Origin: Blautia argi
GTDB taxonomy: Bacteria > Bacillota > Clostridia > Lachnospirales > Lachnospiraceae
DNA: 64,000 nt
Reading direction: 5' to 3'
Assembly (NCBI RefSeq): GCF_003287895.1
Contig: NZ_CP030280.1
Location: 2,979,501-3,043,500, forward strand
Both the position numbers and the translations under genes were made by a program. Shown piece by piece: positions 1-64,000 of this stretch. The notes beneath the pieces are model-generated. The model searched no databases and was not told the DNA's origin. It saw only the letters and a list, made by a program, of their open reading frames with translations. Each line of letters starts with the position of its first letter. The stretch's first letter is position 1.

Positions 1-1061
1 GCAAAACCGGAAATAGAGGTTAGCGGTGTTTTCAGTTCATGAGAAACATTGGCAGTAAATTCCCGGCGCATCTGCTCTCCCCTCATGCGTTCCGTCACGT
101 CCAAAATCACTATGACTGCGCCTGTCACCTTGTCCTCCTGCCAGACCGGATTTGCCGCTACCTGGCAGCTTCTTCCCTGAAAATCCAGATTTGTTACCAT
201 ATGTTTTCCTTCCAGCACACGCTCGATGAGATTCTGGAAGCCTTCACTTCGGTTCAGAGTCAGCACACTCTGCCGTCCGTTCTGAGTCCCTGCTCCCAAC
301 AATCTCAAAGCGCTGGAATTATAAGAAAGCACTTCTGTATGTGCATCAATCACCAGAAATCCCTCTTCCATATTTTCCGTAATAATGGAAAATTCTTCCT
401 GCTGCCGCTTTGCTTCTGCGATTTCATGCTTTAAGGATTTCTGCTGACGGTTAATTTTTGTCAGAAGCGGCGCAATTTCATCATAAACCTGATTTTCCTC
501 CGGGTGTTCCAAATCCAGAGCATTCACCGGTTCTACAATATGTCGGGATACTCTGGAGGCAATCCATGCTGCCAGAGCGGTCATAGCCACCAGCATAATC
601 AGAACTGGCTGGACCATGCCCCCTAAAAGCGCCGGAACATTGTACTGCACACTGGAAACTCTGAGAATAGTTCCGTCCTCCAGTTTCATAGCATAATACA
701 TGGTCTTCCTGGAAAGCGTATGGGAATTCCGCACAGCTGTGCCAAAACCCTTTTCCCGTGCTTCCTGTATTTCTTCACGCTGTCCGTGATTCTCCATATC
801 CCTGGAATCTGCCAGATTGTCAAAAAGCACGGTTCCGTCCTTATCAACATAAGTCACTCGCTCTGCCTGCGCCGGAAGGGATTCAAAAGCCTCAAGTCCT
901 TCCTTTTCCACTGCTATGGCAAGATAAGCAGCCTCGGTTCTCAGCTCCTTTTCCAACTGGTTTCCGAAATAGTGGTACAGAATACTAAGGGTCAGACCTG
1001 TACTTCCTGCCAATACCAGCAAGGACACCACAAAAATGGATTTAAAAATTCGTTTTGTCAT
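1..1061 (-). CDS. phoR: PhoR-type sensor histidine kinase, 3' end outside window
   Basis: This is the membrane sensor kinase that pairs with the PhoP/PhoB regulator encoded just upstream. Read on the minus strand from ATG at 1061, it begins [19 protein letters not shown] (first membrane segment). An extracytoplasmic stretch follows, then a second membrane segment (near [19 protein letters not shown]), a HAMP-like linker and a PAS-like region ([13 protein letters not shown]). It ends at the window edge inside the H-box, where [13 protein letters not shown] carries the phosphoacceptor His. About 353 codons are present and the kinase ATPase domain is missing only because the window stops. The start overlaps the phoP stop as ATGA, which indicates translational coupling. 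The location after pst-phoU-phoP makes phosphate control the natural role. Confidence 0.9.
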
Positions 1062-1735
1062 GACGTCCCTCCTATTTTATACCCCATACCGCGAACAGTT
1101 TCAATATAATGCCCTGCCTCTCCCAACTTCTGACGCAAAGTCCTGATATGTACGTCCACGGTTCGGCTCTCTCCGTCAAACTGATAGCCCCAGATTTTAT
1201 CCAGAAGCTGGGCTCTGGTAAACACAATGCCCGGATTGGAAAGCAGCAAAAGCAGCATTTCAAACTCCTTCATGGTTAAGGTAATCTCCTTTCCGTCTAC
1301 CTTGACCTGATGCTTTTTCTTTGAAACATACAGATTCCCCATGGTATACTCCGTGTCTGTGCCTTCGCTTTTTCCGCTTCTTCTCAGCAGAGCCTTCACT
1401 CTGGACACCAGCTCCATCATACGGAAGGGCTTTGGAATGTAATCGTCTGCTCCGCTGTCCAGACCCTTTACGGTATCGTATTCACTGCCCTTTGCTGTCA
1501 GCATGGCAATGGGAAGCTGCTTCGTGTCGCTGCGTTTTCTCAGTTTTTCCAGCATACTGAGTCCGTCTTCTTCCGGCAGCATAATATCCAGAAGGATCAA
1601 ATCCGGCACTCTTTTTTCCAGGGTTTCCCAGAAATCAGAGGGTACACAAAAGCCCTCTGCTTCAATCCCCTGACTGTTCAGGGTATAGACTACCAGTTCC
1701 CGGATACTTTCATCATCTTCAACTAAATAAACCAT
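1058..1735 (-). CDS. phoP: OmpR-family phosphate response regulator PhoP/PhoB
   Basis: This is a two-component response regulator of 225 residues. The N-terminal receiver domain starts [11 protein letters not shown] (acidic pair) and contains [10 protein letters not shown] with the phosphoacceptor Asp, [25 protein letters not shown] with the conserved Lys, and a C-terminal OmpR winged helix ([37 protein letters not shown]). The frame is open upstream to 1792. ATG at 1735 is preferred because it has an AGGAG site eight bases upstream and matches the family N-terminus. It lies six bases after phoU and overlaps phoR by four bases. It likely binds the TTTACA-type repeats upstream of pstS and so controls its own operon. 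Confidence 0.92.
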
Positions 1736-1740
1736 TCTCA

Positions 1741-2394
1741 CTACTCCTGTCTGAGTTCTTCGTGCGAGCCTGTAATGGAATATTCTACCCACTGGGCAAT
1801 ATTCTCCGCATGATCTCCGATGCGCTCAAAATACTTTGCAATCATAATAAGGTCAATATAATATTCCGCATTTTTGGAATCCTTCTCAATCATGGCAGGC
1901 AGCTCTGTCTTTATTTTCATAAACAACTCATCTACTACATCATCATATTTTACTACAGCTGCCGCTGCTTTTAAATCTTTTTTTACAAAGGAGTCAATAC
2001 TTTCTGTTACCATTTTAATGGTGGCCTCTGCCATTTCCCCAATGTGAATCTTATGTGCAATTTCCTTTACCTGCATGAATCTTGCCATGTCTGCAATGTC
2101 CTGCGCCTGGTCCCCGATTCGCTCCATATCAGAAATCATTTTGAGCGCTGAAGAGATTTCCCTTAAATCCCTTGCCACAGGCTGCTGCTGCAAAAGCAGC
2201 TTCATACAGAGCGTTTCAATCTCCCTCTCCTTATGATTGACCTCTTCTTCAATCCTGTCCACATCAGCAACCCTGGTATCCTCCGTGTTCTGCAAAAGCT
2301 CTACTGCCCTTCGGATTGCCCTTTCGCACAAAGAACCCATTTTAATCAATTCTACGTTCAGTTCTTCAAGCTGCTGGTCGAATCTTTTTCTCAT
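1741..2394 (-). CDS. phoU: phosphate signalling protein PhoU
   Basis: This 217-residue, mostly helical cytoplasmic protein is a negative regulator that links the Pst transporter to PhoR. It begins [20 protein letters not shown] and has the two PhoU repeats. Each repeat has the characteristic metal-binding acidic pattern: ISDMERIGDQAQDIADMARF in the first and the equivalent IAKYFERIGDHAENIAQWVE in the second. The length is normal for the family. It follows pstB with a one-base overlap and precedes phoP by a few bases, the standard pstB-phoU order, so it is certainly part of the operon. Confidence 0.95.
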   Translation of the reverse strand: MRKRFDQQLEELNVELIKMGSLCERAIRRAVELLQNTEDTRVADVDRIEEEVNHKEREIETLCMKLLLQQQPVARDLREISSALKMISDMERIGDQAQDIADMARFMQVKEIAHKIHIGEMAEATIKMVTESIDSFVKKDLKAAAAVVKYDDVVDELFMKIKTELPAMIEKDSKNAEYYIDLIMIAKYFERIGDHAENIAQWVEYSITGSHEELRQE

Positions 2395-3149
2395 TATCCA
2401 AACCTCCCTGTAATGTAATCCTCTGTCTTTTTATTCTTCGGCATGGAGAAAATCTGCTCTGTTTCCCCATACTCTACAACCTCTCCCAAAAGGAAAAATG
2501 CCGTTTTATCAGAAATACGAGCAGCCTGCTGCATATTGTGGGTAACCATAATAATGGTGTAATTCTTCTTCAGTTCCACAGCCAGTTCTTCGATTTTAGA
2601 GGTGGAAATCGGGTCAAGGGCGGAAGTTGGCTCGTCCATAAGCAGCACCTCCGGTTCCACTGCCAAAGCTCTTGCAATACAAAGTCGCTGCTGCTGTCCC
2701 CCGGACATACCAAGCGCACTTAATTTCAGACGGTCTTTTACCTCGTCCCAGATAGCCGCATTTCTTAAAGAACGCTCCACAATATCGTCAAGTTTTACCT
2801 TTGAACGGATTCCGTGGGTTCTGGGTCCGTAGGCAATGTTGTCATAAATACTCATGGGGAAGGGATTTGGTTTCTGAAACACCATACCCACTCTTTTTCT
2901 CAGAAGATTGATGTTCATGTTCCCATAAATATCCTCTCCGTCCAGCAGCACCTTTCCCGTAATCTTACACCCCTCTACCAGGTCATTCATACGGTTTAAG
3001 GACTTTAAGAGTGTAGATTTCCCACAACCGGAAGGCCCGATAAAGGCCGTAATCTCCTTTTCCTGCAGTTCCAGATTAATGTTTTTCAGCGCGTGAAACG
3101 CTCCGTTATCATAATACAAATCCAAATTGGAAATCGAAAACTTACTCAT
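2394..3149 (-). CDS. pstB: phosphate ABC transporter ATP-binding protein PstB
   Basis: This is the cytoplasmic ATPase of the high-affinity phosphate importer, 251 residues. The Walker A motif [20 protein letters not shown], the signature [18 protein letters not shown], Walker [15 protein letters not shown] and the switch His in [13 protein letters not shown] are all present. NRMNDL after Walker A and the C-terminal [10 protein letters not shown] ending are typical of PstB rather than other ABC proteins. It follows pstA by nine bases and overlaps phoU by one base, consistent with one transcript from the pstS promoter. Confidence 0.96.
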
Positions 3150-3158
3150 GTTTTTTGC

Positions 3159-4047
3159 TTATCCTTTCTTAATCTTTCGTGCAATCCGTCCGGATACCCA
3201 GTTAATCAGCAACACAATCAGCAACAAAACCACAGCTGTGGCATATGCCTGATTCACATACAGACCCTCGCTTGCCAGGGAATACATATGTACAGACAGT
3301 GTTCTTGTGGAAGACATCACACTCTTCGGAAGCTCTGCAACCGTTCCAGCTGTGTACATCAAAGCCGCTGTTTCTCCTACAATACGCCCAATAGACAAGA
3401 TTACACCAGAGAAAATTCCCGGCACTGCAGAAGGTAAAATGACTACAAAAATTGTCCGAAGCCGTCCGGCACCCAGTCCGAAGCTTGCCTCGCGGAAAGT
3501 ATCCGGTACAGACAAAAGCGCCTCTTCTGTGGTTCGCATAATAACCGGAAGCACCATAATCGCCAGAGTAAAGGCGCCTGCCAGCATGGAATATCCCCAT
3601 TTCAGTGTAGTTACAAAAAACAACATACCGAAAAGCCCATAAACAATCGAAGGAATACCGGTAAGAGTTTCCAGCTGTGACACGCACCAGAGAAACCAGC
3701 TTGTTTCCCTTTTTGGCATACTCCACCAGATAAACCGCTGCCAGGATTCCCAGAGGGCCTGCAATGAGCAGGGACAGCGCAGTCATGCAAATGGTGTTAA
3801 TGATTGCCGGAAACATGGAAACATTCTCTGAATTATACTCTAATTGAAATAATTCCGGTGTGAGATTCGGGATTCCCTTTATCAGAATATATCCCACAAT
3901 AAACACTAAGGTCAGCACTGTAAGCAGCGCGGAAAGTCCCACAAGCCCTGCCAGAATCAGAGAACCCGGACTGTGGGAATAGGATTTCATTTTCTGTTTT
4001 GTACTTTGTACATTAATTGGCTTTATTGGCCCAACTGCCTCATACAT
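3159..4047 (-). pseudogene. pstA: phosphate ABC transporter permease PstA, one-base frameshift
   Basis: This is the second membrane permease of the Pst importer. The N-terminal frame (start 4047, MYEAVGPIKPINVQSTKQKM, then membrane segments) is intact up to LVEYAKKGNKLVSLVRVTA. Family sequence then continues in another frame as ETLTGIPSIVYGLFGMLFFV and runs to the end at 3159. Removing one C of the pair at 3671-3672 restores TAETLTGIP. Everything else, including the permease loop (REASFGLGAGRLRTIFVVIL), is well conserved, so a sequencing insertion is at least as likely as a real mutation. The start overlaps the pstC stop by eight bases. Corrected length is about 295 residues, normal for PstA. 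Confidence 0.9.
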
Positions 4048-4912
4048 GGCTTCCTCTCCTCTTTACTAACGAAAATAACAGATTGATCAGCAGAATAAAT
4101 ACGAATAAAACAACTGCCGTTGCAATCAGGGCATCTCTGTGTAAATCTGTAGCATATCCCATCTCAATGACAATATTGGAGGTCAGTGTGCGGACACCTT
4201 TAAAAATTCCTTTTGGCATACGGGGCTGATTTCCTGCAATCATAATCACTGCCATGGTTTCACCAATGGCTCTTCCCACGCCCAGAATAATCCCTGCCAT
4301 AATACCGGATTTGGCTGCCGGCAGCACAGTAAAAAACACACTTCTCTCATGGGTTGCCCCCAGCGCCAGCGCACCCTCATAATAGCTGTCCGGGACTGCC
4401 CGGATAGAAGATTCCCCTACGCTGATAATGGTAGGAAGAATCATAATTCCCAACATTACAGAGGCTGTAAACATACTGGCTCCGTTTCCACCAAAGCCCA
4501 AAGTGCGTCCGAAAAATTCACGTACAAAGGGAACCAGCACCACCAGACCGAAAAATCCATATACAACAGATGGAATTCCTGCCAATAAATCCACCGCCGG
4601 CTTCATAAAGCGGTACAGCTTAGGCGGACAGAACTTTGCCATATACACAGCCGTGAGAATCCCCACCGGCACACCAATCAAAATAGCTCCTGCCGTTACA
4701 TAAATACTTCCTAAAATAAAAGGGAGAATCCCGTAAATATCATTTCCCGGCTTCCATTTTTCCCCCAGCAGAAAGTCAAAAATTCCTATTTTGCCAATGG
4801 CAGGAATACCATTGGCAAACAGGAACAGACAAATCAAAACAACTGCCAGAATGGAAGCGCATGCACACAGGAGAAACACATATTTCATAACGGTTTCTTT
4901 GATGTCTTTCAT
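4040..4912 (-). CDS. pstC: phosphate ABC transporter permease PstC
   Basis: This is an inner-membrane permease subunit of the high-affinity phosphate importer, 290 residues, with about six predicted membrane segments. The first is YVFLLCACASILAVVLICLF. Family hallmarks are the GIPAIGKIGIFDFLLGEKW loop, LLAGIPSVVYGFFGLVVLVP, and the coupling-helix region YYEGALALGATHERSVFFTV. It sits 25 bases downstream of pstS and overlaps pstA by eight bases. It is intact, unlike its partner pstA. Confidence 0.95.
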   Translation of the reverse strand: MKDIKETVMKYVFLLCACASILAVVLICLFLFANGIPAIGKIGIFDFLLGEKWKPGNDIYGILPFILGSIYVTAGAILIGVPVGILTAVYMAKFCPPKLYRFMKPAVDLLAGIPSVVYGFFGLVVLVPFVREFFGRTLGFGGNGASMFTASVMLGIMILPTIISVGESSIRAVPDSYYEGALALGATHERSVFFTVLPAAKSGIMAGIILGVGRAIGETMAVIMIAGNQPRMPKGIFKGVRTLTSNIVIEMGYATDLHRDALIATAVVLFVFILLINLLFSLVKRRGSHV

Positions 4913-4937
4913 CGCATTTACTCCTATTCCTCTGTGA

Positions 4938-5861
4938 TTACTGTAAATCTTCCCAGTCTGTTACTTCCCCTGTGTAAATATCCTTTACCTGGTCAGAAGT
5001 AATATCTGTCATAGGGTTTTCATTATTGACAATCACGGCAATACCGTCAATGGCAATTTCCTGTCCCACAAGACCTGCTTCTGTTTCAGAATCCTTTAAT
5101 TCTCTGGAAGCCATTCCGATATCACATACACCGCTCACTGCAGATTCCATACCTGTTGTAGAATCACTCTGCTGAATTTCGATTTCTGCATCAGGATTTA
5201 CAGTTTCATATCCTTCTTTTAATTTTTCCATTACCGGTGTTACAGAAGAAGAACCTGCTACTACAATTTTTCCCTTTGGCTTGCTTCCCGCATAAGCCTC
5301 TGCATCAGCGGAAGCTGCAATATAACCGCTGTCTTCTACAATCTTCTGTCCTTCTGCACTTAAAATATAAGAAATGAAATCTTTTGCTACATCACTTGCT
5401 TTATCTGTGGTTGCAATATTAAATGGACGGGAAATCTTGTAGGTATCGCTCTTTACATTTTCTGCTGTCGCTTCTGCACCGTCTACCTTTAATGCTTTTA
5501 CAGAATCATCTAAGGAGCCAAGAGAAATGTAGCCGATAGCCTGCGGGTCACCTGCAACGTTTGTCATCATAACAGAGGTATTGTTTGTAACCTGCGCATC
5601 TTCTGTTGTATTATCAATTTTTTCTCCGGATTCATCTTTTTCTTCAATACCGAAAAGTTCAATAAATGCACCTCTTGTGCCGGAACCGTCTTCTCTGGAA
5701 ATTACGGAAATTTCTCCTGTAGGCGCCTCTGCACCTGCTTCTTCACTTCCTTTTTCTGAAGAGGAATCACTGTTTGCAGCTCCGGACTCACTTCCACCGC
5801 ATGCTGTCATACCAAATACCATAACGCCTGTTAATACTGCTGCTAATACTTTCTTCTTCAT
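4938..5861 (-). CDS. pstS: phosphate-binding lipoprotein PstS, circularly permuted
   Basis: This is the extracytoplasmic phosphate receptor of the Pst importer, 307 residues. A lipoprotein signal with lipobox FGMTAC (Cys near residue 21) is followed by a low-complexity Ser/Glu linker. The ATG at 5861 has AAGGAG nine bases upstream; the frame also has TTG at 5867. The domain order is unusual. SREDGSGTRGAFIELFG, IGYISLGSLDDSVKAL and GQKIVEDSGYI, which end the canonical protein, come first. KGKIVVAGSSSVTPVMEKL, GMASRELKD and DIYTGEVTDWEDLQ, which begin it, come last. All phosphate-binding loops are present, so this is a permutation rather than a truncation. The first gene of the operon. Confidence 0.93.
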   Translation of the reverse strand: MKKKVLAAVLTGVMVFGMTACGGSESGAANSDSSSEKGSEEAGAEAPTGEISVISREDGSGTRGAFIELFGIEEKDESGEKIDNTTEDAQVTNNTSVMMTNVAGDPQAIGYISLGSLDDSVKALKVDGAEATAENVKSDTYKISRPFNIATTDKASDVAKDFISYILSAEGQKIVEDSGYIAASADAEAYAGSKPKGKIVVAGSSSVTPVMEKLKEGYETVNPDAEIEIQQSDSTTGMESAVSGVCDIGMASRELKDSETEAGLVGQEIAIDGIAVIVNNENPMTDITSDQVKDIYTGEVTDWEDLQ

Positions 5862-5934
5862 TACCAAAATCTCCTTTTCGCTTTTGATTGATTTTTATTT
5901 CTAAATTTGTTTTGCTTTCCTGTTGACACCACCT

Positions 5935-6043
5935 ACTATAAAAAAGTTTTGTAAAATTACCAATCGTAAAACAGTTAAATATTTGTAAAATCCAAATTTT
6001 ACAAAACCGGACACTGTTTTTTACATTTCATCTGTTCTTTACA
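5935..6043 (-). promoter_or_regulatory. pstS promoter with Pho-box-like TTTACA repeats
   Basis: A minus-strand -10 element TATAGT lies at 5935-5940, about 75 bases before the pstS start. There is no good -35. Instead TTTTACA or close variants lie on the same strand at 5950-5956, 5965-5971 (TTTTACG), 5974-5979 (TTTAAC) and 5984-5990. Further TTTACA words lie on the plus strand at 5997-6003, about 6018-6023 and 6038-6043. Repeated TT(A/T)ACA words upstream of a weak -35 are the known PhoP-binding pattern of Gram-positive pst operons. The operon encodes its own PhoP-PhoR, so autoregulation is inferred. Confidence 0.55.
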
Positions 6044-6249
6044 ATTTGCCAATTTTATAAAAATTATGGTAAACCTTTGTTTTCTGATAATTTATTTAAT
6101 TTTTTTCTTATTTCACCAAATTCTTTTTAGTCTTGTTAAAAATTTGACTATAAAAAAAGCAAATCTTTTTCTGCTTTTTTCCCCAAAAAACCCCTATTTA
6201 TAACAAGTACACAAAACCTTTGTTCTTTATTAAATTATGTAAATCGCAT
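6044..6249. other. AT-rich intergenic stretch with no gene
   Basis: Very A+T-rich DNA between the pstS regulatory region and a cluster of DnaA-box-like words. It has runs of T and A and no open frame with a ribosome site. If the neighbouring DnaA boxes are functional, this would be the natural position of a duplex-unwinding region. No other signal was seen. Confidence 0.4.
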
Positions 6250-6370
6250 TCGTCCACACGGATTTTTGTGGATAATGTGGATAACTTGGTGTATAACTAG
6301 ACTTTTCCACTATTTTCTGATTTTTTTCATGTGTATAACTTTGAGGATAAGATGTGGGCAACTTTCCACA
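6250..6370. other. cluster of DnaA-box-like 9-mers
   Basis: Two perfect TGTGGATAA boxes (complement TTATCCACA) lie head to tail at 6267-6275 and 6276-6284. One-mismatch copies follow at 6330-6338 (TGTGTATAA) and 6342-6350 (TGAGGATAA). Two-mismatch copies lie at 6250-6258 (TCGTCCACA, opposite orientation), 6353-6361 and 6362-6370. TTATCCACA is the consensus DnaA-binding 9-mer. The density in about 120 bases is well above chance for a 9-mer. No dnaA, dnaN, rpmH or gyrB lies nearby, so this is not the usual oriC context. It could be a DnaA-titrating or regulatory cluster. Confidence 0.5.
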
Positions 6371-6468
6371 ATTCGACATTCTTTGTGTATTTTTTACAAA
6401 CGCGAATATTCTGACAATATTAGAGAAAATAAGAAGTGTTTCGGCTCTTTTCTACATTCGACAAGATA

Positions 6469-6516
6469 AAAAAAGATTCGGGATTTTTATGTAACCTAAA
6501 ATCCCGAATCTTTTTT
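6469..6516 (-). terminator. rho-independent terminator after galK
   Basis: A perfect stem, GATTCGGGATTTT against AAAATCCCGAATC, has a short loop and is flanked by A and T runs of seven or eight bases on each side. It begins directly after the galK stop. The symmetric tails could let it work in both directions. Confidence 0.85.
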
Positions 6517-7797
6517 TTACAATACCTGGATTCCTCCATGCTGACGTACTTTCAGCACATGACAGGAACCTGCTCCGAATACCTTATCCATAGCGTTTCT
6601 GTATTCTTCTACAAAGCTGTTTTCCACAAAGACCTGAATGGTTCCTGCGAATCCGCCGCCATGCACACGGCTGACGCCATGTTTTTTCAAAACGCTTTCG
6701 CTGACGCCTAAGGCTACAGACATTGCCTGCTTCTGCACGGCTCTGTTGGTATAAATATTCTGCAGATATTTAAAGGAAGAATCTCCGGAAGCCTTCACCA
6801 GACTTAAAAATTCTTCAAATTCACCATTTCTCAAAGCGTGTACCTGTGATTCCACACGTTTTTCCTCTTCAAAGAAATGAAGGGCGCGCAGTACCGGACG
6901 GTCGCCTAACACGCTTCTGAGTCCCGGAATCTGCTGGAAAAATTCTTCTTCATCAACTTCGCGAAGCACTTTTTTCTTAAAGAAAGCTGCCACCTTTTTC
7001 ATTTCTGCCGGAATCTCTGCATAATCCTCTGTTAAATCATCGTGGAATTCCTTGGTATCTACAATACAAAGGCTGTATTTATATGCTTCAAAGTCAGACG
7101 GAACCTTTTCCACTACCGGCTCTTCCGGATTCTTGAAATCAATGTGAATCAAACCGCCTACAGAACAAGCCATCTGGTCCATAAGTCCGCTTGGCTTTCC
7201 AAAGTAGACATTTTCTGCAAACTGTCCTGCCTGTGCAATCAAAACAGGGCTGATACTCATATCATTAAACAGACCGGAAAGAATGGTTCCGATAATAACT
7301 TCAAACGCAGCGGAAGAGGAAAGACCTGCTCCAATCAGAACATCGCTGGTAATATAAGCTTCAAATCCGCCTATTACATAACCTCTTTCTTTCAGGTTTG
7401 CTGCTACTCCTCGAATCAGGGCAATGGTTGTACCCTCTTCAAAAGCCTTTTCTTCCAGGTCTTCAATATCTACTTCTACCATATCGTAGCCTTCGGATAC
7501 CACGCGAATGATGTTTTCTCCTGTTTTGCTTACAACTGCAATGGCATCTAAGTTAATAGAGGTTGCAAGCACCATACCCAACTGATGGTCTGTATGGTTT
7601 CCACCTACCTCGCTTCGTCCCGGCGCACTGTAGATTTCTACCTCTTTTTCTCCAAATAATTCTTCAAATTTTGCTACTGCATCTGCGTATCTTTTGTTCT
7701 GATAATCCAGAAGACTTTCGTCCAGATAAATATCTTTAAATAATGCGCTGTGTTTTCCCTGAAGTAATTCTCCTTTTAAAACTGCGGAATTCTTCAT
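6517..7797 (-). CDS. galK: galactokinase (GHMP kinase family)
   Basis: This cytoplasmic ATP-dependent sugar 1-kinase, 426 residues, is most likely the first Leloir-pathway enzyme. The substrate-binding signature appears as APGRSEVGGNHTDHQLGMVL, the GHMP ATP-binding motif as GAGLSSSAAFEVIIG, and the C-terminal motif as RVHGGGFAGTIQVFV. Those spacings fit galactokinase. The first motif has SEVGGNHTDHQ where classical GalK has N-L-I-G-E-H-T-D-Y, as in a clostridial subfamily, so substrate breadth is less certain. ATG at 7797 is chosen because AAGGAGGAAGC precedes it; the frame stays open to 7878. It is a single gene with its own terminator; the rest of the Leloir genes are not here. Confidence 0.82.
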   Translation of the reverse strand: MKNSAVLKGELLQGKHSALFKDIYLDESLLDYQNKRYADAVAKFEELFGEKEVEIYSAPGRSEVGGNHTDHQLGMVLATSINLDAIAVVSKTGENIIRVVSEGYDMVEVDIEDLEEKAFEEGTTIALIRGVAANLKERGYVIGGFEAYITSDVLIGAGLSSSAAFEVIIGTILSGLFNDMSISPVLIAQAGQFAENVYFGKPSGLMDQMACSVGGLIHIDFKNPEEPVVEKVPSDFEAYKYSLCIVDTKEFHDDLTEDYAEIPAEMKKVAAFFKKKVLREVDEEEFFQQIPGLRSVLGDRPVLRALHFFEEEKRVESQVHALRNGEFEEFLSLVKASGDSSFKYLQNIYTNRAVQKQAMSVALGVSESVLKKHGVSRVHGGGFAGTIQVFVENSFVEEYRNAMDKVFGAGSCHVLKVRQHGGIQVL

Positions 7798-7883
7798 GTT
7801 CGCTTCCTCCTTGGCTTTGTAAATTTTAAAAATTTGTATCTGTATAAAAGCATACCATACCCTGTAGATTTTTGCCACTGGAT

Positions 7884-9098
7884 TTATGAATCTGCAGACA
7901 CTTTCTTTTCCTCTGAAATCAGCGTTTTCGGACTGTTAGACACTTGAATTTCCCGTATCAGCTTCAAATCTTTATCCACAAAAATACGGATAAAATTTTT
8001 CTTTGTTTCATCAGAATACAAATAATAGGAAGTTCCCTGCTCTTCTTCCTCCTCTTCAAAAGCATTTCCTCCCAGACGAATTTTCATCTCTTCTTCTGAC
8101 ATACCCAGGGTAATGTTGTTCCCCACTGCAATAGGAACCTTTGTCACATCAAAATCTCCGGATAAACCTGTAAGAAAAGCATACTTCACATCAAGCGTCT
8201 GTTCTGAATAATTCTTCACCACTGCGTAAAGGATATGTCCGTCCTTTTCCAGTGTCACATATCCATGGCGTCCCGGTTTTACATAAACATCAGAACCGTC
8301 CTTTTGGATTTTCCAGCCGTTTTTCTCAAATTCGGAAACCGGTGCCGGAATCTGATACCACTGGTTGTCATAAGATACCACATAATCTCTGGGATTTTCC
8401 GAAAAATCCTCTGGTGCCTGATAATCCCTGACTTCCTGAGGCTCTTCCCGGCTTACTTCCGCCTCTTCCTCAGGCAGTTCCCTGTAATTGTGCAGAGATA
8501 CCCTATACAAAGTTTCGTCCTCCATATGAAAAACCAACTCTGCCTTTTTGTAAATGCCGTATTCATAGGTAAGATAGATATCCTCTTTTTCCTCGTACTC
8601 GTCTGTTGGTGTTCCGTACTGCTCCTCCACCTGAGAAAGCTTTGTCCTGCCCAGGTAAATCTCTCCCGGAAGTTCGTATAACCTGCCCTCTTCCTGATAA
8701 TCCAGAACAATGCCGCCTACAGAGCAGGTGTCCATGCTTTTGCTTTCTCCCTCCAGATTCACAAGGACAGCATCCAGAGAATCCTCTCCCCTTATCAGAC
8801 GTTTCCCCTCCACAAAGGAATCTGCCTCCAAAAGTTCTTCCTTATTCTCTCCTTCCAGTTCCCAACCCTGTTTCTTCCAGGCTTCTATACTGTCCGGCAG
8901 AGTATATACCTCTTCATCTATGGCAAACTGAAAGTCGGAAAGCTGCTCCGGAAGTTCTGTATCATACTCCAGCAAATCCTCCTCTGTTTCCTGCGTAAGC
9001 GGCACTGCTTCCTCCGCCTGTGGCGGCTGCTTTTCCTCACTTTGACAGCCCCCCAGACACAGCAAAACTGCTGCCAGAAACACAAATTTCTTTCTCAA
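7884..9098 (-). CDS. putative lipoprotein of unknown function
   Basis: This 404-residue predicted lipoprotein has the signal MRKKFVFLAAVLLCLGGC, with lipobox LGGC and Cys at residue 18. An acidic Gln/Glu-rich linker follows. The mature part has two similar halves. Each half carries a short motif of the type (F/Y)..(I/V)D....LP or (Y/W)YQIPAPVSEFEKNGW: 'EEVYTLPDSIEAWKKQGWEL' near residue 62 and 'QWYQIPAPVSEFEKNGWKI' near residue 245. This suggests an internal repeat of a surface domain. No catalytic motif was recognised. It ends 86 bases upstream of the galK start on the same strand and may share a transcript with it, but nothing else supports a role in galactose use. Confidence 0.7.
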   Translation of the reverse strand: MRKKFVFLAAVLLCLGGCQSEEKQPPQAEEAVPLTQETEEDLLEYDTELPEQLSDFQFAIDEEVYTLPDSIEAWKKQGWELEGENKEELLEADSFVEGKRLIRGEDSLDAVLVNLEGESKSMDTCSVGGIVLDYQEEGRLYELPGEIYLGRTKLSQVEEQYGTPTDEYEEKEDIYLTYEYGIYKKAELVFHMEDETLYRVSLHNYRELPEEEAEVSREEPQEVRDYQAPEDFSENPRDYVVSYDNQWYQIPAPVSEFEKNGWKIQKDGSDVYVKPGRHGYVTLEKDGHILYAVVKNYSEQTLDVKYAFLTGLSGDFDVTKVPIAVGNNITLGMSEEEMKIRLGGNAFEEEEEEQGTSYYLYSDETKKNFIRIFVDKDLKLIREIQVSNSPKTLISEEKKVSADS

Positions 9099-9279
9099 AA
9101 AAATCTCTCCTTCCCTGACAAATTTCCTGCTCTATAAAAGAATCTCCCATGTAATAAATAAGTTTTCCCTATATCAGAAATCTTAACACAAAGGAATTGT
9201 CTTTTCTACGGAAAATGCATATCTCCATTCTGATCTTTCATAGACTGTAAAGAATATCTGTGTATAAAGAGGCATCTCC

Positions 9280-11055
9280 TTGAAAAAATTTTTCCCACGG
9301 CTCTCCCGAAAAATTCTGCTGCTGATTTCCCTTCTCTTCCTGGGCTTTTTCTCCCTTTTCTTTCTGAAAGACCGGCTTTTCCCCTCCTGGGATACCCGCT
9401 TTGAGCGCTTTACCAATGCGCTTTTCCGCGAGGAACTTTCTGCAAATACCCTGAATTTGCATTATACGCTGGCGTATCCGGAAAAGTACCATATAAAAGA
9501 TTACGACATCAGCTTTGGAAACATGAACCCCAGCAAACTGCAGGAAAATTTTACTTCTATAAAAACGTTAAAAAAGGAATTAGAGGAATATCCCATATCC
9601 AAGTTGTCACCGGAAAATCAAATCCTCTATGACATACTGCGTCTGCATCTTTCCACAGAGCTTTCCTGCAAAGACTGCTATATGCTGCAGGAGCCTCTTG
9701 GTCCCAATCTGGGGGTTCAGGCACAGCTTCCTGTCCTGCTGGCAGAATATACCTTCCGCACTCCAACCGATGTCAAAGATTATCTTTCCCTGCTTTCCTC
9801 CCTTCCTGATTACTTCTCTGAAATTCTCAGTTTTGAAAAGGAAAAATCCAATCAGGGACTTTTTATGAGCAATACAAGCGCTGACCGAGTCATTCAGCAA
9901 TGCAGAGAATTTTGCAAAAATCAAAATTCCCATTACCTTTCCAAAACTTTTCAGGAACGGATAACAGAACTTCAAAATAAGAAACTCATCACCCAAAAGC
10001 AGGCTGATTCCTACATAAAGACCCAGAAAAAAATTTTAAAAAAGTGTATTTTTCCTGCTTACCAGACTCTGGCAGAAGAACTGGAGAAATTAAAGGGAAC
10101 CGGAAAAAATGAAAATGGACTTGCGTTTCTTCCAAATGGAAAAAACTATTATCTTTATCTGGTAAAAAGCAGTACGGGAGATTACCGCTCCATCAAAGAA
10201 ATCCAGCAAACCCTGTACCGTCAGCTTTTTTCTGACTTTGAGGAAATTCAGAAACTGGTTCAAAAAGACCCTGATATTTTCATAAAGGCTTCCCAGCTTC
10301 CTCAAACTTCCTCCTATTCTCCGGAACAGATGCTGGATTACTTAAACCGCGTTATGACAGATGACTTTCCTTCTCTTACGGTCGAGGATTATGAAGTAAA
10401 ATATGTGCCTGAATCCATGGAAAGTTTCTCCAGTCCTGCCTTTTATCTTACGCCTCCGGTGGATACTCTGACCCCAAATACCATTTACATTAACCAAAGC
10501 AGCACGGTTTCCTCCACGGAGCTTTTCACCACCCTTGCACACGAAGGATTTCCGGGACATCTGTATCAAACTGTTTCCTTTGGAAAACAGGACTGCCCTC
10601 CTGCCCGTCACCTGTTGGGCTGCAGCGGCTATACAGAAGGCTGGGCAACTTATGTGGAAGACATGTCCTACCGCTATGCCTGCGATTTTTTGAAAACAGA
10701 TCCAGAAGTAATGGAATTTCTCCGACTGAACCGTTCTATTACCCTGTGTCTGTATTCCATTCTGGATACCGGGATTCACTACACAGGCTGGAATTTTGCC
10801 ACGGTGCAAAAACTCCTGGAAGGCTTTGGCATCACAGACGCCTCTGTCTGTCAAGAAATCTTCCAGTATATTGTAGAAAACCCTGCCAACTATTTAAAAT
10901 ATTATCTGGGCTTTCTGAATTTTCAGGCTTTAAAAAACAGCGTACAGGAAATCCAGAGCAATGCTTTTCATCTGAAAGCCTTTCACCAGAATCTTTTGGA
11001 AATCGGCCCTGCGCCCTTCCCTGTTGTGAAAAAATATCTTCTTATGAAATACTGA
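9280..11055 (+). CDS. DUF885-family zinc metallopeptidase, membrane-anchored
   Basis: This 591-residue protein has an N-terminal hydrophobic segment (ILLLISLLFLGFFSLFFL, residues about 12-29), so it is anchored with the catalytic part outside or is secreted. The catalytic motif is THEGFPGHLYQ-like (sequence LAHEGFPGHLYQ), the HExxGH-type zinc site of the DUF885/M32-like peptidases. The downstream GYTEGWATYVEDMSY supplies the third ligand Glu. It probably cleaves peptides; the substrate is unknown. The start is taken as TTG at 9280 because AGAGG lies seven bases upstream and no better start exists. It is the only rightward gene in this block and is followed by a bidirectional terminator. Confidence 0.82.
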   Translation: MKKFFPRLSRKILLLISLLFLGFFSLFFLKDRLFPSWDTRFERFTNALFREELSANTLNLHYTLAYPEKYHIKDYDISFGNMNPSKLQENFTSIKTLKKELEEYPISKLSPENQILYDILRLHLSTELSCKDCYMLQEPLGPNLGVQAQLPVLLAEYTFRTPTDVKDYLSLLSSLPDYFSEILSFEKEKSNQGLFMSNTSADRVIQQCREFCKNQNSHYLSKTFQERITELQNKKLITQKQADSYIKTQKKILKKCIFPAYQTLAEELEKLKGTGKNENGLAFLPNGKNYYLYLVKSSTGDYRSIKEIQQTLYRQLFSDFEEIQKLVQKDPDIFIKASQLPQTSSYSPEQMLDYLNRVMTDDFPSLTVEDYEVKYVPESMESFSSPAFYLTPPVDTLTPNTIYINQSSTVSSTELFTTLAHEGFPGHLYQTVSFGKQDCPPARHLLGCSGYTEGWATYVEDMSYRYACDFLKTDPEVMEFLRLNRSITLCLYSILDTGIHYTGWNFATVQKLLEGFGITDASVCQEIFQYIVENPANYLKYYLGFLNFQALKNSVQEIQSNAFHLKAFHQNLLEIGPAPFPVVKKYLLMKY

Positions 11056-11097
11056 GTTGAACTACCAAGCCGGCCGGCAACCCCGGGCTTATAAAAT

Positions 11098-11169
11098 AAA
11101 AAGCCGCCGCACAAGTTCAGCACCGGAATCCCTCTGTATTCCCCTTTGCTGTTTGTGCGGCAGCTTTTT
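11098..11169. terminator. bidirectional terminator between convergent genes
   Basis: AAAAAGCCGCCGCACAA at the left pairs with TTGTGCGGCAGCTTTTT at the right with a single non-Watson-Crick position and a 37-base loop. A and T tails are present on both sides. It lies between the rightward peptidase gene and the leftward marR gene, whose stop is inside the right arm. Confidence 0.8.
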
Positions 11170-11617
11170 ATACTTTTTCCTTCTGATACGAATCAAAAAA
11201 CTCTCGAAGATTCAGCAGCGATTTTACCAACACCTCCTGCTGGCTTTCGTCCAAATCCTTCAGCACTGCCTGTATCATTCCCTCGTGAAATTTCGTATGA
11301 TGTGCATTGGCTCTTCGCCCCTTTTCAGTAAGGGAAATCAGCACCACCCTTCGGTCTTCTTCACTTCGTTCCCGATGAACATAGCCTTTTTTTACCAGAC
11401 CGTTGATTGCTATAGTCAGAGTTCCCACCGTCACAGACAGGGATTTTGCAACCGAAGACATGTTTCTCGGACTTTCCTCTCCAATAGCTTCTATAATATG
11501 CATATCATTCACAGAAATATCTTTAAACTCAGGAGTAATCAGCGCTTTTCCTTCAATATCCATGATTTCCTGAAAAAGATTTACCAGGATATCATGAAAA
11601 ACCTCATAATGTTTCAC
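11168..11617 (-). CDS. MarR-family transcriptional regulator
   Basis: This 149-residue winged-helix DNA-binding protein carries the MarR pattern. The helix-turn-helix is RNMSSVAKSLSVTVGTLTIA, and the wing is GYVHRERSEEDRRVVLISLT with the conserved D-R-R. It is preceded by a helical dimerisation part and followed by a long C-terminal helix. The sequence resembles the FabT-like branch that controls fatty-acid genes in Firmicutes, but no fab genes are adjacent, so the target is unknown. It is a single gene; the stop lies in the arm of the terminator. Confidence 0.85.
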   Translation of the reverse strand: MKHYEVFHDILVNLFQEIMDIEGKALITPEFKDISVNDMHIIEAIGEESPRNMSSVAKSLSVTVGTLTIAINGLVKKGYVHRERSEEDRRVVLISLTEKGRRANAHHTKFHEGMIQAVLKDLDESQQEVLVKSLLNLREFFDSYQKEKV

Positions 11618-11711
11618 TCTATCACGCCTTTTCTGATTTTATTGTAGTTTATGTTCCTATTTCTTTCATTATAGCCGATTCAGCCCTTAAACACAATGAG
11701 ATTTTGCGGAA

Positions 11712-11763
11712 AAAAGCAGATACTGTAAAGCCCAAACGGAATACAGTATCTGCTTTCTTTTTC
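11712..11763 (-). terminator. terminator after pduL
   Basis: Read leftward, AAAGCAGATACTGTA pairs with TACAGTATCTGCTTT around an 18-base loop, and the right arm is followed by a T-rich run. It lies 23 bases after the pduL stop. Confidence 0.8.
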
Positions 11764-11785
11764 TCCTCTGTCACAAGACCTCAGA

Positions 11786-12358
11786 TTATTTTACAATCAT
11801 TTCTCCATAGCATTCTTTTCCAGGAGCCAGAGCATTTGCTTCATCTGTGTCAATGTGTGCTGCTGTTGCGTAAGATGCGCTTACACGAACAACAACGTCA
11901 CCAAATGTAAGGCTTCTGCCGTTTGGAGATTCAATAGCAAGTTCTACGATCTGTTTGTCAGCTACGCCTGCTTTTTCAGCGTCTTCCGGTGTCATATGTA
12001 CATGACGTTTTGCAGAGATAACGCCTTCTGTCAGCTCTACTTCGCCTGCAGGTCCAACAATTTTACATGCACCTGATTCATTAATATCTCCGGATTCACG
12101 AATTGGAGCAACAACACCGATGCTTCTTGCATCTGTTAAAGAAACTTCTACCTGTGTATCCTTTCTTACCGGTCCTAAAACAGACATTTTCAGGCTGCCT
12201 TTTGTTCCGATAACTTCTACTTTTTCTTCACATGCGAACTGACCCGGCTGGCTCAACATTTTTTTCACGGTTAATTCGTGTCCTTTTCCGAACAGCACTT
12301 CCAGATGTTCCTGTGATAAATGCACATGTCTTGCAGATGTTTCTACTAATACTTTCAT
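11786..12358 (-). CDS. pduL: phosphate propanoyltransferase PduL
   Basis: This phosphotransacylase converts acyl-CoA and phosphate to acyl phosphate and CoA; it is 190 residues long. It has two zinc-binding modules: SARHVHLSQEHLEVLFG at the N-terminus and SAKRHVHMTPEDAEKAGV in the middle. The conserved C-terminal AAHIDTDEANA holds further ligands. It starts directly at the catalytic fold (MKVLVETSARHVHLS) and lacks the N-terminal extension that targets PduL to microcompartments. No shell genes are near. It is therefore likely a free cytosolic enzyme, perhaps replacing Pta in acetate or propionate formation. Confidence 0.92.
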   Translation of the reverse strand: MKVLVETSARHVHLSQEHLEVLFGKGHELTVKKMLSQPGQFACEEKVEVIGTKGSLKMSVLGPVRKDTQVEVSLTDARSIGVVAPIRESGDINESGACKIVGPAGEVELTEGVISAKRHVHMTPEDAEKAGVADKQIVELAIESPNGRSLTFGDVVVRVSASYATAAHIDTDEANALAPGKECYGEMIVK

Positions 12359-12423
12359 GTTTCAATCCTCCAGTTTTTTTGAAATATTCACTATCTTTTA
12401 TTATAACTTTTTCCCGGTGCTTG

Positions 12424-13044
12424 TCAACTTATATTCTTGTTTTCCTCCAGAAACTTCTCTTTTAAATAATGATATTCTTTTACAATCCCTCTGGTAATCT
12501 CATCTTCGCCAAAGCCTTTTACCGGACGATAAATCCGAAGCAAGGCTCTGTATCTCTTTTTCAGTTCCTCCAGATTTTTCACTCCTTTAAAATAGTGAAG
12601 GCGTACTTCGCTATCCCTGCCTTCTCCATTCCTGTCTTCCTCGGAAAAAGTAGACCATTTATAATCCGGACGCCGATAAAAAGCCTTTAAGCTGTCTGAA
12701 TTTCCCATATAAAATTTCCATATCCAACTGCAGACTGCCTCCAGAATCACCATAGCCATGCCCACGCCTGCTGCCGGAATATAAGCCAGTCCGCCTGCCA
12801 GAGCCATAGTCAGAAAAATCACTGCAATTCCGGGACCCTTTCCCTGTACCTGCAGAATAATTTCTGCTGCTGCGCCAATAGAAACCATAACTGCCGACAC
12901 AATACACACAAAGGAAACCACCGGCCCGCATAATTTTAGGAAAAACTGAATTCCCCGAATCAGAATAAACACTCCGATTAAAGGCACTGCCAGTAAGATT
13001 TTCAACAAGATAAACAGTATCCGCCACATCTTCTTTTTCTTCAT
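12424..13044 (-). CDS. membrane protein with degenerate J-domain-like tail
   Basis: This 206-residue protein has about four hydrophobic segments in the first 115 residues (ILFILLKILLAVPLIGVFIL; GPVVSFVCIVSAVMVSIG; IAVIFLTMALAGGLAYIP; AGVGMAMVILEAVCSW). A cytosolic C-terminal part follows. The end, NLEELKKRYRALLRIYRPV, then EDEITRGIVKEYHYLKEKF, has the helix pattern of a J-domain, but the catalytic His-Pro-Asp is replaced by R-P-V. It therefore probably cannot stimulate an Hsp70. No function is assigned. It lies between pduL and the his operon, read in the same direction. Confidence 0.65.
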   Translation of the reverse strand: MKKKKMWRILFILLKILLAVPLIGVFILIRGIQFFLKLCGPVVSFVCIVSAVMVSIGAAAEIILQVQGKGPGIAVIFLTMALAGGLAYIPAAGVGMAMVILEAVCSWIWKFYMGNSDSLKAFYRRPDYKWSTFSEEDRNGEGRDSEVRLHYFKGVKNLEELKKRYRALLRIYRPVKGFGEDEITRGIVKEYHYLKEKFLEENKNIS

Positions 13045-13147
13045 TATTTTACCTGCTTTTCTCTAAACTGTTTTCTTCTCTATGCTTCACAGTCTACCAC
13101 ATCTGGCAGGATTTTCACAGGAAAACCACGGAATTTTTTCATGTATA

Positions 13148-13474
13148 TCAGGTATTGTGGTCACTGACATGAAAAGTTTTCAGATTTCCTATTTTTTGCC
13201 GTCTTGCTTCCAGAATTTCTTCTACTTCCTCTACGGAAATACCCGCTTCAGACATCATAACCAGAAGATGATACAGCAAATCACAGATTTCATTTGCAGT
13301 ATCTATATTGTTTCCGTTTTTTGCTGCTATAATTACTTCACTGCACTCTTCCCCGCACTTTTTCAGAATTTTATCCATGCCCTGTTCAAAGAGATAGCAG
13401 GTATAAGAACCCTCCTGTTTTTCTTCTTTTCTCTTTTCGATAACCTCATATAATCCTTTGAATACATCTGTCAT
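13148..13474 (-). CDS. hisE: phosphoribosyl-ATP pyrophosphatase HisE
   Basis: This enzyme of the second step of histidine synthesis hydrolyses phosphoribosyl-ATP to phosphoribosyl-AMP. It is 108 residues long. The MazG-like all-helical fold shows in [20 protein letters not shown], then [12 protein letters not shown] and [15 protein letters not shown], which carry the Glu/Asp metal ligands. ATG at 13474 is preferred over an upstream in-frame Met at 13513, because it gives the family N-terminus [12 protein letters not shown] and an ATGA overlap with hisI. It is the last gene of the operon. Confidence 0.93.
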
Positions 13475-13806
13475 AGCGTTTCTTCCTTTCCTGTTATTTG
13501 TCTGAAAAAGCAACTGTGCGAGCCTGTATGACAGGCTGCTCCACTCTGAATTACGGTAATCAGAACCGTATCTTTATCGCAATCTCCCTTTATATCTACA
13601 ACCCTCTGCACATGTCCTGATGTAGCTCCTTTGTTCCACAACTCCTGTCTGGAACGGCTATAAAACCAGGTATATCCTGTTTCTAAGGTCTTCTCAAAAC
13701 TTTCCTGATTCATATAAGCCAGCATCAACACTTCTCCTGTTTCTGCTTCCTGTATAATCGCGGGAAGCAGCTCTGACTTTCTGAAATATTCCTCTATATC
13801 CTTCAT
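13471..13806 (-). CDS. hisI: phosphoribosyl-AMP cyclohydrolase HisI
   Basis: This cytoplasmic enzyme opens the adenine ring of phosphoribosyl-AMP, the third step of histidine synthesis. It is 111 residues. Family motifs are [20 protein letters not shown], the [11 protein letters not shown] loop, [11 protein letters not shown] (metal-binding acidic cluster) and the C-terminal cysteines in CHTGSHSC. It is a separate protein rather than an IE fusion. It overlaps hisE by four bases and follows hisF by three. Confidence 0.94.
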
Positions 13807-13809
13807 TTT

Positions 13810-14572
13810 TCAAAATCTCCTTACCGGTATATTCTCCTTCTGCAGATATTCTTTTACTTCGTCTATTGTCAATTCCTTATAGTGGAATAACGAAGCTGCC
13901 AGGGCTGCATCTGCACCGGTTTCCTCAAACACCTGAGAAAAATGCTGTAATTTTCCACAGCCGCCGCTGGCAATTACCGGAATGGAAACCTGGCCGCATA
14001 CGGCATTTAAAAGTTCCAAATCAAAACCTTCTCTGTCCCCATCTGTATCCATAGAAGTCAGCAAAATTTCTCCTGCTCCCAGTCTTTCACATTCTTTTGC
14101 CCACCGGACAGCGTCCAGTCCTGTATCCTTCCGCCCTCCATGAATAACCACGCGAAAAGCTCCCCTTTCATCTCTTTTTGCATCAATGGCTGCCACCACA
14201 CACTGACTTCCAAACACCTCCGCCGCCTCTTTAATAAGCTCCGGATTTTTTCACTGCCGCAGAGTTTACCGCTACCTTATCAGCCCCTGCCCTCAAAATT
14301 TCCCGGAAGTCCTCCACACTGGAAATCCCGCCTCCCACGGTGAGAGGAACAAAAACCTTTTCCGCGGTTTTTCGCACTACCTCTGCCATCGTCTTTCTGC
14401 CTTCATGGGTTGCCGTAATATCCAGAAAGCAGATTTCATCTGCCCCCTGCCTGTCGTATGCAATGGCACATTCCACCGGGTCGCCCACCTCCCGGATTCC
14501 CGTAAAATGTATGCCTTTTACCACCTTTCCGTCCCTGACGTCCAGACAGGGAATAATCCTCTTTGCCAGCAT
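13810..14572 (-). pseudogene. hisF: imidazole glycerol-phosphate synthase subunit HisF, one-base frameshift
   Basis: This is the cyclase subunit of IGP synthase, which works with HisH. The N-terminal half (start 14572) reads [20 protein letters not shown], with the first catalytic Asp, up to [10 protein letters not shown]. The second half resumes in another frame as [14 protein letters not shown] and contains the second catalytic Asp in LLTSMDTDG and IPVIASGG. Taking one T from the six-T run at 14246-14251 gives the expected [15 protein letters not shown]. Both halves are otherwise perfect, so this is probably a homopolymer sequencing error. Its start overlaps the hisA stop by one base. Confidence 0.92.
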
Positions 14573-15292
14573 TATTGCTCACCTGCCTTCTCTATGGCTT
14601 TCTTCAGGCTGAGATTGCCGGTATAAACAGCTTTTCCGCAGATACAACCATATAACCCAAGCCTTTTGCACGCCTCAATATCCTCTATAGAACGGACGCC
14701 ACCGCTGGCAATAATCCTGCAGGATACGGTTTCTTTCAACCTTTCCAGCTGTTCCAGATTTACACCCTGCAGGGTTCCGTCTTTTGCAATATCTGTATAA
14801 ATAATGGTTTTCACACCCATCTGTTCCATTGTTTTTGCCAGCTCCAGATAAAAAAATGTACTCTTTTCCAGCCAGCCTTCTACTGCCGGAATGCCTTCTT
14901 TCGCATCAATTCCCACTGCAATTTTATCTCCGAAGGTTTTCACGGCTTCTTTCGTCAGAGCAGGATTTTTAATTGCTGTAGACCCCAGAATCACACGGGA
15001 AATCCCATTTTCCAAATACCATTCTATGGTCTTCATTATCCCGTATCCCACCTCCTACTTCTACCAAAAGCGGGGATTCCTTTGCCACCTTTAAAAAGAT
15101 TTCTCCATTCACCGGACAGGCTGCTTTTGCACCGTCCAAATCTACCATATGTATCCATTTTGCTCCCTGTTTGGCAAAATTCTTTGCTGTTTCTAACGGG
15201 TCTTCCGCTACCTGATGAGCGGTACTGTAATCCCCCTGTATCAATCGCACACAGGTTTTGTCCTTAATATCAATCGCCGGTAAGATAATCAT
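14572..15292 (-). pseudogene. hisA: HisA, ProFAR isomerase, one-base frameshift
   Basis: HisA is the TIM-barrel isomerase of the fourth step of histidine synthesis. The first part (start 15292) reads MIILPAIDIKDKTCVRLIQG, with the catalytic Asp, up to LLVEVGGGIRD. The rest reads MKTIEWYLENGISRVILGST, then IYTDIAKDGTLQGVN (second catalytic Asp) and IASGGVRSIEDIEA in a second frame. Removing one T of the pair at 15036-15037 joins them as GGGIRDMKTIEWYLENG. A sequencing insertion is the simplest explanation. The start overlaps the hisH stop by four bases. Confidence 0.92.
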
Positions 15293-15894
15293 GCATTCAC
15301 CACCTCTGCAAATTTTTTCAGCATATTCAGTCCCACAGTTCCGCTTTTTTCAGGGTGAAACTGAGCTCCATATATATTATCCTTTCGTACCAGAGCCGGA
15401 ATCTCCTCTCCATGAAAGGTTGTACAGGAAAGATATTCCTGCTCTGTTTCTGCCCGATAGGAATGGACAAAATACACTCTGGCACTTTCCTCCATTCCCT
15501 CTGTCATTACGCATGGATTTACAAGATGCAGTTCATTCCAGCCCATATGGGGAATTTTTTCTTCCTTTCCATCTATTTTAACAATCTGCCCCGGTATCAG
15601 ACCAAGCCCTTTTGTCTGTTTAAATTCATAACCTTCTTCAAACAAAAGCTGCATGCCAAGACAAATCCCAAGAAGAGGTTTTTTTCCTGCTTCCTCCTGA
15701 ATCACGGATACCAGGGCTTTCCTTTCCAGCCTTTCCATGGCGTCCGGAAAAGCTCCCACACCCGGCAGAATCAAGGCGTCTGCCTGCCTTATTATTTCTG
15801 CGTCTTCTGTTATGCAATGCTCTATCTGCAGGTAGCTTAAAGCATTTTTTACACTGAAAAGATTTCCTGCTCCATAATCAATAATCGCTATCAT
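15289..15894 (-). CDS. hisH: imidazole glycerol-phosphate synthase subunit HisH
   Basis: This is the glutaminase subunit that feeds ammonia to HisF. It is 201 residues, a class I glutamine amidotransferase. It has IIDYGAGNLFSVKNAL at the N-terminus, the nucleophile in LLGICLGMQLLF (Cys near residue 80), and the catalytic His and Glu in GAQFHPEKSGTVG. The full triad is present and the length is normal. It overlaps both hisB and hisA by four bases. Confidence 0.95.
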   Translation of the reverse strand: MIAIIDYGAGNLFSVKNALSYLQIEHCITEDAEIIRQADALILPGVGAFPDAMERLERKALVSVIQEEAGKKPLLGICLGMQLLFEEGYEFKQTKGLGLIPGQIVKIDGKEEKIPHMGWNELHLVNPCVMTEGMEESARVYFVHSYRAETEQEYLSCTTFHGEEIPALVRKDNIYGAQFHPEKSGTVGLNMLKKFAEVVNA

Positions 15895-16472
15895 TCCAAC
15901 ACTCCCTTTGATGAAAGAACACCCCTGCCTGTTTCTGTTACTGCCTCCCTTAGTGCATGAGCAAAGGCTTTAAAAAGAGCTTCTGCCTTATGATGATCAT
16001 TCTCTCCATATAAAACCTTCATGTGCAGTGTAATTCCTGCCTGAAAAGCAAAGGCGCGAAAGAATTCTTTTATCATACAACAGTCCAAAGTACCGATTCT
16101 TTCATTTTCATACGATGCTTCGTAGACCAGAAAAGCCCTGCCACTGATGTCCAGAGAACAAAAACTGAGAGCTTCGTCCATGGGAATACATGCAGTTCCA
16201 TACCTGCGGATTCCGCCTTTTTCTCCTAAAGCTTTAGCAAAAGCCTGTCCCAGAACAATCCCCAAATCCTCTGCGCTGTGATGACAGTCCACTTCCAAAT
16301 CCCCTCGCATGGAAAGCTGTATATCAAACCCTCCATGTACACACAGAGCCTGGAGCATATGGTCCAGAAATCCAATTCCACAGGTACCTTTGCAGATGCC
16401 CTGTCCGTCCATATCCCACGATAAAGCTATCTGTGTTTCCTTTGTATTTCTTTCTATTTTTGCCTTTCTCAA
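15891..16472 (-). CDS. hisB: imidazoleglycerol-phosphate dehydratase HisB
   Basis: This enzyme performs the dehydration of IGP to imidazole acetol phosphate; it is 193 residues. The two manganese-binding repeats are seen as GFLDHMLQALCVHGGFDI with DCHHSAEDLGIVLGQAF, and FRAFAFQAGITLHMKVLYG with NDHHKAEALFKAFAHAL. It is monofunctional, as usual in Firmicutes, without the phosphatase domain found in E. coli. It overlaps hisH by four bases and follows hisC by 36. Confidence 0.96.
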   Translation of the reverse strand: MRKAKIERNTKETQIALSWDMDGQGICKGTCGIGFLDHMLQALCVHGGFDIQLSMRGDLEVDCHHSAEDLGIVLGQAFAKALGEKGGIRRYGTACIPMDEALSFCSLDISGRAFLVYEASYENERIGTLDCCMIKEFFRAFAFQAGITLHMKVLYGENDHHKAEALFKAFAHALREAVTETGRGVLSSKGVLE

Positions 16473-16508
16473 CGCTCTTTTCTCCTTTCCATTCCGGCAG
16501 TAATTCCT

Positions 16509-17555
16509 CTATAAAATCTTTTCTACCGCCTGTAAAACTGCTTTATTTTCCTTATGATTTCCTGCACAAATCCTTAAATATCCATTCATAAAACGCACCG
16601 AAATCCCTTCTTTTTTCAAAGCCTCAAACAGACTCTTTGCTCCCTCAATTTCTATATAAATAAAATTTGTACTGGTTGGATAAATTTTTCGGATTCTTTC
16701 TTTTTTCTCTTCAATCTTCTTTAATCCTGTATACAATTCTGCTGTTGCTTCCCGAATCTTTTCTGTACATTCCCGAAGATAATCCTGATGTTTCAACACA
16801 GCACACCCGGCTGCCTGTGTCAGCGAATTGACATTGTATGGAGATTTTACTGCTTTTAAAACTCCTGTAATATCCCTGTTTGCTGCCGCAAAGCCCAAAC
16901 GGATAGCTGCCATTCCAAAGGCCTTTGAACAGGTTTTCAATACAATTAAATTTGTATAATTTTCCACTTCATTAAGTACAGAGCCTTCTGAAAAGTCCAT
17001 ATAGGCTTCATCTACGACTACCAGTGCATCTATCTCTCTTACTACCTTTAAAACGTCTTCCCTTTCTAACTTCAATGCTGTGGGATTACAGGGATTTGAA
17101 AAAATAAGCAGCCCTGCGCTGCATTCCCGAACCTTTTGTATCAAATCCTCTGCACAAAGCTGCATATCCTGTTTTTCCAATACCTGAACCTTTACGCCTG
17201 CAGCCTGTGCGTAGAACTCATACATGGAAAAATCAGGACTTACGGTTACCATACTTTCTCCGGGGATTAAAAAACTTTGAATAATCAGAGAAATCAACTC
17301 GTCCGAACCGTTTCCGGCCGTAATAAGTGTTGAAGGAATGTGAAAAAATTCCCCAAAGCACTGACAAAGTTCTCTTGCTTCAGGGTCGGGATAACGATGA
17401 AATTCCACCTGTCTGATTGCCTCTAAAACGTCTTTTCTGATATTTTCCGGCAAATCCAGAAAGCTTTCATTTGCGTCCAGACGAACCTGATAAACTTCTG
17501 TAACCGGCTGATAGGACTGAAGCTTTTTCAGTCTTTCCGGTATCTCATATGCCAT
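16509..17555 (-). CDS. hisC: histidinol-phosphate aminotransferase HisC
   Basis: This PLP enzyme converts imidazole acetol phosphate to histidinol phosphate; 348 residues. Fold-type I landmarks are VRLDANESFLDLP, TAGNGSDELISLII, LIFSNPCNPTALKLE, VVVDEAYMDFSEG and the PLP Lys in VLKTCSKAFGMAAIRLGFA. The start is ATG at 17555 with GGAGGAAAAATT before it. That ribosome site directly abuts the left target duplication of the insertion sequence, so the element separates hisC from its promoter at 21324-21352. Expression would depend on read-through or a promoter in the element. Confidence 0.95.
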   Translation of the reverse strand: MAYEIPERLKKLQSYQPVTEVYQVRLDANESFLDLPENIRKDVLEAIRQVEFHRYPDPEARELCQCFGEFFHIPSTLITAGNGSDELISLIIQSFLIPGESMVTVSPDFSMYEFYAQAAGVKVQVLEKQDMQLCAEDLIQKVRECSAGLLIFSNPCNPTALKLEREDVLKVVREIDALVVVDEAYMDFSEGSVLNEVENYTNLIVLKTCSKAFGMAAIRLGFAAANRDITGVLKAVKSPYNVNSLTQAAGCAVLKHQDYLRECTEKIREATAELYTGLKKIEEKKERIRKIYPTSTNFIYIEIEGAKSLFEALKKEGISVRFMNGYLRICAGNHKENKAVLQAVEKIL

Positions 17556-17570
17556 AATTTTTCCTCCTAT

Positions 17571-17578
17571 CCCCTGCT
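17571..17578. repeat. left target-site duplication, 8 bp
   Basis: CCCCTGCT, repeated exactly at 19455-19462, flanks the inverted repeats of the insertion sequence. On the minus strand the undisrupted junction would read AGCAGGGGATAGGAGG, giving the native hisG stop (TAG) overlapping the hisC ribosome site. Confidence 0.9.
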
Positions 17579-17727
17579 GGTAGTGTCAAAAACTACCCAT
17601 TTTTTATTGTTTAAATCTATTAAAAACCTTGATTTTTAGGGAAATCTGCAATAAAAAGAGCATTGACCTCCCTTTTTTGGTATAATGTCAATCGCCAAAC
17701 CAACATCCCCGAAAGGAGCCAATGCTC

Positions 17728-19171
17728 ATGGACATTATACAATACTTACTTTCTTTTATTCAATACCAACACCAACAAATCTGCTGGCTTTTAAATTTTA
17801 TCTGCAGATATATCCCTCTTAAACAGTGGGCTTTCGATGATTCTCATTCTCCCAAATATCAAAAATTCAAAGTTGATGAACTTCCGGTCATTAAAACCTT
17901 TGTCAAACAGGACTGGCAATTCCTTCTAGAATACTATACATGGAAGTATCACAAATCACTCAAACCAGTGCAACGACGCAATGGAAAATCCATTCCTGAA
18001 GATACCATCTGCCCCTTATGCGGTGCTCCACACCATTTCATCTATGACAACAATGGTGGAAACGGACAATACCAGTGTAAAGTTTGTGGTCAGACTTTCA
18101 TCTCAGGTGAAGTAGCTTCTGCACCTGTTCGTTTCATCTGCCCTCACTGTGGTAAGACCCTTGTAGCTAAAAAAGATCGCAAGTTCTTTCGTATACATAA
18201 ATGTGTAAATCCGAAATGTCCTTATTATCTGCACAATCTCAAAAAAGTTGAGAAGAAGGATCTAAAAGAGGACTATGGCAAAAATAAATATAAACTCCAT
18301 TACATCTACCGTGAATTCACTGGTAGATTTCTTTACCATGGATTTAAATTCACTACCTAAGAATGCTTCATCCTTAAAATTTTCCAAACACAACGCACAC
18401 GTCATGTCTCTTTGCCTGACCCTACATATCAACCTTGGATTATCTCTAAGAAAAACATCCCAAGCACTAAAAGACCTTTACAACATTCAGCATCTCCCAT
18501 CAGCAGATTGCTAACTATTGGCAAAACTGCGGCTGTTTGCATTAAGCCCTTTGTTGATCATTATGACTATAAAACAGGAGATGTTTTTACCGCTGATGAA
18601 ACCTATATCAAAGTAAGAGGAATCAAAGCTTATATCTGGTTTATCATGGATGCTGCAAGTCGTTCTATCATCGGATACCAGGTCTCAGACAACCGAAGTG
18701 TCGGTCCCTGTATCCTTGCAATGAGAATGGCTTTTCGACATCTCACAGAACTACCGAAAAAATTTAAATTCATTGCAGATGGATATAGTGCATATCCACT
18801 AGCTGCCATGGAGTTTGCTAAAAAATTAAAGATGATTTTAAATTTACCATCACACAGGTTATCGGTTTAACCAATGATGACGAAGTTTCAAAAGAATTTC
18901 GTCCTTATAAACAGATGATCGAACGTCTCAATCGCACCTACAAAGTTCCTACCGAACTACCAATGGTTTTGATAATTATGAAGGTGCCAATTACGATTTA
19001 GCCTTATGGGTTGCTTACTATAATTTTCTGCGCCCACACAAGCACAATCATTATCAGGTACTCAACAAAGCTGATATGCTAAATGGCGCTGATAATATGC
19101 CAGGTAAATGGCAACTGCTCATTTTCTTAGGACAACAGACCATCTTAAACCTTCAAACTGGAAAGTTCTAA
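17728..19171 (+). pseudogene. DDE transposase with zinc-ribbon N-terminus, multiple frameshifts
   Basis: The start is ATG at 17728 with AAAGGAG upstream (ATG at 17722 also possible). The first frame carries a double zinc ribbon (CPLCGAPHHF, CKVCGQTF, CPHCGKTL, CVNPKCPYY). A helix-turn-helix-like part follows in a second frame (LGLSLRKTSQALKDLYNIQ). The catalytic core is in a third frame, VFTADETYIKVRGIKAYIWF then FKFIADGYSAYPLA. The end, GANYDLALWVAYYNFLRPHK then LLIFLGQQTI, is in further frames after 18870. At least four frame changes separate the pieces. Some are one-base insertions as elsewhere in the window, but not all can be explained that way, so genuine decay is possible. Confidence 0.8.
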
Positions 19172-19189
19172 TTGTCTTAGATTCCGAGC

Positions 19190-19370
19190 CTGAGGTAATA
19201 TATCCAGCCATCGAAAGCAACGCTTTCGGCTTGCCCTTGATGGCACGCAAAAGAACTGCTACACTGCTGGTATTCGACGGAAGAAGTTCTAACTGTTCTT
19301 GAGTTCTTCGCCGTCGGTGATTTATCTACAGCAGTTCTTGGCGTGCTGTCAAGGGTGGCGTAAACTTACC
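19190..19370. other. highly structured non-coding segment in the IS 3' region
   Basis: Beyond the transposase stop the DNA folds extensively. CGAAAGC-AA-GCTTTCG forms a tight hairpin near 19205. A long imperfect stem pairs the stretch around 19228-19262 (CCCTTGATGGCACGC then AGAACTGCT) with 19332-19364 (AGCAGTTCTT then GCGTGCTGTCAAGGG). Inside it CGACGGAAGAA pairs with TTCTTCGCCGTCG. An open frame crosses the segment but looks like a by-product. This may be a structural RNA or protect the IS from read-through. Confidence 0.5.
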
Positions 19371-19432
19371 TCAAACTAACATATCTGCAATTTTCAAGGT
19401 TCATCTGAGCCTTTTTCTTATCGCTCAGTTTT

Positions 19433-20089
19433 TCATAACTCAGTTGACACTACCCCCCTGCTTTTTACATCTTTTTCTATCTTATTCATAAGGTCTTCTA
19501 TCTCTTTTTTCCGTAACTTCATGCTGGCAATATTAACAATCAGGCGGGCACTGATATTACAGATATCTTCTTTAACTTCCAGTCCATTTTCTCTGAGTGT
19601 TGTGCCTGTTTCTACAATATCTACAATGGCATCAGCCAGTCCCAGTACAGGAGCAAGTTCTACAGAGCCTTCAATTTTCACCAGATTAATATCCATGTTT
19701 TTACTTTCAAAAAAGGCTTTTGCCACATTCATATACTTGCTTGCAATAGTTCTTGTTTTGTAGCCGTGATACACATCTTTTCCCTTCAAAGCAGCCAGGG
19801 CAAACCTGCATTTTCCAAATCCCAAATCTGCAACTTCATAAAAAGTACCACCCTTTTCCATAATGGTATCTTTCCCCACAACCCCCATATCGCAGACACC
19901 TGTTTCCACATAAGTAACTACGTCTGCTGCTTTTGCAAGGACAATCTCAATACTACCGTCACCAATGGGCATAATCAGCTTTCTTCCTTTTTCTCTTACG
20001 CTGGTACAGTCATATCCCAGCCTTTCCAGCATCTCTACTGTTTTCTCCTCCAGGCGACCTTTTGTAAGGGCCATTCTAATTGTCTTCAT
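19433..20089 (-). CDS. hisG: ATP phosphoribosyltransferase catalytic subunit HisG, C-terminus rewritten by IS
   Basis: This enzyme performs the first and committed step of histidine synthesis, joining PRPP and ATP. It is the short form (about 212 native residues) that needs HisZ. Motifs are MALTKGRLEEKTVEML, VGVVGKDTIMEKG-like DMGVVGKDTI, and the PRPP loop LADAIVDIVETGTTLRENGL. ATG at 20089 gives MKTIRMALTKGR and overlaps hisZ by 14 bases. The last residues are not native: the frame enters the IS and reads GVVSTEL before a stop inside the element. Without the IS it would end KSRG and stop at TAG. The change is at the extreme C-terminus and may be harmless. Confidence 0.94.
   Translation of the reverse strand: MKTIRMALTKGRLEEKTVEMLERLGYDCTSVREKGRKLIMPIGDGSIEIVLAKAADVVTYVETGVCDMGVVGKDTIMEKGGTFYEVADLGFGKCRFALAALKGKDVYHGYKTRTIASKYMNVAKAFFESKNMDINLVKIEGSVELAPVLGLADAIVDIVETGTTLRENGLEVKEDICNISARLIVNIASMKLRKKEIEDLMNKIEKDVKSRGVVSTEL
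19455..19462. repeat. right target-site duplication, 8 bp
   Basis: CCCCTGCT immediately after the right inverted repeat, identical to 17571-17578. This is inside the hisG coding region (codons for the last native residues). Confidence 0.9.
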
Positions 20090-21293
20090 CTGCGTCTGTT
20101 CCTTTCCCCAGTTCATATTCCATGATTTCTTCCCCTACCAGATGAACCTTCAAAATCCCTTTTTTTCGGGCATAGGAAAGTGTTTCCTCCAGCGTATCAA
20201 ACACGCTGTTTTCAACTGTTTTTCCCTGTTTCTCCAAAGCTTTTCTATAATGTACACTATTTGGTATTGCCTGTATATCTTTGGCAAAAACCAGGATTTC
20301 CGGTACTTTTTCCGGCTCTGTTTTCACCATCTGGCTTGCCAAATCCACATTAATTCCAAATCCAATAGAGCCTTGATTTTCTCCAAATTGCCCCAGAAGT
20401 GTATCATACCGTCCCCCGGAAAGTACCTGCTCTCCCACACCGTCAAAATACCCTCTGAATATAATTCCTGTATAATATTCCGCCAGATTTACAAGCCCCA
20501 AATCAATGATTACTTTATCAGAAAGTCCCAGTCTGCAGAGATATTCATATATCTCTTTTAAGTAATCCAGACTTTCTTTTGCGCCGTTTTCATCAAACAG
20601 TTCATAAGCTTTTTCAAAGACCTCTTCTCCTCCAAAAAGCCCCGGAAGCTTTCTGAGGGCTCTGGCAGCCTTATTCTCCTGCGCCTTACCTAAAATGTCC
20701 GTAAGACTTGCATAATTCTTCTGTTCAATCAGAAGCCGAATTTCTTCTTTTGTTTCTTCATCTGTATCCAGACTGCCCATAATCGCCTTAAAATAACCGA
20801 TATGGCAAAGCTCCAGACGGTATTTTCCACCGCTGATTTTGTCCAGACTTCTTGCTGCAAGCTCCACAACCTCCAGGTCACTTCTCCAGGAAGAACCGCC
20901 GATTAATTCAATTCCTACCTGATTAATTTCTACACTTTTACTCTTTCTCTCAGGAAATCCACGGTAAATATTATGGTTATAATACAGTCTGAGAGGCAGC
21001 GGCATTCCTTTCAGTCTGGTTGCCGTCAGCCTCGCCACAGGAACTGTACAGTCCGGACACAGCACCAGGAGTCTTCCTTTGGAATCTGTCAGTTTATACA
21101 TGGTTTCTTTTGGCAGATATTTTGCTGCTTTTCCAAAGACATCATAGAACTCCAATGCCGGTGTCATAACCCTGCGGTATCCCTGGGAAACAAATAAATC
21201 TTTTAAAGCTTTTGTCACCTGAGAACGCTGCTCACACTCTGCAAAAAGCAAATCTCTGGTTCCGTCCGGTGTTATTTTGTCGTAATATCTCAT
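20076..21293 (-). CDS. hisZ: ATP phosphoribosyltransferase regulatory subunit HisZ
   Basis: This paralogue of histidyl-tRNA synthetase, 405 residues, forms the octamer with short-form HisG and provides histidine feedback control. It reads MRYYDKITPDGTRDLLFAEC at the N-terminus, and has the class II synthetase-like core TPALEFYDVFGKA, RYYNHNIYRG-like LRLYYNHNIYRG and LSGGRYDTLLGQFG. It lacks the anticodon-binding domain of HisS, and its place before hisG decides the call. It is the first gene of the his operon, with a consensus promoter upstream. Confidence 0.93.
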   Translation of the reverse strand: MRYYDKITPDGTRDLLFAECEQRSQVTKALKDLFVSQGYRRVMTPALEFYDVFGKAAKYLPKETMYKLTDSKGRLLVLCPDCTVPVARLTATRLKGMPLPLRLYYNHNIYRGFPERKSKSVEINQVGIELIGGSSWRSDLEVVELAARSLDKISGGKYRLELCHIGYFKAIMGSLDTDEETKEEIRLLIEQKNYASLTDILGKAQENKAARALRKLPGLFGGEEVFEKAYELFDENGAKESLDYLKEIYEYLCRLGLSDKVIIDLGLVNLAEYYTGIIFRGYFDGVGEQVLSGGRYDTLLGQFGENQGSIGFGINVDLASQMVKTEPEKVPEILVFAKDIQAIPNSVHYRKALEKQGKTVENSVFDTLEETLSYARKKGILKVHLVGEEIMEYELGKGTDADEDN

Positions 21294-21323
21294 ATTTATC
21301 TCCCTTCGCTTTAGCGTGCTACC

Positions 21324-21352
21324 ATATTAGCATTACGATGTATTTTTGTCAA
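21324..21352 (-). promoter_or_regulatory. vegetative promoter of the his operon
   Basis: On the minus strand a perfect -35 TTGACA (21347-21352), a 17-base spacer and -10 TAATAT (21324-21329) lie about 30 bases before the hisZ start. The leader is too short for a T-box or peptide attenuator, and none was seen. Confidence 0.85.
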
Positions 21353-21363
21353 CAACTTTTCTT

Positions 21364-21888
21364 TTACATCATTCCCGCCAGAATCACGCTGGCGGCAATT
21401 CCGGCAAAAGAAGCCAGAAGCGCTCCCCACACCGTATATCTGGTCTTATTTACCTTTGCAGCAATAAAATACACGGAAATAGTATAAAAAATAGTTTCTG
21501 TACAGGACATCATAATAGAAGCTATCAATCCTACATGGGAGTCGGTTCCAAACTCCCGGAAAATATCCAGTACCAGACCGGTAGCCGCGCTGGAAGAAAA
21601 CATTCTTACAATAGTCAGGGGTACCAGCTCCGCCGGAAATCCCATCCGGGCTGTCAGACTGCCCAGAACCCCTCCCAGCATATCCAGAAATCCCGATGCC
21701 CGCAAAACTCCCACTGCTACCATAAGTCCAATCAGCGTAGGCAAAATTTTCACTACGGTTTTCAGACCGTCCTTTGCACCTTTTACAAATTCCTCGTATA
21801 CATGACACTTCATCAAAACACCAAATCCTACTATGTAAAATAAAATCAGAGGAATGCTGACCTCAGACAGAAAAATCAGAAGCTTCAT
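21364..21888 (-). CDS. spmB: spore maturation protein SpmB
   Basis: This integral membrane protein of the nucleoside-recognition (gate) family is needed for spore core dehydration. It is 174 residues with several membrane segments (MKLLIFLSEVSIPLILFYI; ILPTLIGLMVAVGVLRASGF; VGLIASIMMSCTETIFYTIS; VWGALLASFAGIAASVILA). Family motifs are GAKDGLKTVVKILPTL, RMFSSSAATGLVLDIF and SCTETIFYTISVYF. ATG at 21888 with AGGAAGG upstream is preferred; the frame is open to 22026, but that part is the recQ terminator. Its usual partner spmA is absent from the window. Confidence 0.9.
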   Translation of the reverse strand: MKLLIFLSEVSIPLILFYIVGFGVLMKCHVYEEFVKGAKDGLKTVVKILPTLIGLMVAVGVLRASGFLDMLGGVLGSLTARMGFPAELVPLTIVRMFSSSAATGLVLDIFREFGTDSHVGLIASIMMSCTETIFYTISVYFIAAKVNKTRYTVWGALLASFAGIAASVILAGMM

Positions 21889-21945
21889 ATCTTGGCCTTC
21901 CTGACTCCTTATTGGTCTTTTCTTCAGTTTTACGCAGGAAAACGC

Positions 21946-22020
21946 AAAAAAAGAAGAGGTACTCCGGGAAACAGCGCCGGAAATAGTTCTCATAGCGCTG
22001 AATACGGAAGCCTCTTCTCC
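21946..22020 (-). terminator. large terminator between recQ and spmB
   Basis: Read leftward, AGAAGAGG pairs with CCTCTTCT, which is followed by seven T. Inside, TCCG pairs with CGGA and CAGCGC pairs with GCGCTG. It starts a few bases after the recQ stop. It would terminate recQ transcripts before spmB. Confidence 0.75.
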
Positions 22021-22022
22021 TC

Positions 22023-23873
22023 TCATTCTTTTTCAATTCTGTTTTCTTCTATAAACTTCTGTATTTCCTCAGAAAATGCCTCTCCATACTTCTCATACTT
22101 ACTGCTTCCCACACCGTTTATAGACAGCATTTCCTCTTTTGTAACCGGCAAGTATGTGCTCATCTGGCGAAGGGTTTTATCCGAAAAGATAATATACGGC
22201 GGCACCTTTTTTTCCTGTGCCATCTGATACCGTTTCTGCCGCAGTCGCTGAAAAAGCTCCGGATATTTCACCTCTTCTGTTACCTTTTGCTTTGTTTTCT
22301 TTTCTGTACTTAAAGTCTTTGGCTGCTCTTTTGGAAATTTGAGAAGCACTTGTTCTTCTGTCCCTTCAATCAACTCTTTTCCCTTTTTTCCAAGGTGGAG
22401 AACCGGATATTCTCCTGCGGTAAGCACCAGGTATTCCTTTACCAAAAGGTCGTTTAATATCTGACGAATCCGCACAATGGTTCTGTTTTTTAATGTACCG
22501 TAATATGTATTTTCATTCAGATGAAACTGCCGTACCTTTGCATTATCTGAACCGTGTACTGCATCTGTAATTGCCTGTATTCCGTACCGCTGTCCACTGG
22601 TTTTTACCAGATTCAGAATGGCTTTTGCCTCTTCTGTTACGTCAGTTTCCTGAAATTCAGTCAAACAGTTTTTGCAGTTTCCGCAGTAATTTCCCCCATA
22701 CTCTCCAAAATAACGGAGAATGTATTCTCGCAGACACTCATTGGTAAAGCAGTAAAAGGTCATTCTCCGCAGCCGTTCCAGATTTCTCTCCTGAATCAGG
22801 ATTCTTTCCTCCCAGTCAAATTCCTCATTTTCCATTTGCTGCTGAATGAGAAATTCATTCATCTTTACGTCCTGTCCCCCATAGTACAAAATGCACTCTC
22901 CCTGTTCTCCGTCCCTTCCTGCACGTCCTGCCTCCTGATAATAGCTCTCTATATCTTTGGGCATATTAAAATGCAGGACAAAGCGCACATTGGACTTGTC
23001 AATCCCCATGCCAAAGGCATTGGTAGCCACCATAACCGGTGTGCGGTCATAGATAAAATCCTCCTGATTTTTCTTCTTTTCCTCCTCGGAAAGTCCGGCA
23101 TGATATGGCACTGCCCCGTATCCCTCCTGTACCAGACGCTGATGAATTTCTTCTACGTTTTTCCTGGTATTGCAGTAAATAATGCCGCTTTTTTCCCGGT
23201 TTTTGTCCAGATAATCAAGCAGCGCCTGCACTTTGTCCTTTGGCTTTTCCACTGCAAAATAAAGGTTTTTTCTGTCATATCCTGTGACTGTCACAAAGGG
23301 ATTTTGCATCCCCAGTATACAGAGGATATCTTCCTTTACCGCTTTTGTGGCAGTCGCCGTATAGGCGGCAAGTACGGGACGCCTGGGAAGTATCCTGAGA
23401 AATTCCGCAATTTTCAGATAGCTGGGGCGGAAATCCTGCCCCCACTGGGAGATGCAGTGCGCTTCGTCTACTGCAACCATGGAAATTTCCGCCTGCCTGG
23501 TAAGCGCAAGAAAAGACTCTGTCATCAATCGTTCCGGCGCTGCATAAATGATTTTATATCTCCCCTGCGCGGCAAATTCCATTGCCTTTCTGTACTGGCC
23601 CTCTGTGAGAGAACTGTTTATAAAAGCCGCATGCACCCCTGCGGCATTCAATGCTGCCACCTGGTCCTTCATCAGAGAAATCAGAGGGGATACCACAATG
23701 GTAATCCCGGAAAAAAGCAGGGCAGGTATCTGAAAACAGACAGATTTTCCCGCCCCTGTAGGCATAATTCCCAGAACGTCGCGTCCGGCTAACGTATGGT
23801 CAATCAAGCCTTCCTGCCCTTCCCGAAAGGTATCGTATCCGAAAACTTCCTTTAAAACCCTGTACTTGTCCAT
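22023..23873 (-). CDS. recQ: ATP-dependent DNA helicase RecQ
   Basis: This superfamily 2 3'-5' DNA helicase for recombination and fork repair has 616 residues. It has the RecQ Q-motif region (FGYDTFREGQEGLIDHTLAG), Walker A MPTGAGKSVCFQIPAL, DEAH-type box MVAVDEAHCISQWGQDFRPSY with the RecQ aromatic loop, and motif VI QEAGRAGRDGEQGECILYYG. A zinc-binding RQC region follows (C-x-F-TNECLR...YCGNCKNC), then a C-terminal HRDC domain (IIFSDKTLRQMSTYLPV). All catalytic motifs are intact. It ends in a strong terminator. Confidence 0.95.
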   Translation of the reverse strand: MDKYRVLKEVFGYDTFREGQEGLIDHTLAGRDVLGIMPTGAGKSVCFQIPALLFSGITIVVSPLISLMKDQVAALNAAGVHAAFINSSLTEGQYRKAMEFAAQGRYKIIYAAPERLMTESFLALTRQAEISMVAVDEAHCISQWGQDFRPSYLKIAEFLRILPRRPVLAAYTATATKAVKEDILCILGMQNPFVTVTGYDRKNLYFAVEKPKDKVQALLDYLDKNREKSGIIYCNTRKNVEEIHQRLVQEGYGAVPYHAGLSEEEKKKNQEDFIYDRTPVMVATNAFGMGIDKSNVRFVLHFNMPKDIESYYQEAGRAGRDGEQGECILYYGGQDVKMNEFLIQQQMENEEFDWEERILIQERNLERLRRMTFYCFTNECLREYILRYFGEYGGNYCGNCKNCLTEFQETDVTEEAKAILNLVKTSGQRYGIQAITDAVHGSDNAKVRQFHLNENTYYGTLKNRTIVRIRQILNDLLVKEYLVLTAGEYPVLHLGKKGKELIEGTEEQVLLKFPKEQPKTLSTEKKTKQKVTEEVKYPELFQRLRQKRYQMAQEKKVPPYIIFSDKTLRQMSTYLPVTKEEMLSINGVGSSKYEKYGEAFSEEIQKFIEENRIEKE

Positions 23874-23912
23874 ATCCTTTTCCCCTTCCTTTTCTATAAA
23901 TCTCCCACAAAA

Positions 23913-24344
23913 TTATAAAAATTCCTGGACTTCTTTCATAAGCTTTTCTTCTGTTTTTCTGATATTTTCTGCCAGAGAAATGCTTTGTCCGGAAGCATTT
24001 TTATACTGATGGAGAAAACCGCCCAGGGACTGCAGTCCCATATTGCAACCGTCCATGAGAAGCTTTGCTATCTGACTGCTGTCTGCATTTTTCAACAGCT
24101 TTATATCTGTGGAAATTCTGGAAAAAACAGAGGTTACAACCCCCGGTTCCTTTTCTTCAATGCCTGCTTCCTTCAGCATTTTTCCTGCCTGCTCTTCGTA
24201 TTCCTTATGTTTTTTATCATAAGTATCCATAAGCTCTTTCAGCTTCTCGTCCTCTACATAATCCCGTATCTGATTAAAACTGTTGATTGCCATTTTACAC
24301 CCCAGACTGCATTCTCGCAGCAGATTTCTGGTCTGTGAATCCAT
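23913..24344 (-). CDS. hypothetical helical protein, ferritin-like
   Basis: This 143-residue protein is predicted to be almost entirely helical. It starts MDSQTRNLLRECSLGCKMAI and contains NQIRDYVEDEKLKELMDTYD and a central linker GIEEKEPGVVTSVFSRIS. The amphipathic four-helix pattern resembles DUF2383/DUF3231-like ferritin folds, but the usual Glu-x-x-His iron ligands are not evident. It is 39 bases downstream of nothing on its strand except its own promoter region and lies 40 bases before recQ, so co-transcription with recQ is possible. Function unknown. Confidence 0.65.
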   Translation of the reverse strand: MDSQTRNLLRECSLGCKMAINSFNQIRDYVEDEKLKELMDTYDKKHKEYEEQAGKMLKEAGIEEKEPGVVTSVFSRISTDIKLLKNADSSQIAKLLMDGCNMGLQSLGGFLHQYKNASGQSISLAENIRKTEEKLMKEVQEFL

Positions 24345-24512
24345 CTGAAATACCCTCTTTCTTTTCTACCGATGTAGCAAAAACTAAATTTCTGCTATAC
24401 TAGTATTGGTATTTAGAAGTTCCTTTTATTCCTCTTTTTTCTTAAAATCCCCATTTTCTAAAGAAACGAAGTTATAATCCGAGTAAGTGCCCTTTCTATT
24501 GGCACAAAGCCC

Positions 24513-25577
24513 TTACTCCAGAAATTCCAGATTTTCCTCTATCCACCCACGATTCTTTCTGCCTTTAAAAAAGCCCCCATTGTATCTTTCACTGTCTTTT
24601 TTGCTCACGGATACCATAAATTGAATCCGAAAAGAAAAGTCTTCTGCCTCCAATACGGTAAAGGGGTGTTCCTCCATAGCCAGTATTTGCATATGGCCCT
24701 TTCTAAAAAAAGGATACGTTCCTGTAAAACCCTTTTCCTCCAATTTTTTTGTTACCTTCTGTCTTTCCTTCTCTGCTTTTTCGTTTCCCTCTTTACCATA
24801 ATCACGAACAGTATATACCTTTGATGCAGCCTCAATTTTCCTGTACAATGTTTCATAAAGGGAAATACCTGCTCTGCTTTCCATATGCCTTTGAATCCAT
24901 TTTTCTACCCATGGAAAAGGGTGCTTTTCATAAAATCCCAACAGATTTTTAAGCCGGATATCTCCCGCTTCTAAAGCAAATCTTTTCATGCAGGCTACCC
25001 CTTCCAGGGTATCTGTATACATCTCTTCCAAAGATTCTTTTATGGGAGAAAAAGCACGAAACGGGGCAAATTCCATAAGCGGAAGCAGCTCTTTTTCCTC
25101 CTGCGTACACACCGTATCCCCCATATAGGAATATTTATCGTAAAGGGTTCCTGCAATATATACCAGACGTCTCCACTGTTCCTGTCCTTTTACCCAAAAA
25201 TGCCCGATACAGTGGTATTGATAACAGGTGGTTTTTTCCTGAACAGAAGAAAACCAGAGGGTAAACACATTGTCCTCCCCCTGCCTTACTACAAGAAGAT
25301 ACTCTCCATTCTCTCTTGCCAGATGTGCCTGTACAGCGCCTTTAAAATCCGGCAGGCAGATGCCTGTCATACGGCAGCTCTCCAGAATCAGAAAACATTC
25401 CAGCGCATCGTTCATCATATACGGAATATAATATTTTGTTTCCCCGGCCTCTTTCCGCATATGCAGTTCAAACGCCTCTGCCCGAAACAGTTCTGCCAGC
25501 TTCAAAATAGTTTCCGGCATGTCCGCGGAAAGACCGGGAAGGAACTGCCTTAATTCTTCATAATAGTCCTGTGTCAT
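24513..25577 (-). CDS. DUF3878-like protein of unknown function
   Basis: This 354-residue cytoplasmic protein begins MTQDYYEELRQFLPGLSADM. It has no signal, membrane segment or recognised catalytic motif. The sequence has aromatic-rich segments (YQYHCIGHFWVKGQEQWRRL) and a basic region (KAEKERQKVTKKLEEKGF) before a beta-rich C-terminus. It resembles DUF3878 proteins known only from Lachnospiraceae; that assignment is from memory of the family. It lies between two single genes and has no informative partner. Confidence 0.6.
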   Translation of the reverse strand: MTQDYYEELRQFLPGLSADMPETILKLAELFRAEAFELHMRKEAGETKYYIPYMMNDALECFLILESCRMTGICLPDFKGAVQAHLARENGEYLLVVRQGEDNVFTLWFSSVQEKTTCYQYHCIGHFWVKGQEQWRRLVYIAGTLYDKYSYMGDTVCTQEEKELLPLMEFAPFRAFSPIKESLEEMYTDTLEGVACMKRFALEAGDIRLKNLLGFYEKHPFPWVEKWIQRHMESRAGISLYETLYRKIEAASKVYTVRDYGKEGNEKAEKERQKVTKKLEEKGFTGTYPFFRKGHMQILAMEEHPFTVLEAEDFSFRIQFMVSVSKKDSERYNGGFFKGRKNRGWIEENLEFLE

Positions 25578-25651
25578 ATAAGTCCGTCCTGTCTTTCAAT
25601 CTATGATACGTCCATCTTATCACAGGGGCCGGATTTTTAAAAGGAAAATCC

Positions 25652-25706
25652 CATGAAAAAACAGAGCCGCTGTACGGAGTTTCCTCTCTGCACAGCAGCC
25701 CTGTTC
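25652..25706 (-). terminator. terminator after the hexuronate cluster
   Basis: Read leftward, ACAGGGCTGCTGTGC then AGAG pairs with CTCC then GTACAGCGGCTCTGT, with GU pairs, around AGGAAA. A run of T follows. It lies just after the stop at 25713. Confidence 0.75.
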
Positions 25707-25712
25707 TGTCTT

Positions 25713-26495
25713 TTATAAATCTGTACCATATACTTCTATTTGAGCCAGCGCCGGGAATGGAGAAGGTTCTGGGGAGGGAATCAGTTTTGACAGCTTCAGC
25801 CAGGTAATTTTCTTCTTCTCAAAAGTAAATTCCTGTCCGCAGCCTGTCTTTTTCAGAGAAAATTCTTTCTCCTCCCCGTCAGAAAATGTAACTGTCACCT
25901 TTTTCCACCAGTTATCATGAGGGAAATCCGCACGAATATAGAGAATAATGCGGTCAACTTCTACTTCCCTTCCAAAATCCAACGTCATTTCCGCGTCCGG
26001 ATTTCGATTAATACCCCAGGAATCATAGGGCCATTCTCCATGACATTCGTTTGCCGTTACGCCGTCAATGGCATTTTTTGCTGCAAAAACAGCTTCTCCT
26101 CTTGTTTCTACATTAGCAAATGCATGAGGAAAGCAGGTCGTATTTTCATGTGTATCATTGACGTTCAACGCCAGATTTCGATAGCTCTTTACTTCAAAAT
26201 CTTTTGCCTTGCGTACACTGATTAAGTGCTTATTTCCGGAAAATGCCTTTGGAGAGAGATTGATTCTCTTCTCTCCAAAAGGAATTTTATAATGTGCGAT
26301 TCCGGTAAGATAAACCAGATTTTTCCCCAGAGCATCATCAAACTGTACCCATGCATATTCTCCTTCTTTGGAGATTTCCAGAAGGATTCTGTCCCCTTCT
26401 TCGTAAGTTCTTGCAACCATAAGGTTGACTTCTTCTTCCCCTCTTGCCCATGCTACGGTCCGCTCATTTTTATCAATTACCTTCAAACTAAACAT
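25713..26495 (-). CDS. carbohydrate-binding-like protein of the hexuronate cluster
   Basis: This 260-residue protein has no signal peptide. The second half resembles a galactose-binding (F5/8 type C-like) beta-sandwich: NAIDGVTANECHGEWPYDSW, DAEMTLDFGREVEVDRIILY and the C-terminal ALAQIEVYG. ATG at 26495, with AAGGAGAAAAAC upstream, is chosen; the frame is open to 26513. It lies 11 bases after the RpiB-like isomerase gene and is the last gene of the cluster. A cytosolic sugar-binding or sugar-modifying role is inferred from position only. Confidence 0.65.
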   Translation of the reverse strand: MFSLKVIDKNERTVAWARGEEEVNLMVARTYEEGDRILLEISKEGEYAWVQFDDALGKNLVYLTGIAHYKIPFGEKRINLSPKAFSGNKHLISVRKAKDFEVKSYRNLALNVNDTHENTTCFPHAFANVETRGEAVFAAKNAIDGVTANECHGEWPYDSWGINRNPDAEMTLDFGREVEVDRIILYIRADFPHDNWWKKVTVTFSDGEEKEFSLKKTGCGQEFTFEKKKITWLKLSKLIPSPEPSPFPALAQIEVYGTDL

Positions 26496-26506
26496 GTTTT
26501 TCTCCT

Positions 26507-27148
26507 TTAGCAACCCAGGATTTCCTTTACGCAGGCAGCAATTTTCTCACATTTGCAATTTGCGAAAAACAGTTCCTGAAAATGTTCTCCTGCCAGTGCG
26601 CCTTTTACCAGTTCTCTGTCCATTTCCATTAAAATATCTGTGAAATCTCTGTAAGTTACTTTCTTTACTTCGTCCAGAATCTTCTTATTTCTCTGTTCCG
26701 GTATGGCTCTTTCTCTTGGATAACCCTGTCCGCTTTCTTCACAGAACAGCTTCTCGAAAATGTATTCCAGATTCAGATCTCCGCCCCAGCCAAAGCCTTT
26801 TGCGAATGGTAAGGAAATAGCATTTCCGTCATTAATCTGTGCAAAAGTATAGGCGTCCAGAGCATCTTCTACATGTCCGCAGATGACTCCCGGGAAGGAA
26901 TTGCAGGCAAGCATCGCTCCTTCTCCTGTCCCGCAGCCTGTAATCACATAGTCTGCTGCGCCGGAATTTAACAATACAGCTGCCAGGATTCCCACCTGTA
27001 CATAAGTCAGCTGTGCTTCATCTTCTGCTGTATACATACCGTAATTATCTACCGTAAATCCCATTGGTTCTACTACTTTTCTGAGGGATTTTTCAATCAT
27101 AGCGTTTTTTGCGCCCTGGCTGTTTTCATTCATTAATGCAATTCTCAT
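26507..27148 (-). CDS. RpiB/LacA/LacB-family sugar-phosphate isomerase
   Basis: This 213-residue protein has the RpiB-type fold: MRIALMNENSQGAKNAMIEK, then ADYVITGCGTGEGAMLACNS, matching the anion-binding GCGTG loop of ribose-5-phosphate and galactose-6-phosphate isomerases. An extra C-terminal helical extension of about 60 residues with two cysteines (FANCKCEKI) is typical of the branch found beside kduI/kduD. It likely interconverts keto and aldo forms of an acidic sugar or its phosphate. It is 50 bases after kduD. Confidence 0.75.
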   Translation of the reverse strand: MRIALMNENSQGAKNAMIEKSLRKVVEPMGFTVDNYGMYTAEDEAQLTYVQVGILAAVLLNSGAADYVITGCGTGEGAMLACNSFPGVICGHVEDALDAYTFAQINDGNAISLPFAKGFGWGGDLNLEYIFEKLFCEESGQGYPRERAIPEQRNKKILDEVKKVTYRDFTDILMEMDRELVKGALAGEHFQELFFANCKCEKIAACVKEILGC

Positions 27149-27198
27149 GGTCTTTTTTCTCCTCTTAATTTCGTTTATTCTCTATCCTTTGTTCCCGC

Positions 27199-28002
27199 TT
27201 ATTTTGGCTGTTTTCCGATGTAAGCCAGAATACCGCCGTCTACATATAAAATCTGTCCGTTTACAAAATCAGATGCCTCGGAAGCAAGAAATACTGCAGG
27301 TCCCATAAGGTCTTCCGGGTTTCCCCAACGTGCAGCCGGTGTCTTGCTGATAATAAACTGATCAAAGGGGTGTCTGGATCCGTCCGGCTGAATCTCTCTT
27401 AAAGGTGCAGTCTGAGGAGTTGCAATATAGCCAGGTCCGATACCATTGCACTGAATATTAAATTCTCCATATTCAGAAGCAATATTTTTTGTCAGCATTT
27501 TTAGTCCGCCTTTTGCAGCCGCATAAGCAGATACGGTTTCTCTTCCCAGCTCGCTCATCATGGAACAGATGTTAATAATCTTTCCGTGACCTTTTTTCAG
27601 CATGCCTGGAATGACTGCCTTTGACACAATAAACGGTGCGTTTAAGTCTACGTCAATGACCTGACGGAACTCTTCTGCGCTCATGTCTGTCATTGGAATA
27701 CGTTTGATGATTCCTGCATTGTTTACCAGAATGTCAATGGTTCCTACAGTCTTTTCAATATCCTGAACCATGTCTGCTACCTGTGCCTCGTCTGTTACGT
27801 CACAGATATATCCCTTTGCCTTAATTCCCTTTTCTTCGTATGCTTTCATTGCAACATCCATGTGCTCCTGGCCTCTGCAGTTAAACACAATTTTTGCCCC
27901 TGCCTTTGCATAAGCCTCTGCAATGGCAAAACCGATTCCATAGGCAGCACCTGTTACTAAAGCTACCTTTCCTTCCAGTGAAAAACTCTTCATAACGTCC
28001 AT
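27199..28002 (-). CDS. kduD: 2-dehydro-3-deoxy-D-gluconate 5-dehydrogenase KduD
   Basis: This short-chain dehydrogenase acts in unsaturated uronate breakdown, reducing 3-deoxy-hexulosonate from KduI to 2-keto-3-deoxygluconate. It is 267 residues. The NAD-binding motif is VTGAAYGIGFAIAEAYA, with NNAGIIKR and the catalytic Tyr/Lys in VSAYAAAKGGLKMLTK. IGPGYIATPQT and a C-terminal ILYVDGG are also present. ATG at 28002 has GGAG upstream. Its place directly after kduI supports KduD rather than a generic gluconate 5-dehydrogenase. Confidence 0.88.
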   Translation of the reverse strand: MDVMKSFSLEGKVALVTGAAYGIGFAIAEAYAKAGAKIVFNCRGQEHMDVAMKAYEEKGIKAKGYICDVTDEAQVADMVQDIEKTVGTIDILVNNAGIIKRIPMTDMSAEEFRQVIDVDLNAPFIVSKAVIPGMLKKGHGKIINICSMMSELGRETVSAYAAAKGGLKMLTKNIASEYGEFNIQCNGIGPGYIATPQTAPLREIQPDGSRHPFDQFIISKTPAARWGNPEDLMGPAVFLASEASDFVNGQILYVDGGILAYIGKQPK

Positions 28003-28031
28003 TTTTCTTCTCCTTTTCTACTTGTCTTCTT

Positions 28032-28895
28032 TTATTTTAATTCCTGATTTTCAATGTGATCCATATCATCAAAGTCCTGATTTTCCCCTGCCATGCCCCA
28101 GATAAAGGTATAAGCCTGTGAACCGGAACCGGAGTGGATAGACCAGCTTGGAGAGATAACTGCCTCTTCATTTCTCATAACAATGTGGCGTGTTTCTGCA
28201 GGCTCTCCCATGTAATGCATAACAAAAGCATCTTCCGGAATATCAAAGTACAGATAAACTTCCATTCTTCTGTCATGGGTGTGGCAAGGCATGGTGTTCC
28301 ATACGCTTCCCGGCTCTAATTTTGTCATACCCATTTCCAACTGGCAGCTTTCTACCTGTCCCGGAAGAATGTATTTACAAATGGTTCTGTGGTTGGACTG
28401 TTCCAGGGTTCCCAGCTCTACTTTATTTTCGTCTTTTACAATTACAACGCCTTCCTCTGGTGTTCCTTCCGGCTTAATCAGCACGGTGGGATATGTATGG
28501 TGTGCCGGTGTACTGTTAAAGTAGAATTTCGCCGGTTCTGCACTTTCTTTGCTGGAAAAAGTGATATCTTTTACACCCATTCCAATGTACATGCCTTCCT
28601 TATGTCCCACTTCATATTCTTTTCCGTCTGCTACAATCACACCTGCACCGCCGATGTTAATAATTCCCATTTCACGTCTTTGCAGAAAATATTCTGCTCT
28701 TAATTCTGCCCCTGCAGTAAGCACCAGAGCCTCCTCTGCCGGCACTGCTGCACCTGTGATAATGCGGTCAATATGGCTGTAAACCATTTTGATTTCCCCC
28801 GGTACAAACAGGTTCTGAATCAAAAATTCCTCTCTTAAACGGTCTGTGGTATAGTGTTTTACATCTCTTGGTGATGCTGCTGTTCTTACTTCCAT
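28032..28895 (-). CDS. kduI: 4-deoxy-L-threo-5-hexosulose-uronate ketol-isomerase KduI
   Basis: This cupin isomerase acts on the open-chain product of unsaturated (hexa)uronate from pectin or glycosaminoglycans; 287 residues. The N-terminus EVRTAASPRDVKHYTTDRLR is characteristic of the family. The zinc site is seen in NTMPCHTHDRRMEVYLYFDI (His, His, Glu) with the later His in SWSIHSGSGSQAYTFIWGMA. It heads the leftward four-gene cluster. A -10 element TATAAT lies upstream. Confidence 0.94.
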   Translation of the reverse strand: MEVRTAASPRDVKHYTTDRLREEFLIQNLFVPGEIKMVYSHIDRIITGAAVPAEEALVLTAGAELRAEYFLQRREMGIINIGGAGVIVADGKEYEVGHKEGMYIGMGVKDITFSSKESAEPAKFYFNSTPAHHTYPTVLIKPEGTPEEGVVIVKDENKVELGTLEQSNHRTICKYILPGQVESCQLEMGMTKLEPGSVWNTMPCHTHDRRMEVYLYFDIPEDAFVMHYMGEPAETRHIVMRNEEAVISPSWSIHSGSGSQAYTFIWGMAGENQDFDDMDHIENQELK

Positions 28896-28942
28896 TTTGT
28901 TTCCCCTTTCTGTTTCCTGTACGATATCTTTTATATGTTTTT

Positions 28943-28971
28943 ATTATAACAGACTGTGCTTTTGGGAAGGT
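28943..28971 (-). promoter_or_regulatory. kduI promoter, weak -35
   Basis: A perfect minus-strand -10 TATAAT lies at 28943-28948. The position of a -35 (28966-28971) reads ACCTTC, a poor match. This suggests activator dependence. Further upstream, CCTTGC words on the plus strand near 28991 and 29014 may be regulator half-sites. The AraC-type gene starts divergently at 29153. Confidence 0.55.
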
Positions 28972-29152
28972 TTCTTTTCCTGTTTAAAACCTTGCAAATA
29001 TTGAACTTTCTTCCTTGCTTTTGAAGACATTCTTTTATATACTGGATATAAAGATATGAGAATAAACAAAGCGTTGATTATGCATACGGATTATATAAGA
29101 TTCCCAAAGAATTTCTTATGTAACAAGAAATCGATAGAAAGGAGATTCGGAT

Positions 29153-30028
29153 ATGAAGCTTCTCAATTCCTGTAAACAGTCCATTGCGGACTGCCTGCAG
29201 CAGAAAACCTTTGCCATCGCTCATTTGTACAGCGATGAAAAACCAATGGATATGCACATTCATGACTGTTATGAAATTTATTATTCCATTTCCGGAGGAA
29301 AGCAGTTTCTTATTGACAACTGTTTTTACAACATTTTTCCCGGAGATATTTTCTTCATAAACCAGTATGAAAGCCACCACCTGACTCAGATTGACAGCCA
29401 GATTCATGAACGGATTATTCTGTCTATTTACCCGGAATATGTGAAATCCCTAAGCACTGCAAACACCAATCTGAACGCCTGTTTTCAGAATCGCTCCCTG
29501 CGTTCCAATCACAAGGTGTCCCTGACTTTGGAAGAGCAGAAGAATTTCCTTTACTATATCCATAAGCTTACTCACACCTCAGGGTATGGCACAGATATTC
29601 TGGAACAGGCTGCTTTTCTGGAACTTATGGTATTTCTGAATAAGCGTTTTCAGAAAAATCACATTGCAGATACGGAAACACAGATTAATTCTAACGCGCA
29701 GGTGGACAGCATTTTATCCTACATTAACCAGCACATTGAAGAGCCTTTAAGTCTGGAACAGCTTTCTTCCCACTTCTTCATCAGCTCTTCCTATCTGTGC
29801 AGGCTTTTTAAATCTGCTACGGGTACGACCATTAATAAATACATCACTGCAAAACGGATTTCCCATGCCAAAGAATTGCTGGCAGAAGGATATACAGTGA
29901 CAGAAACCAGCGCAAAATGCGGGTTTAACGACTACAGCAATTTTTTCAAGGCTTTTACAAAGGCCACTAGCGTGTCACCGAAGAAGTATGCTCAGTTTTT
30001 TGGCACAGTAGAGGTGAACATATTTTGA
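29153..30028 (+). CDS. AraC-family transcriptional regulator
   Basis: This 291-residue regulator has an N-terminal cupin sensor (DMHIHDCYEIYYSISGGKQF, IFPGDIFFINQYESHHL) and a C-terminal double helix-turn-helix. The latter reads YINQHIEEPLSLEQLSSHFF, SSSYLCRLFKSATGTTINKY and VTETSAKCGFNDYSNFFKAF. AAAGGAG lies just before ATG 29153. It is divergent from kduI and probably activates the hexuronate genes in response to a sugar acid. It ends close to the 3' half of spoIIID. Confidence 0.88.
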   Translation: MKLLNSCKQSIADCLQQKTFAIAHLYSDEKPMDMHIHDCYEIYYSISGGKQFLIDNCFYNIFPGDIFFINQYESHHLTQIDSQIHERIILSIYPEYVKSLSTANTNLNACFQNRSLRSNHKVSLTLEEQKNFLYYIHKLTHTSGYGTDILEQAAFLELMVFLNKRFQKNHIADTETQINSNAQVDSILSYINQHIEEPLSLEQLSSHFFISSSYLCRLFKSATGTTINKYITAKRISHAKELLAEGYTVTETSAKCGFNDYSNFFKAFTKATSVSPKKYAQFFGTVEVNIF

Positions 30029-30043
30029 TTCCAAGTATAAGGA

Positions 30044-30076
30044 CACCGCATGAAGAGTACGCTCCATGCGGTGTTT
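30044..30076 (+). terminator. hairpin after the araC-type gene
   Basis: CACCGCATG pairs perfectly with CATGCGGTG around a 12-base loop, followed by only TTT. It lies 15 bases after the AraC stop and between it and the convergent spoIIID 3' fragment. It could work as a weak terminator in either direction. Confidence 0.6.
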
Positions 30077-30108
30077 GCAATATCTCTTAAACATGTATAT
30101 TCAGACTT

Positions 30109-30255
30109 TCAGGACTGTCCCATATGCAGATATTTTTCTCTGGTAGCCAGTCCACCGCGAATATGACGTTCTGACTTGTTTAAATCCAGAATTTTTCTTG
30201 CCTCTGCCGCCAGCGCCGGATTTATCTGAAGGAGGCGTTCTGTACAGTCCTTATG
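30109..30255 (-). pseudogene. spoIIID: 3' half of spoIIID, split by a mobile element
   Basis: This reading frame of 48 codons starts at the element junction and reads HKDCTERLLQINPALAAEA, then KILDLNKSERHIRGG and LATREKYLHMGQS, with TGA at 30109. The pattern HKD.TERL..IN..L......L..NKS.RHIRGG.AT..KY is diagnostic for SpoIIID, the mother-cell sporulation transcription factor. It lacks promoter, start and most of the helix-turn-helix, which lie 20 kb away at 50268-50411. Fusing ...SKSTV from there with HKDCTERL gives a normal 85-residue SpoIIID with no gap. It is neither mutated nor shortened, so excision would restore the gene. Confidence 0.92.
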
Positions 30256-30265
30256 TTTGGTCGTT
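30245..30265. other. left attachment junction (spoIIID 3' / recombinase end)
   Basis: On the minus strand the junction reads ACCAAACATAAGGACTGTAC. The word ACATA is shared with both right-hand junctions (GTACATATAGA). To the right is the recombinase end; to the left, spoIIID codons. The recombinase stop TAA (30251-30253) straddles the site. Confidence 0.75.
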
Positions 30266-31820
30266 ACTATTTAGAGCTGTTTTATTTTCACATTCGTCTT
30301 CCACTAAAATGCTCTCATTTAATCCCAAATCACCTAGTAAACGAAGGTATATATCCACATTTCCATCTTTGTCTACTTCTATTTTCTTAATCAGTCTCTT
30401 TAACTGTACATTGGTCATCTCATGAACATCTGTAATATCCTCAATCTGCTTAAAGGTATCATTTAAGATTTTTTCCATCTGATCTCCTTTTGTCAAATTG
30501 CTAGATACCATTTTCAATTCATTTTCCAGACGAGCCAGTTCTTGACGAGTACCACCCAACTTATCATTCAATTCTTCTCTTGAAATCAAATCATCGGTAT
30601 ACATATCCATATATTTCTGTCGCATTCTCTGTAATCTGGCAATCTGCAAATTCAGTTCCTTCTCATACTCTGCATTTTCATCTTTCGCTTTGTACACTCT
30701 TTGGAATTCTTTCACAACATAGTCAATTACTTTATTTTTTTGCTGAAGAACCCGATTAAAATATTCCTGTAAAACCTGAAATTAATTCTTCTTCATCTAC
30801 AGCTGTTTTATTTGGACAACTATCTGCTCCTTTCCCATTTCTTCCAGAGCAAACCCAACGCACATACGTATTTTTGTAAGTACGAACTGTTCTTCGGAAA
30901 GACCAGCCACATTCTTTACATTTAATCAATGTAGAAAACAGATACTTGTTGCTTTGCCTCTCATGATTCAGATTGAATGCATCGTTTCTTCCACGAAGAA
31001 TTTCCTGTGCTTTTTCAAATACCTCATCTTCAATCATACGAAGCTCCGGACGTTCCACAACAAGCCATTCCGTTTCATCCTTCTCTCTTCTCTGACCAGT
31101 CAGAAAATCACTGATTTCCTGCTTTCCATTGATAATCTTTCCCGTATAAATCTCATTGGTCAAAATCCGGCAGATGGCATTCTGACTCCATTTGCAGTTT
31201 CTCTTTGTCCGATATCCCTTTTCATTCAGCATATTAGAAATCTTGGCAGCACCGTAACCTTCTTCTGTGTACCACTTATAAATTTGCTTTACAACCTTTG
31301 ATTCTTCTTTGTTGATCTCAAGATTGAAATAGTCTCCGATTGTTTTATCGTATCCGTACACAATGTTAGGAACTCGTCCTTTTTCCGCGTTTAGTTTCTT
31401 TCCAAATTTCACTCGCTTAGATGTATTCGCACTTTCTTCCTGAGCTAATGCTCCAAAGATGGTGAGAACAAACTCACTATTTCCCATACTTGTCATATTC
31501 GCTGTAAGGAACTGTGTTTCAATACCTAACGCTTTCAACTTGCGAACATTCTGTAAAAGATCTACGGTATTTCTGGCAAAGCGAGAAATATCCTTTACAA
31601 CAACCATATCAAACATTCCTTTTTCCGCATCGGACATCATGCGAAGAAATTCCTTGCGATTTTTGATTTTCGTTCCGGAAATACCTTCATCTGCATATAA
31701 TTTTACTAAAACATCTCCGGTACGCTGGGTGTATTCGGAGAAAAATTCCTTTTGTGCCTCTAAGCTGTTAATCTGGTCGGCTTTATCTGTGGAAACACGA
31801 CAATATGCTGCTATCTTCAT
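30251..31820 (-). pseudogene. large serine recombinase (site-specific integrase), one-base frameshift
   Basis: This is the likely integrase/excisionase of the element, about 522 residues when corrected. The resolvase domain starts MKIAAYCRVSTDKADQINSL with catalytic Ser10 and SRFARNTVDLL. A recombinase domain follows (VPNIVYGYDKTIGDY, GYRTKRNCKWSQNAICRIL, then NEIYTGKIINGKQ). Next come a zinc ribbon (IKCKECGWSFRRTVRT) and a coiled coil (LNLQIARLQRMRQKYMDMY). The frame breaks at 30779-30781; removing one A there gives ELIQVLQEYFNRVLQQKNKV and restores the protein. Its final codons NSNDQT-stop reach the attachment core, so integration sets its C-terminus. Confidence 0.9.
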
Positions 31821-31963
31821 AGTGTTACCTCTCTGTATTAAATTTATTTTCTGTTACATCTATATTATATATCAAAATAAAGATTCGTAAACAGAAAAAC
31901 AAGATATTACTGATAAATTCAATAATATCTTGTCTAAAGCTTGATGATTTTCCTATAATCCAA

Positions 31964-32188
31964 TCATTTTATGACCATATTATTTTTCAGAAGCTTCCTC
32001 TCAAGTTTTCTACTCAACTTTTCTGCTGCACTTTCTGTAAAACGACTATTTTTCAAAAACTCCATTGTTGCTTTAAAACCATTCTTCATCCTTAATGTTA
32101 TTCTTATTGCAGAAAACAAATTATATGGCAATACGGTATATTTTGCATCATCGCCATGATATAATTTCTTAACACGCCAAACCGTCAT
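31964..32188 (-). CDS. small hypothetical element protein
   Basis: This 74-residue basic protein begins MTVWRVKKLYHGDDAKYTVL and contains RITLRMKNGFKATMEFLKNS and a lysine-rich helical end. It has no recognised domain. It lies 143 bases upstream of the recombinase, in the place where small directionality factors are often found next to serine recombinases. That role is speculation. Confidence 0.5.
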   Translation of the reverse strand: MTVWRVKKLYHGDDAKYTVLPYNLFSAIRITLRMKNGFKATMEFLKNSRFTESAAEKLSRKLERKLLKNNMVIK

Positions 32189-32265
32189 AATCTACTCCTT
32201 CTTATCTATTTTCGTCGATTTGTAATAACACACATCTAAGTCTTGACGAAAACCAATTACATTGT

Positions 32266-32753
32266 TCAATTTTTATTGGCTTTTCTATATGTTTTCCCTT
32301 TCGTTACTCCATTATCTTCAAGTTTTTTATCTGCAACCAATGCTCGAAGTAACATTTTCGTTCTTGTTTCTTTCACTCCCAGCAACTCTGCCAATTCATT
32401 AGCCTTATACCATCTTCCGTTTTCCATAAAGGCTAAAATAGCATCGTACTGTTCTTGCGTTTTTTTCGTCACTTTTTTTCCGTCACTTTTTTTCGTCGCT
32501 TTTTTTCATCACTTTTTTTCGTCGCTTTTTTCGCAAAAGAAAGCGTCAAAATTGTTCTGTCAGGATCAAATCTTTCTTCTATCTCTGGTTCAACAAATCC
32601 CTCATCATTCCATACATTGAAAATATTGGGAACACCACTGCCAGCTCGTTCACCTATATTAATCAAATTAAACATTTTCATAAGCGATTTATTTCGGGGA
32701 TCAGATTCTCCGCCCAAACGCATTTGCTTTTTACCTGTTCGCACATACAGCAA
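32266..32753 (-). pseudogene. C-terminal remnant of an AlbA_2/Schlafen-like ATP-binding regulator
   Basis: Two frames make up one gene end. The first (32469-32753) carries the family signature GGESDPRNKSLMKMFNLINI, GERAGSGVPNIFNVWNDEGF and PEIEERFDPDRTILTLSF. The second (32266-32472, GTG start) is the usual winged-helix tail, KKTQEQYDAILAFMENGRWY then KANELAELLGVKETRTKML. They are separated by an A-rich 13-bp repeat that breaks the frame. The N-terminal AlbA_2 domain is missing upstream, so this is a truncated relic regardless of the frameshift. Confidence 0.75.
32467..32531. repeat. five imperfect 13-bp tandem units in the relic gene
   Basis: On the plus strand the unit is CGTCACTTTTTTT, with variants CCGTCAC, CGTCGC and CATCAC before each T run. 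Units are 13, 14, 13, 13 and 12 bases. As 13 is not a multiple of three, unit gain or loss, or slippage in the T runs, changes the frame between the two parts of the gene. Confidence 0.75.
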
Positions 32754-32810
32754 AATTATGAAAGAGCTATTGTTTTCTTACTATCCATTACTTCTCGTAG
32801 TTACTCTTTA

Positions 32811-34058
32811 TTATTTAAGTAAATAGACAACCAAACCAATAATTACAATATTAAAAATTGTTAAATACGGATATCTTAAAAGGCTAATTGTAATAACCGT
32901 CTTCATTGTTGCCATAAACTCTCGAATATTTCTAACAGTGTCTGTATACCATATAGCCTTTTTTGCACTATTAAACTTCTTTACATTTTTTTCTCCATCT
33001 CTTACAAAATATTTATCTTCTTCCTCGTTGTATTCCCAATCTATCCACTGTGCATGGCTTCTAAAAACGCTTGACCCAATATCAACTTTACAAATTTTGG
33101 AAATTATATAAGCTATAAGGAATATTATATTTCCTAATACGCCGATTAAACTTACATAAAATAAATTTCTATGCTTCACATACAGATTATTAATCCCATA
33201 AATAACTACTTCTTTTAATGTGATTGTTCCAAACGGTATTTTTAGCAGATAATATATCACACATAAAAAAATAATAGTGCCTAGAATAATATTTACCCAA
33301 AAAATTAAAGGATATCTCTCTTTGAATCTGACAAATATTGATTCCCACCAAACTGGAGCATTAGTTGCTGCAATATTTCTATCTAACAGTTTTGCAATAT
33401 AATATATAAACATAAAAATAATATCAAAAACTACTATTCCAGTTATCGAACACATCATAACAGCCTTTACTGTTTCCATTTTCTGCATATTTCCAATGAT
33501 ATTTCCCAAAATTGAGGTTCCGCCAAAAAACACTAACACAATACCCGCAAACACACCCAAGATTGCGATAAAATCTGAATACGAATTATTCATTTTTTTC
33601 TTTGCATCTTCCAATTTTGTAGTTACATCATTTATTTGCTCATTTATTTCAGTAATTCTCAAGCTAAAACTTTCACCATTAATATTTAACTTTTTTTCAA
33701 AGTCATCCACATAGTTTATTCTAGCGACTTCTAAATTAGTATGATCTACTAATTTTTTAATTTTATCACAAAATTCTTCATCATCTTTTTTCTTACAGTA
33801 TTTATATACCTCATTTAGATTTTGACTTACAATTTCTAACTGAATGCCCTCTCTTTTCAATAAACATAATGTAGAAAAAATATCTGAATAATAATGTCTA
33901 AAATCAACTGTATTAGAAGTACCCTTATAAACTTTGCATAATTGTTTATATACTTTTTCAAGTTTTGTTGGATTCTTAAAAACTTCTTGTGATTGGGCCA
34001 TTTCTCGAATCACTTCTTGAAACAGTTTTCTCCTCTGTTGTTCTTCTTTCTCTATCAT
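32811..34058 (-). CDS. coiled-coil membrane protein, candidate toxin partner of PanA-like antitoxin
   Basis: This 415-residue protein has a helical cytosolic N-terminal half (residues 1-165, ending in coiled coil RITEINEQINDVTTKLEDAK). Four or five membrane segments follow: FIAILGVFAGIVLVFFGGTS, AVMMCSITGIVVFDIIFMFI, LIFWVNIILGTIIFLCVIYY, LFYVSLIGVLGNIIFLIAYI and a C-terminal YLTIFNIVIIGLVVYLLK. It has no known catalytic motif. It starts two bases after the Panacea-domain gene, so the two are co-translated. In the PanAT toxin-antitoxin family the antitoxin is paired with very different toxins, some membrane-acting, so a membrane toxin or abortive-infection effector is a reasonable inference. 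Confidence 0.7.
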   Translation of the reverse strand: MIEKEEQQRRKLFQEVIREMAQSQEVFKNPTKLEKVYKQLCKVYKGTSNTVDFRHYYSDIFSTLCLLKREGIQLEIVSQNLNEVYKYCKKKDDEEFCDKIKKLVDHTNLEVARINYVDDFEKKLNINGESFSLRITEINEQINDVTTKLEDAKKKMNNSYSDFIAILGVFAGIVLVFFGGTSILGNIIGNMQKMETVKAVMMCSITGIVVFDIIFMFIYYIAKLLDRNIAATNAPVWWESIFVRFKERYPLIFWVNIILGTIIFLCVIYYLLKIPFGTITLKEVVIYGINNLYVKHRNLFYVSLIGVLGNIIFLIAYIISKICKVDIGSSVFRSHAQWIDWEYNEEEDKYFVRDGEKNVKKFNSAKKAIWYTDTVRNIREFMATMKTVITISLLRYPYLTIFNIVIIGLVVYLLK

Positions 34059-34060
34059 TT

Positions 34061-34489
34061 TTAATATTCCTCAATATATTCAATCGGTATAAGTTGTTTA
34101 TTACCTCTTCCTTGGTTATACACTCTATCCCATGCACCATTTTTTTTATGTGTTTCTTCAACTAATTGCCATGGCTTCATCGCTCTTTTAGCTTCAATTA
34201 TATTATCTATAATTCTTCTATCTTCATTATCTATTTCTACATTATATTCATTGTATATAGGCATTGCACCATATCCACAAAATTCATAATACACTTCTGG
34301 GACAACCGGACCAAATTGCCACGCATAAATCTCATCAGCAAAAATTGCTCTTTTCTCCTTTTTCAAATAATATTCTTGAATATAAAATAATATTTTTTGT
34401 AACTGTAAATTTGAAATATATTCTTCATCTATTGTACACTTATTTATTATGTATTTGCTGAGTTCTTTTGCACTATACATTTTTTGCAT
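34061..34489 (-). CDS. Panacea (SocA/DUF4065) domain antitoxin-like protein
   Basis: This 142-residue cytosolic protein is a compact Panacea domain. It has MYSAKELSKYIINKC, then ISNLQLQKILFYIQEYYLKK (the LQKLLYY-type helix), AIFADEIYAWQFGPVVPEVY (the W.yGPV core) and a C-terminal GAWDRVYNQGRGNKQLIPIE. This domain is the neutralising part of PanAT toxin-antitoxin pairs and is also seen in SocA/GepA. It lies two bases upstream of the 415-residue membrane protein, the usual antitoxin-toxin order. Confidence 0.85.
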   Translation of the reverse strand: MQKMYSAKELSKYIINKCTIDEEYISNLQLQKILFYIQEYYLKKEKRAIFADEIYAWQFGPVVPEVYYEFCGYGAMPIYNEYNVEIDNEDRRIIDNIIEAKRAMKPWQLVEETHKKNGAWDRVYNQGRGNKQLIPIEYIEEY

Positions 34490-34605
34490 ATTCCCCCCAC
34501 ATTCTTTACTTTTTCAATGTATTTTATCGTCATTATACGCTTAATTGTAATCATATTTCAACCATTTTTACTATTCCCTTTGAAACTCTTCAATCAAAAA
34601 ATCTT

Positions 34606-34773
34606 TTATTTTTCCTCCTGCTTGTCCTCTTCCAAACTTCTTCCAGCTACCTCCTGCATAACTCGTTCAACTTTCTTCGCATTCACCTCAATAAATACTT
34701 TTAATATGTAATCGGCGGTCACTTCCGCAGTATTCGGATTATGAAAACGATAATTCAGTTTTTGTTTCTTCAT
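34606..34773 (-). CDS. small hypothetical element protein
   Basis: This 55-residue protein reads MKKQKLNYRFHNPNTAEVTA, then DYILKVFIEVNAKKVERVMQ and an acidic tail. ATG at 34773 with GGGAGGTGGGAG upstream is preferred to the open frame up to 34848. Similar small proteins accompany the primase-relaxase module in Firmicutes mobilisable elements. No function is known. Confidence 0.6.
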   Translation of the reverse strand: MKKQKLNYRFHNPNTAEVTADYILKVFIEVNAKKVERVMQEVAGRSLEEDKQEEK

Positions 34774-34936
34774 AGCGGTGCTCCCACCTCCCTTTTCTCT
34801 TTGTCCATTACTATGAAAATACCTATTAAAATAGACCTTAACTATCATCTATTCGTAATTACTCTGACATTGGCGGCTGGCAAAGGTATCTATAAAGACT
34901 GCCAATGCCAAAGTATTTTTTTGCCAATGCCATCTT

Positions 34937-36844
34937 TTATTCTGTGATTAACGCAACTGTTTTTCTTCCCTGACACCAGTCATAGCTTAATCTACTTTCC
35001 AATTGCTTTCTTGCATCTCTTCCTGTTCTGGAAGAAATCCCATAGGCTAGCAGTTCTGCCTCTAATTCTTCTAAACACATCATTTTCCGTTTGCTCAATA
35101 ATTCTAGGATCAACTTCTGTGCCTTTTCCAGTTTCGTTTCCTTTTTCGTTCCTGCTTTCCCCATCAGCAGATCTTCAATGGATATATCGTATTCTCCTAA
35201 CCATTTTAAGCCTTCTTCTCCTAAAGAAAACGCTACCGGATTTTCCTTCTTAGCAAGAGAATCCTTTTGCTGATATACCACTCGGATATCCTGTTCCTTC
35301 TCTTTTTCCACCTTTTCTACAAATAAGATGCTTCGTACTGCCGCTGCGATATCAATGGATCCCAGGGAACGGTAATCACTCTGACTTCCCGACGACTTAT
35401 TCAAATGTCCAATGAGAACAATGGCACATCCAGTTCTCTCTGCAATCGTACTGAGATGTCGAAATAAGGGACGGATCTCATTTGCCCGGTTCATATCCAC
35501 ATTGGCTCCCAGATAAGCCTGTATGGGATCCATGATCATGAGTCGTACATTATTCTGTCGGATGGCTTTTTCAATCCGATCGTCCGTCATAGAAAGCTGT
35601 TTTTCTTCTTCATTGATGAATCGTACCCTTGTCATATCTGCACTACATTTTGCTAATCTAGGTTTAATGGTATCTGCAATCCCATCCTCTGCTGTTTGAT
35701 ACAACACATTAAAGGGTTCTATGGGAAGTGCATTGGGAAGTTCCTTTCCGTTGGTACAGTATGCGGCGATTGCCATTGCAAGCCATGTTTTTCCTTTTCC
35801 CGGATTCCCTTGGATCAAAGTAACCTTTCCAAAGGGAATGAAGGGATACCATAACCACTGGACCACCGTTTCCTCAACCTCCGACATTTTCATGACCGGA
35901 ACTGGTTTTTCCCTGGCATCTCTCCAACACATCTGCTTTGCCATACTTTCTACTGGAACTTCTGCTACCAGACATTCATTCCAGTCTTTCTTCACCGGTT
36001 CTAATCGGTACACACTCAGTTCCTTCGGAATAAGAGAAACAAACTGCCTGCATCTCTCATTTCCAGGCTCATCATTATCCAGACACAAGTAGATGGAATG
36101 GATATGAGAATATTCTGTATACATCCGTTTCATTGCTTTTTCACTCAATCCGCCCAGAGAAATATAACTATGCTTTCCCCAGTCTTCCGGAACTGCAGTG
36201 ATATAAGACAAAAGATCAATGGGGGATTCAAACACAAACAGTTTTTCATCCGTTCCTATATGGCCAAATCCATAGGCTTTTTCCGAACCTCTTGCCTCCC
36301 CACGATATCGGTTCTCATCGGTTCCCCGCATAGCTGCATATCTAGGATTCTGTTCTTTGTCTCTTCCGACGAATACCACATTGTGATAGTTTTTACTTTC
36401 ATAAATATCCCCCTTTGCAATCATCTGATCTATCAGCCATTCCGATAGTTTCCTCTGCTCAATGAGATACTTCCTTGCAATCTCACAGCTTTCATTTCTT
36501 TCTGGCAATTCCAATCCAGGCAAGGGGATGGGGCAGACCTTCTGTCTGCCTGCATCTTCCTTGGCCGTTCTTCTGTTGGTTTCTCCAACTCCCTCTTCTC
36601 CTAATAATTCTTTGACTGCCTCTGCAAAAGAAAGACCGTAAAATTCTTTCATAAAATCGATGGCATGACCACCTTTATTCTGACTAAAACGATACCATTC
36701 GTTCTTGTTGATTATCACACTGTCATGTCGCAACCATCGGTATTCCTTCCCACATCGTTTGAACTGTTCTCCTCTCCCAGAAAGAAAAACATATAAATCA
36801 GTATCATCTGCTCTTTGAATCTGTTCTCTTGTATATTCTTCCAT
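34937..36844 (-). CDS. primase-like and RepA-type helicase fusion
   Basis: This 635-residue replication protein of the mobilisable element is a fusion. Residues about 1-110 are a CHC2/DUF3991-like primase N-terminus (WLRHDSVIINKNEWYRFSQN, GGHAIDFMKEFYGLSFAEAV). Residues about 160-290 are a TOPRIM domain (LFVFESPIDLLSYITAV with the catalytic Glu; IYLCLDNDEPGNE with the acidic pair). From about 330 comes an AAA_25/RepA-type ATPase (Walker A LIQGNPGKGKTWLAMAIAAY, Walker B VRLMIMDPIQAYLG, AIVLIGHLNKSSG). A winged-helix-like tail follows. It is 15 bases downstream of the relaxase. It probably unwinds and primes the single strand after transfer. Confidence 0.8.
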   Translation of the reverse strand: MEEYTREQIQRADDTDLYVFLSGRGEQFKRCGKEYRWLRHDSVIINKNEWYRFSQNKGGHAIDFMKEFYGLSFAEAVKELLGEEGVGETNRRTAKEDAGRQKVCPIPLPGLELPERNESCEIARKYLIEQRKLSEWLIDQMIAKGDIYESKNYHNVVFVGRDKEQNPRYAAMRGTDENRYRGEARGSEKAYGFGHIGTDEKLFVFESPIDLLSYITAVPEDWGKHSYISLGGLSEKAMKRMYTEYSHIHSIYLCLDNDEPGNERCRQFVSLIPKELSVYRLEPVKKDWNECLVAEVPVESMAKQMCWRDAREKPVPVMKMSEVEETVVQWLWYPFIPFGKVTLIQGNPGKGKTWLAMAIAAYCTNGKELPNALPIEPFNVLYQTAEDGIADTIKPRLAKCSADMTRVRFINEEEKQLSMTDDRIEKAIRQNNVRLMIMDPIQAYLGANVDMNRANEIRPLFRHLSTIAERTGCAIVLIGHLNKSSGSQSDYRSLGSIDIAAAVRSILFVEKVEKEKEQDIRVVYQQKDSLAKKENPVAFSLGEEGLKWLGEYDISIEDLLMGKAGTKKETKLEKAQKLILELLSKRKMMCLEELEAELLAYGISSRTGRDARKQLESRLSYDWCQGRKTVALITE

Positions 36845-36859
36845 CTTCTAAAATTCCTC

Positions 36860-38407
36860 CTATAACTCCATTCCATGATGTTTCTTCTTTCGTTTCATGG
36901 TTCTCACTGCTTCTTTTGTTTCTGTGGATTGCTCCCGTTTGTTTGTTTCTGGAAGAGAGACACCTTCTCCTTCCTCTGCCATCAAAGCTTCCACATGATT
37001 TTTGATTCCCTCATACTTTCGTAACATGGCATGGATCCGTTTATCTTCTTTTCGTAAAGCAGCTATCTCTTCTGATAAACGAGCGGCTTCTCGTTTCCAT
37101 TGTCCTTCCGGAATCTTCCCACTTGGGTCTAGATTTTCTTTTAAGATTCTTTCCGAACGATAATATCCGCTAAGTTCCTTCTTATGTTCCTCTTTGAATT
37201 TTTCCCTGCCAAAATATTTGTTCTTTAATTCCAGATAAACAGGTCTTGTTTCAAAATACTCTTTCATTGCATAAAGATTGCTGTTGACACTTCGCAAAGC
37301 AGACAGTTGTTGATTCAACCGCTGACTTACCTCTTTTAGCTGAGTATCTAATTCCTGGATTTTCTCTGTCAGCTGTTCTGGGGTTCTCACATCCTGCTCT
37401 TCCAGAAAGCGGATCGTCTCTGCAAATTGTTTCAGATTTGTATTCTTCGCCTTTTGTGTTCCATAAGCGTAGGATTCTGCAACTGCATTTCTCTTATCAC
37501 AATAGTTTCTCAGATAATCCGCTAAGGTTGGCTGATGTAAGAACACCATCCGTTCCATCAGTTGGCTTTCTCGAAACAAGGACCATTGAAGAAGATTCTT
37601 TGCCCGTTCTTTCATATCATTTAAGGCTCGGATGAGTCGGTTTAAACTTCCCAGTGCGGTTGAAATCCCTCTTGCTTCCATTGCCTGTACATTCGGTCCT
37701 TCATGCACCATCGGGATCTTATCAATCCCCCGTTCCTCATAAGACCTGGCATCGACTCTTTCTGTAAGTCCTTTTTCTTCATACAGTTCGTTACACATCT
37801 TCGCCCAGACACTTCTCAATTCTTCCAAGGTTTCTTTCCTGCTCCAATCCGTTGTATGTACCGCCCGAAATACCGGTTGTCCTTTCTGATTCAAAACCGT
37901 CTGTCCATCCGGTGTTAATACTGGAACCTTTTTTTGTTTTTGTCCCCAGGTACCATCTTCCTGTAAAGGGCGGATGGGAACCATGATGTGCATATGGGGA
38001 TTGGGTATTTTATCCTTTGCTTTCTTCGGATCATGGATCGCTAGATCTGCGATCATCCCTCTTGCGACTAACTGTTCTTCTACGAATCTTCTTGCAAGCT
38101 CAATATTTTCTTCCATAGAAAACTCATTCATCAAGGCAATATCAAAGCTGTGTGCCAGCTGTGCTTTCTTATTCCCTTCGATCCATTCTACCTCATTCCA
38201 AAGGGTCTCCCTGTCTTTGAATCTCTCCGGAGCCTGTTTTGGAAGATGGATCTCCGCTAATACCACACCGCCTTTTCTCGTATAATCACTCACTTCTCCA
38301 TAATACGTACATTCCAGTTTTGTACCGGCTCGGTAAGCAGCACTAGCAATGGCAGACTGCCCTTTTCCTCTGGATAATTGATTCAGATGAAAGTGATAAC
38401 ATCCCAT
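36860..38407 (-). CDS. MobQ-type relaxase (MobA/MobL family)
   Basis: This is the nickase that starts conjugative mobilisation, about 515 residues. The relaxase domain reads MGCYHFHLNQLSRGKGQSAI then ASAAYRAG (motif I with the catalytic Tyr). The metal-binding motif III is NPHMHIMVPIRPL. A long coiled-coil C-terminus follows (NTNLKQFAETIRFLEEQDVR onward). ATG at 38407 is chosen: AGGGAG lies nine bases upstream and the frame start at 38434 lies inside the previous gene. The candidate oriT at 38980-39010 matches the nick sequence used by this relaxase family. Confidence 0.88.
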   Translation of the reverse strand: MGCYHFHLNQLSRGKGQSAIASAAYRAGTKLECTYYGEVSDYTRKGGVVLAEIHLPKQAPERFKDRETLWNEVEWIEGNKKAQLAHSFDIALMNEFSMEENIELARRFVEEQLVARGMIADLAIHDPKKAKDKIPNPHMHIMVPIRPLQEDGTWGQKQKKVPVLTPDGQTVLNQKGQPVFRAVHTTDWSRKETLEELRSVWAKMCNELYEEKGLTERVDARSYEERGIDKIPMVHEGPNVQAMEARGISTALGSLNRLIRALNDMKERAKNLLQWSLFRESQLMERMVFLHQPTLADYLRNYCDKRNAVAESYAYGTQKAKNTNLKQFAETIRFLEEQDVRTPEQLTEKIQELDTQLKEVSQRLNQQLSALRSVNSNLYAMKEYFETRPVYLELKNKYFGREKFKEEHKKELSGYYRSERILKENLDPSGKIPEGQWKREAARLSEEIAALRKEDKRIHAMLRKYEGIKNHVEALMAEEGEGVSLPETNKREQSTETKEAVRTMKRKKKHHGMEL

Positions 38408-38408
38408 C

Positions 38409-38831
38409 TTACTCATCTCCCTGTGGCAGTTCACCTTGTTGCATCGCCTTTAATAATGCTTCCTCTTCTGCTAATTCTCGTTCTTTTGCTTCTGCAGTTT
38501 CCGCCCGTCCACGAACCATTTCATGAACGACATCACAAAACTTACAAGCGGGATTATGAAGAAGTTCATCCATCAACTGATAAAATTCTGCCTCGGTCAG
38601 ATATTTGGTATCTTTACAGATTGCTCCTATGGCTGCTCCCTTCTGGATCAACAGATGGGTTCGTGCCTTTCGCTTTTTCTTTTTCTGTGTGTCTATATAA
38701 TTCAAGGATCTCTGGATCCTGTGCTCTGCCTGTTCCTTCTCAAGCTTTGCCTGTTTCAATGCAGCTTCTGTTTTTTCAATCTCAAGAAGTGCTTCTTGGG
38801 TATATTCCTGAAATGTTTTCTTCTTCGCCAT
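38409..38831 (-). CDS. DUF3847-family mobilisation-accessory protein
   Basis: This protein of about 140 residues is charged and helical: MAKKKTFQEYTQEALLEIEK, then a coiled coil, then RKARTHLLIQKGAAIGAICK and LTEAEFYQLMDELLHNPA. The block after the coiled coil is the DUF3847 signature. Genes of this type lie directly before MobQ relaxases and may act like MobC in loading the relaxase. The start at 38831 has AAGGAG twelve bases upstream; ATG 38864 and the open frame to 38930 are alternatives. The stop overlaps the relaxase ribosome-site region. Confidence 0.75.
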   Translation of the reverse strand: MAKKKTFQEYTQEALLEIEKTEAALKQAKLEKEQAEHRIQRSLNYIDTQKKKKRKARTHLLIQKGAAIGAICKDTKYLTEAEFYQLMDELLHNPACKFCDVVHEMVRGRAETAEAKERELAEEEALLKAMQQGELPQGDE

Positions 38832-38974
38832 ATAGTTCTTTTTCTCCTTTTTCAACTCTTCCATTTTCTCTGTTACGGGATAGGCATTTCTGCCGGAAGG
38901 GGAACCCTTCTTCGGATGGATCATCCGCAAACACTTTCGGAATTCCCCTTCAGAAAGATGCTACTTCCGTAGGA

Positions 38975-39012
38975 CGCACATACCTTGTAAGGTATATAAG
39001 TGCGCTCTTCTG
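38975..39012. other. candidate oriT with nic sequence
   Basis: An inverted repeat ATACCTT-GT-AAGGTAT (38980-38995) is followed immediately by ATAAGTGCGCTCT. The IncQ/MobQ nick region is an inverted repeat followed by TAAGTGCGCCCT, cut within the GCG-C step. The match is nine of nine over TAAGTGCGC (38997-39005). The site lies in the gap between ssb and the DUF3847-relaxase genes, where oriT is expected. Confidence 0.72.
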
Positions 39013-39033
39013 CTTTCAGCATCCGAGTTTTTC

Positions 39034-39438
39034 TTACTCAAACGGAAGTTCTTCTCCGTCTGGAAGATGCATAAATCCATCCGGATCGGTATCTTCTTTC
39101 TTTTCTGATCCTGACAGTTTCTTCCCTTCTGCGAAATAATGTTCTTCTACGATCACATTGATGGTATAAACTTTATTCCCCTCCTGATTCACATAACTTC
39201 CTGTCTGGATCCGTCCGCTTACTAAAATCTTCAAACCTTTTTGCAGATATTTTTCTACAAACTCAGCATTTTTCCCAAAGGTAACACAAGAAATAAAATC
39301 TGTTTCTGCCTTTCCATCCTTTCGATATCGTCTGTCTACTGCCAGCGTGTATCGTGCCATTGCAGTACTGTTTTCATCCTGGAGATATTTCACCTCCGGA
39401 TCTTTTGTCAATCTTCCCATTAAGATTGTTTTGTTCAT
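39034..39438 (-). CDS. ssb: single-stranded DNA-binding protein
   Basis: This 134-residue OB-fold protein reads MNKTILMGRLTKDPEVKYLQ, then ARYTLAVDRRYRKDGKAETD, FISCVTFGKNAEFVEKYLQK and GLKILVSGRIQTGSYVNQEG. The C-terminus ends acidic (DGEELPFE), close to the consensus DDxPF tail that recruits partner proteins. It is the element's own copy and likely coats transferred single strands. Confidence 0.92.
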   Translation of the reverse strand: MNKTILMGRLTKDPEVKYLQDENSTAMARYTLAVDRRYRKDGKAETDFISCVTFGKNAEFVEKYLQKGLKILVSGRIQTGSYVNQEGNKVYTINVIVEEHYFAEGKKLSGSEKKEDTDPDGFMHLPDGEELPFE

Positions 39439-39781
39439 GTAATTTCTCCTTTCTCTTTTCGTTTTTTCTTTGTTCTTGAATCAGGCCCGATTCTTTTAAG
39501 GCAAATGTAATTTGTTCCTCATATATCAGAACGTAGAGAGGGGTTTTTACAAATAAAAATGAATTTTATTTTTTTCTCTCATATAACGAAAGGTTCAGAG
39601 GGGAAAATACAGGGTGGAAAAGGAAATTTTTTATTTTTCTGCACAAAAATACCCCTATGACTTCAAAATCGAAATCATAGGGGTACCCTCTCATCTATAA
39701 GGGAAAGGACAGTTATACAACTAATTTCTGGCAAAATAAAAAGCAAGTAAACTGATTTTATTCAATTTTTCAAACCAAAAA
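39439..39781. other. non-coding A+T-rich gap with inverted repeats
   Basis: This gap upstream of ssb contains GAATC-AGGCCC-GATTC (39478-39493), two related words GAGAGGGG and CAGAGGGG (about 39534 and 39594), and a strong hairpin at 39651-39684. No gene was seen. It probably holds the promoter of the ssb-relaxase operon. A replication origin for the element is possible but unproven. Confidence 0.45.
39644..39684 (-). terminator. terminator of the restriction-modification operon
   Basis: ACCCCTATGA pairs perfectly with TCATAGGGGT around a 14-base loop. Read leftward the stem is followed by ATTTTT. It lies about 100 bases after the last small frame following the 640-residue gene. Confidence 0.7.
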
Positions 39782-39898
39782 CTATTTATGTATTATTTCT
39801 AGCGCACTCAAATCCTGTTTCAAATCAGATAGCTTAACTGGATTTATCGAATATTCGTCATAGAATTTAAGAGTATATTTTTCTTCTAATTTTCTCAT
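39782..39898 (-). CDS. possible 38-residue protein
   Basis: A short frame reads MRKLEEKYTLKFYDEYSINP then VKLSDLKQDLSALEIIHK before TAG at 39782. The amino-acid pattern (amphipathic, Leu/Lys/Asp) looks protein-like. It starts 26 bases after the stop of the 640-residue gene, with only a weak GAAAG ribosome site. The frame is open further upstream without ATG, so it may be the real end of the previous gene after another indel. Confidence 0.35.
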   Translation of the reverse strand: MRKLEEKYTLKFYDEYSINPVKLSDLKQDLSALEIIHK

Positions 39899-39923
39899 TG
39901 TTCTTTCATATAATTCCAAAAAA

Positions 39924-41847
39924 TCAATTCGTTTTTCTGATTGTAGTGACAAAAACAATACTTATTGCTGGCGGAATAATTGTAAGCAACATTGGAATAA
40001 TAATCTGCATTGTTTCATTTGATTTTAAGAAGATAAATAGAATACTTGCATAATACAAAACAACTACGCATATAATAAAATATTTTGAAATCTTTAATTT
40101 CTTTGAAATTTTACTATCGGCTTTTTCTTTCCTTTGTTCAATATCTGAAATCTGTAATTTAAGATCTTCTTTACGTTGTTCATTTAGTTCGTTATTCTTC
40201 TCTTTCAATGCTTTATTCTTTAATTCCGCTTGAGTTCGCATTTCTTCTCTTTCAGATTCACCTTTCCGAATTGTTGATACTAACAAAGTTTTTTCTTTTT
40301 CTGATTGCCGTAATCTACTTTGTAACGTTTCTTTTTCTGACTTATATATTGCAAGTTTATCTTCAGAAATGAATGATAGCACATCTTCTAAATCGCCTAC
40401 CTTAATATCTTCTGGACGTTTGACTTCTTCTCTTAACATCAAAATATTATCAGCTAATTGTTCTTCATCAATCTCTTTACTATAAAATTTCTGTTTCGCT
40501 TCATCAAATTTATCCGCTACATTTTGCGTTAAAATTTTTGATAATACTATACGCGATTTTAATATCACATCAAATGTTGAAGGAAAAGCACTAGCACCAA
40601 ATCCTTTGTTCAAATCATACCACAACCTATTTGTCAAAACATTCATATTAATAGCTAATGGTGCGTATGCTTTATTGTCAGCAAACTCCATAGCCATTTT
40701 TAACATCTTCCCCGTTTCAGTTAGTACAATAAAGTTGCTTTTCCTTAAATCGCATGTATATTTACCTTTCCTCAAAATATTAACATAGTTTAAATGTTTA
40801 ATATATCTTAGTTTATCATCTGATATATTATATTTTGCAATTGTTTCCGGACTTTCTAGATTATATTCATGGTTTGAAGCCGTATAATAATTTCTCTTTT
40901 CTTCTTTTAAGATAGATTTGTTTCTTAAAAGTGAATAAAATGCTGTCTTTTTTGAAATAACATCCGATGAGCTTTTGCAATCTTTAACAATTTCAGACAT
41001 CGCATAATTCTCAAGGGAAACATATTCTTTTCCATCCACAATATCTATTGCTTTATCAAAAAAATCATTAATTTCATCAAATACTTCTTCGAAATACCTA
41101 ACTTTTATCACATTGTGTTTACTTTTTAAATTCATTTCATTAATAAGGGAAAATAAATCTTCTGCTAATTTCTTGAATACACTTCCATTATATCCGGCCA
41201 AATGAAATAGTATTTCATTTTCCACATAAATAATTATTTCATTTTTCCATGCAGATGTATCAGAAATATTACTATTATAATTTAACCCTGCGAAAAGCAC
41301 TGCCCCTTCCTTTATCTGTAGTAAATGAGCTTGGAAGTCTTCGTTATGTTCATTTTCTAAAATAAAAGCACTTATTAGATCTGAAAACCCATTTGAAAGC
41401 GAATTATCCAACAAAAAAGAAGTGAAATCTCTTACTAATGTTCTAATTTGCTCTTCACGCAATGCACCTCGCTTTTGTTCAACATATCCAACAAGAGAAT
41501 CTATTAACTCTTTACTCTTATTTGATGCATTTTTCATATTTTCTGTTATGCCATTCTCATCTGTTGGAAAAGACGTAACATCCACAATATACACATGATT
41601 ACTACGTTGAACATAATTCAACCTTCTTATCGAAGATTGAACTACATACTCTGGAATTTTCGAAACCAAATTGATTTTTTATCTCTTCGGTAAGTTCAGT
41701 GATTCCAAAAGAATATAATTTTTTCTCCATAATTACATTTTCAGCAAACTGGGAAATCACAAAATATACATCTCTTTTTCCATCATCAAACAATTGTCTA
41801 TAAGTGACATAGGACGCTAAACTTTTAATTTCTTTATCAACTACCAC
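39924..41847 (-). pseudogene. 640-residue coiled-coil membrane protein with RM genes, one-base frameshift
   Basis: The N-terminal frame (start 41847) reads MVVDKEIKSLASYVTYRQLF to EEIKNQ. The rest continues in another frame from VSKIPEYVVQSSIRRLNYVQ to 39924. Removing one A from the triple at 41668-41670 gives KNQLVSKIPEYVV and one protein of about 640 residues. It has a globular N-terminal part, a long coiled coil (SEKETLQSRLRQSEKEKTLL onward) and two membrane segments near the end (YFIICVVVLYYASILFIFL; IIIPMLLTIIPPAISIVFV). No family was recognised. It is the third gene of the leftward methyltransferase-endonuclease operon, so it may be an additional defence component. Confidence 0.65.
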
Positions 41848-41879
41848 TATTATATCTCCTTATCCGCGATGCAAATTTT

Positions 41880-42761
41880 TTATTCTGTTAAACATTTTGC
41901 ATACTCGTAAATACGCTTTAACATTCCTTCTGATGTGCCAGCAAATGGCTCTTTTTCTTGCCTACAAAATCCAAGATACGAATTGAATCCTAGCATATAA
42001 ACAGCTATTGCCATCGCTAAATCATCGGTCTCTTCAGTATAAAGTTCAGCTACCCTTTTTAATTCTGAAATTACAGTGTCTTTTGGAACAGATACTGTCC
42101 CTTCTTCATTAACAACTTCATTTATTACTTCTGGCAAGGCCATACACATTTTATAAAATGCATTTTCATCGCCAGTGACAACTGCATAAAATTGATCCAT
42201 ACTCACACGTCTAATTCGTCTGTGTTGTACGTTCTTACCATCTACTTTTGTTGTCCACTTAACATTCTGCGAATGTTTTGCAATAGCTTCAACCAAAAAA
42301 CAAGCGCAATCATCATCATCTAGAAGTTGGCTCTGCATTTTTATGTATGTTTTAGCAGAAGATGCTGAATTCATAGTATTATGTTTATTCTTCATTTCCA
42401 CATATAGTGTGTGGACGATATCTCCGTCTGGCATTACAATACCATCTGGATTTCTATAGATTACATCCCAGCCTGTCTGTGGCACTTCACATCCTTCAAA
42501 ATAAGAAAATATATTCTGATGAAAATATCCTATATCATTGTTATTAGACTTATCTCTCTGACGGAATATTTCATTATTTACAATTTCTTCCCAACTTATT
42601 TTATAAACAGATTTATCGAAAATCAATTTAATAGGGTCAATAATATTACTGTTAAATCTTTTTAGGTCGAAAGATTCTAATTTTTCGCCATATTTTAAAA
42701 TAGTTTCCTGTACATGCTTCTTAAAATTATTTTCTGAAATAAAAGATAAATTCCATGTCAT
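41880..42761 (-). CDS. Eco47II-family type II restriction endonuclease
   Basis: This 293-residue protein resembles endonucleases of the Eco47II/Sau96I group, which cut G-G-N-C-C. It starts MTWNLSFISENNFKKHVQET and has YFHQNIFSYFEGCEVPQTGW and GWDVIYRNPDGIVMPDGDIV. The likely PD-(D/E)xK core follows, HTLYVEMKNKHNTMNSASSA (E-x-K with the preceding D-G-I). The start overlaps the methyltransferase stop by one base, so the two are translated together. The specificity is inferred from family resemblance. Confidence 0.8.
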   Translation of the reverse strand: MTWNLSFISENNFKKHVQETILKYGEKLESFDLKRFNSNIIDPIKLIFDKSVYKISWEEIVNNEIFRQRDKSNNNDIGYFHQNIFSYFEGCEVPQTGWDVIYRNPDGIVMPDGDIVHTLYVEMKNKHNTMNSASSAKTYIKMQSQLLDDDDCACFLVEAIAKHSQNVKWTTKVDGKNVQHRRIRRVSMDQFYAVVTGDENAFYKMCMALPEVINEVVNEEGTVSVPKDTVISELKRVAELYTEETDDLAMAIAVYMLGFNSYLGFCRQEKEPFAGTSEGMLKRIYEYAKCLTE

Positions 42762-43993
42762 TATTTAATCGCCTCCAATGCTTTATGTATTTCTTTTGCT
42801 ATATCGTAAGCCAAATTAACCGGAACAGCATTTCCTACTTGTTTATATTGAGAAGAAACATTTCCGCAGAACTCCCAATCATCTGGAAACGATTGACATC
42901 TTGCATTTTCTCTTACAGTAAATGGCCTAGCCTCTAACGGATGACATCGTTCAGTTTGTTTTTGTGATGGTGATGTTAACACAGTAAGAGATGGTTCATC
43001 CAAGCTCATCCTACGCAAAATACCTGTCCTGCCGCCTTCCATATCCCAACAACTTTTCATATATTCTTTTGCAATTACAGGATTAATATCTCGCCAATAG
43101 CCACCAGGTGGTACTAATTCAAATATTTTACGTTTCTTTTCTCCATACTGAACACCTGGACCATCTGGACAATCCAACAAAACATCTCTTAATATTGGTT
43201 TGTAATCACGTGGTTTCGGAAATTGATAATGAACCTTTTCTAACAAATCATTTCTGATTCCAATAGTTATTAAACGTTCTCTTTTCTGTGGATTTCCATA
43301 GTCCCATGCATTCAAAACTTGCTTCTGAATTGAATAACCCGCTTGTTCGAAAATACTAGTAATTGTAGCATAAGTTCTTCCTTTATCATGTGTCAAAAGA
43401 CCACGTACATTTTCAAACAAAAACATTTTGGGCTGTAATTTTTGTAAAAATGTAGCATAGTGATAAAAAAGTGTTCCCCTTGCATCTTCCAAGCCTAACC
43501 TTTTGCCAGCATATGAAAATGCTTGACATGGTGCTCCACCAGAAAGTAAATCTAATTCACCGGCTTTGATTCCAAAATATTCTTCAAGATTAAGACACGA
43601 TATATTTGCAACATCATCATGAATAACACGCCAATTAGGTCTGTTTACTTTAAGGGTTTCAGCAGCGTCTTTATCAAATTCAATCAATCCAATCGTATCG
43701 AAACCAGCTTTTTCAATCCCCAACGCTAATCCACCCGCACCAGCAAAGAGTTCTATAGTTGTAAATCCTGTTCTATTATTATCCATATTCATCGGCTTTT
43801 CAATTTCTATAATATCACCAATATCACAATTTAAAGTAGTGCAAATTTTTTCCATACTTTCAAAAGAAATTGGTTCATTTTTTCCCATTCTTGCTAGTAC
43901 ATTAAAACTTATGCCCGCTGTTTCTTTTAAGTCTGTTTTGTTCATGTTTTTATCAATCAAAAGCTTCCAAAGTTTATTATAACAAATTCCCAC
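42761..43993 (-). CDS. DNA (cytosine-5) methyltransferase with N-terminal HTH
   Basis: This 410-residue protein has two parts. Residues 1-65 are an Xre-type helix-turn-helix (KLLIDKNMNKTDLKETAGIS, MEKICTTLNCDIGDIIEIEK). Residues 75-410 are a C5 methyltransferase with motif I TTIELFAGAGGLALGIEKAG, motif IV GGAPCQAFSYAGKRLG with the catalytic Cys, motif VI MFLFENVRG, motif VIII QKRERLITIGIR and motif X YKQVGNAVPVNLAYDIA. The start is GTG at 43993 with GGAGGAAGAG. It protects host DNA from the endonuclease. The fused HTH probably represses the operon, taking the place of a separate C protein. Confidence 0.92.
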   Translation of the reverse strand: MGICYNKLWKLLIDKNMNKTDLKETAGISFNVLARMGKNEPISFESMEKICTTLNCDIGDIIEIEKPMNMDNNRTGFTTIELFAGAGGLALGIEKAGFDTIGLIEFDKDAAETLKVNRPNWRVIHDDVANISCLNLEEYFGIKAGELDLLSGGAPCQAFSYAGKRLGLEDARGTLFYHYATFLQKLQPKMFLFENVRGLLTHDKGRTYATITSIFEQAGYSIQKQVLNAWDYGNPQKRERLITIGIRNDLLEKVHYQFPKPRDYKPILRDVLLDCPDGPGVQYGEKKRKIFELVPPGGYWRDINPVIAKEYMKSCWDMEGGRTGILRRMSLDEPSLTVLTSPSQKQTERCHPLEARPFTVRENARCQSFPDDWEFCGNVSSQYKQVGNAVPVNLAYDIAKEIHKALEAIK

Positions 43994-44139
43994 AACTCTT
44001 CCTCCATTCGCATCATTGTGTCATATCAGTCTATCATAAAGAGCGTATTATGGCAACTTTTTTTCTCACGATATCATTAGTTCATCTCATTCAACACAGA
44101 TTTTTATACAACCCAATATGCACTAAAAGGAATACAGCA

Positions 44140-44391
44140 TTATAAATCTTTTCTTTGCTCATAACTCGTTCCCTCCGGTGCAAATTTTACTATACTTCTT
44201 ATAGCTTCAAAAGCAAACACACCAACTACTTTCTCACTAAAAAAGACTAGAAGAGACATTTTCTCTTCTAATCCTTTATACTTTATCACAGAATACTTTT
44301 TGCTTTTATTTTTCTCATGGTCACGAGGCTTTTTTCGCTTAAATCGTACCTTTTGAACACGTGTTGTTACATATAAAAGTCTTAACCCCAC
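44140..44391 (-). CDS. possible 83-residue protein at the element's right end
   Basis: A frame with GTG start at 44391 reads MGLRLLYVTTRVQKVRFKRK then basic residues and a hydrophobic segment (MSLLVFFSEKVVGVFAFEAI). There is no good ribosome site and no recognised family. The rest of the 43994-44423 gap holds only the methyltransferase promoter region and the element-end sequence. It may be spurious. Confidence 0.3.
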   Translation of the reverse strand: MGLRLLYVTTRVQKVRFKRKKPRDHEKNKSKKYSVIKYKGLEEKMSLLVFFSEKVVGVFAFEAIRSIVKFAPEGTSYEQRKDL

Positions 44392-44423
44392 TAAACACTC
44401 TTACCTCACCTCATAAACAACCT

Positions 44424-44567
44424 TCACAAAAACTCCTCTTTTGTTACATCTATATGTACTGTACTCTTACTTACCCCAAATCGCTTCGCCGTCTGTCGCA
44501 CCGTCGCCTTTGTCTCTATAATATACTCCGCAATTTCCACTGCTCTTTCTTCGATATAATCTTTCAC
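44424..44567 (-). pseudogene. spoIIID: second, diverged 5' half of spoIIID (copy 1)
   Basis: GTG at 44567 opens a 47-codon frame. It reads MKDYIEERAVEIAEYIIETK, ATVRQTAKRFGVSKSTVH, then IDVTKEEFL and stop. Up to STVH it is the SpoIIID N-terminus with most of the helix-turn-helix; IDVTKEEFL comes from the element. It differs from copy 2 at five of 47 residues, so it is not a recent duplication of the host copy. It has its own sigma-E-type promoter. Removal of the left 14-kb unit would fuse it in frame to HKDCTERL. The start-site SD AGGGGA lies six bases upstream. Confidence 0.88.
44440..44462. other. internal attachment junction (copy 1 / left unit)
   Basis: The minus strand reads AGTACATATAGATGTAACAA. 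ACATA is shared with the left junction at 30245-30265, and the following GTAACAAAAGAG plus GTTTTTGTGAAGGTTG is shared with the junction at 50268-50305. It marks the right end of the 14-kb unit. Confidence 0.7.
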
Positions 44568-44571
44568 AAAA

Positions 44572-44624
44572 ATTCCCCTGGATACATCTTTTTACAATGT
44601 ATGCAGGGGAAATAAAGATTATGT
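44572..44624 (-). promoter_or_regulatory. sigma-E-type promoter and hairpin of spoIIID copy 1
   Basis: The minus strand has ACATAAT (44618-44624), a 14-base spacer and CATACATT (44596-44603). This fits the sporulation sigma-E consensus (-35 containing ATA, -10 CATACA-T). A hairpin TTCCCCTG...CAGGGGAA followed by TTTTT spans the -10 and the SD sequence AGGGGA. The -35 overlaps the stop of the upstream gene. Confidence 0.65.
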
Positions 44625-44977
44625 TAGAACAGTTCAAACAGGGATGGTGCATCAAAAAATATATCATTGGGCAAACACAAACCATATATTTTTGCAAATT
44701 CATTTATAAATTGATTTGACGGTTCTTTATTTTCTTCATAATCTTTTTCAAGAACTCTCTTAATTTCCTCAAATTTTTCATAAGCTTCTTCCTGACTGCA
44801 ATAAATAATTCCATACATGATTCCATAGGAAACATAAATTTCATACTGATTATTATCTGCCGAAAATATACTCACTTCAACAGCTTCATCATAAACTTCA
44901 CATATTTCTAAATATGTATTTGAATAATGTCTTCTTTCTTCCGAAAAAGTATCAGTCACATTTCTCCAAATTCCCAT
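44624..44977 (-). CDS. hypothetical protein, right cargo segment
   Basis: This 117-residue acidic protein starts MGIWRNVTDTFSEERRHYSN and contains an Ig-like beta stretch (AVEVSIFSADNNQYEIYVSY) followed by a helical part (EEAYEKFEEIKRVLEKDYEE). No signal, membrane segment or known motif is seen. Its stop overlaps the -35 of spoIIID copy 1. It resembles small immunity-like proteins in size, but there is no toxin next to it. Confidence 0.55.
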   Translation of the reverse strand: MGIWRNVTDTFSEERRHYSNTYLEICEVYDEAVEVSIFSADNNQYEIYVSYGIMYGIIYCSQEEAYEKFEEIKRVLEKDYEENKEPSNQFINEFAKIYGLCLPNDIFFDAPSLFELF

Positions 44978-45036
44978 ACCATTCTAGCTCCTTCCTATAT
45001 TTTTTCTTCTTGAATTTTTCTCATTAGAAAATCATC

Positions 45037-45543
45037 TTATCTATACCGAAATCCATATTCTTTTTTCAGTCTCTCATATATCTCAAACGCTACCGGACAG
45101 ACTTCCACCGCATTCAGCACACTATACAGACTCTGCAATCTATCCGATTGATCCGTATAAGGATATTTTTTACAACTCTCCGGTCTGCATTCTCCTAATT
45201 TGCAATTACCGTCCTCTTGCAGAAAATCGCACGGCTTATTCTTTGTCTCATATGTATCTTCTACTTCATTTTTAATCAAATACCTCTCAACAAATTGCTC
45301 TTTTGTCAAATCCAAAATTTCCGCATCTCTTTCCAAATCTTCACTTGGAATACTTCCATGATACATTTTACAACAGTTTCTACATCTGCTACAATCATAA
45401 GTTGAAAACAATTCATCGTGAAGTCTTTTAAACTGTTTGTCCAATTCCTTTTCATCCGCATGGCATTTTAAAAATGTACGAAATTCCAAATTCTCATTTT
45501 CTTTTTTCTTTGCTTCAAATCTTACTTTTCTCGGTGCAATCAT
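45037..45543 (-). CDS. YkgJ-family cysteine-cluster protein
   Basis: This 168-residue cytosolic protein has clustered cysteines, CSRCRNCCKMY near the middle, then CDFLQEDGNCKLGECRPESC and a late VCP. This is the zinc or iron-sulfur binding pattern of the YkgJ/UPF0153 family. ATG at 45543 is chosen because it overlaps the preceding stop as TGATG, giving translational coupling. The open frame to 45579 lies inside the upstream gene. Its role is not known; co-translation with the helicase below suggests one system. Confidence 0.78.
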   Translation of the reverse strand: MIAPRKVRFEAKKKENENLEFRTFLKCHADEKELDKQFKRLHDELFSTYDCSRCRNCCKMYHGSIPSEDLERDAEILDLTKEQFVERYLIKNEVEDTYETKNKPCDFLQEDGNCKLGECRPESCKKYPYTDQSDRLQSLYSVLNAVEVCPVAFEIYERLKKEYGFRYR

Positions 45544-48518
45544 CAATTTTCTCCTTCCTTTTTCTCTTCTGTAATACAAAATGCAATCTCCAACAGTTCC
45601 GCCGCCACCTGATGGTTTTTAATACGCATCAAATTATCCCAAGCATCTTCCTTTCCCAGCAGATTCATACCTCCATGCCACACCAGCTCCTCATCTATGA
45701 CTGCAAATCGTTCCTCTACTTCTTCTTTTGTTACAACATTGATAGCCACATTCTGCATCTCCCGGATCAGCTCATAACACATATCTGCATTGCCATATAT
45801 AACTTTCTCTGGAGCCGTTGTAATGACTGTAACACTCACACCATTTTCCTGGCGTTCTTTTACCAATACTAACAACCTATCAATCTTCTCCTGCCGGATA
45901 TTGGGACTGGAAATCACGATTGATTTTTCTGCCTCCACCAAATCCTGCTCAAATTTTTCCGTATAATTGCCAGAATCAAATATCGCATGAACAACCTGTT
46001 TCTCTTGCAAGTCTCCTGTCCAAACAGAAAATCCTGTTTTCTTATAAGTTCGAAGTCTCTTTCCATACATTTTATTAAATTTTCTCATATGCGTATCAAT
46101 ATAATCATACACATAAACCGCTTCTTTTCCCTCGTAATCACGATTCAGTCTTCCTATATACTGTTCCAAACGCCCTTCAAAAGATACCGGTGCCGCAAGC
46201 ATCAGTACATCCAATCTCGGGAAATCAAATCCTTCCCCTATCTTTTGACCAGTCGCAATCAATATAAGATTTTCTGTACGTGGAACCTTTTTTAATCGTA
46301 TCCGTATTTCTGCATTTTCCTTATCCGAATTATCGCCATACAAGAGAAATACATGGTCTGCTTCGTCTTTTAACATATCATACAGGATTTTTGCATGTTC
46401 TTTGTATCGAGTTAATATAACCGGAGTCTGACTCTGTGAAATACTTTGTTTTACATCATTTGCAATCATTTCATTTCTCTCTTTGCTAGTGCTGATTAAA
46501 CTATAGGCTTTATTGATATCATTCCTACTATCCACAGTATCGATCACTCTTGTATATCTTGGAACAAAATAATGTCCTATTCCCTGCTCTTTGGCTCTTT
46601 CCAATGCTGTGAAGCGATGCCTTAATGGTCCCAGCATCATATATATAATTTTATCCAGATGATCACCACGTTTCGGTGTTGCTGATACCCCATAAACATA
46701 TTTGGCATTAATTTTCTGCAACACTTCCATATATGTATGTGATGCTGCATGATGACATTCATCCACAATAATCATTCCATAAGCATGTTTTAAATTTTGA
46801 AACTTTCCTTTGCTGTACATGGAACCAACCATTGCAACATCTACAATACCCGTCAAAGTATTCTTAGTTCCATGCAGAACACCAATTGCACTGTCTCTTT
46901 TTTTCTTTCGTCCCGTCTTCGTTTCATACTCCGGCGGTTCTTCCCTGATATCAAGAAATTTATTCAGTTCATCTACCCATTGACTAAGCAAATCTTTACT
47001 CTGTAATAAAATCAGTGTATTCACCTTTCGTTCCGCAATCAGGTAACTGCACACAACTGTTTTACCAAATGCGGTTGCGGCCTCTAGCACACCATCTGAA
47101 TCCTTTAGCAACTTCTCCGCCGCAAGTTCCTGTTGCAACCGCAAATCACCTTTAAATGAGACTCTAATTGGGAGACCGATTTCCCTTTGATCAGATATCT
47201 CGATTGGAATTTCTGCTTTCGTACATTCCTCAGTAATTCGTTCTCTTAATCCTCGTGGCACTCGGATATAGCCATCAATATCTTTCCCTAAATAAACAGC
47301 ACTAAAATTATAGTAGTTCGAATATCCTAATCTCTTGTTCTTATAATACTCCGGATTATCAAACGCCGCCAGACTACGAATTTGATTTTGTATTCTTGGC
47401 ATAAGATTCAGCGTATCGACATAAACACCATTACTGAGTACCATATGAAGTTTTCCAACCACATCCGTTTTCACAAACTCGCACTTCTTTTTCCATGGCT
47501 TTGGTCTGCTATTTATATCAATACTTGCAATCTTTCCTTTGCTTTCCGCTAATTCTGCCTGCCACTTTGCCATATATTTTTCAATATCCTCTATACTGAG
47601 TTTTTCTGTCCTATTAAGCAAAATGTCCCATTGATCAGGATAAGCATTCCAATTTCCATCTACAAATGCGCTGTTTCCATTTTTAAGCGCCTGTCCCTGC
47701 AATGGCAGTGCAATCAGATTGCCAATACTGCTTGCCACATCCTGAGACGGATACATACGGTCATAGTAATGAAAGGACTTTAAATTGACAGAAGCCGCCC
47801 CTTTATCTAACAGTAAAAATCCAAAGTTTCTGGCAACGGAAGCCGCTATTGCTTTTTGAAAAAATATCCATACATGAGCGCCTCTCCCTGAGCGTGATCG
47901 TTCCACTAACGGTTTAATTCCATTTATCTTACACATCTTTCTAAGAGCATCCACTTCTTTATGCCACTCATTATCCATGTTGGCAAAATCTGTTGTTTCT
48001 GCACCTTTTTCGTGATTATCAAAATCAAACACGAGAAATCTGCATGTTCCATCTGGCAGCAGTGGATATACACCGATTACGTCCGAACCATCTTCCTTAT
48101 ATCCCAGCAAATGCGAAACGATTTTCTTCACGTCCAGTTTTGTCCATTTTTTATTTTCACACTCATCGCAAAATATCTTTTCTCCACGCTGTTTCGGACA
48201 AAGTTTAACATCCCATCTATTATCACATTGTGGAAAATAACCGCCATTTTTGCTGCGCCTGGCATAGACATCCTCTCTTCCCCAAAACATAGAAAAGAAG
48301 CGTATCGCCATCTTCTCCGTAATAAACGTAGGATGGACAATACGCGCTCCCTGATCGAGATCATACTCTTCTGCATTTTCTATTGTCTCTTCAAAAGGAT
48401 TAGTCTCATCATATGGAATATTTTCTTTTTTCAATTTATCTTTTAATAATCTATTTTCATATTCAAGTAACCGAACAATCTTCCTCAAAGTTTCCGTATC
48501 ATATGCTTCTATATTCAT
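45543..48518 (-). CDS. TOTE-type primase-helicase-PLD conflict protein
   Basis: This protein of 991 residues has four parts. A short coiled coil (LRKIVRLLEYENRLLKDKLK) opens it. An archaeo-eukaryotic primase domain of the TOTE class follows (RFLVFDFDNH with the catalytic Asp pair, VERSRSGRGAHVWIFF, then a zinc-binding CPKQRGEKIFCDEC). Next is a DEAD/DEAH helicase (AATAFGKTVVCSYLIAERK, IIVDECHHAASHTYM, QYIGRLNRDYEGK). The C-terminus is a phospholipase D-like nuclease (SSPNIRQEK..., then WHGGMNLLG). ATG at 48518 with AGGTGG upstream is preferred to the TTG at 48542. Such proteins are considered anti-invader systems. Confidence 0.85.
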   Translation of the reverse strand: MNIEAYDTETLRKIVRLLEYENRLLKDKLKKENIPYDETNPFEETIENAEEYDLDQGARIVHPTFITEKMAIRFFSMFWGREDVYARRSKNGGYFPQCDNRWDVKLCPKQRGEKIFCDECENKKWTKLDVKKIVSHLLGYKEDGSDVIGVYPLLPDGTCRFLVFDFDNHEKGAETTDFANMDNEWHKEVDALRKMCKINGIKPLVERSRSGRGAHVWIFFQKAIAASVARNFGFLLLDKGAASVNLKSFHYYDRMYPSQDVASSIGNLIALPLQGQALKNGNSAFVDGNWNAYPDQWDILLNRTEKLSIEDIEKYMAKWQAELAESKGKIASIDINSRPKPWKKKCEFVKTDVVGKLHMVLSNGVYVDTLNLMPRIQNQIRSLAAFDNPEYYKNKRLGYSNYYNFSAVYLGKDIDGYIRVPRGLRERITEECTKAEIPIEISDQREIGLPIRVSFKGDLRLQQELAAEKLLKDSDGVLEAATAFGKTVVCSYLIAERKVNTLILLQSKDLLSQWVDELNKFLDIREEPPEYETKTGRKKKRDSAIGVLHGTKNTLTGIVDVAMVGSMYSKGKFQNLKHAYGMIIVDECHHAASHTYMEVLQKINAKYVYGVSATPKRGDHLDKIIYMMLGPLRHRFTALERAKEQGIGHYFVPRYTRVIDTVDSRNDINKAYSLISTSKERNEMIANDVKQSISQSQTPVILTRYKEHAKILYDMLKDEADHVFLLYGDNSDKENAEIRIRLKKVPRTENLILIATGQKIGEGFDFPRLDVLMLAAPVSFEGRLEQYIGRLNRDYEGKEAVYVYDYIDTHMRKFNKMYGKRLRTYKKTGFSVWTGDLQEKQVVHAIFDSGNYTEKFEQDLVEAEKSIVISSPNIRQEKIDRLLVLVKERQENGVSVTVITTAPEKVIYGNADMCYELIREMQNVAINVVTKEEVEERFAVIDEELVWHGGMNLLGKEDAWDNLMRIKNHQVAAELLEIAFCITEEKKEGEN

Positions 48519-48554
48519 ACCGCCACCTGCAATTCTCAACACACAAGTTCCACT

Positions 48555-48983
48555 TTATATATACGGTTTTATCGTAAACACCGTCTGCTCTCCGACCTTT
48601 TCACTTGCCAATTCAAATAGATTTTCTTTCGTTGCGAACAGATTTTTAGGATTTCTTCCGATAATCAGATACTGATTTTTATCATCTAACGAAATATACT
48701 TCCGTGTATCGTCATTCAACAAAATATCTGCATTATCAATGACAATCAGTTTTCCCTCTGTCTGGCTGAGTATTTCTTTTATATCTTTTTGATAGTCATA
48801 ATTATCCAAACACAAAATCTGAGGATTAATCGCCATACATTCTCTGATAAACGAAAATGTTGCTGTTTTCCCTGTCCCAGAATCCCCCATTAAAATTGTT
48901 ATATTATTGGTAAATGTAAAATCCACCATAAACGAAGTATGCACTGTTGAAAAGTGTTCCATTACAACCGGTTTACTCTTCAT
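48555..48983 (-). CDS. small AAA-type ATPase
   Basis: This 142-residue P-loop protein has Walker A ITILMGDSGTGKTATFSFIR and Walker B EGKLIVIDNADILL. It then has a sensor-like YLIIGRNPKN. It is too small to have a lid domain and probably acts with its neighbours. It overlaps the DUF4869 gene by 11 bases. A comparable AAA-DUF4869 pair is common in Firmicutes accessory regions, but the function is unknown. Confidence 0.7.
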   Translation of the reverse strand: MKSKPVVMEHFSTVHTSFMVDFTFTNNITILMGDSGTGKTATFSFIRECMAINPQILCLDNYDYQKDIKEILSQTEGKLIVIDNADILLNDDTRKYISLDDKNQYLIIGRNPKNLFATKENLFELASEKVGEQTVFTIKPYI

Positions 48984-49416
48984 TTTCCCACCACTCCTTT
49001 AGTTCTTCGTAATCCTCGATCACTTGACATTCTCTACTAGTCTGAGCCTTCACACGTTTCATGTTAAACGGAATCATTGCATATTCACTATATACATATC
49101 CCTCTTCGAAACTATACAATGTTTCCAAAGCATTATTTCCACATTCTTTTAAGCAAAACACCTTGTCCGGAAAATACAATACATTCAATACTGTTTTACA
49201 TCCCGTAGAAAGTTGATCTATATTCAGCGTAATATCTTCAAAACGTGATCGAATTTTATATTTGCTGATAAGTTCCGAAACATCTATCAGTTGAATATAC
49301 TTTGCCGCTTTATCATCTAGTCTCGTTGCCGTATTTTGATTAAAAAAGATATCATTCAATTCTATATATTCTTTATCTTGAGGTATATCTTTCTTGTGCT
49401 TAAAAATCGTTATCAT
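48973..49416 (-). CDS. DUF4869-family protein
   Basis: This 147-residue protein has the DUF4869 pattern: MITIFKHKKDIPQDKEYIEL, NDIFFNQNTATRLDDKAAKY and the conserved core STGCKTVLNVLYFPDKVFCL. No catalytic residues are known. It overlaps its neighbours on both sides (by 4 and 11 bases), so all three genes act as one unit with the AAA ATPase. Confidence 0.72.
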   Translation of the reverse strand: MITIFKHKKDIPQDKEYIELNDIFFNQNTATRLDDKAAKYIQLIDVSELISKYKIRSRFEDITLNIDQLSTGCKTVLNVLYFPDKVFCLKECGNNALETLYSFEEGYVYSEYAMIPFNMKRVKAQTSRECQVIEDYEELKEWWENEE

Positions 49417-50126
49417 GTCACTACCTCCAATCCAACTTTCGAAAACTGTAGTTTCAATGAACTTCCCATATAAATTCGTTTCATTTTATCAAATACAGAT
49501 AATCTGCTATTATCTAACCCACAGATGTCGTCTTCCTGCCGTTCTTTCCATTCACAACATGACTTTATCCAACATTCGCCAATCACACCTTTTGACACTT
49601 CAAATCCAGTATTTCTTGTCAAATCGAATAGTAACTTTGCCGATAATTGCTCAATATTATGTTCTTCAATATTTTTATCATATTCCACAATTTCTCGTAT
49701 TCCTTTATAATCGAAATTATCATCCTGCAAGAATTTTACAAGTTTGTGTCTTGCTGTGATTGTTCCGGCTCTTTTTTCTAAAAACTCATCTTTTGGAGCA
49801 TAAATCCATTCTATCAATTCTTTAAACTCTAAAAGAATATACTCAAAGCAAATAATATCCAACAGAAAAACATTTTTCTTCTCACTCACATATCTCTTCA
49901 AACGCTTCTGTTCCATTACAACCTGAAGATTATCAAAAGAATTATCAAAAACAATAATATATTTATTCTCTATATCCTGCAATGCCTTTACCGATTTCAC
50001 CAATTCACTATTATTCTTTTTACTTTCAACTATTACATCCGGATAGAGTTGTTTCATGAAATTTTCCCAAAATATATAACTTGCTTTTCCTTTCCGATCT
50101 TCTATCCATAAAAAAGTTTTAGCCAT
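49413..50126 (-). CDS. hypothetical protein of the AAA-DUF4869 cassette
   Basis: This 237-residue protein starts MAKTFLWIEDRKGKASYIFW. It has a Rossmann or TOPRIM-like pattern: an acidic pair after the first strand (WIEDRKG), then IENKYIIVFDNSFDN with a second acidic pair, and NVFLLDIICFEYILLEF. It may be a nuclease or receiver-like protein; the alignment is too weak to choose. It is the first gene of the right cargo operon, close to the element boundary, and overlaps DUF4869 by four bases. Confidence 0.6.
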   Translation of the reverse strand: MAKTFLWIEDRKGKASYIFWENFMKQLYPDVIVESKKNNSELVKSVKALQDIENKYIIVFDNSFDNLQVVMEQKRLKRYVSEKKNVFLLDIICFEYILLEFKELIEWIYAPKDEFLEKRAGTITARHKLVKFLQDDNFDYKGIREIVEYDKNIEEHNIEQLSAKLLFDLTRNTGFEVSKGVIGECWIKSCCEWKERQEDDICGLDNSRLSVFDKMKRIYMGSSLKLQFSKVGLEVVT

Positions 50127-50196
50127 GATTCTTCCACCTGCTTTCTATATTCTATTTTAACCGATTTTCATCCATAACACAATAAATTCACCTAAA

Positions 50197-50224
50197 AGAA
50201 AAAGACCGCATTTCTGCGATCTTT
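50197..50224 (-). terminator. terminator inside the right element end
   Basis: Read leftward, AAAGATCGCA pairs with TGCGGTCTTT around GAAA, followed by TTC. It lies downstream of the spoIIID 5' fragment, so it would end the truncated sigma-E transcript. In a circular form it would lie after the recombinase gene. Confidence 0.75.
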
Positions 50225-50267
50225 CCCTACTCTATCCCCTCTCTTTATCTCACCTCATAAACAACCT

Positions 50268-50411
50268 TCACAAAAACATCTCTTTTGTTACGTCTATATG
50301 TACCGTACTCTTACTAACTCCAAATTTCTTCGCTGTCTGTCTTACCGTAGCCTTCTCTTCAATAATATAGTTTGCTATGTCAACTGCCCGTTCCTCAATA
50401 TAATCTTTCAA
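50268..50411 (-). pseudogene. spoIIID: host 5' half of spoIIID (copy 2), split by the element
   Basis: TTG at 50411 opens a 47-codon frame. It reads MKDYIEERAVDIANYIIEEK, ATVRQTAKKFGVSKSTVH, then IDVTKEMFL and stop. The first 38 residues are the SpoIIID N-terminus and helix-turn-helix; the last nine come from the element. It directly follows the chromosomal penicillin-binding protein gene, so it is the resident copy. It joins in frame to the 3' half at 30109-30255, giving SKSTVHKDCTERL. A sigma-E-type promoter is upstream. As it stands the cell would make only a truncated peptide. Confidence 0.92.
50286..50306. other. right attachment junction (spoIIID 5' / element end)
   Basis: The minus strand reads GGTACATATAGACGTAACAA. 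It shares ACATA with the left junction. The host side is to the right (spoIIID codons). About 45 bases beyond the core are nearly identical to those after copy 1. Confidence 0.75.
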
Positions 50412-50416
50412 GGAAA

Positions 50417-50470
50417 AATCCCCCGAAAACATTGTTTTTACAATGTATGCGGGGGATTTAGAGGGTATGA
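50417..50470 (-). promoter_or_regulatory. sigma-E-type promoter overlapping a terminator hairpin
   Basis: The minus strand has TCATACC (50464-50470), 14 bases, then CATACATT (50442-50449), a good sigma-E match. The -10 lies inside the left arm of a hairpin (50417-50458): AATCCCCCG, ACATTGT, TTTT loop, ACAATGT, CGGGGGATT followed by TTT. Read-through RNA from the upstream gene would fold it, end transcription and hide the GGGGGA ribosome site. A sigma-E transcript would start inside the hairpin and leave that site free. Confidence 0.7.
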
Positions 50471-50483
50471 GTTGCTTTTTCGC

Positions 50484-52586
50484 TTACTCTGCCAAAACCT
50501 GCTTCCAGACTTCTGAGTCCTTGTTCACTACATATCCGCTTCCGCCTCTGCCTTTCACATCTTCTACCATGTTCAGCATCAGCACGGTTTCGTTGTTCAT
50601 TCCTTCTGTATTATAGACTGCAAACCAGCCAAGCTCGGTTCCGGTTGTATCTTCCTGAGATTCCTTAATTTCTGCAGTTCCGGTTTTGCCTGCAAGAGCT
50701 ACACCGGGTACCTGCGCAGCAGCGTGTCCGGTTCCCTCCGGATTGCTTACCACTTCTTTTAAATCTTCATAGATTGTTGTCGCTGCCTCTGGGGTAAATG
50801 CATGCTCTACCCAATAGGACGGCGCTTTTCCTTCCTCAAGCTCCAGATAAGGCAGAATCATATTTCCTTCATTAAAGAATGCAGAATAGATACAGGATAA
50901 ATGAAGGGGATTTACCAGCATCTGTCCCTGTCCGTAGCCGCTGTCTGCAAGCTGTACTTCTGTTGCAAAGGTTTCTCCATTGGAATACTGCGAAGGAGTC
51001 ATACCAATGTCAAAGGGAATATCCTGTCCAAAGCCCAGCTTTTCAAGCTGCTCTCCAAAAGTATCTGCACCGATTTTTAAAGCCGCTTTCGCAAAATAAA
51101 TATTGTCAGAGTAAATCAGCGCGTTTTTCAGCACTGCTCCATTGTATTCATGAAGGGTTGTCACCTTATAGCTGCCCCAGCTTTCGTCCTTTTGCCAGGA
51201 CAATCCGCTTGCACCAAAATCTTCCTCTGGGGTAAATGCCCCTGTGGTAAGACCGATTCCTGCAGTCACTGGTTTAAAGGAAGAACCTGGCGCCCAGGTT
51301 TCTCTCACCCTGTTGTACATGGGCTTATCAGGATTGTTGTTCAGAACGTCCCACTTCTCCTGTGAGATTCCCAGTACAAAATCCATACTGTTAAAAGAAG
51401 GCGTAGACACCAGAGCCAGAACCTCTCCGGACTTGGGCTTCATCACTACAGAACAGCTTTTATCCTCTTTATATGCCTCATATAACTTTTGCTGCCACTT
51501 GGCATCAATGGTCAAATGGATTTCCTCTCCGTCCTCAGCCGGCTTCATGGCAAGCGCAGTCTTTTCCTTGCCTTCTGCATCCACGATGGCAATTTTGTAT
51601 CCTTCTTTAGCTCTTAACCGCTCTTCGTAGAGCTTTTCCAGACCGCTTTTTCCTATTACACTCTGCTCATCGTATCCCTTATCCTTCATTTTCTCCAGCT
51701 CTTCTGCGTTAATCTGCTGTACATAGCCCAGCAAATGTGCAGTGCTTTCCCCATATGGATAAACTCTGCTTTCTGCTTCTGTAATCAAAACTCCCGGATA
51801 GCCCAGAAGCTTGTCCTGAATACTGGCTCCTGCTGACGTTCCGTCCGGGCTGACATAAGGCTCGTTAAGCTGGGTCTGGGTCATTTTCTTTAAAGGCACA
51901 AAACTGTCCTCTTTTACCCAAGATGCCTGTAGCTGAGCTTCTATATTTTCCGGTGAGGTTCCCAGAACCTCTGCAATTCCTTTGATGTCTGCTTCTGCCT
52001 GCACATTCATTTTTCCCGGTACAAGTCCTACAGACTGTACAGTTCCCTGTCCTGCCAGAAGCGTACCATTTCGGTCATAGATACTTCCTCTTTTTGCTTC
52101 CAGAGAAGTCACACTTACTTTATCGTCCTTTCCCAGATCCGGAAAAATCATGGAATCCTGCCATACAATGCGCCACTTTCCCTTTTCCTTCTCAAAAAAG
52201 GTGTTGGCATCATAAACAATTTCCCCTGCCAGAGTTTCCATGGTGACACGATAAGATAAGGGCTGGCTTACGTCCTGCTTTTCAGGAATATCCAAGGAAA
52301 TTTTTTCTGCCTCAATTCCCTCATAAATATTTTTATTTCTGGTTACAAAATCCTCTTTCTCTATACTGTCTTTTGATGTTGTATCTAAAAGCGCGTACAT
52401 TTTATCATATTCCTGCTTCTCGATATATCCCATGTACTCCTCTAAAACAGTATCTCTTGTATCAGAAAAAATATTTTTATACAGAACAATGCCTGCAGCA
52501 AGAGCTGCTAAAACCGCAACTCCTCCGATTTCCAACAGTAGCAGACGCCTTCTCTTTTTGGATTTTGTTCCTTTCTTTTTTTCCAT
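50484..52586 (-). CDS. penicillin-binding transpeptidase with MecA-N-like domain
   Basis: This class B penicillin-binding protein, 700 residues, crosslinks peptidoglycan outside the membrane. It has an N-terminal anchor (LLLLEIGGVAVLAALAAGIV), an NTF2-like domain (residues about 45-155), a PBP dimerisation domain (RGSIYDRNGTLLAGQG) and a transpeptidase domain. The last carries WAPGSSFKPVTAG (active Ser in S-S-F-K), ALIYSDNIYFAK (SDN) and LAGKTGTAE (KTG). The layout is that of PBP3/MecA-type proteins in Clostridia. It lies directly upstream of spoIIID; the spoIIQ gene that often has this position is not seen. Confidence 0.88.
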   Translation of the reverse strand: MEKKKGTKSKKRRRLLLLEIGGVAVLAALAAGIVLYKNIFSDTRDTVLEEYMGYIEKQEYDKMYALLDTTSKDSIEKEDFVTRNKNIYEGIEAEKISLDIPEKQDVSQPLSYRVTMETLAGEIVYDANTFFEKEKGKWRIVWQDSMIFPDLGKDDKVSVTSLEAKRGSIYDRNGTLLAGQGTVQSVGLVPGKMNVQAEADIKGIAEVLGTSPENIEAQLQASWVKEDSFVPLKKMTQTQLNEPYVSPDGTSAGASIQDKLLGYPGVLITEAESRVYPYGESTAHLLGYVQQINAEELEKMKDKGYDEQSVIGKSGLEKLYEERLRAKEGYKIAIVDAEGKEKTALAMKPAEDGEEIHLTIDAKWQQKLYEAYKEDKSCSVVMKPKSGEVLALVSTPSFNSMDFVLGISQEKWDVLNNNPDKPMYNRVRETWAPGSSFKPVTAGIGLTTGAFTPEEDFGASGLSWQKDESWGSYKVTTLHEYNGAVLKNALIYSDNIYFAKAALKIGADTFGEQLEKLGFGQDIPFDIGMTPSQYSNGETFATEVQLADSGYGQGQMLVNPLHLSCIYSAFFNEGNMILPYLELEEGKAPSYWVEHAFTPEAATTIYEDLKEVVSNPEGTGHAAAQVPGVALAGKTGTAEIKESQEDTTGTELGWFAVYNTEGMNNETVLMLNMVEDVKGRGGSGYVVNKDSEVWKQVLAE

Positions 52587-52589
52587 GGA

Positions 52590-53756
52590 TTATTCATCTC
52601 CTGTTTCTACAGCCTTCTCTTTAATCGTGGCTGTAGAACGGATAATCTCACATGCACGATTCCAGAGTACACTGTCTTTAATCACGTTTTTATCTGTGTA
52701 ATAGGTTTCCAGAGTTTTTACATCCGGAAAACCGCTGGTCTTTGCAAATTTTTCCAGCTCCTTGTTATAATCCTCTTCTGTCAGTTCAATTCCCTCTGCA
52801 TTGAAAATCCCCTGTACCACCAGATTCTGCTGCAAAAATTTCTGCGCCTGGTCGGTAAGCGCCTTGTCCTCTTCTTTCTCAGAAATATTCTGTTGTTTGA
52901 TGTAATCGTCCAGCGTAATGCCCTGTTGTGCCTGATACATGGCATCAAGCTGTTCTCTGACTTCTTTTTTAGCAGTTTCCAGCATATCCTCCGGATATTT
53001 TTCAAATTTGGTGTCATTTACTACAAGAGTAAACAAATCTGAATTTATCTGACTTTCATAATCTAGATCCGCGCTGTTCTGCATAAGCTCTTTTTGTTTT
53101 TTCTTATATTCTTCTACGGTCTTATACTGTGTGTTTTCAGCCACCCATTCATCTGTAAGCTCAGGCGCCTCTGAAATACTGTTGATTTTTACCTTAAACT
53201 GCACCGCTTTTCCCTGCATTTCCGTTGCCTTATAATCTTGAGGAAAAGTCAAATCAAGCGTAACCTCCTCACCCTTCTTATGTCCGATGAGCCCGTCTTC
53301 AAAGCCGCTGATAAACTGTCCGGAACCAATGAGCAGATTTTCACCTTTCGCAGAACCGCCTTCAAATTCTTTGCCGTCCATATATCCCGTATAGTCAATG
53401 TTTACCGTATCTTCATTCTTTACAGGTCTGTCCTGGGTGACTTCTACCTGCTTAACCGCTCTTAACATGTTATAGTGAATACTGTTCTCAACATCTTCGT
53501 CTGTGATTTTCTGCTTTGGAAACTTCTCCTCTACCTCCAGATTTTTATATTCTCCCAGAGTAATGTAATCCGCCAGGTTTTCCACGTCTGCAGCAACTAC
53601 TTTTCCCTCTTGATTGGTCAGCACAAACTCTTCCTCTGCTGCCTGTTCTGTCTTTGTGGTTTCTTTTTTATCCTCTTCACTCTTTTTTTCTCCGCAGCCT
53701 GCTGCCAGTCCCAGAATCGTCAGGGTCAGCAAAAGCGTTACGATTCTTTTCTTCAT
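52590..53756 (-). CDS. trigger-factor-like FKBP peptidyl-prolyl isomerase lipoprotein
   Basis: This 388-residue protein has a lipoprotein signal (LGLAAGC, Cys near residue 21), so it acts outside the membrane rather than at the ribosome. The FKBP domain reads VNIDYTGYMDGKEFEGGSAK, then LIGSGQFISGFEDGLIGHKK and GEEVTLDLTFPQDY. The C-terminal helical arms resemble trigger factor (EEYKKKQKELMQNSADLDYE). The ribosome-binding N-domain is absent. It likely assists folding of secreted proteins. It lies three bases before the penicillin-binding protein gene and probably shares its transcript. Confidence 0.85.
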   Translation of the reverse strand: MKKRIVTLLLTLTILGLAAGCGEKKSEEDKKETTKTEQAAEEEFVLTNQEGKVVAADVENLADYITLGEYKNLEVEEKFPKQKITDEDVENSIHYNMLRAVKQVEVTQDRPVKNEDTVNIDYTGYMDGKEFEGGSAKGENLLIGSGQFISGFEDGLIGHKKGEEVTLDLTFPQDYKATEMQGKAVQFKVKINSISEAPELTDEWVAENTQYKTVEEYKKKQKELMQNSADLDYESQINSDLFTLVVNDTKFEKYPEDMLETAKKEVREQLDAMYQAQQGITLDDYIKQQNISEKEEDKALTDQAQKFLQQNLVVQGIFNAEGIELTEEDYNKELEKFAKTSGFPDVKTLETYYTDKNVIKDSVLWNRACEIIRSTATIKEKAVETGDE

Positions 53757-53909
53757 ATCTATAAATTCCTCTCTGTTCTGTTTACATTTCTAAGAGCAAT
53801 TATGCCACAAAGTCCCTGCAACCGTCAACTTTTCAGTTGCCTTTTCCCTGAAACAATGCTAGAATAATTGAAGTATGAATTTAGCGAAATAGTAGGAGGG
53901 TCAACACAA

Positions 53910-54368
53910 ATGCTTACAAAAGTGTTACTGATAATTTTGATTATTTTAATTATCGGACTTGTTGTCCTGTATTTTCTGGGAAAAAAAGCGCAGAAAAAAC
54001 AGGAAGCACAACAGGAACAAATGGAGGCAGCAAAACAGACGGTTTCCATGCTGATTATTGACAAAAAACGGCTTCCCATTAAGGAGTCCGGTCTTCCCCA
54101 GATGGTCATTGACCAGACACCAAAACTTATGAGGCGTTCCAAACTGCCTATCGTAAAGGCAAAAATCGGACCAAAAATTATGACATTAGTTGCAGACGAA
54201 TCTATTTATGACTTAATTCCGGTAAAAAAGGAAGTAAAAGCTGATGTGAGCGGTATCTATATTATCGGCGTCAGAGGTCTGCGTGGTTCTCTTACACCGC
54301 CTGAAAAGAAAAAGGGCTGGTTCAAGAGAATGAAAGAAAAGGCTACAAATATGAGCAAAGAAAAATAA
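53910..54368 (+). CDS. conserved hypothetical membrane-anchored protein
   Basis: This 152-residue protein has a single N-terminal membrane segment (VLLIILIILIIGLVVLYFLG), a short basic helix, and a cytosolic or extracytosolic beta-rich domain. That domain reads VSMLIIDKKRLPIKESGLPQ, KAKIGPKIMTLVADESIYDL and IPVKKEVKADVSGIYIIGVR. ATG at 53910 has AGGAGGG eleven bases upstream and is preferred to the frame start at 53868. Similar proteins are common in Lachnospiraceae with no known function. It has its own terminator. Confidence 0.68.
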   Translation: MLTKVLLIILIILIIGLVVLYFLGKKAQKKQEAQQEQMEAAKQTVSMLIIDKKRLPIKESGLPQMVIDQTPKLMRRSKLPIVKAKIGPKIMTLVADESIYDLIPVKKEVKADVSGIYIIGVRGLRGSLTPPEKKKGWFKRMKEKATNMSKEK

Positions 54369-54379
54369 TAAGGATATGC

Positions 54380-54425
54380 AGAAACCCCTTTCAGAGAATT
54401 TACGCTTCTGATGAAAGGGGTTTTA
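54380..54425 (+). terminator. terminator after the membrane-anchored protein
   Basis: AAACCCCTTTCA pairs perfectly with TGAAAGGGGTTT around an 18-base loop and is followed by TATTT. It lies about 12 bases after the stop at 54368 and faces the DUF1934 gene. Confidence 0.82.
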
Positions 54426-54498
54426 TTTGCGCGAAACAGTAAACCAGATTTCACATCTCACACAACTCTGTATAACATAATTTGCTGCTTTCCTGTTC

Positions 54499-54942
54499 TC
54501 ACAGGGAAAATTCTCCTGCGTCCTTTTGCCTTACATTCACGGAAATCCGGCAGTCTGCCGCATGCTCTGCATTAATCTCCAATGCATAATCAATGGAAAT
54601 ATCCAGGCCTTCCGGCTGTTCCTTCACATCAATCTTTGTGGCAGCAATCCCCATCTGCAGATTGCCGAAAGGGGTTGCATAATAGGTGAGATTCTTCTTA
54701 TTTTCTTCAAAAATCATCTGCACATTAGTAAGCCCCTTTCTCTTTACTTCCACGCTGTTTTCAGAAACCTTAATGCTGTTTCTGGTGCTTTCCGTAAAGC
54801 CTTCCACTGCCTCGTCAAAGAAAATATAGTGATGCCCGTTCTTATAATAATAATCTCCCTTAGACACCAGCTCCACTTCCTCCGGTTCTCCTGCATCTAT
54901 GCTCTGCAGTCCTTTCACTGTTACTAATACATCTTTTGTCAT
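54499..54942 (-). CDS. DUF1934 (YwiB-like) calycin-type protein
   Basis: This 147-residue cytosolic protein is a small beta-barrel of the DUF1934/YwiB family. It reads MTKDVLVTVKGLQSIDAGEP, ELVSKGDYYYKNGHHYIFFD, RNSIKVSENSVEVKRKGLTN and FGNLQMGIAATKIDVKEQPE, ending with a conserved strand ISIDYALEINAEHAADCRIS. Function in the family is unknown. It follows murI by two bases, so co-expression is likely. Confidence 0.85.
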   Translation of the reverse strand: MTKDVLVTVKGLQSIDAGEPEEVELVSKGDYYYKNGHHYIFFDEAVEGFTESTRNSIKVSENSVEVKRKGLTNVQMIFEENKKNLTYYATPFGNLQMGIAATKIDVKEQPEGLDISIDYALEINAEHAADCRISVNVRQKDAGEFSL

Positions 54943-54944
54943 GA

Positions 54945-55766
54945 TTAATACTCCTCAATATTTATCTGCTTCGTCATCTTCACATCATATGGCAGAATCG
55001 AATTGGCAAATGCCTGAAAATACTCCTCCTCATCACTGACAAAGAAACGGTAAGGAAATTCCTCTTCTGTCTGCTCTTCATTTTCCAGTCCCTGTTCTTT
55101 TAACAAACGCCCCAGTGCTCTGGCTGTTTCATAGGCAGGGTTTACCAATGTTACCTTATCGCCCACCAGCTCTCTTAACATAGAACGCAGGAGAGGATAA
55201 TGGGTACAGCCTAAAATCAGGGTATCAATGTCCTGCTCTAAAAGAGGTTGCAAATACCTTTCTGCAACTTCTATGGTTACCGGATCTTTTAGCCAACCTT
55301 CCTCCACCAGAGGAACAAATAAGGGACAGGCCTGACCAATCACCTGTATTTCCGGGTCTGATTTCTGAATCAACATCCGATACAGGTCTGATTTCACAGT
55401 TGCTCTTGTGCCAATCAGACCGATTTTTTTGTTTACCGTAGTCTGGGCTGCCACCTTTGCCCCCGGTTCTACCACCCCCAACATGGGAATATCTATTTCC
55501 TGCTGAATGGTTTCCAGAGCCAGTGCACTTGCTGTATTGCAGGCAACTACAATAGCCTTTACTTCCTGTGTCTTTAAAAAACGGACAATCTGTCTGGAAT
55601 ACCGGATAACCGTTTCTTTTGACTTACTGCCGTATGGTACTCTTGCCGTATCTCCAAAATATACAATTCTCTCACCCGGAAGATTCCGCATAATCTCCCG
55701 TGCCACTGTTAATCCGCCCACTCCTGAGTCAAAAACACCGATAGGCGCAGTTTTTCTCTGATTCAT
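54945..55766 (-). CDS. murI: glutamate racemase MurI
   Basis: This cytosolic enzyme supplies D-glutamate for peptidoglycan; 273 residues. The cofactor-independent racemase fold has both catalytic cysteines: KAIVVACNTASALALETIQ and DTLILGCTHYPLLRSML. The N-terminal signature is IGVFDSGVGGLTVAREIM, and GDTARVPYGSKSKETVIRYS is also conserved. It reads with the downstream DUF1934 gene. Confidence 0.96.
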   Translation of the reverse strand: MNQRKTAPIGVFDSGVGGLTVAREIMRNLPGERIVYFGDTARVPYGSKSKETVIRYSRQIVRFLKTQEVKAIVVACNTASALALETIQQEIDIPMLGVVEPGAKVAAQTTVNKKIGLIGTRATVKSDLYRMLIQKSDPEIQVIGQACPLFVPLVEEGWLKDPVTIEVAERYLQPLLEQDIDTLILGCTHYPLLRSMLRELVGDKVTLVNPAYETARALGRLLKEQGLENEEQTEEEFPYRFFVSDEEEYFQAFANSILPYDVKMTKQINIEEY

Positions 55767-55836
55767 AGGATAACCTCTTACCTGTCATTTTCTCGTTTGA
55801 CTCTCATTGTACCCTTTACAGAGATAGATTGCAAGA

Positions 55837-56496
55837 TTAAAACCAACGAAATCCTATGCGTACCTTCTCCTTTTCTTCCGGATTTTTCAGGATTTCCAGA
55901 AATTCCTCCTTTGTCAGCACTTCTTCCAGCTCTTCCTTTTTATCCTCTGTAACTACGCCGTAAGTTTCATCTATAAAGCAAAGAGAAGGATACAGCATAC
56001 ACCACCAGTTCTGTCCCTCTGCCTTTCCAAGCTTCAGCTTCAGAGCCTCATACTCGCCTTCCGGAAAGGTACAGTCCCCATACGTCTTTTCCGGAAACCA
56101 GGTCTTTTCCACCACAGCCTGAGCCTGATAAGCAAAACCCTTTTTTCTCATAACCTGCTCTGCTCTTTCCTCTATTTCCGGCAAATGGGTCAGCACTGCT
56201 TCCTTTGTTTTCTCCAAATCACTGTCCCCCGGAAGCAGCTCCTTCAGATATTCCGTAATTTCTGACTTTACCTCCAGTTTTATCTCCTGGTCCTCCTGCC
56301 GGTCACTGTTGGCAATTACATGAAAACGAAAGACCTCTCCTGCAATCCCCTGCTGAATTTCTCTGTCTAACCTCTGCCTGATTTCTCTGTTTTCCTGTTT
56401 CAAGTGTATCAGATAAATTCCTGTACAAAACAGGAGTGCTGCCAATGCTGTAAGCCCTGCCCGCAGTGCAAAGCTTTTCTTTTCCTCTTCCTTCAT
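55837..56496 (-). CDS. spoIIR: stage II sporulation protein R
   Basis: This forespore-secreted signalling protein triggers processing of pro-sigma-E in the mother cell; 219 residues. It has an N-terminal membrane/signal segment (AGLTALAALLFCTGIYLIHL). The family signature is VFRFHVIANSDRQEDQEIKL, then VVEKTWFPEKTYGDCTFPEG, YEALKLKLGKAEGQNWWCML and YPSLCFID. The length is normal. It follows the germination genes on the same strand. Its product leads to sigma-E activity, the factor expected to read the promoters of the split spoIIID. Confidence 0.92.
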   Translation of the reverse strand: MKEEEKKSFALRAGLTALAALLFCTGIYLIHLKQENREIRQRLDREIQQGIAGEVFRFHVIANSDRQEDQEIKLEVKSEITEYLKELLPGDSDLEKTKEAVLTHLPEIEERAEQVMRKKGFAYQAQAVVEKTWFPEKTYGDCTFPEGEYEALKLKLGKAEGQNWWCMLYPSLCFIDETYGVVTEDKKEELEEVLTKEEFLEILKNPEEKEKVRIGFRWF

Positions 56497-56521
56497 TTCT
56501 ATGTACCTCCCGGTTTTTTCT

Positions 56522-57155
56522 TTACCGGGAGTATTGACGGATTCGCGGTCTTTTATTCACAGCCTCTGCAATGGGAAGTTTGGGCATTTCTTCCCCCCTG
56601 TGCCATGCATTATATAAATCCTGTAAGGTGACTGCGTCCTTTGGTTTTCCCTCCAGATTGTTTTCCAGGATTCCCGTCAGATATTCGCCTACGGAAACCT
56701 CATTTTCACTGTCCAGACTCATCAACGCTTTATTGTCCCCACAGACAAAAAACGTAGAGATTTCCTGCCACAGCCGGCTTTTCCTCCAGATACGCCAAAA
56801 GTCCTGTAAGCGCCTCTTCCTCCTCTAACACCTCTTCTCCCAGAATCAGCGCCTTTAAATGCCCCATATCCAGATATTTTTCCTGATTCTGATTAAAACG
56901 TTCCTCTGCTTCCTCTATGGTTCTTCCCCTGTAGGAAACTGCCTGCGCCTGACTTTCTGATTCTGACTCCTTTTCCTGGCCCGTAATCCGGGAGAGTCCC
57001 GGAATCCCATAAATGATTTCATATTCTCTGTTTCGATAATCCACACTCATAGAAAGAGGAAAGATTCTGTTTTCCAAAGACACGCCGCAGCCGGACAGGA
57101 AAAACGCACATAAAATCAGAGCAGCAAGAACTCTCTTTTTTCTCCCTGCACACAT
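56522..57155 (-). pseudogene. spore germination protein GerAC-like, short and frameshifted
   Basis: This lipoprotein-type subunit belongs to a nutrient germinant receptor. The likely start MCAGRKKRVLAALILCAFFL then SGCGVSLENRIFPLSM has the lipobox LSGC. LDMGHLKALILGEEVLEEEE and GLLAYLEEKPAVAGNLYVF fit the N-terminal domain. The frame breaks in the six-A run at 56747-56752; removing one base gives YVFVCGDNKALMSLDSENEV and continues to 56522. Even so, the corrected protein of about 210 residues is only half the usual length and lacks the C-terminal domains. Confidence 0.78.
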
Positions 57156-58179
57156 ACTGTAAAAAAGCAAAAAGAAAAACAGCGGTCCATAGATGCTGGC
57201 AGTAATTTTTAAAAACACCTGAGGAGAAATGTCCTGATTCAGGCATACCAATGCCCCCCAGCACAATTCCTCCAGCTGCAAACCGGGCAGTTTTTTCCAT
57301 TTTTATCCGCACCAGTAGCTCATGATTATAAAAGAATACACTACCAAGGGAAAAAAGAACACTGAACATCACTGCCGCCAGCCAGAAGATATCCACACGC
57401 TCCAAAAAGTCCCCGGGGATACGGATACCGGACATAAAATCCACCACCGGATATGCCTTATGCTCGTATCCTCCCAACCCGAAGCTGCCCTGCAAAAGCA
57501 AAAGCACCAGTATCTGAATGCCGGTCAGCAGCACTGCAGCGCCCCCGATGACTCTGCCTGTTTCCTGAGGTTTTCGTACATTTCCCAGAGTAACCGGTAA
57601 AAAAACAAAGGGAAGAAATAGGCAAAGCACCTGATACGTTCCCATGAGCCAGCCTTTTACACTCAATTCCCCAGTTTCATTCAGATATTCCGGTTTCATG
57701 CGGAGGATTCCGAGAAGCAGCATTCCCACCAGAATCACGAAAATCGCGGGAAAGCAAAGCTCCGCCATTCTGCCCCGCCTTTCCAGACCCTGACGACTTC
57801 CCAGATACGCCGCTGCGGCTGCCAGCAGAAGCACAGCCCAGGATACGCTCCCTTCTATAAAGAAGCGATCCGTAATACCAACAATCAAAAGAAGCAGATA
57901 GATTCCCATAAGCCACAGCCAGGACAGATAGACCAGGATAAAAATTCTCCCCATGATTTTTCCCATATACTGTATGGGATTTTTAAAAACCGTTTTCAGA
58001 CGAATAAAGTAAATACACAAAAACAGATAGATTCCCATTCCGGTTAAAAGGGATAAAATCCCTTGTCTGCCCCGAAGCTGACTGCACACCGGAACAGCCA
58101 GAAAATAAATTCCCATAAGCCCTAAAAGTAATTGCCTGAAAAGCTGTCTGTGAGAAATCTGTGCATTGTCTGCAAACAT
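57019..58179 (-). pseudogene. spore germination permease GerAB-like, one-base frameshift
   Basis: This APC-superfamily membrane protein is the germinant-binding subunit of the receptor. From 58179 it reads MFADNAQISHRQLFRQLLLG and about nine membrane segments, up to ELLVRIKMEKTAR. Family sequence then continues in another frame as LQLEELCWGALVCLNQDISP. Removing one A from the triple at 57280-57282 joins them. In the corrected frame the last membrane segment (IYGPLFFFLLFYSM) runs straight into the GerAC signal peptide with no stop, so the AB/AC boundary near 57155 is unclear. The start abuts the gerAA stop. Confidence 0.8.
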
Positions 58180-59712
58180 TTATTTTCCTCCCTTCTTTTC
58201 CCGCTGCCTGATTCTCCCTTCCGCAGAAGATGCTTCCATACGCAGACGCACTTTCTGGTCTTTCTGTGCATACAGGGGTCTTCGTGTGAGAAAGCGAAAA
58301 GGCGCCCGAATCACACTGTCCCTTTCTCCCCTGTAGCCTGCCTTTATCCGGGCAGCAAAAGGCGTCAGATAAGGAATTCCAAAGCTTTTCAGCCCTGCCA
58401 GATGGCTGGCAGTCAGGTACAACCCCAGAAGGATTCCAAACACCCCAAGGGTTCCTCCCAGAAGAAGAAATCCAAACTTCAAAAGCCGAAAGGGCGCGGA
58501 AAATTCTTCGTTTGGAATGGCAAGGGAGCAAAGGGCTGTCACTGCCACCACCACCACCACAATGGGACTTACCAGATTTGCCTCCACTGCTGCCTGCCCT
58601 ACAATCAGTCCGCCTACAATCCCAATGGTTCCCCCCAGAGGACCGGGCATACGCACGCCCGCCTCCCGAATGGTTTCAAAGGCAAGTTCCATAAAGAGTA
58701 TCTCCAGCACACCGGGAAAGGGAACGCCCTGACGCGCCTCTGAAAAGGAAAGTATCAGGCTGGCAGGAAGCACCTGAGTGTGAAAGTTTGTCACTGCCAG
58801 ATAAGTACCGGAAAACAGCATGGTGAACAAAACAGCCGCATAGCGAATCAGACGCTGAAGGGACACAATCTCAAACCGGTTGTAATGGTCTTCACTGACC
58901 TGCAGAAAATCACTGAAAGCTGCCGGAAGCAGCATGCCGATGGGGGAATGGTCGCACAAAAGCAGGATTCTGCCGTTTAAAATCTCTGCCGCACACTTAT
59001 CCGGACGTTCGGTGGTCTGAAACTGGGGAAAGGGGGACAGCCAGCTGTCTTCTGTCAACTGTTCCAGAATCCCCGAGTCCAGCACGCCGTCAATGACAAA
59101 GGAATCCAGCCTATCCTCTATGTCCTGCAAAAGTTCCGGGCGTATTAAATCTTCCATATATAAAAGCTGCACCACGGTCTGGCTTCTCTCCCCAAGAGTT
59201 TTCTGCTTCACCTTTAATCTGGTATCCCGAATCCGCTTCCGCACCAGGGCAGAATTGGTCTTTACCGCATCTGTAAAGCCCTCCTTTGATCCCCGCAGAA
59301 CCTTTTCTCTGGACGCCTCGGCCACAGAGAGATTGGGATACCCCTTGCTGGACACCTTAATTGCCTTTGCATAGCCGTCCAGAAAAAACACCGCATTTCC
59401 TGCCAGCATGGAAGCGAATGCTGCGTCCATGGTATCCAGAGGCTGTACATCAGAAATTCCCATACCATTATCCTTTACAAACTGGAGAATCTCCCCTGCA
59501 GGCATTTCCCACATATGATTCACCAGCTTGCCGATTACTGAATCCTCCAGCATCATATTGCTGACTGCCACCTCTATATAGACCACCAGACATCGAATCT
59601 TCTTCTCTTCTCCCAAAAGCATAGGGCGTATAATGCAGTCATCACAATTTTTCAGTCTGTTTCTGATGTATGTTTCATTTTCTTCTATATGAATTGAAAT
59701 CTTACTGTCCAT
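58180..59712 (-). CDS. spore germination protein GerAA/GerKA-like
   Basis: This 510-residue subunit of a germinant receptor in the spore inner membrane has a soluble N-terminal domain. That domain shows ENETYIRNRLKNCDDCIIRP and KTLGERSQTVVQLLYMEDLI, then the signature RPDKCAAEILNGRILLLCDH. Four or five membrane segments follow (YAAVLFTMLFSGTYLAVTNF; GGTIGIVGGLIVGQAAVEAN; SPIVVVVVAVTALCSLAIPN). The conserved FEVLFMELAFETIREAGVR-like block (EILFMELAFETIREAGVRMP) is present. It heads the gerAA-gerAB-gerAC-spoIIR run. Confidence 0.92.
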   Translation of the reverse strand: MDSKISIHIEENETYIRNRLKNCDDCIIRPMLLGEEKKIRCLVVYIEVAVSNMMLEDSVIGKLVNHMWEMPAGEILQFVKDNGMGISDVQPLDTMDAAFASMLAGNAVFFLDGYAKAIKVSSKGYPNLSVAEASREKVLRGSKEGFTDAVKTNSALVRKRIRDTRLKVKQKTLGERSQTVVQLLYMEDLIRPELLQDIEDRLDSFVIDGVLDSGILEQLTEDSWLSPFPQFQTTERPDKCAAEILNGRILLLCDHSPIGMLLPAAFSDFLQVSEDHYNRFEIVSLQRLIRYAAVLFTMLFSGTYLAVTNFHTQVLPASLILSFSEARQGVPFPGVLEILFMELAFETIREAGVRMPGPLGGTIGIVGGLIVGQAAVEANLVSPIVVVVVAVTALCSLAIPNEEFSAPFRLLKFGFLLLGGTLGVFGILLGLYLTASHLAGLKSFGIPYLTPFAARIKAGYRGERDSVIRAPFRFLTRRPLYAQKDQKVRLRMEASSAEGRIRQREKKGGK

Positions 59713-59744
59713 AAATTTCCTCCTGATTATGAAAGGATTTCCTA

Positions 59745-59935
59745 TGCATCTAAAAAGAATCTCGCTTGCGAGATTCTCCGCGCGCGAGCGGTGCCGTTCT
59801 CGGCTAAGTTCCTTTCCGCGAGCTGTGCCTCTTCACACGAAGTGTGCTTTTTTCTTGCATAGGATTCCGAAGGCTTTCTTATGCAAGAAAAAAGAGAGGC
59901 TTTCACCTCTCCTTTAGTATCCCGCGATTTTTCCA
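59745..59935. other. hairpin-dense intergenic block
   Basis: Several strong inverted repeats are stacked here. AGAATCTCGC-TT-GCGAGATTCT lies at 59757-59778. CACAC-GAA-GTGTG lies near 59835. TTTTTTCTTGCATA pairs with TATGCAAGAAAAAA at about 59850-59893. GAGAGG-CTTTCA-CCTCTC follows near 59895. The last two would serve as terminators for genes on both sides. The open frame that crosses it (59742-59936) has no ribosome site and follows the palindromes, so it is not called. Confidence 0.6.
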
Positions 59936-59955
59936 TTCTATTCCTCTGCTGCCTG

Positions 59956-60621
59956 CTATTCCTGATTCAGGCTGCGGATAATGGCTTTCTGCTGATTATC
60001 AATATGCACTTTGATATATTCCAGGGCTTTCTTTTCGTCCCTCTCTCTTAATGCCTCACAGATAGAACGGTGTTCCTCTGCAAGAGTTCTTCTCACTGCA
60101 ATATCTTTCAGATATTCCATGCGGTAGCGATACATCTGCTCTCTTAAATTATTCAAAAGCTGCACCAGTCTTTTGTTATTAGTGGCATTGTAAATGGTAT
60201 CGTGAAACTCCACGTCTACCTCTGCCAGTTCTGTGAGATTGCCGTCTTCAATAAGCTTTTGAAAACGCCCTTCAATTTCCTGCAGCTTCTCCAAATCCTC
60301 TCTGGTAATCCGCTCACAGGCAAGAGAAATTGCCAGCACCTCCATGCCCTTACGCACTTCCAACACATCGTTTAAATCTCTCTCTGTAATAGACGCCACC
60401 TTTGCCCCTTTTCTGGGCGCCATGACTACCAGGCCTTCCAGCTCCAGCTTACGGATTGCTTCCCGAATGGGGGTTCTGCTGACTCCCAACTGGTCTGCCA
60501 GTGTAATTTCCATTAATCTTTCACCTGGCTTTAATTCTCCCTTTAAAATTGCTCTTCTCAGCGTATTAAAGACAACATCTCGCAAAGGGAGATATTCGTC
60601 CATCTGCATTTCTAACTCCAT
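59956..60621 (-). CDS. GntR-family (FCD) transcriptional regulator
   Basis: This 221-residue regulator has an N-terminal winged helix (YLPLRDVVFNTLRRAILKGE, LKPGERLMEITLADQLGVSR, TPIREAIRKLELEGLVVMAP) and a C-terminal helical FCD sensor domain. The metal-binding pattern there is LTELAEVDVEFHDTIYNATN, then LAEEHRSICEAL. The ligand is probably an organic acid. It starts one base after ispE ends, so it shares that promoter. The TTGTAT/ATACAA repeats upstream of ispE are likely its operators. Confidence 0.88.
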   Translation of the reverse strand: MELEMQMDEYLPLRDVVFNTLRRAILKGELKPGERLMEITLADQLGVSRTPIREAIRKLELEGLVVMAPRKGAKVASITERDLNDVLEVRKGMEVLAISLACERITREDLEKLQEIEGRFQKLIEDGNLTELAEVDVEFHDTIYNATNNKRLVQLLNNLREQMYRYRMEYLKDIAVRRTLAEEHRSICEALRERDEKKALEYIKVHIDNQQKAIIRSLNQE

Positions 60622-60622
60622 G

Positions 60623-61495
60623 CTATTTCCTCCTTCCGCCGTTGTTAAATACTGTTGTCAGGAAAACGGTTCGTGCAAGACGGCTTTCTCTCAATGCCTC
60701 ACAGGCATGTTCCGCCAGCTTTTTATCGTCAAATAATCCGAATACCGTAGGACCGCTGCCGCTCATCATGGCATTTAAGGCGCCATGGTCTTTCATATGA
60801 TTTTTAATCTGCTCAATAATCGGATAATTGGGAATGGTCACGGTTTCCAGAACATTTCCCATAAGGTCAGCAATTTTATTCAGATTATGCCACTGGATTG
60901 CCTCCAGCATTTCATCAATGGGCGGGTGATATTTCAGCTCATTTGCATGAAGGTTTTCATAGACAAATTTGGTTGATACACTAATGCCCGGCTTTCCTAT
61001 GAGTACATAGCAGTCCGGACAGGCAGGAAGAGGACGCAGCTTATCTCCGATTCCCTCTGCAAGCGCGGTTCCCCGAAGCAGACAATAGGGTACGTCGGCT
61101 CCGATTTTTACACCTCTTTCCATTAAATCCTTTACAGACAATCCCAGATGAAACAAACGGTTGACTCCAATCATGGCAGCGGCAGCATCTGAACTTCCTC
61201 CTGCCATACCTGCTGCCACAGGAATAAATTTCTGCAAATCCACAGTCAGTCCTTCCTGAATCTCAAACTCGTCCATCAAAAGCTTTGCCGCCTTATGTAC
61301 CAGATTGTTTTCATTCACCGGCACAAAGGGCAGATTCGTGGTAATTCTGATACCCGGTCTGCGGCTGATTTCCATATCTAACTGGTCATACATATTAATG
61401 GTCTGCATAATCATACGCAGCTCGTGATATCCGTCTTCTCTTCTGCGTAAGACATCCAGACCCAGATTAATCTTTGCAAGTGCTCTTAATCTCAT
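60623..61495 (-). CDS. ispE: 4-diphosphocytidyl-2-C-methyl-D-erythritol kinase IspE
   Basis: This GHMP kinase carries out the fourth step of the MEP isoprenoid pathway; 290 residues. It begins MRLRALAKINLGLDVLRRRE with the AKINLxL signature and DGYHELRMIMQTI. The ATP site is IPVAAGMAGGSSDAAAAMIG with the catalytic Asp in GADVPYCLLRGTAL. The end has ALNAMMSGSGPTVFGLF. ATG at 61495 with GGGAGGAA is preferred to 61531. It is first in a two-gene unit with the GntR regulator. Confidence 0.95.
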   Translation of the reverse strand: MRLRALAKINLGLDVLRRREDGYHELRMIMQTINMYDQLDMEISRRPGIRITTNLPFVPVNENNLVHKAAKLLMDEFEIQEGLTVDLQKFIPVAAGMAGGSSDAAAAMIGVNRLFHLGLSVKDLMERGVKIGADVPYCLLRGTALAEGIGDKLRPLPACPDCYVLIGKPGISVSTKFVYENLHANELKYHPPIDEMLEAIQWHNLNKIADLMGNVLETVTIPNYPIIEQIKNHMKDHGALNAMMSGSGPTVFGLFDDKKLAEHACEALRESRLARTVFLTTVFNNGGRRK

Positions 61496-61514
61496 GTGTG
61501 TTCCTCCCGCAATC

Positions 61515-61567
61515 TTGTATTTCGTATACAATATGCCGAAGCAAAATAACGATATTGTATATTGTAT
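61515..61567 (-). promoter_or_regulatory. TTGTAT/ATACAA operator-like repeats upstream of ispE
   Basis: TTGTAT-TTCGT-ATACAA (61515-61531) is a perfect inverted repeat. TTGTAT recurs at 61555-61560 and 61562-61567. The set lies 20 to 70 bases before the ispE start, over the likely promoter. The only regulator in the unit is the GntR protein, so autoregulation is inferred. Confidence 0.55.
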
Positions 61568-61697
61568 CCGTTTTAGTACACTCTATTCTATCCGAAAAAG
61601 GGGAATTTTTCAACCGGTAATGGGAAATAATCTTTCATGCCAATATCCAACCTGATATACCCTCCTTTGTTCATGGAACACACTTTCCTATAACTCA

Positions 61698-61745
61698 AAA
61701 CAGAAAACCCCGTACGGGAACAAAAATTTCCACATACAGGGCTTC
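61698..61745 (-). terminator. terminator after the adenine deaminase gene
   Basis: Read leftward, GCCCTGTA pairs with TACGGGGT (one GU), with an inner TGGAAA/TTCCC pairing, and the stem is followed by TTTTC. It lies a few bases after the ade stop. Confidence 0.65.
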
Positions 61746-61749
61746 TTTT

Positions 61750-63477
61750 CTATTGTATAATCAGGTCTGTAATCCTTCCATTTTTCACATCAATCAATCC
61801 CTTATCCGTTATTTTGAGGGCAGGACTTACCGGAAGCCCAAGCGTTCCCAAAGACATAATCGGATTGTTGTGCTCATATCCTAATTCTTCCAGTGATTCC
61901 CGCACTCTTTTTAAAGAACAGGCAATTTCTTCTACACTTTTTTCTGAAAGAATCCCGCAAACAGGCAACTCCAGTTCTGAAAGAACTGTCCCGTCTTTTA
62001 CTGTAAGTATTCCGCCTTGTAACTCACGAAGACGGTTTACAGCAAAAAACATATCCGAAGGATTATCTCCTACAACAAACAGATTGTGGTGATCATGAAA
62101 ATAAGTTGTCGCAGCGGTTCCTGTTTTCAGTCCGGCTCCTGTCATAAATCCATAACCGATATTTCCATTTTTTCCGTGCCGCTCGATTACCATTGCAAGA
62201 AGGCAACCGCTCTCCTGCCACTGAAGCTTTCCCCGTTTTACAGGCATTGTCACCAGCTTTTCTGTGGTTTGCGTTCTGTCTGAATGAATTTCCATCACGC
62301 GAACTGTCACTTCTGTACAGTCAGGGCTCAAAGCCGCAGGAAGGGGTACCTGAAAATCTTTTAAAGTAATTGCAGGAAGCTGCACACTGCGATAAAAATC
62401 CTCCGGAAAAGCATAGGAAACAAATTCTTTTTCCGCAAAGTCCTCAGAAAATATTTCCAACCCGTTTTTATACACATAAGCCGGTTTTAACACAGATGGA
62501 TCACGAAGTAACTGGAAATCTGCCAACTTTCCTGGAGCAATGACACCACGGTCATATAAATGCATACGCTGACAGGGTGTATAGGTGGCGCAATAAATTG
62601 CGTATTCCAAAGGAAATCCAACACTAAGCGCACGCTCCACAACATAGTTGAGCTGCCCTTTTTCATGCAGCACGTCCGCCATTGTATCGTCTGTCACAAA
62701 ACAGCAATACTCATACAGATGATTCTCGCAAATATATTTCAGGATTTCCGGCTTCACCATTTTATTCTGGATTTCAAAGAACATTCCATTTTCCATACGC
62801 TGCCGTACTTCCTCAAGGGCATGTTCCGTATGGTCACCGTTAATCCCCAGGTATAAAAATTTTGCAAGTTCCAGGTCAACGAGAGATGGACAGTGGCCTT
62901 CTATCACATATCCCGGATATTCCTCATGGAGGTATTCAAGAAATTTTGTTATTTCTAATTCATTTTCCTGAATAATTTTTCGATAATTCATGATTTCGCC
63001 TACACAAACCACGTCTTTTTCTGAAAGCAAATGCTTCATATCCTGATAGTTAATACTGCCCCCGGTTGTTTCCAGCATTTCATTGGTAGAAGGTACACTG
63101 CTTGGAATACCATAAAAAATATCAATAGGCGCGTTTTTAGCTGCAGATATCATTTCCAGGATACCGCGAACCCCTTTTACATTTGCTATTTCATGTGGTT
63201 CTGATACAAGGGTTGTCACACCATACTGCGCCACACAGTTTCCAAACGGAACCGGTGTTGTCATAGAACTTTCAATGTGCATATGAATGTCTACAAATCC
63301 CGGTATCATATACATACCGTCAGCGTCCACAACTTTGTCTGCCTGGAATGGCGTGTTCTGCTTTCGGTCAATATAATAAAATTTTCCATTTAAAACAGAT
63401 ACATCTGCCTTCACAAATTTTTTAAGATAAGAATTAAATACGTTTACATTTTTTATAAATAAAGAAACGTGTTCCAT
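61750..63477 (-). CDS. ade: adenine deaminase Ade
   Basis: This amidohydrolase converts adenine to hypoxanthine and ammonia; 575 residues. The metal-binding GFVDIHMHIESSMTTP carries the H-x-H ligands, with EPHEIANVKG, VIEGHCPSL and NGDHTEHALEE following, and the acidic CFVTDDTMADVL. The C-terminal domain has GNIGYGFMTGAGLKTGTAAT and HDHHNLFVVGDNPSDM, typical of Ade and not of other amidohydrolases. It lies 12 bases downstream of a purine permease, so adenine import and deamination are coupled. Confidence 0.95.
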   Translation of the reverse strand: MEHVSLFIKNVNVFNSYLKKFVKADVSVLNGKFYYIDRKQNTPFQADKVVDADGMYMIPGFVDIHMHIESSMTTPVPFGNCVAQYGVTTLVSEPHEIANVKGVRGILEMISAAKNAPIDIFYGIPSSVPSTNEMLETTGGSINYQDMKHLLSEKDVVCVGEIMNYRKIIQENELEITKFLEYLHEEYPGYVIEGHCPSLVDLELAKFLYLGINGDHTEHALEEVRQRMENGMFFEIQNKMVKPEILKYICENHLYEYCCFVTDDTMADVLHEKGQLNYVVERALSVGFPLEYAIYCATYTPCQRMHLYDRGVIAPGKLADFQLLRDPSVLKPAYVYKNGLEIFSEDFAEKEFVSYAFPEDFYRSVQLPAITLKDFQVPLPAALSPDCTEVTVRVMEIHSDRTQTTEKLVTMPVKRGKLQWQESGCLLAMVIERHGKNGNIGYGFMTGAGLKTGTAATTYFHDHHNLFVVGDNPSDMFFAVNRLRELQGGILTVKDGTVLSELELPVCGILSEKSVEEIACSLKRVRESLEELGYEHNNPIMSLGTLGLPVSPALKITDKGLIDVKNGRITDLIIQ

Positions 63478-63489
63478 AACACTTCACCT

Positions 63490-64000
63490 CTAAACAAGTG
63501 TGTAGAAATAGAGCAGACAAACCGCTACTAATACATACATAACTGGTTCGATTTTTTTCATTTTTCCGGCTGCGATTTTCATGAGTAAATAAGCTGGAAG
63601 CGCTACACAAATACCATTTGCAATATTATTTGCAAAAATAGTGAAGGTCACACAGATAAATGCAGGAATATATTCTGTAATATCTGAATAATCAATATTT
63701 CTCATTCCGCTTAACATATTAATTCCGATAAAAATCAAAACCGGACTGGTTGCTGCTGATGGAATAATAAGAGCCAGCGGCGCAAGAAACAGAGCAAGTC
63801 CAAAACAGATGCTTGTGAAAATCACAGTAAGACCTGTCTTACCGCCTGCCTCTACTCCGGCAGAGGATTCCAGATAAGTTGTCATACTTGGCATACCGAA
63901 TAATGCGCCAAAGCTTGTAGCTATCGCATCAACTTTAAAACATTTGTCGATTCCGGGAAGGTTTCCATTCTCGTCCAAATATCCTGCTGTTGCCCCAACG
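63490..64000 (-). CDS. NCS2/AzgA-type purine permease, 5' end outside window
   Basis: The last about 170 residues of a nucleobase permease are present; the frame is open to the window edge. Visible motifs are GIDKCFKVDAIATSFGALFG, PSMTTYLESSAGVEAGGKTG (the conserved substrate-site Glu and GGRTG-like loop) and at least four membrane segments. These fit the AzgA branch that imports adenine, guanine or hypoxanthine. It lies 12 bases upstream of ade, which supports adenine/hypoxanthine as substrate. The methionine-like start at 63978 is only a TTG inside the gene. Confidence 0.88.
   Translation of the reverse strand, partial: VGATAGYLDENGNLPGIDKCFKVDAIATSFGALFGMPSMTTYLESSAGVEAGGKTGLTVIFTSICFGLALFLAPLALIIPSAATSPVLIFIGINMLSGMRNIDYSDITEYIPAFICVTFTIFANNIANGICVALPAYLLMKIAAGKMKKIEPVMYVLVAVCLLYFYTLV

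Follow-up and report, generated by a model that had tools for sequence, protein, structure and literature searches.

The split spoIIID gene of Blautia argi

The window analyzed here is a stretch of 64,000 nt from the Blautia argi genome (NZ_CP030280.1), in which the sporulation gene spoIIID is found in separated halves. The following features were identified.

30109..30255, minus strand: spoIIID 3' half, His codon to stop, promoterless (TIGR02844 match 34-79 and translation)
30249..30267, minus strand: attL, composed of the element P arm GTAACGACCAA, the core ACATA and host spoIIID
30251..31820, minus strand: large serine recombinase (LSR) gene, frameshifted near 30.78 kb; a 354-aa ORF (30756-31820), with the rest of the 3' part in a different frame
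31845..31891, minus strand: sigma-A-like LSR promoter; GATGTAACAGAA, directly after the -10 box, nearly matches the spoIIID half-site
30256..44453, minus strand: element A, an integrative mobilizable element (IME) of ~14 kb
34606..34773, minus strand: small protein of 55 aa from the MKKQKLNYRFHNPN family; candidate excision factor (recombination directionality factor, RDF)
34799..34834, minus strand: small-protein promoter motif of sigma-E type, CTATTT / CATAGTAAT, then GGACAAAG
34937-36844: element A, DUF3991/Toprim/AAA protein
36860-38434: element A, MobA/MobL relaxase (Pfam MobA_MobL, E 1.2e-79)
39034-39438: element A, SSB
41880-42761: element A, Eco47II-like restriction enzyme
42761-43993: element A, C5 methylase
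44401..44453, minus strand: right (P') end of element A, GATGTAACAAAAGAG...; shares 99% identity with the equivalent end in genome G006 across 201 bases
44454..44624, minus strand: inner, foreign spoIIID 5' half of 38 codons (44567-44454) with promoter (TIGR02844 match 1-42)
44454..50297, minus strand: element or cassette B, ~6 kb, no recombinase found
45543-48542: B, AEP-TOTE primase-helicase-PLD protein
48555-48983: B, small P-loop protein; the remaining B proteins are unknowns
50245..50297, minus strand: right (P') end of element B, resembling that of A
50298..50470, minus strand: outer, host-like spoIIID 5' half of 38 codons (50411-50298) with promoter (CATACATTGT at 50440-50449)

The 3' half and the outer 5' half are open, in frame and on one strand. 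The His codon CAT at 30255 starts the 3' half and is common to both halves; the stop codon is at 30109. The split at these positions, described in the initial annotation, is confirmed by the coordinates, the shared strand, the open frames, the sequence ACATA common to both junctions, and the joining of the halves into 85 residues (counted by hand). The nearest DNA to the 3' half is that of intact genes of its own genus (88%), and the outer 5' half is 89-92% identical to intact spoIIID of the genus. The best match of the inner 5' half among the loci compared (83%) lies outside the genus, and the two 5' halves of the window are about 78-80% identical to each other. The inner half carries its own promoter, with CATACATTGT at 44594-44603, reaching to about 44624. 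Because of this second, foreign 5' half, the 20 kb, initially taken for a single element, is two tandem elements, A and B.

Element A has both a relaxase and an integrase (the LSR), as expected of an IME; by Pfam, no phage structural genes were found among the 10 window proteins scanned. Other members of the family (L202, L203) are phages. Tandem cassettes at a single chromosomal site with repeated att ends are known from staphylococcal SCC, which has Ccr recombinases. The spoIIID locus is similar in its tandem arrangement and differs in that its site splits a developmental regulator gene; against the CcrB model the B. argi LSR scores 146 bits (E 2e-42), far under the cut-off of 900.

The genome is one contig of 3,297,975 bases (completeness 99.96). 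A TIGR02844 search of the whole contig gave six matches at E <= 10, three of them strong, all three partial and all within the window. An intact second copy of spoIIID, named earlier as an argument against regulated excision, was thus sought genome-wide and not found. The sporulation genes checked in this genome were spoIVA and the sigK/sigE-like genes, and all are intact. TIGR02846 yielded nine matches, the best with 297.0 bits (cut-off 298.65) and one open frame, the second with 245 bits; these two are read as sigK/sigE-like and unsplit.

Recombinase and attachment sites

At both junctions the short core ACATA lies within inverted att arms, and at attL the LSR gene ends with the TAA stop of ACATAA. 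The initial annotation was right that a large serine recombinase adjoins the junction, but it overlooked that the gene is frameshifted: a one-base shift ends the ORF at residue 354 of about 522. The 16 LSR relatives used for comparison all have open frames, 495-523 aa long, and an intact relative (L058) contains the Pfam domains PF00239 (Resolvase), PF07508 (Recombinase) and PF13408 (zinc ribbon). No second close LSR was found in the B. argi genome, where the next best match has 23-29% identity. Another frameshift-like break occurs in the element A ORF 39924-41847. Both breaks fall in short homopolymers and may indicate assembly errors. The half-site copy GATGTAACAGAA in the LSR promoter is a candidate autoregulation site.

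An uninterrupted attP was present in four of the seven viral loci found, three of these four being identical at this place, and phage genes were present in both attP-type viral contigs tested (L202, L203). The exact attP or circle junction of the window element had no match in viral contigs, and a search for near-identical phage DNA with window positions 29000-31900 gave no match. The LSR had one 57% and one 32% match in phage and plasmid records.

Recurrence of the split in related genomes

The split is more than a chance event, as it recurs at the identical codon in other genomes. A search for further recombinase genes ending in spoIIID had been suggested initially. LSR relatives were found at 486 loci, and the 80 best named ones include 74 that adjoin a 3' half at the same codon, three that lie between halves, two elsewhere and one at a contig end. 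Whole-genome searches of 14 isolates, selected from those with titles not marked MAG, found spoIIID pieces only in 13 and none in one. Isolates that combine a split spoIIID with an open LSR frame include Blautia glucerasea, Schaedlerella arabinosiphila and Agathobaculum butyriciproducens. Among 396 family genomes, 15 of the 19 with an LSR have no intact spoIIID. As many as 141 of the 396 have no spoIIID match whatever, so loss of the gene is common in the family; the split counts leave such genomes out. Both halves were found in 20 genomes of the family sample, on the same contig and in order in 12 and on different contigs in eight. One genome counted with both pieces, G378, differs in having the 3' piece fused to a shortened 5' part. 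Genome G172 was considered as a mixed integrated and excised state and rejected, since its two spoIIID pieces stem from unlike sequences.

None of the 129 split-class 3' halves (103 distinct) contains a stop in the first 41 codons. Their pN/pS of 0.244 is above that of intact genes (0.153); the class is defined by the lack of a detected adjoining 5' half and may include divergent intact genes or contig ends. Within the genus, the N-terminal parts of the LSRs are 98-99% identical, against only ~82-86% protein identity for the spoIIID 3' halves; the insertions are therefore recent, and the halves may have lacked time to decay. Two spoIIID elements of a second class (G130, G079) have three recombinases beside the 3' half and a crossover a few bases further. 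In a class-wide survey, 272 of 392 genomes had a spoIIID match, 211 of them over the cut-off; some of the matches below it are divergent and not split.

A linked small protein with a mother-cell-type promoter motif

The small protein encoded in element A was detected by a six-frame profile search at 88 of 101 LSR loci, at 62 of the 63 loci whose upstream sequence extends for 6 kb or more, and in 29 of the 31 elements spanning the 5' half to the LSR. The 74 sequences behind the profile come from these same loci; a count filtered by ribosome sites (75 of 101) missed copies, and the unfiltered one is used. The 101 loci contain repeats: G006/L120 and G259/L133 are apparently the same contigs, and L200-L202 are identical at this place. 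Two elements seen whole, with the most divergent LSRs (G062, G244), are without the small protein. In the 396 family genomes the LSR occurs in 19, the small protein in 17 and both in 15 (Fisher p 9.6e-22).

A sigma-E-type motif precedes the small protein gene in 35 of 69 distinct regions (shuffle mean 0.88, maximum 5), these being the distinct ones of 73 plus-strand copies in the 74-sequence clustered set. The same pattern is found in 4 of 78 LSR upstream regions. It is a weak classifier, matching 11 of 72 upstream regions of intact spoIIID (CATACA is present in 38 of these 72), and it does not distinguish sigma-E from sigma-K.

The small protein has 3175 relatives at E <= 0.001 and no significant match in Pfam, PHROG or PDB. 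Its AlphaFold model is one long helix (pLDDT 76, pTM 0.41). From its linkage, size and promoter motif, we infer that it is a directionality factor, one whose expression sigma-E would drive.

Comparison with known sporulation elements

The window contains the hallmarks of a skin-like arrangement, namely a sporulation gene in two in-frame halves on the same strand, an element-encoded recombinase and a shared core. For the skin element of Clostridioides difficile (sigK; CD1231 recombinase, CD1234 RDF), PMC5025042 describes a sigma-A recombinase and a sigma-E-controlled RDF. The spoIIID elements are alike in the split mother-cell regulator gene, the LSR adjoining the junction, its sigma-A-type promoter, and the small RDF-sized gene with a sigma-E-type promoter. 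According to the same paper, SpoIIID is required for skin excision in C. difficile and B. subtilis. SpoIIID activates CD1234 in C. difficile, a step that the spoIIID elements could not use because their target is spoIIID itself. They also differ from skin in carrying many unrelated cargos and a small protein that lacks significant Pfam or PHROG matches.

The gin element in gerE of Bacillus cereus (GirC, GirX), as presented in PMC5595907, likewise is not a phage, carries restriction-modification genes and occupies a small gene for a mother-cell transcription factor. It has three serine recombinases; the two second-class spoIIID elements also have three recombinases, and a class I spoIIID element has one. 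The elements yin (yabG), vfbin (spoVFB) and SPbeta (spsM), listed in PMC10747680, are also of the recombinase-carrying kind and lie in sporulation genes, although the targets differ; yin was called unique by its authors, whereas the spoIIID family recurs across many genera. The initial annotation knew of no published insertion of this kind, and we likewise found no report of spoIIID as the target of such an element in the open-licence literature searched.

Model of excision and alternative explanations

Judging from these sequence comparisons, we consider it likely that a dedicated family of spoIIID-targeting elements exists that leaves the chromosome in the mother cell, much as skin leaves sigK. 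Insertion by the LSR would take place at the ACAT core, within the Val-His codons of spoIIID, so that the 5' half keeps the promoter and the 3' half has none. In the mother cell, sigma-E, which is made before SpoIIID, would turn on the small element-encoded directionality factor; SpoIIID cannot be its activator since it is absent before excision. The factor would switch the LSR from integration to excision, and recombination of attL with attR would restore spoIIID in the mother cell, which is terminal, whereas the element would stay in the chromosome of the forespore. We infer that excision occurs in sporulation and that the LSR is expressed constitutively. The initially suggested skin-like rebuilding of spoIIID thus has strong support at the level of the family, from the site-specific recurrence, the dedicated LSR, the linked small protein with its mother-cell-type promoter motif and the attP sites in phage contigs, and at that level spoIIID is probably rebuilt during sporulation; the support does not extend to the B. 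argi strain, where the LSR is frameshifted.

The frameshift may leave the A and B array unable to complete excision, and sporulation may accordingly be blocked in B. argi. That family excision is real but dead in this strain, with the elements locked in place and the cell asporogenous or stalled, has a little less than an even chance in our estimate. The truncation at residue 354 and the lack of a close LSR elsewhere in the genome agree with it. Against it, the homopolymer break in ORF 39924-41847 may point to assembly errors, and the resolvase, recombinase and zinc-ribbon domains would mostly survive, by Pfam positions taken from the intact relative; excision may still work if the frameshift reflects an error in sequencing or if the 354 residues of LSR that remain are enough. 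A more general alternative, in which spoIIID is merely a common insertion site, carriers are losing sporulation and the elements leave by ordinary phage or IME induction with no sporulation signal, seems improbable to us. In its favor are the 141 genomes without a spoIIID match, the somewhat raised pN/pS of split 3' halves, the frameshift in the B. argi LSR, and the frameshift-like break in the other element A ORF. It fits poorly with the stop-free 3' halves, the mother-cell-type promoter motif often kept by the linked small protein, and the intact spoIVA and sigK/sigE-like genes of B. argi, the only ones checked. An assembly artefact is very hard to credit. Although the halves can fall on different contigs in fragmented genomes, as in eight of the 20 family-sample genomes with both halves, they are in order on one contig in the other 12, the same att structure is seen across independent assemblies and isolates, and the B. 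argi genome is a single contig; on the strength of this contiguity and the recurrence we rejected it.

For the tandem arrangement, we slightly favor the explanation that B, like similar segments in other genomes, is a recombinase-less passenger carrying the spoIIID promoter and 5' half of a former host, and that A later split the resulting chimera. Since a B-type segment brings a promoter and a 5' half, its insertion would leave a working chimeric spoIIID. The inner 5' half looks foreign and lies between host-like outer 5' and 3' halves. Of 18 genomes examined, 10 contain, besides an intact spoIIID, an extra same-strand 5' half located 2.4-18.5 kb upstream of it. A P'-type arm follows the extra half in seven loci, and in seven of the ten the repeat extends some 50-150 bases into the promoter. 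However, the other three (L243, L244, L245) show hardly any conservation in the promoter block, one crossover between 5' halves could be another way to produce such a segment, and the two 5' halves within one genome are often 85-100% identical, compared with 78% in the window.

We speculate, tentatively and with the odds against the full combination, that mobile DNA of gut Clostridia shares spoIIID as a major integration site, coupled to a self-ending circuit, LSR self-limitation and 5'-half reshuffling. Phages, IMEs and passenger cassettes would use one co-evolved module of LSR and small protein. Sigma-E would induce the small protein, the element would leave, and the SpoIIID then made would turn the small protein off, through the conserved GGACAAAG box directly after the -10 box. 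The LSR would limit itself through its promoter, which contains a copy of the half-site that the enzyme targets in spoIIID, and spare cassette-borne 5' halves would reshuffle the SpoIIID promoter and DNA-binding half between genera.

Implications for sporulation in gut bacteria

A split in spoIIID places a DNA-rearrangement switch one step higher in the cascade and thereby forces a SpoIIID-independent timer. Some genomes labelled spoIIID-negative may instead be split. The idea is directly testable in cultured isolates. If it is true, a large unannotated pair of recombinase and directionality factor governs sporulation in many gut commensals. Gut bacteria may then depend on resident mobile elements for sporulation and hence for passing from person to person.

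Structure of the spoIIID locus in Blautia argi

The initial annotation had claimed that spoIIID is split, and this was borne out: a 5' half and a 3' half both lie on the minus strand of a one-contig genome in which the SpoIIID profile TIGR02844 detects no intact gene. Two tandem elements separate the outer halves, with a further 5' half between them.

50298-50470, minus: outer spoIIID 5' half (38 codons) with promoter
44454-50297, minus: segment B (5.8-kb), between the outer and inner 5' halves
45543-48542: 999-aa AEP-TOTE primase, helicase and PLD protein, cargo of segment B
44454-44624, minus: second promoter and 5' half of spoIIID (inner 5' half)
14.2-kb, minus: element A, between the inner 5' half and the 3' half; cargo comprises a MobA/MobL relaxase, a DUF3991/Toprim/AAA protein, SSB, an Eco47II-like restriction enzyme and a C5 methylase
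34606-34773, minus: 55-aa candidate recombination directionality factor (RDF) of element A, here the small protein
30109-30255, minus: spoIIID 3' half

A search of the whole contig (3,297,975 bases) with TIGR02844 at E <= 10 recovered only these three pieces of spoIIID, the remaining three matches being weak stretches within longer reading frames. The genome has an intact spoIVA and two sigK/sigE-like genes with open frames. For both the outer 5' half and the 3' half, the closest matches (88-92%) are intact spoIIID genes of the same genus; the inner 5' half, whose best match among the compared loci is 83% and from outside the genus, looks foreign.

The large serine recombinase (LSR) of this strain stops at 354 aa through a frameshift, and no close second LSR was found in the genome. 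An element A ORF of unassigned function (39924-41847) has a similar break (41602-41847 versus 39924-41669), with an apparent frameshift in a short homopolymer near 41.66 kb, as in the LSR; both breaks may be sequencing errors or decay. In segment B, the 999-aa TOTE-type protein neighbours a small P-loop protein and unknowns, with which it likely forms a defence or conflict system carried as cargo.

Recurrence across genomes

Among 20 genomes of the genus, spoIIID scores over the cut-off in 12, gives half-length matches only in six (Blautia argi included) and is absent from two. In the family sample, TIGR02844 matches 255 of 396 genomes, 226 of them over the cut-off; 28 of the 29 below it have only partial, about half-length matches, and the last (G053) falls only just under. 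When 25 of these 28 were searched again, 17 proved to have both parts and eight a single part. Together with Blautia argi, G006 and G016, both parts are found in 20 genomes, on one contig and in order in 12. In one of the 20, G378 (locus L110), a shortened fusion replaces the clean 3' half: the 3' part is joined to a truncated 5' part, as though spoIIID had lost its DNA-binding middle, and a further 5' half is found on a separate contig.

Among the loci compared, a related LSR (55-99% identity over the N-terminal part) adjoins the 3' half in 16 genomes besides Blautia argi. A scan of named genomes returned at least 486 LSR relatives; in the best 80 of these, the LSR adjoins a spoIIID 3' half in 74, lies between halves in three (L189, L193, L196) and elsewhere in two (L126, L156), and the contig ends at one (L167). 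Isolate genomes searched whole contain spoIIID pieces only in 13 of 14 cases and none in the other (L156). Judged from genome titles, members belong to Lachnospiraceae and Oscillospiraceae-type genera. The distance between the halves ranges from about 3.6 kb in G062, through some 31 kb in Sporofaciens musculi, to 75 kb in G107, a genome with an additional, broken 5' half. Two loci, L247 (G036) and L248 (G306), have adjacent spoIIID paralogues, one intact and divergent, the other interrupted by an LSR element with roughly 45% identity.

None of 129 3' halves without a detected adjoining 5' half (103 distinct) has a stop within the first 41 codons; their pN/pS is 0.244, versus 0.153 for intact genes. 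Within the genus the LSRs are 98-99% identical and the 3' halves about 82-86%, so the LSR has moved recently, and intact halves alone are therefore no proof of long service.

Junctions and a second element class

In class I loci (single LSR), one element arm follows the 5' half and the other precedes the 3' half, around a common core ACAT(A) that spans a Val and a His codon. The LSR gene extends into the attachment site: at 61 of the 80 named loci it ends on the TAA of ...ACATAA, a stop codon that spoIIID thus supplies. The two arms repeat each other in inverted orientation, most clearly in the uninterrupted attP of phage contigs. Several arms (those of L200 and G041 among them) have a GAACGG element whose distance from GTAAC is five bases greater than in the half-site of spoIIID, a spacing absent from the window's own arms; such spacing would tell LSR attP from attB half-sites. 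Phage contigs with related LSRs carry DNA polymerase genes (L202, L203), together with a head-protease gene in L202 and helicase or exonuclease genes in L203.

G130 (L111) and G079 (L112) have three tandem serine recombinases adjoining the 3' half. Their inverted arm differs from that of class I and their crossover point is shifted a few bases downstream, so nearly the same position in spoIIID serves at least two recombinase systems. G016 has a similar arm and no recombinase within the stretch examined.

Tandem segments with extra 5' halves

In 10 of 18 genomes examined, spoIIID is intact and an additional 5' half precedes it by 2.4-18.5 kb in the same orientation; segment B is of this kind. 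A P'-type arm, like the right ends of A and B, follows the additional half at seven of the ten loci; in seven, the repeat extends roughly 50-150 bases into the promoter before it ends, and in three it barely enters it. The ten segments have no match to the window-type LSR except one 25-residue fragment (L244), and look like passengers carrying a spare 5' half. LSR-less segments between repeated 5' halves, mostly leaving spoIIID intact (44454-50297; L237-L241, L243, L246), are possibly passenger cassettes supplying a replacement 5' half of their own.

A candidate excision factor and its promoter

When reading frames were clustered across 101 LSR loci, the small protein formed the most widespread family after the LSR itself, on the LSR strand in all but one case and either adjacent or several kb away. 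A six-frame search, with a profile built from 74 sequences of the same loci and hence a test of presence rather than an independent discovery, found the small protein at 88 of the 101 loci, at 62 of the 63 with 6 kb or more of upstream sequence, and in 29 of the 31 elements covered from 5' half to LSR; the LSRs of the two exceptions, G062 and G244, are the most divergent. The family has 3175 relatives at E <= 0.001 and no significant match in Pfam or PHROG. Among the 396 family genomes, 19 have the LSR, 17 the small protein and 15 both (Fisher p 9.6e-22); G347 and G354 have the small protein without a scored LSR, and G062, G172, G244 and G306 the reverse.

The pattern TATT - 13 to 15 bases - CATA, crude in that it matches just 11 of the 72 regions upstream of intact spoIIID genes, occurs upstream of the small protein in 35 of 69 distinct regions (shuffle mean 0.88) and upstream of the LSR in only 4 of 78. 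It matches mother-cell sigma-E promoters in form. It is often soon followed by GGACAAAG, which resembles a B. subtilis SpoIIID box; this conserved sequence stands just downstream of the -10 box at 34799-34815 of the window and in other small-protein promoters. After the sigma-A-like LSR promoter comes a near copy of the half-site in spoIIID (at most 4 of 14 mismatches), present at 58 of 80 LSR loci versus 6 of 76 control stretches and 40-43 bases before the LSR start in 50 of the 58. The copy, directly after the -10 box in the window (31845-31860) and in LSR promoters of L120-L203, is a candidate autoregulation site.

Comparison with skin and proposed excision

The intervened sporulation genes named in PMC10747680 are sigK, spsM, spoVFB, gerE and yabG, and PMC5595907 describes the gin element. 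We found no report of an element in spoIIID in the open-licence literature searched, and one may exist elsewhere. The tables of a large LSR survey (PMC10083194) may include spoIIID as a target. Viral 'auxiliary' spoIIID genes listed in the review PMC12713726 might in part be spoIIID halves at phage attachment sites.

The C. difficile skin element, whose LSR is constitutive and whose 72-aa RDF is controlled by sigma-E and SpoIIID (PMC5025042), is a precedent for excision at spoIIID by an LSR and a small protein. Unlike in skin, SpoIIID cannot be required as the switch in the spoIIID elements, because it is made only after excision. The promoter pattern suggests that the small protein is switched by sigma-E only: sigma-E alone, without SpoIIID, would turn on its gene for excision. 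In Blautia argi, excision of element A alone would give a chimeric spoIIID with a foreign 5' half and the host 3' half, and excision of A and B together would restore the native gene.
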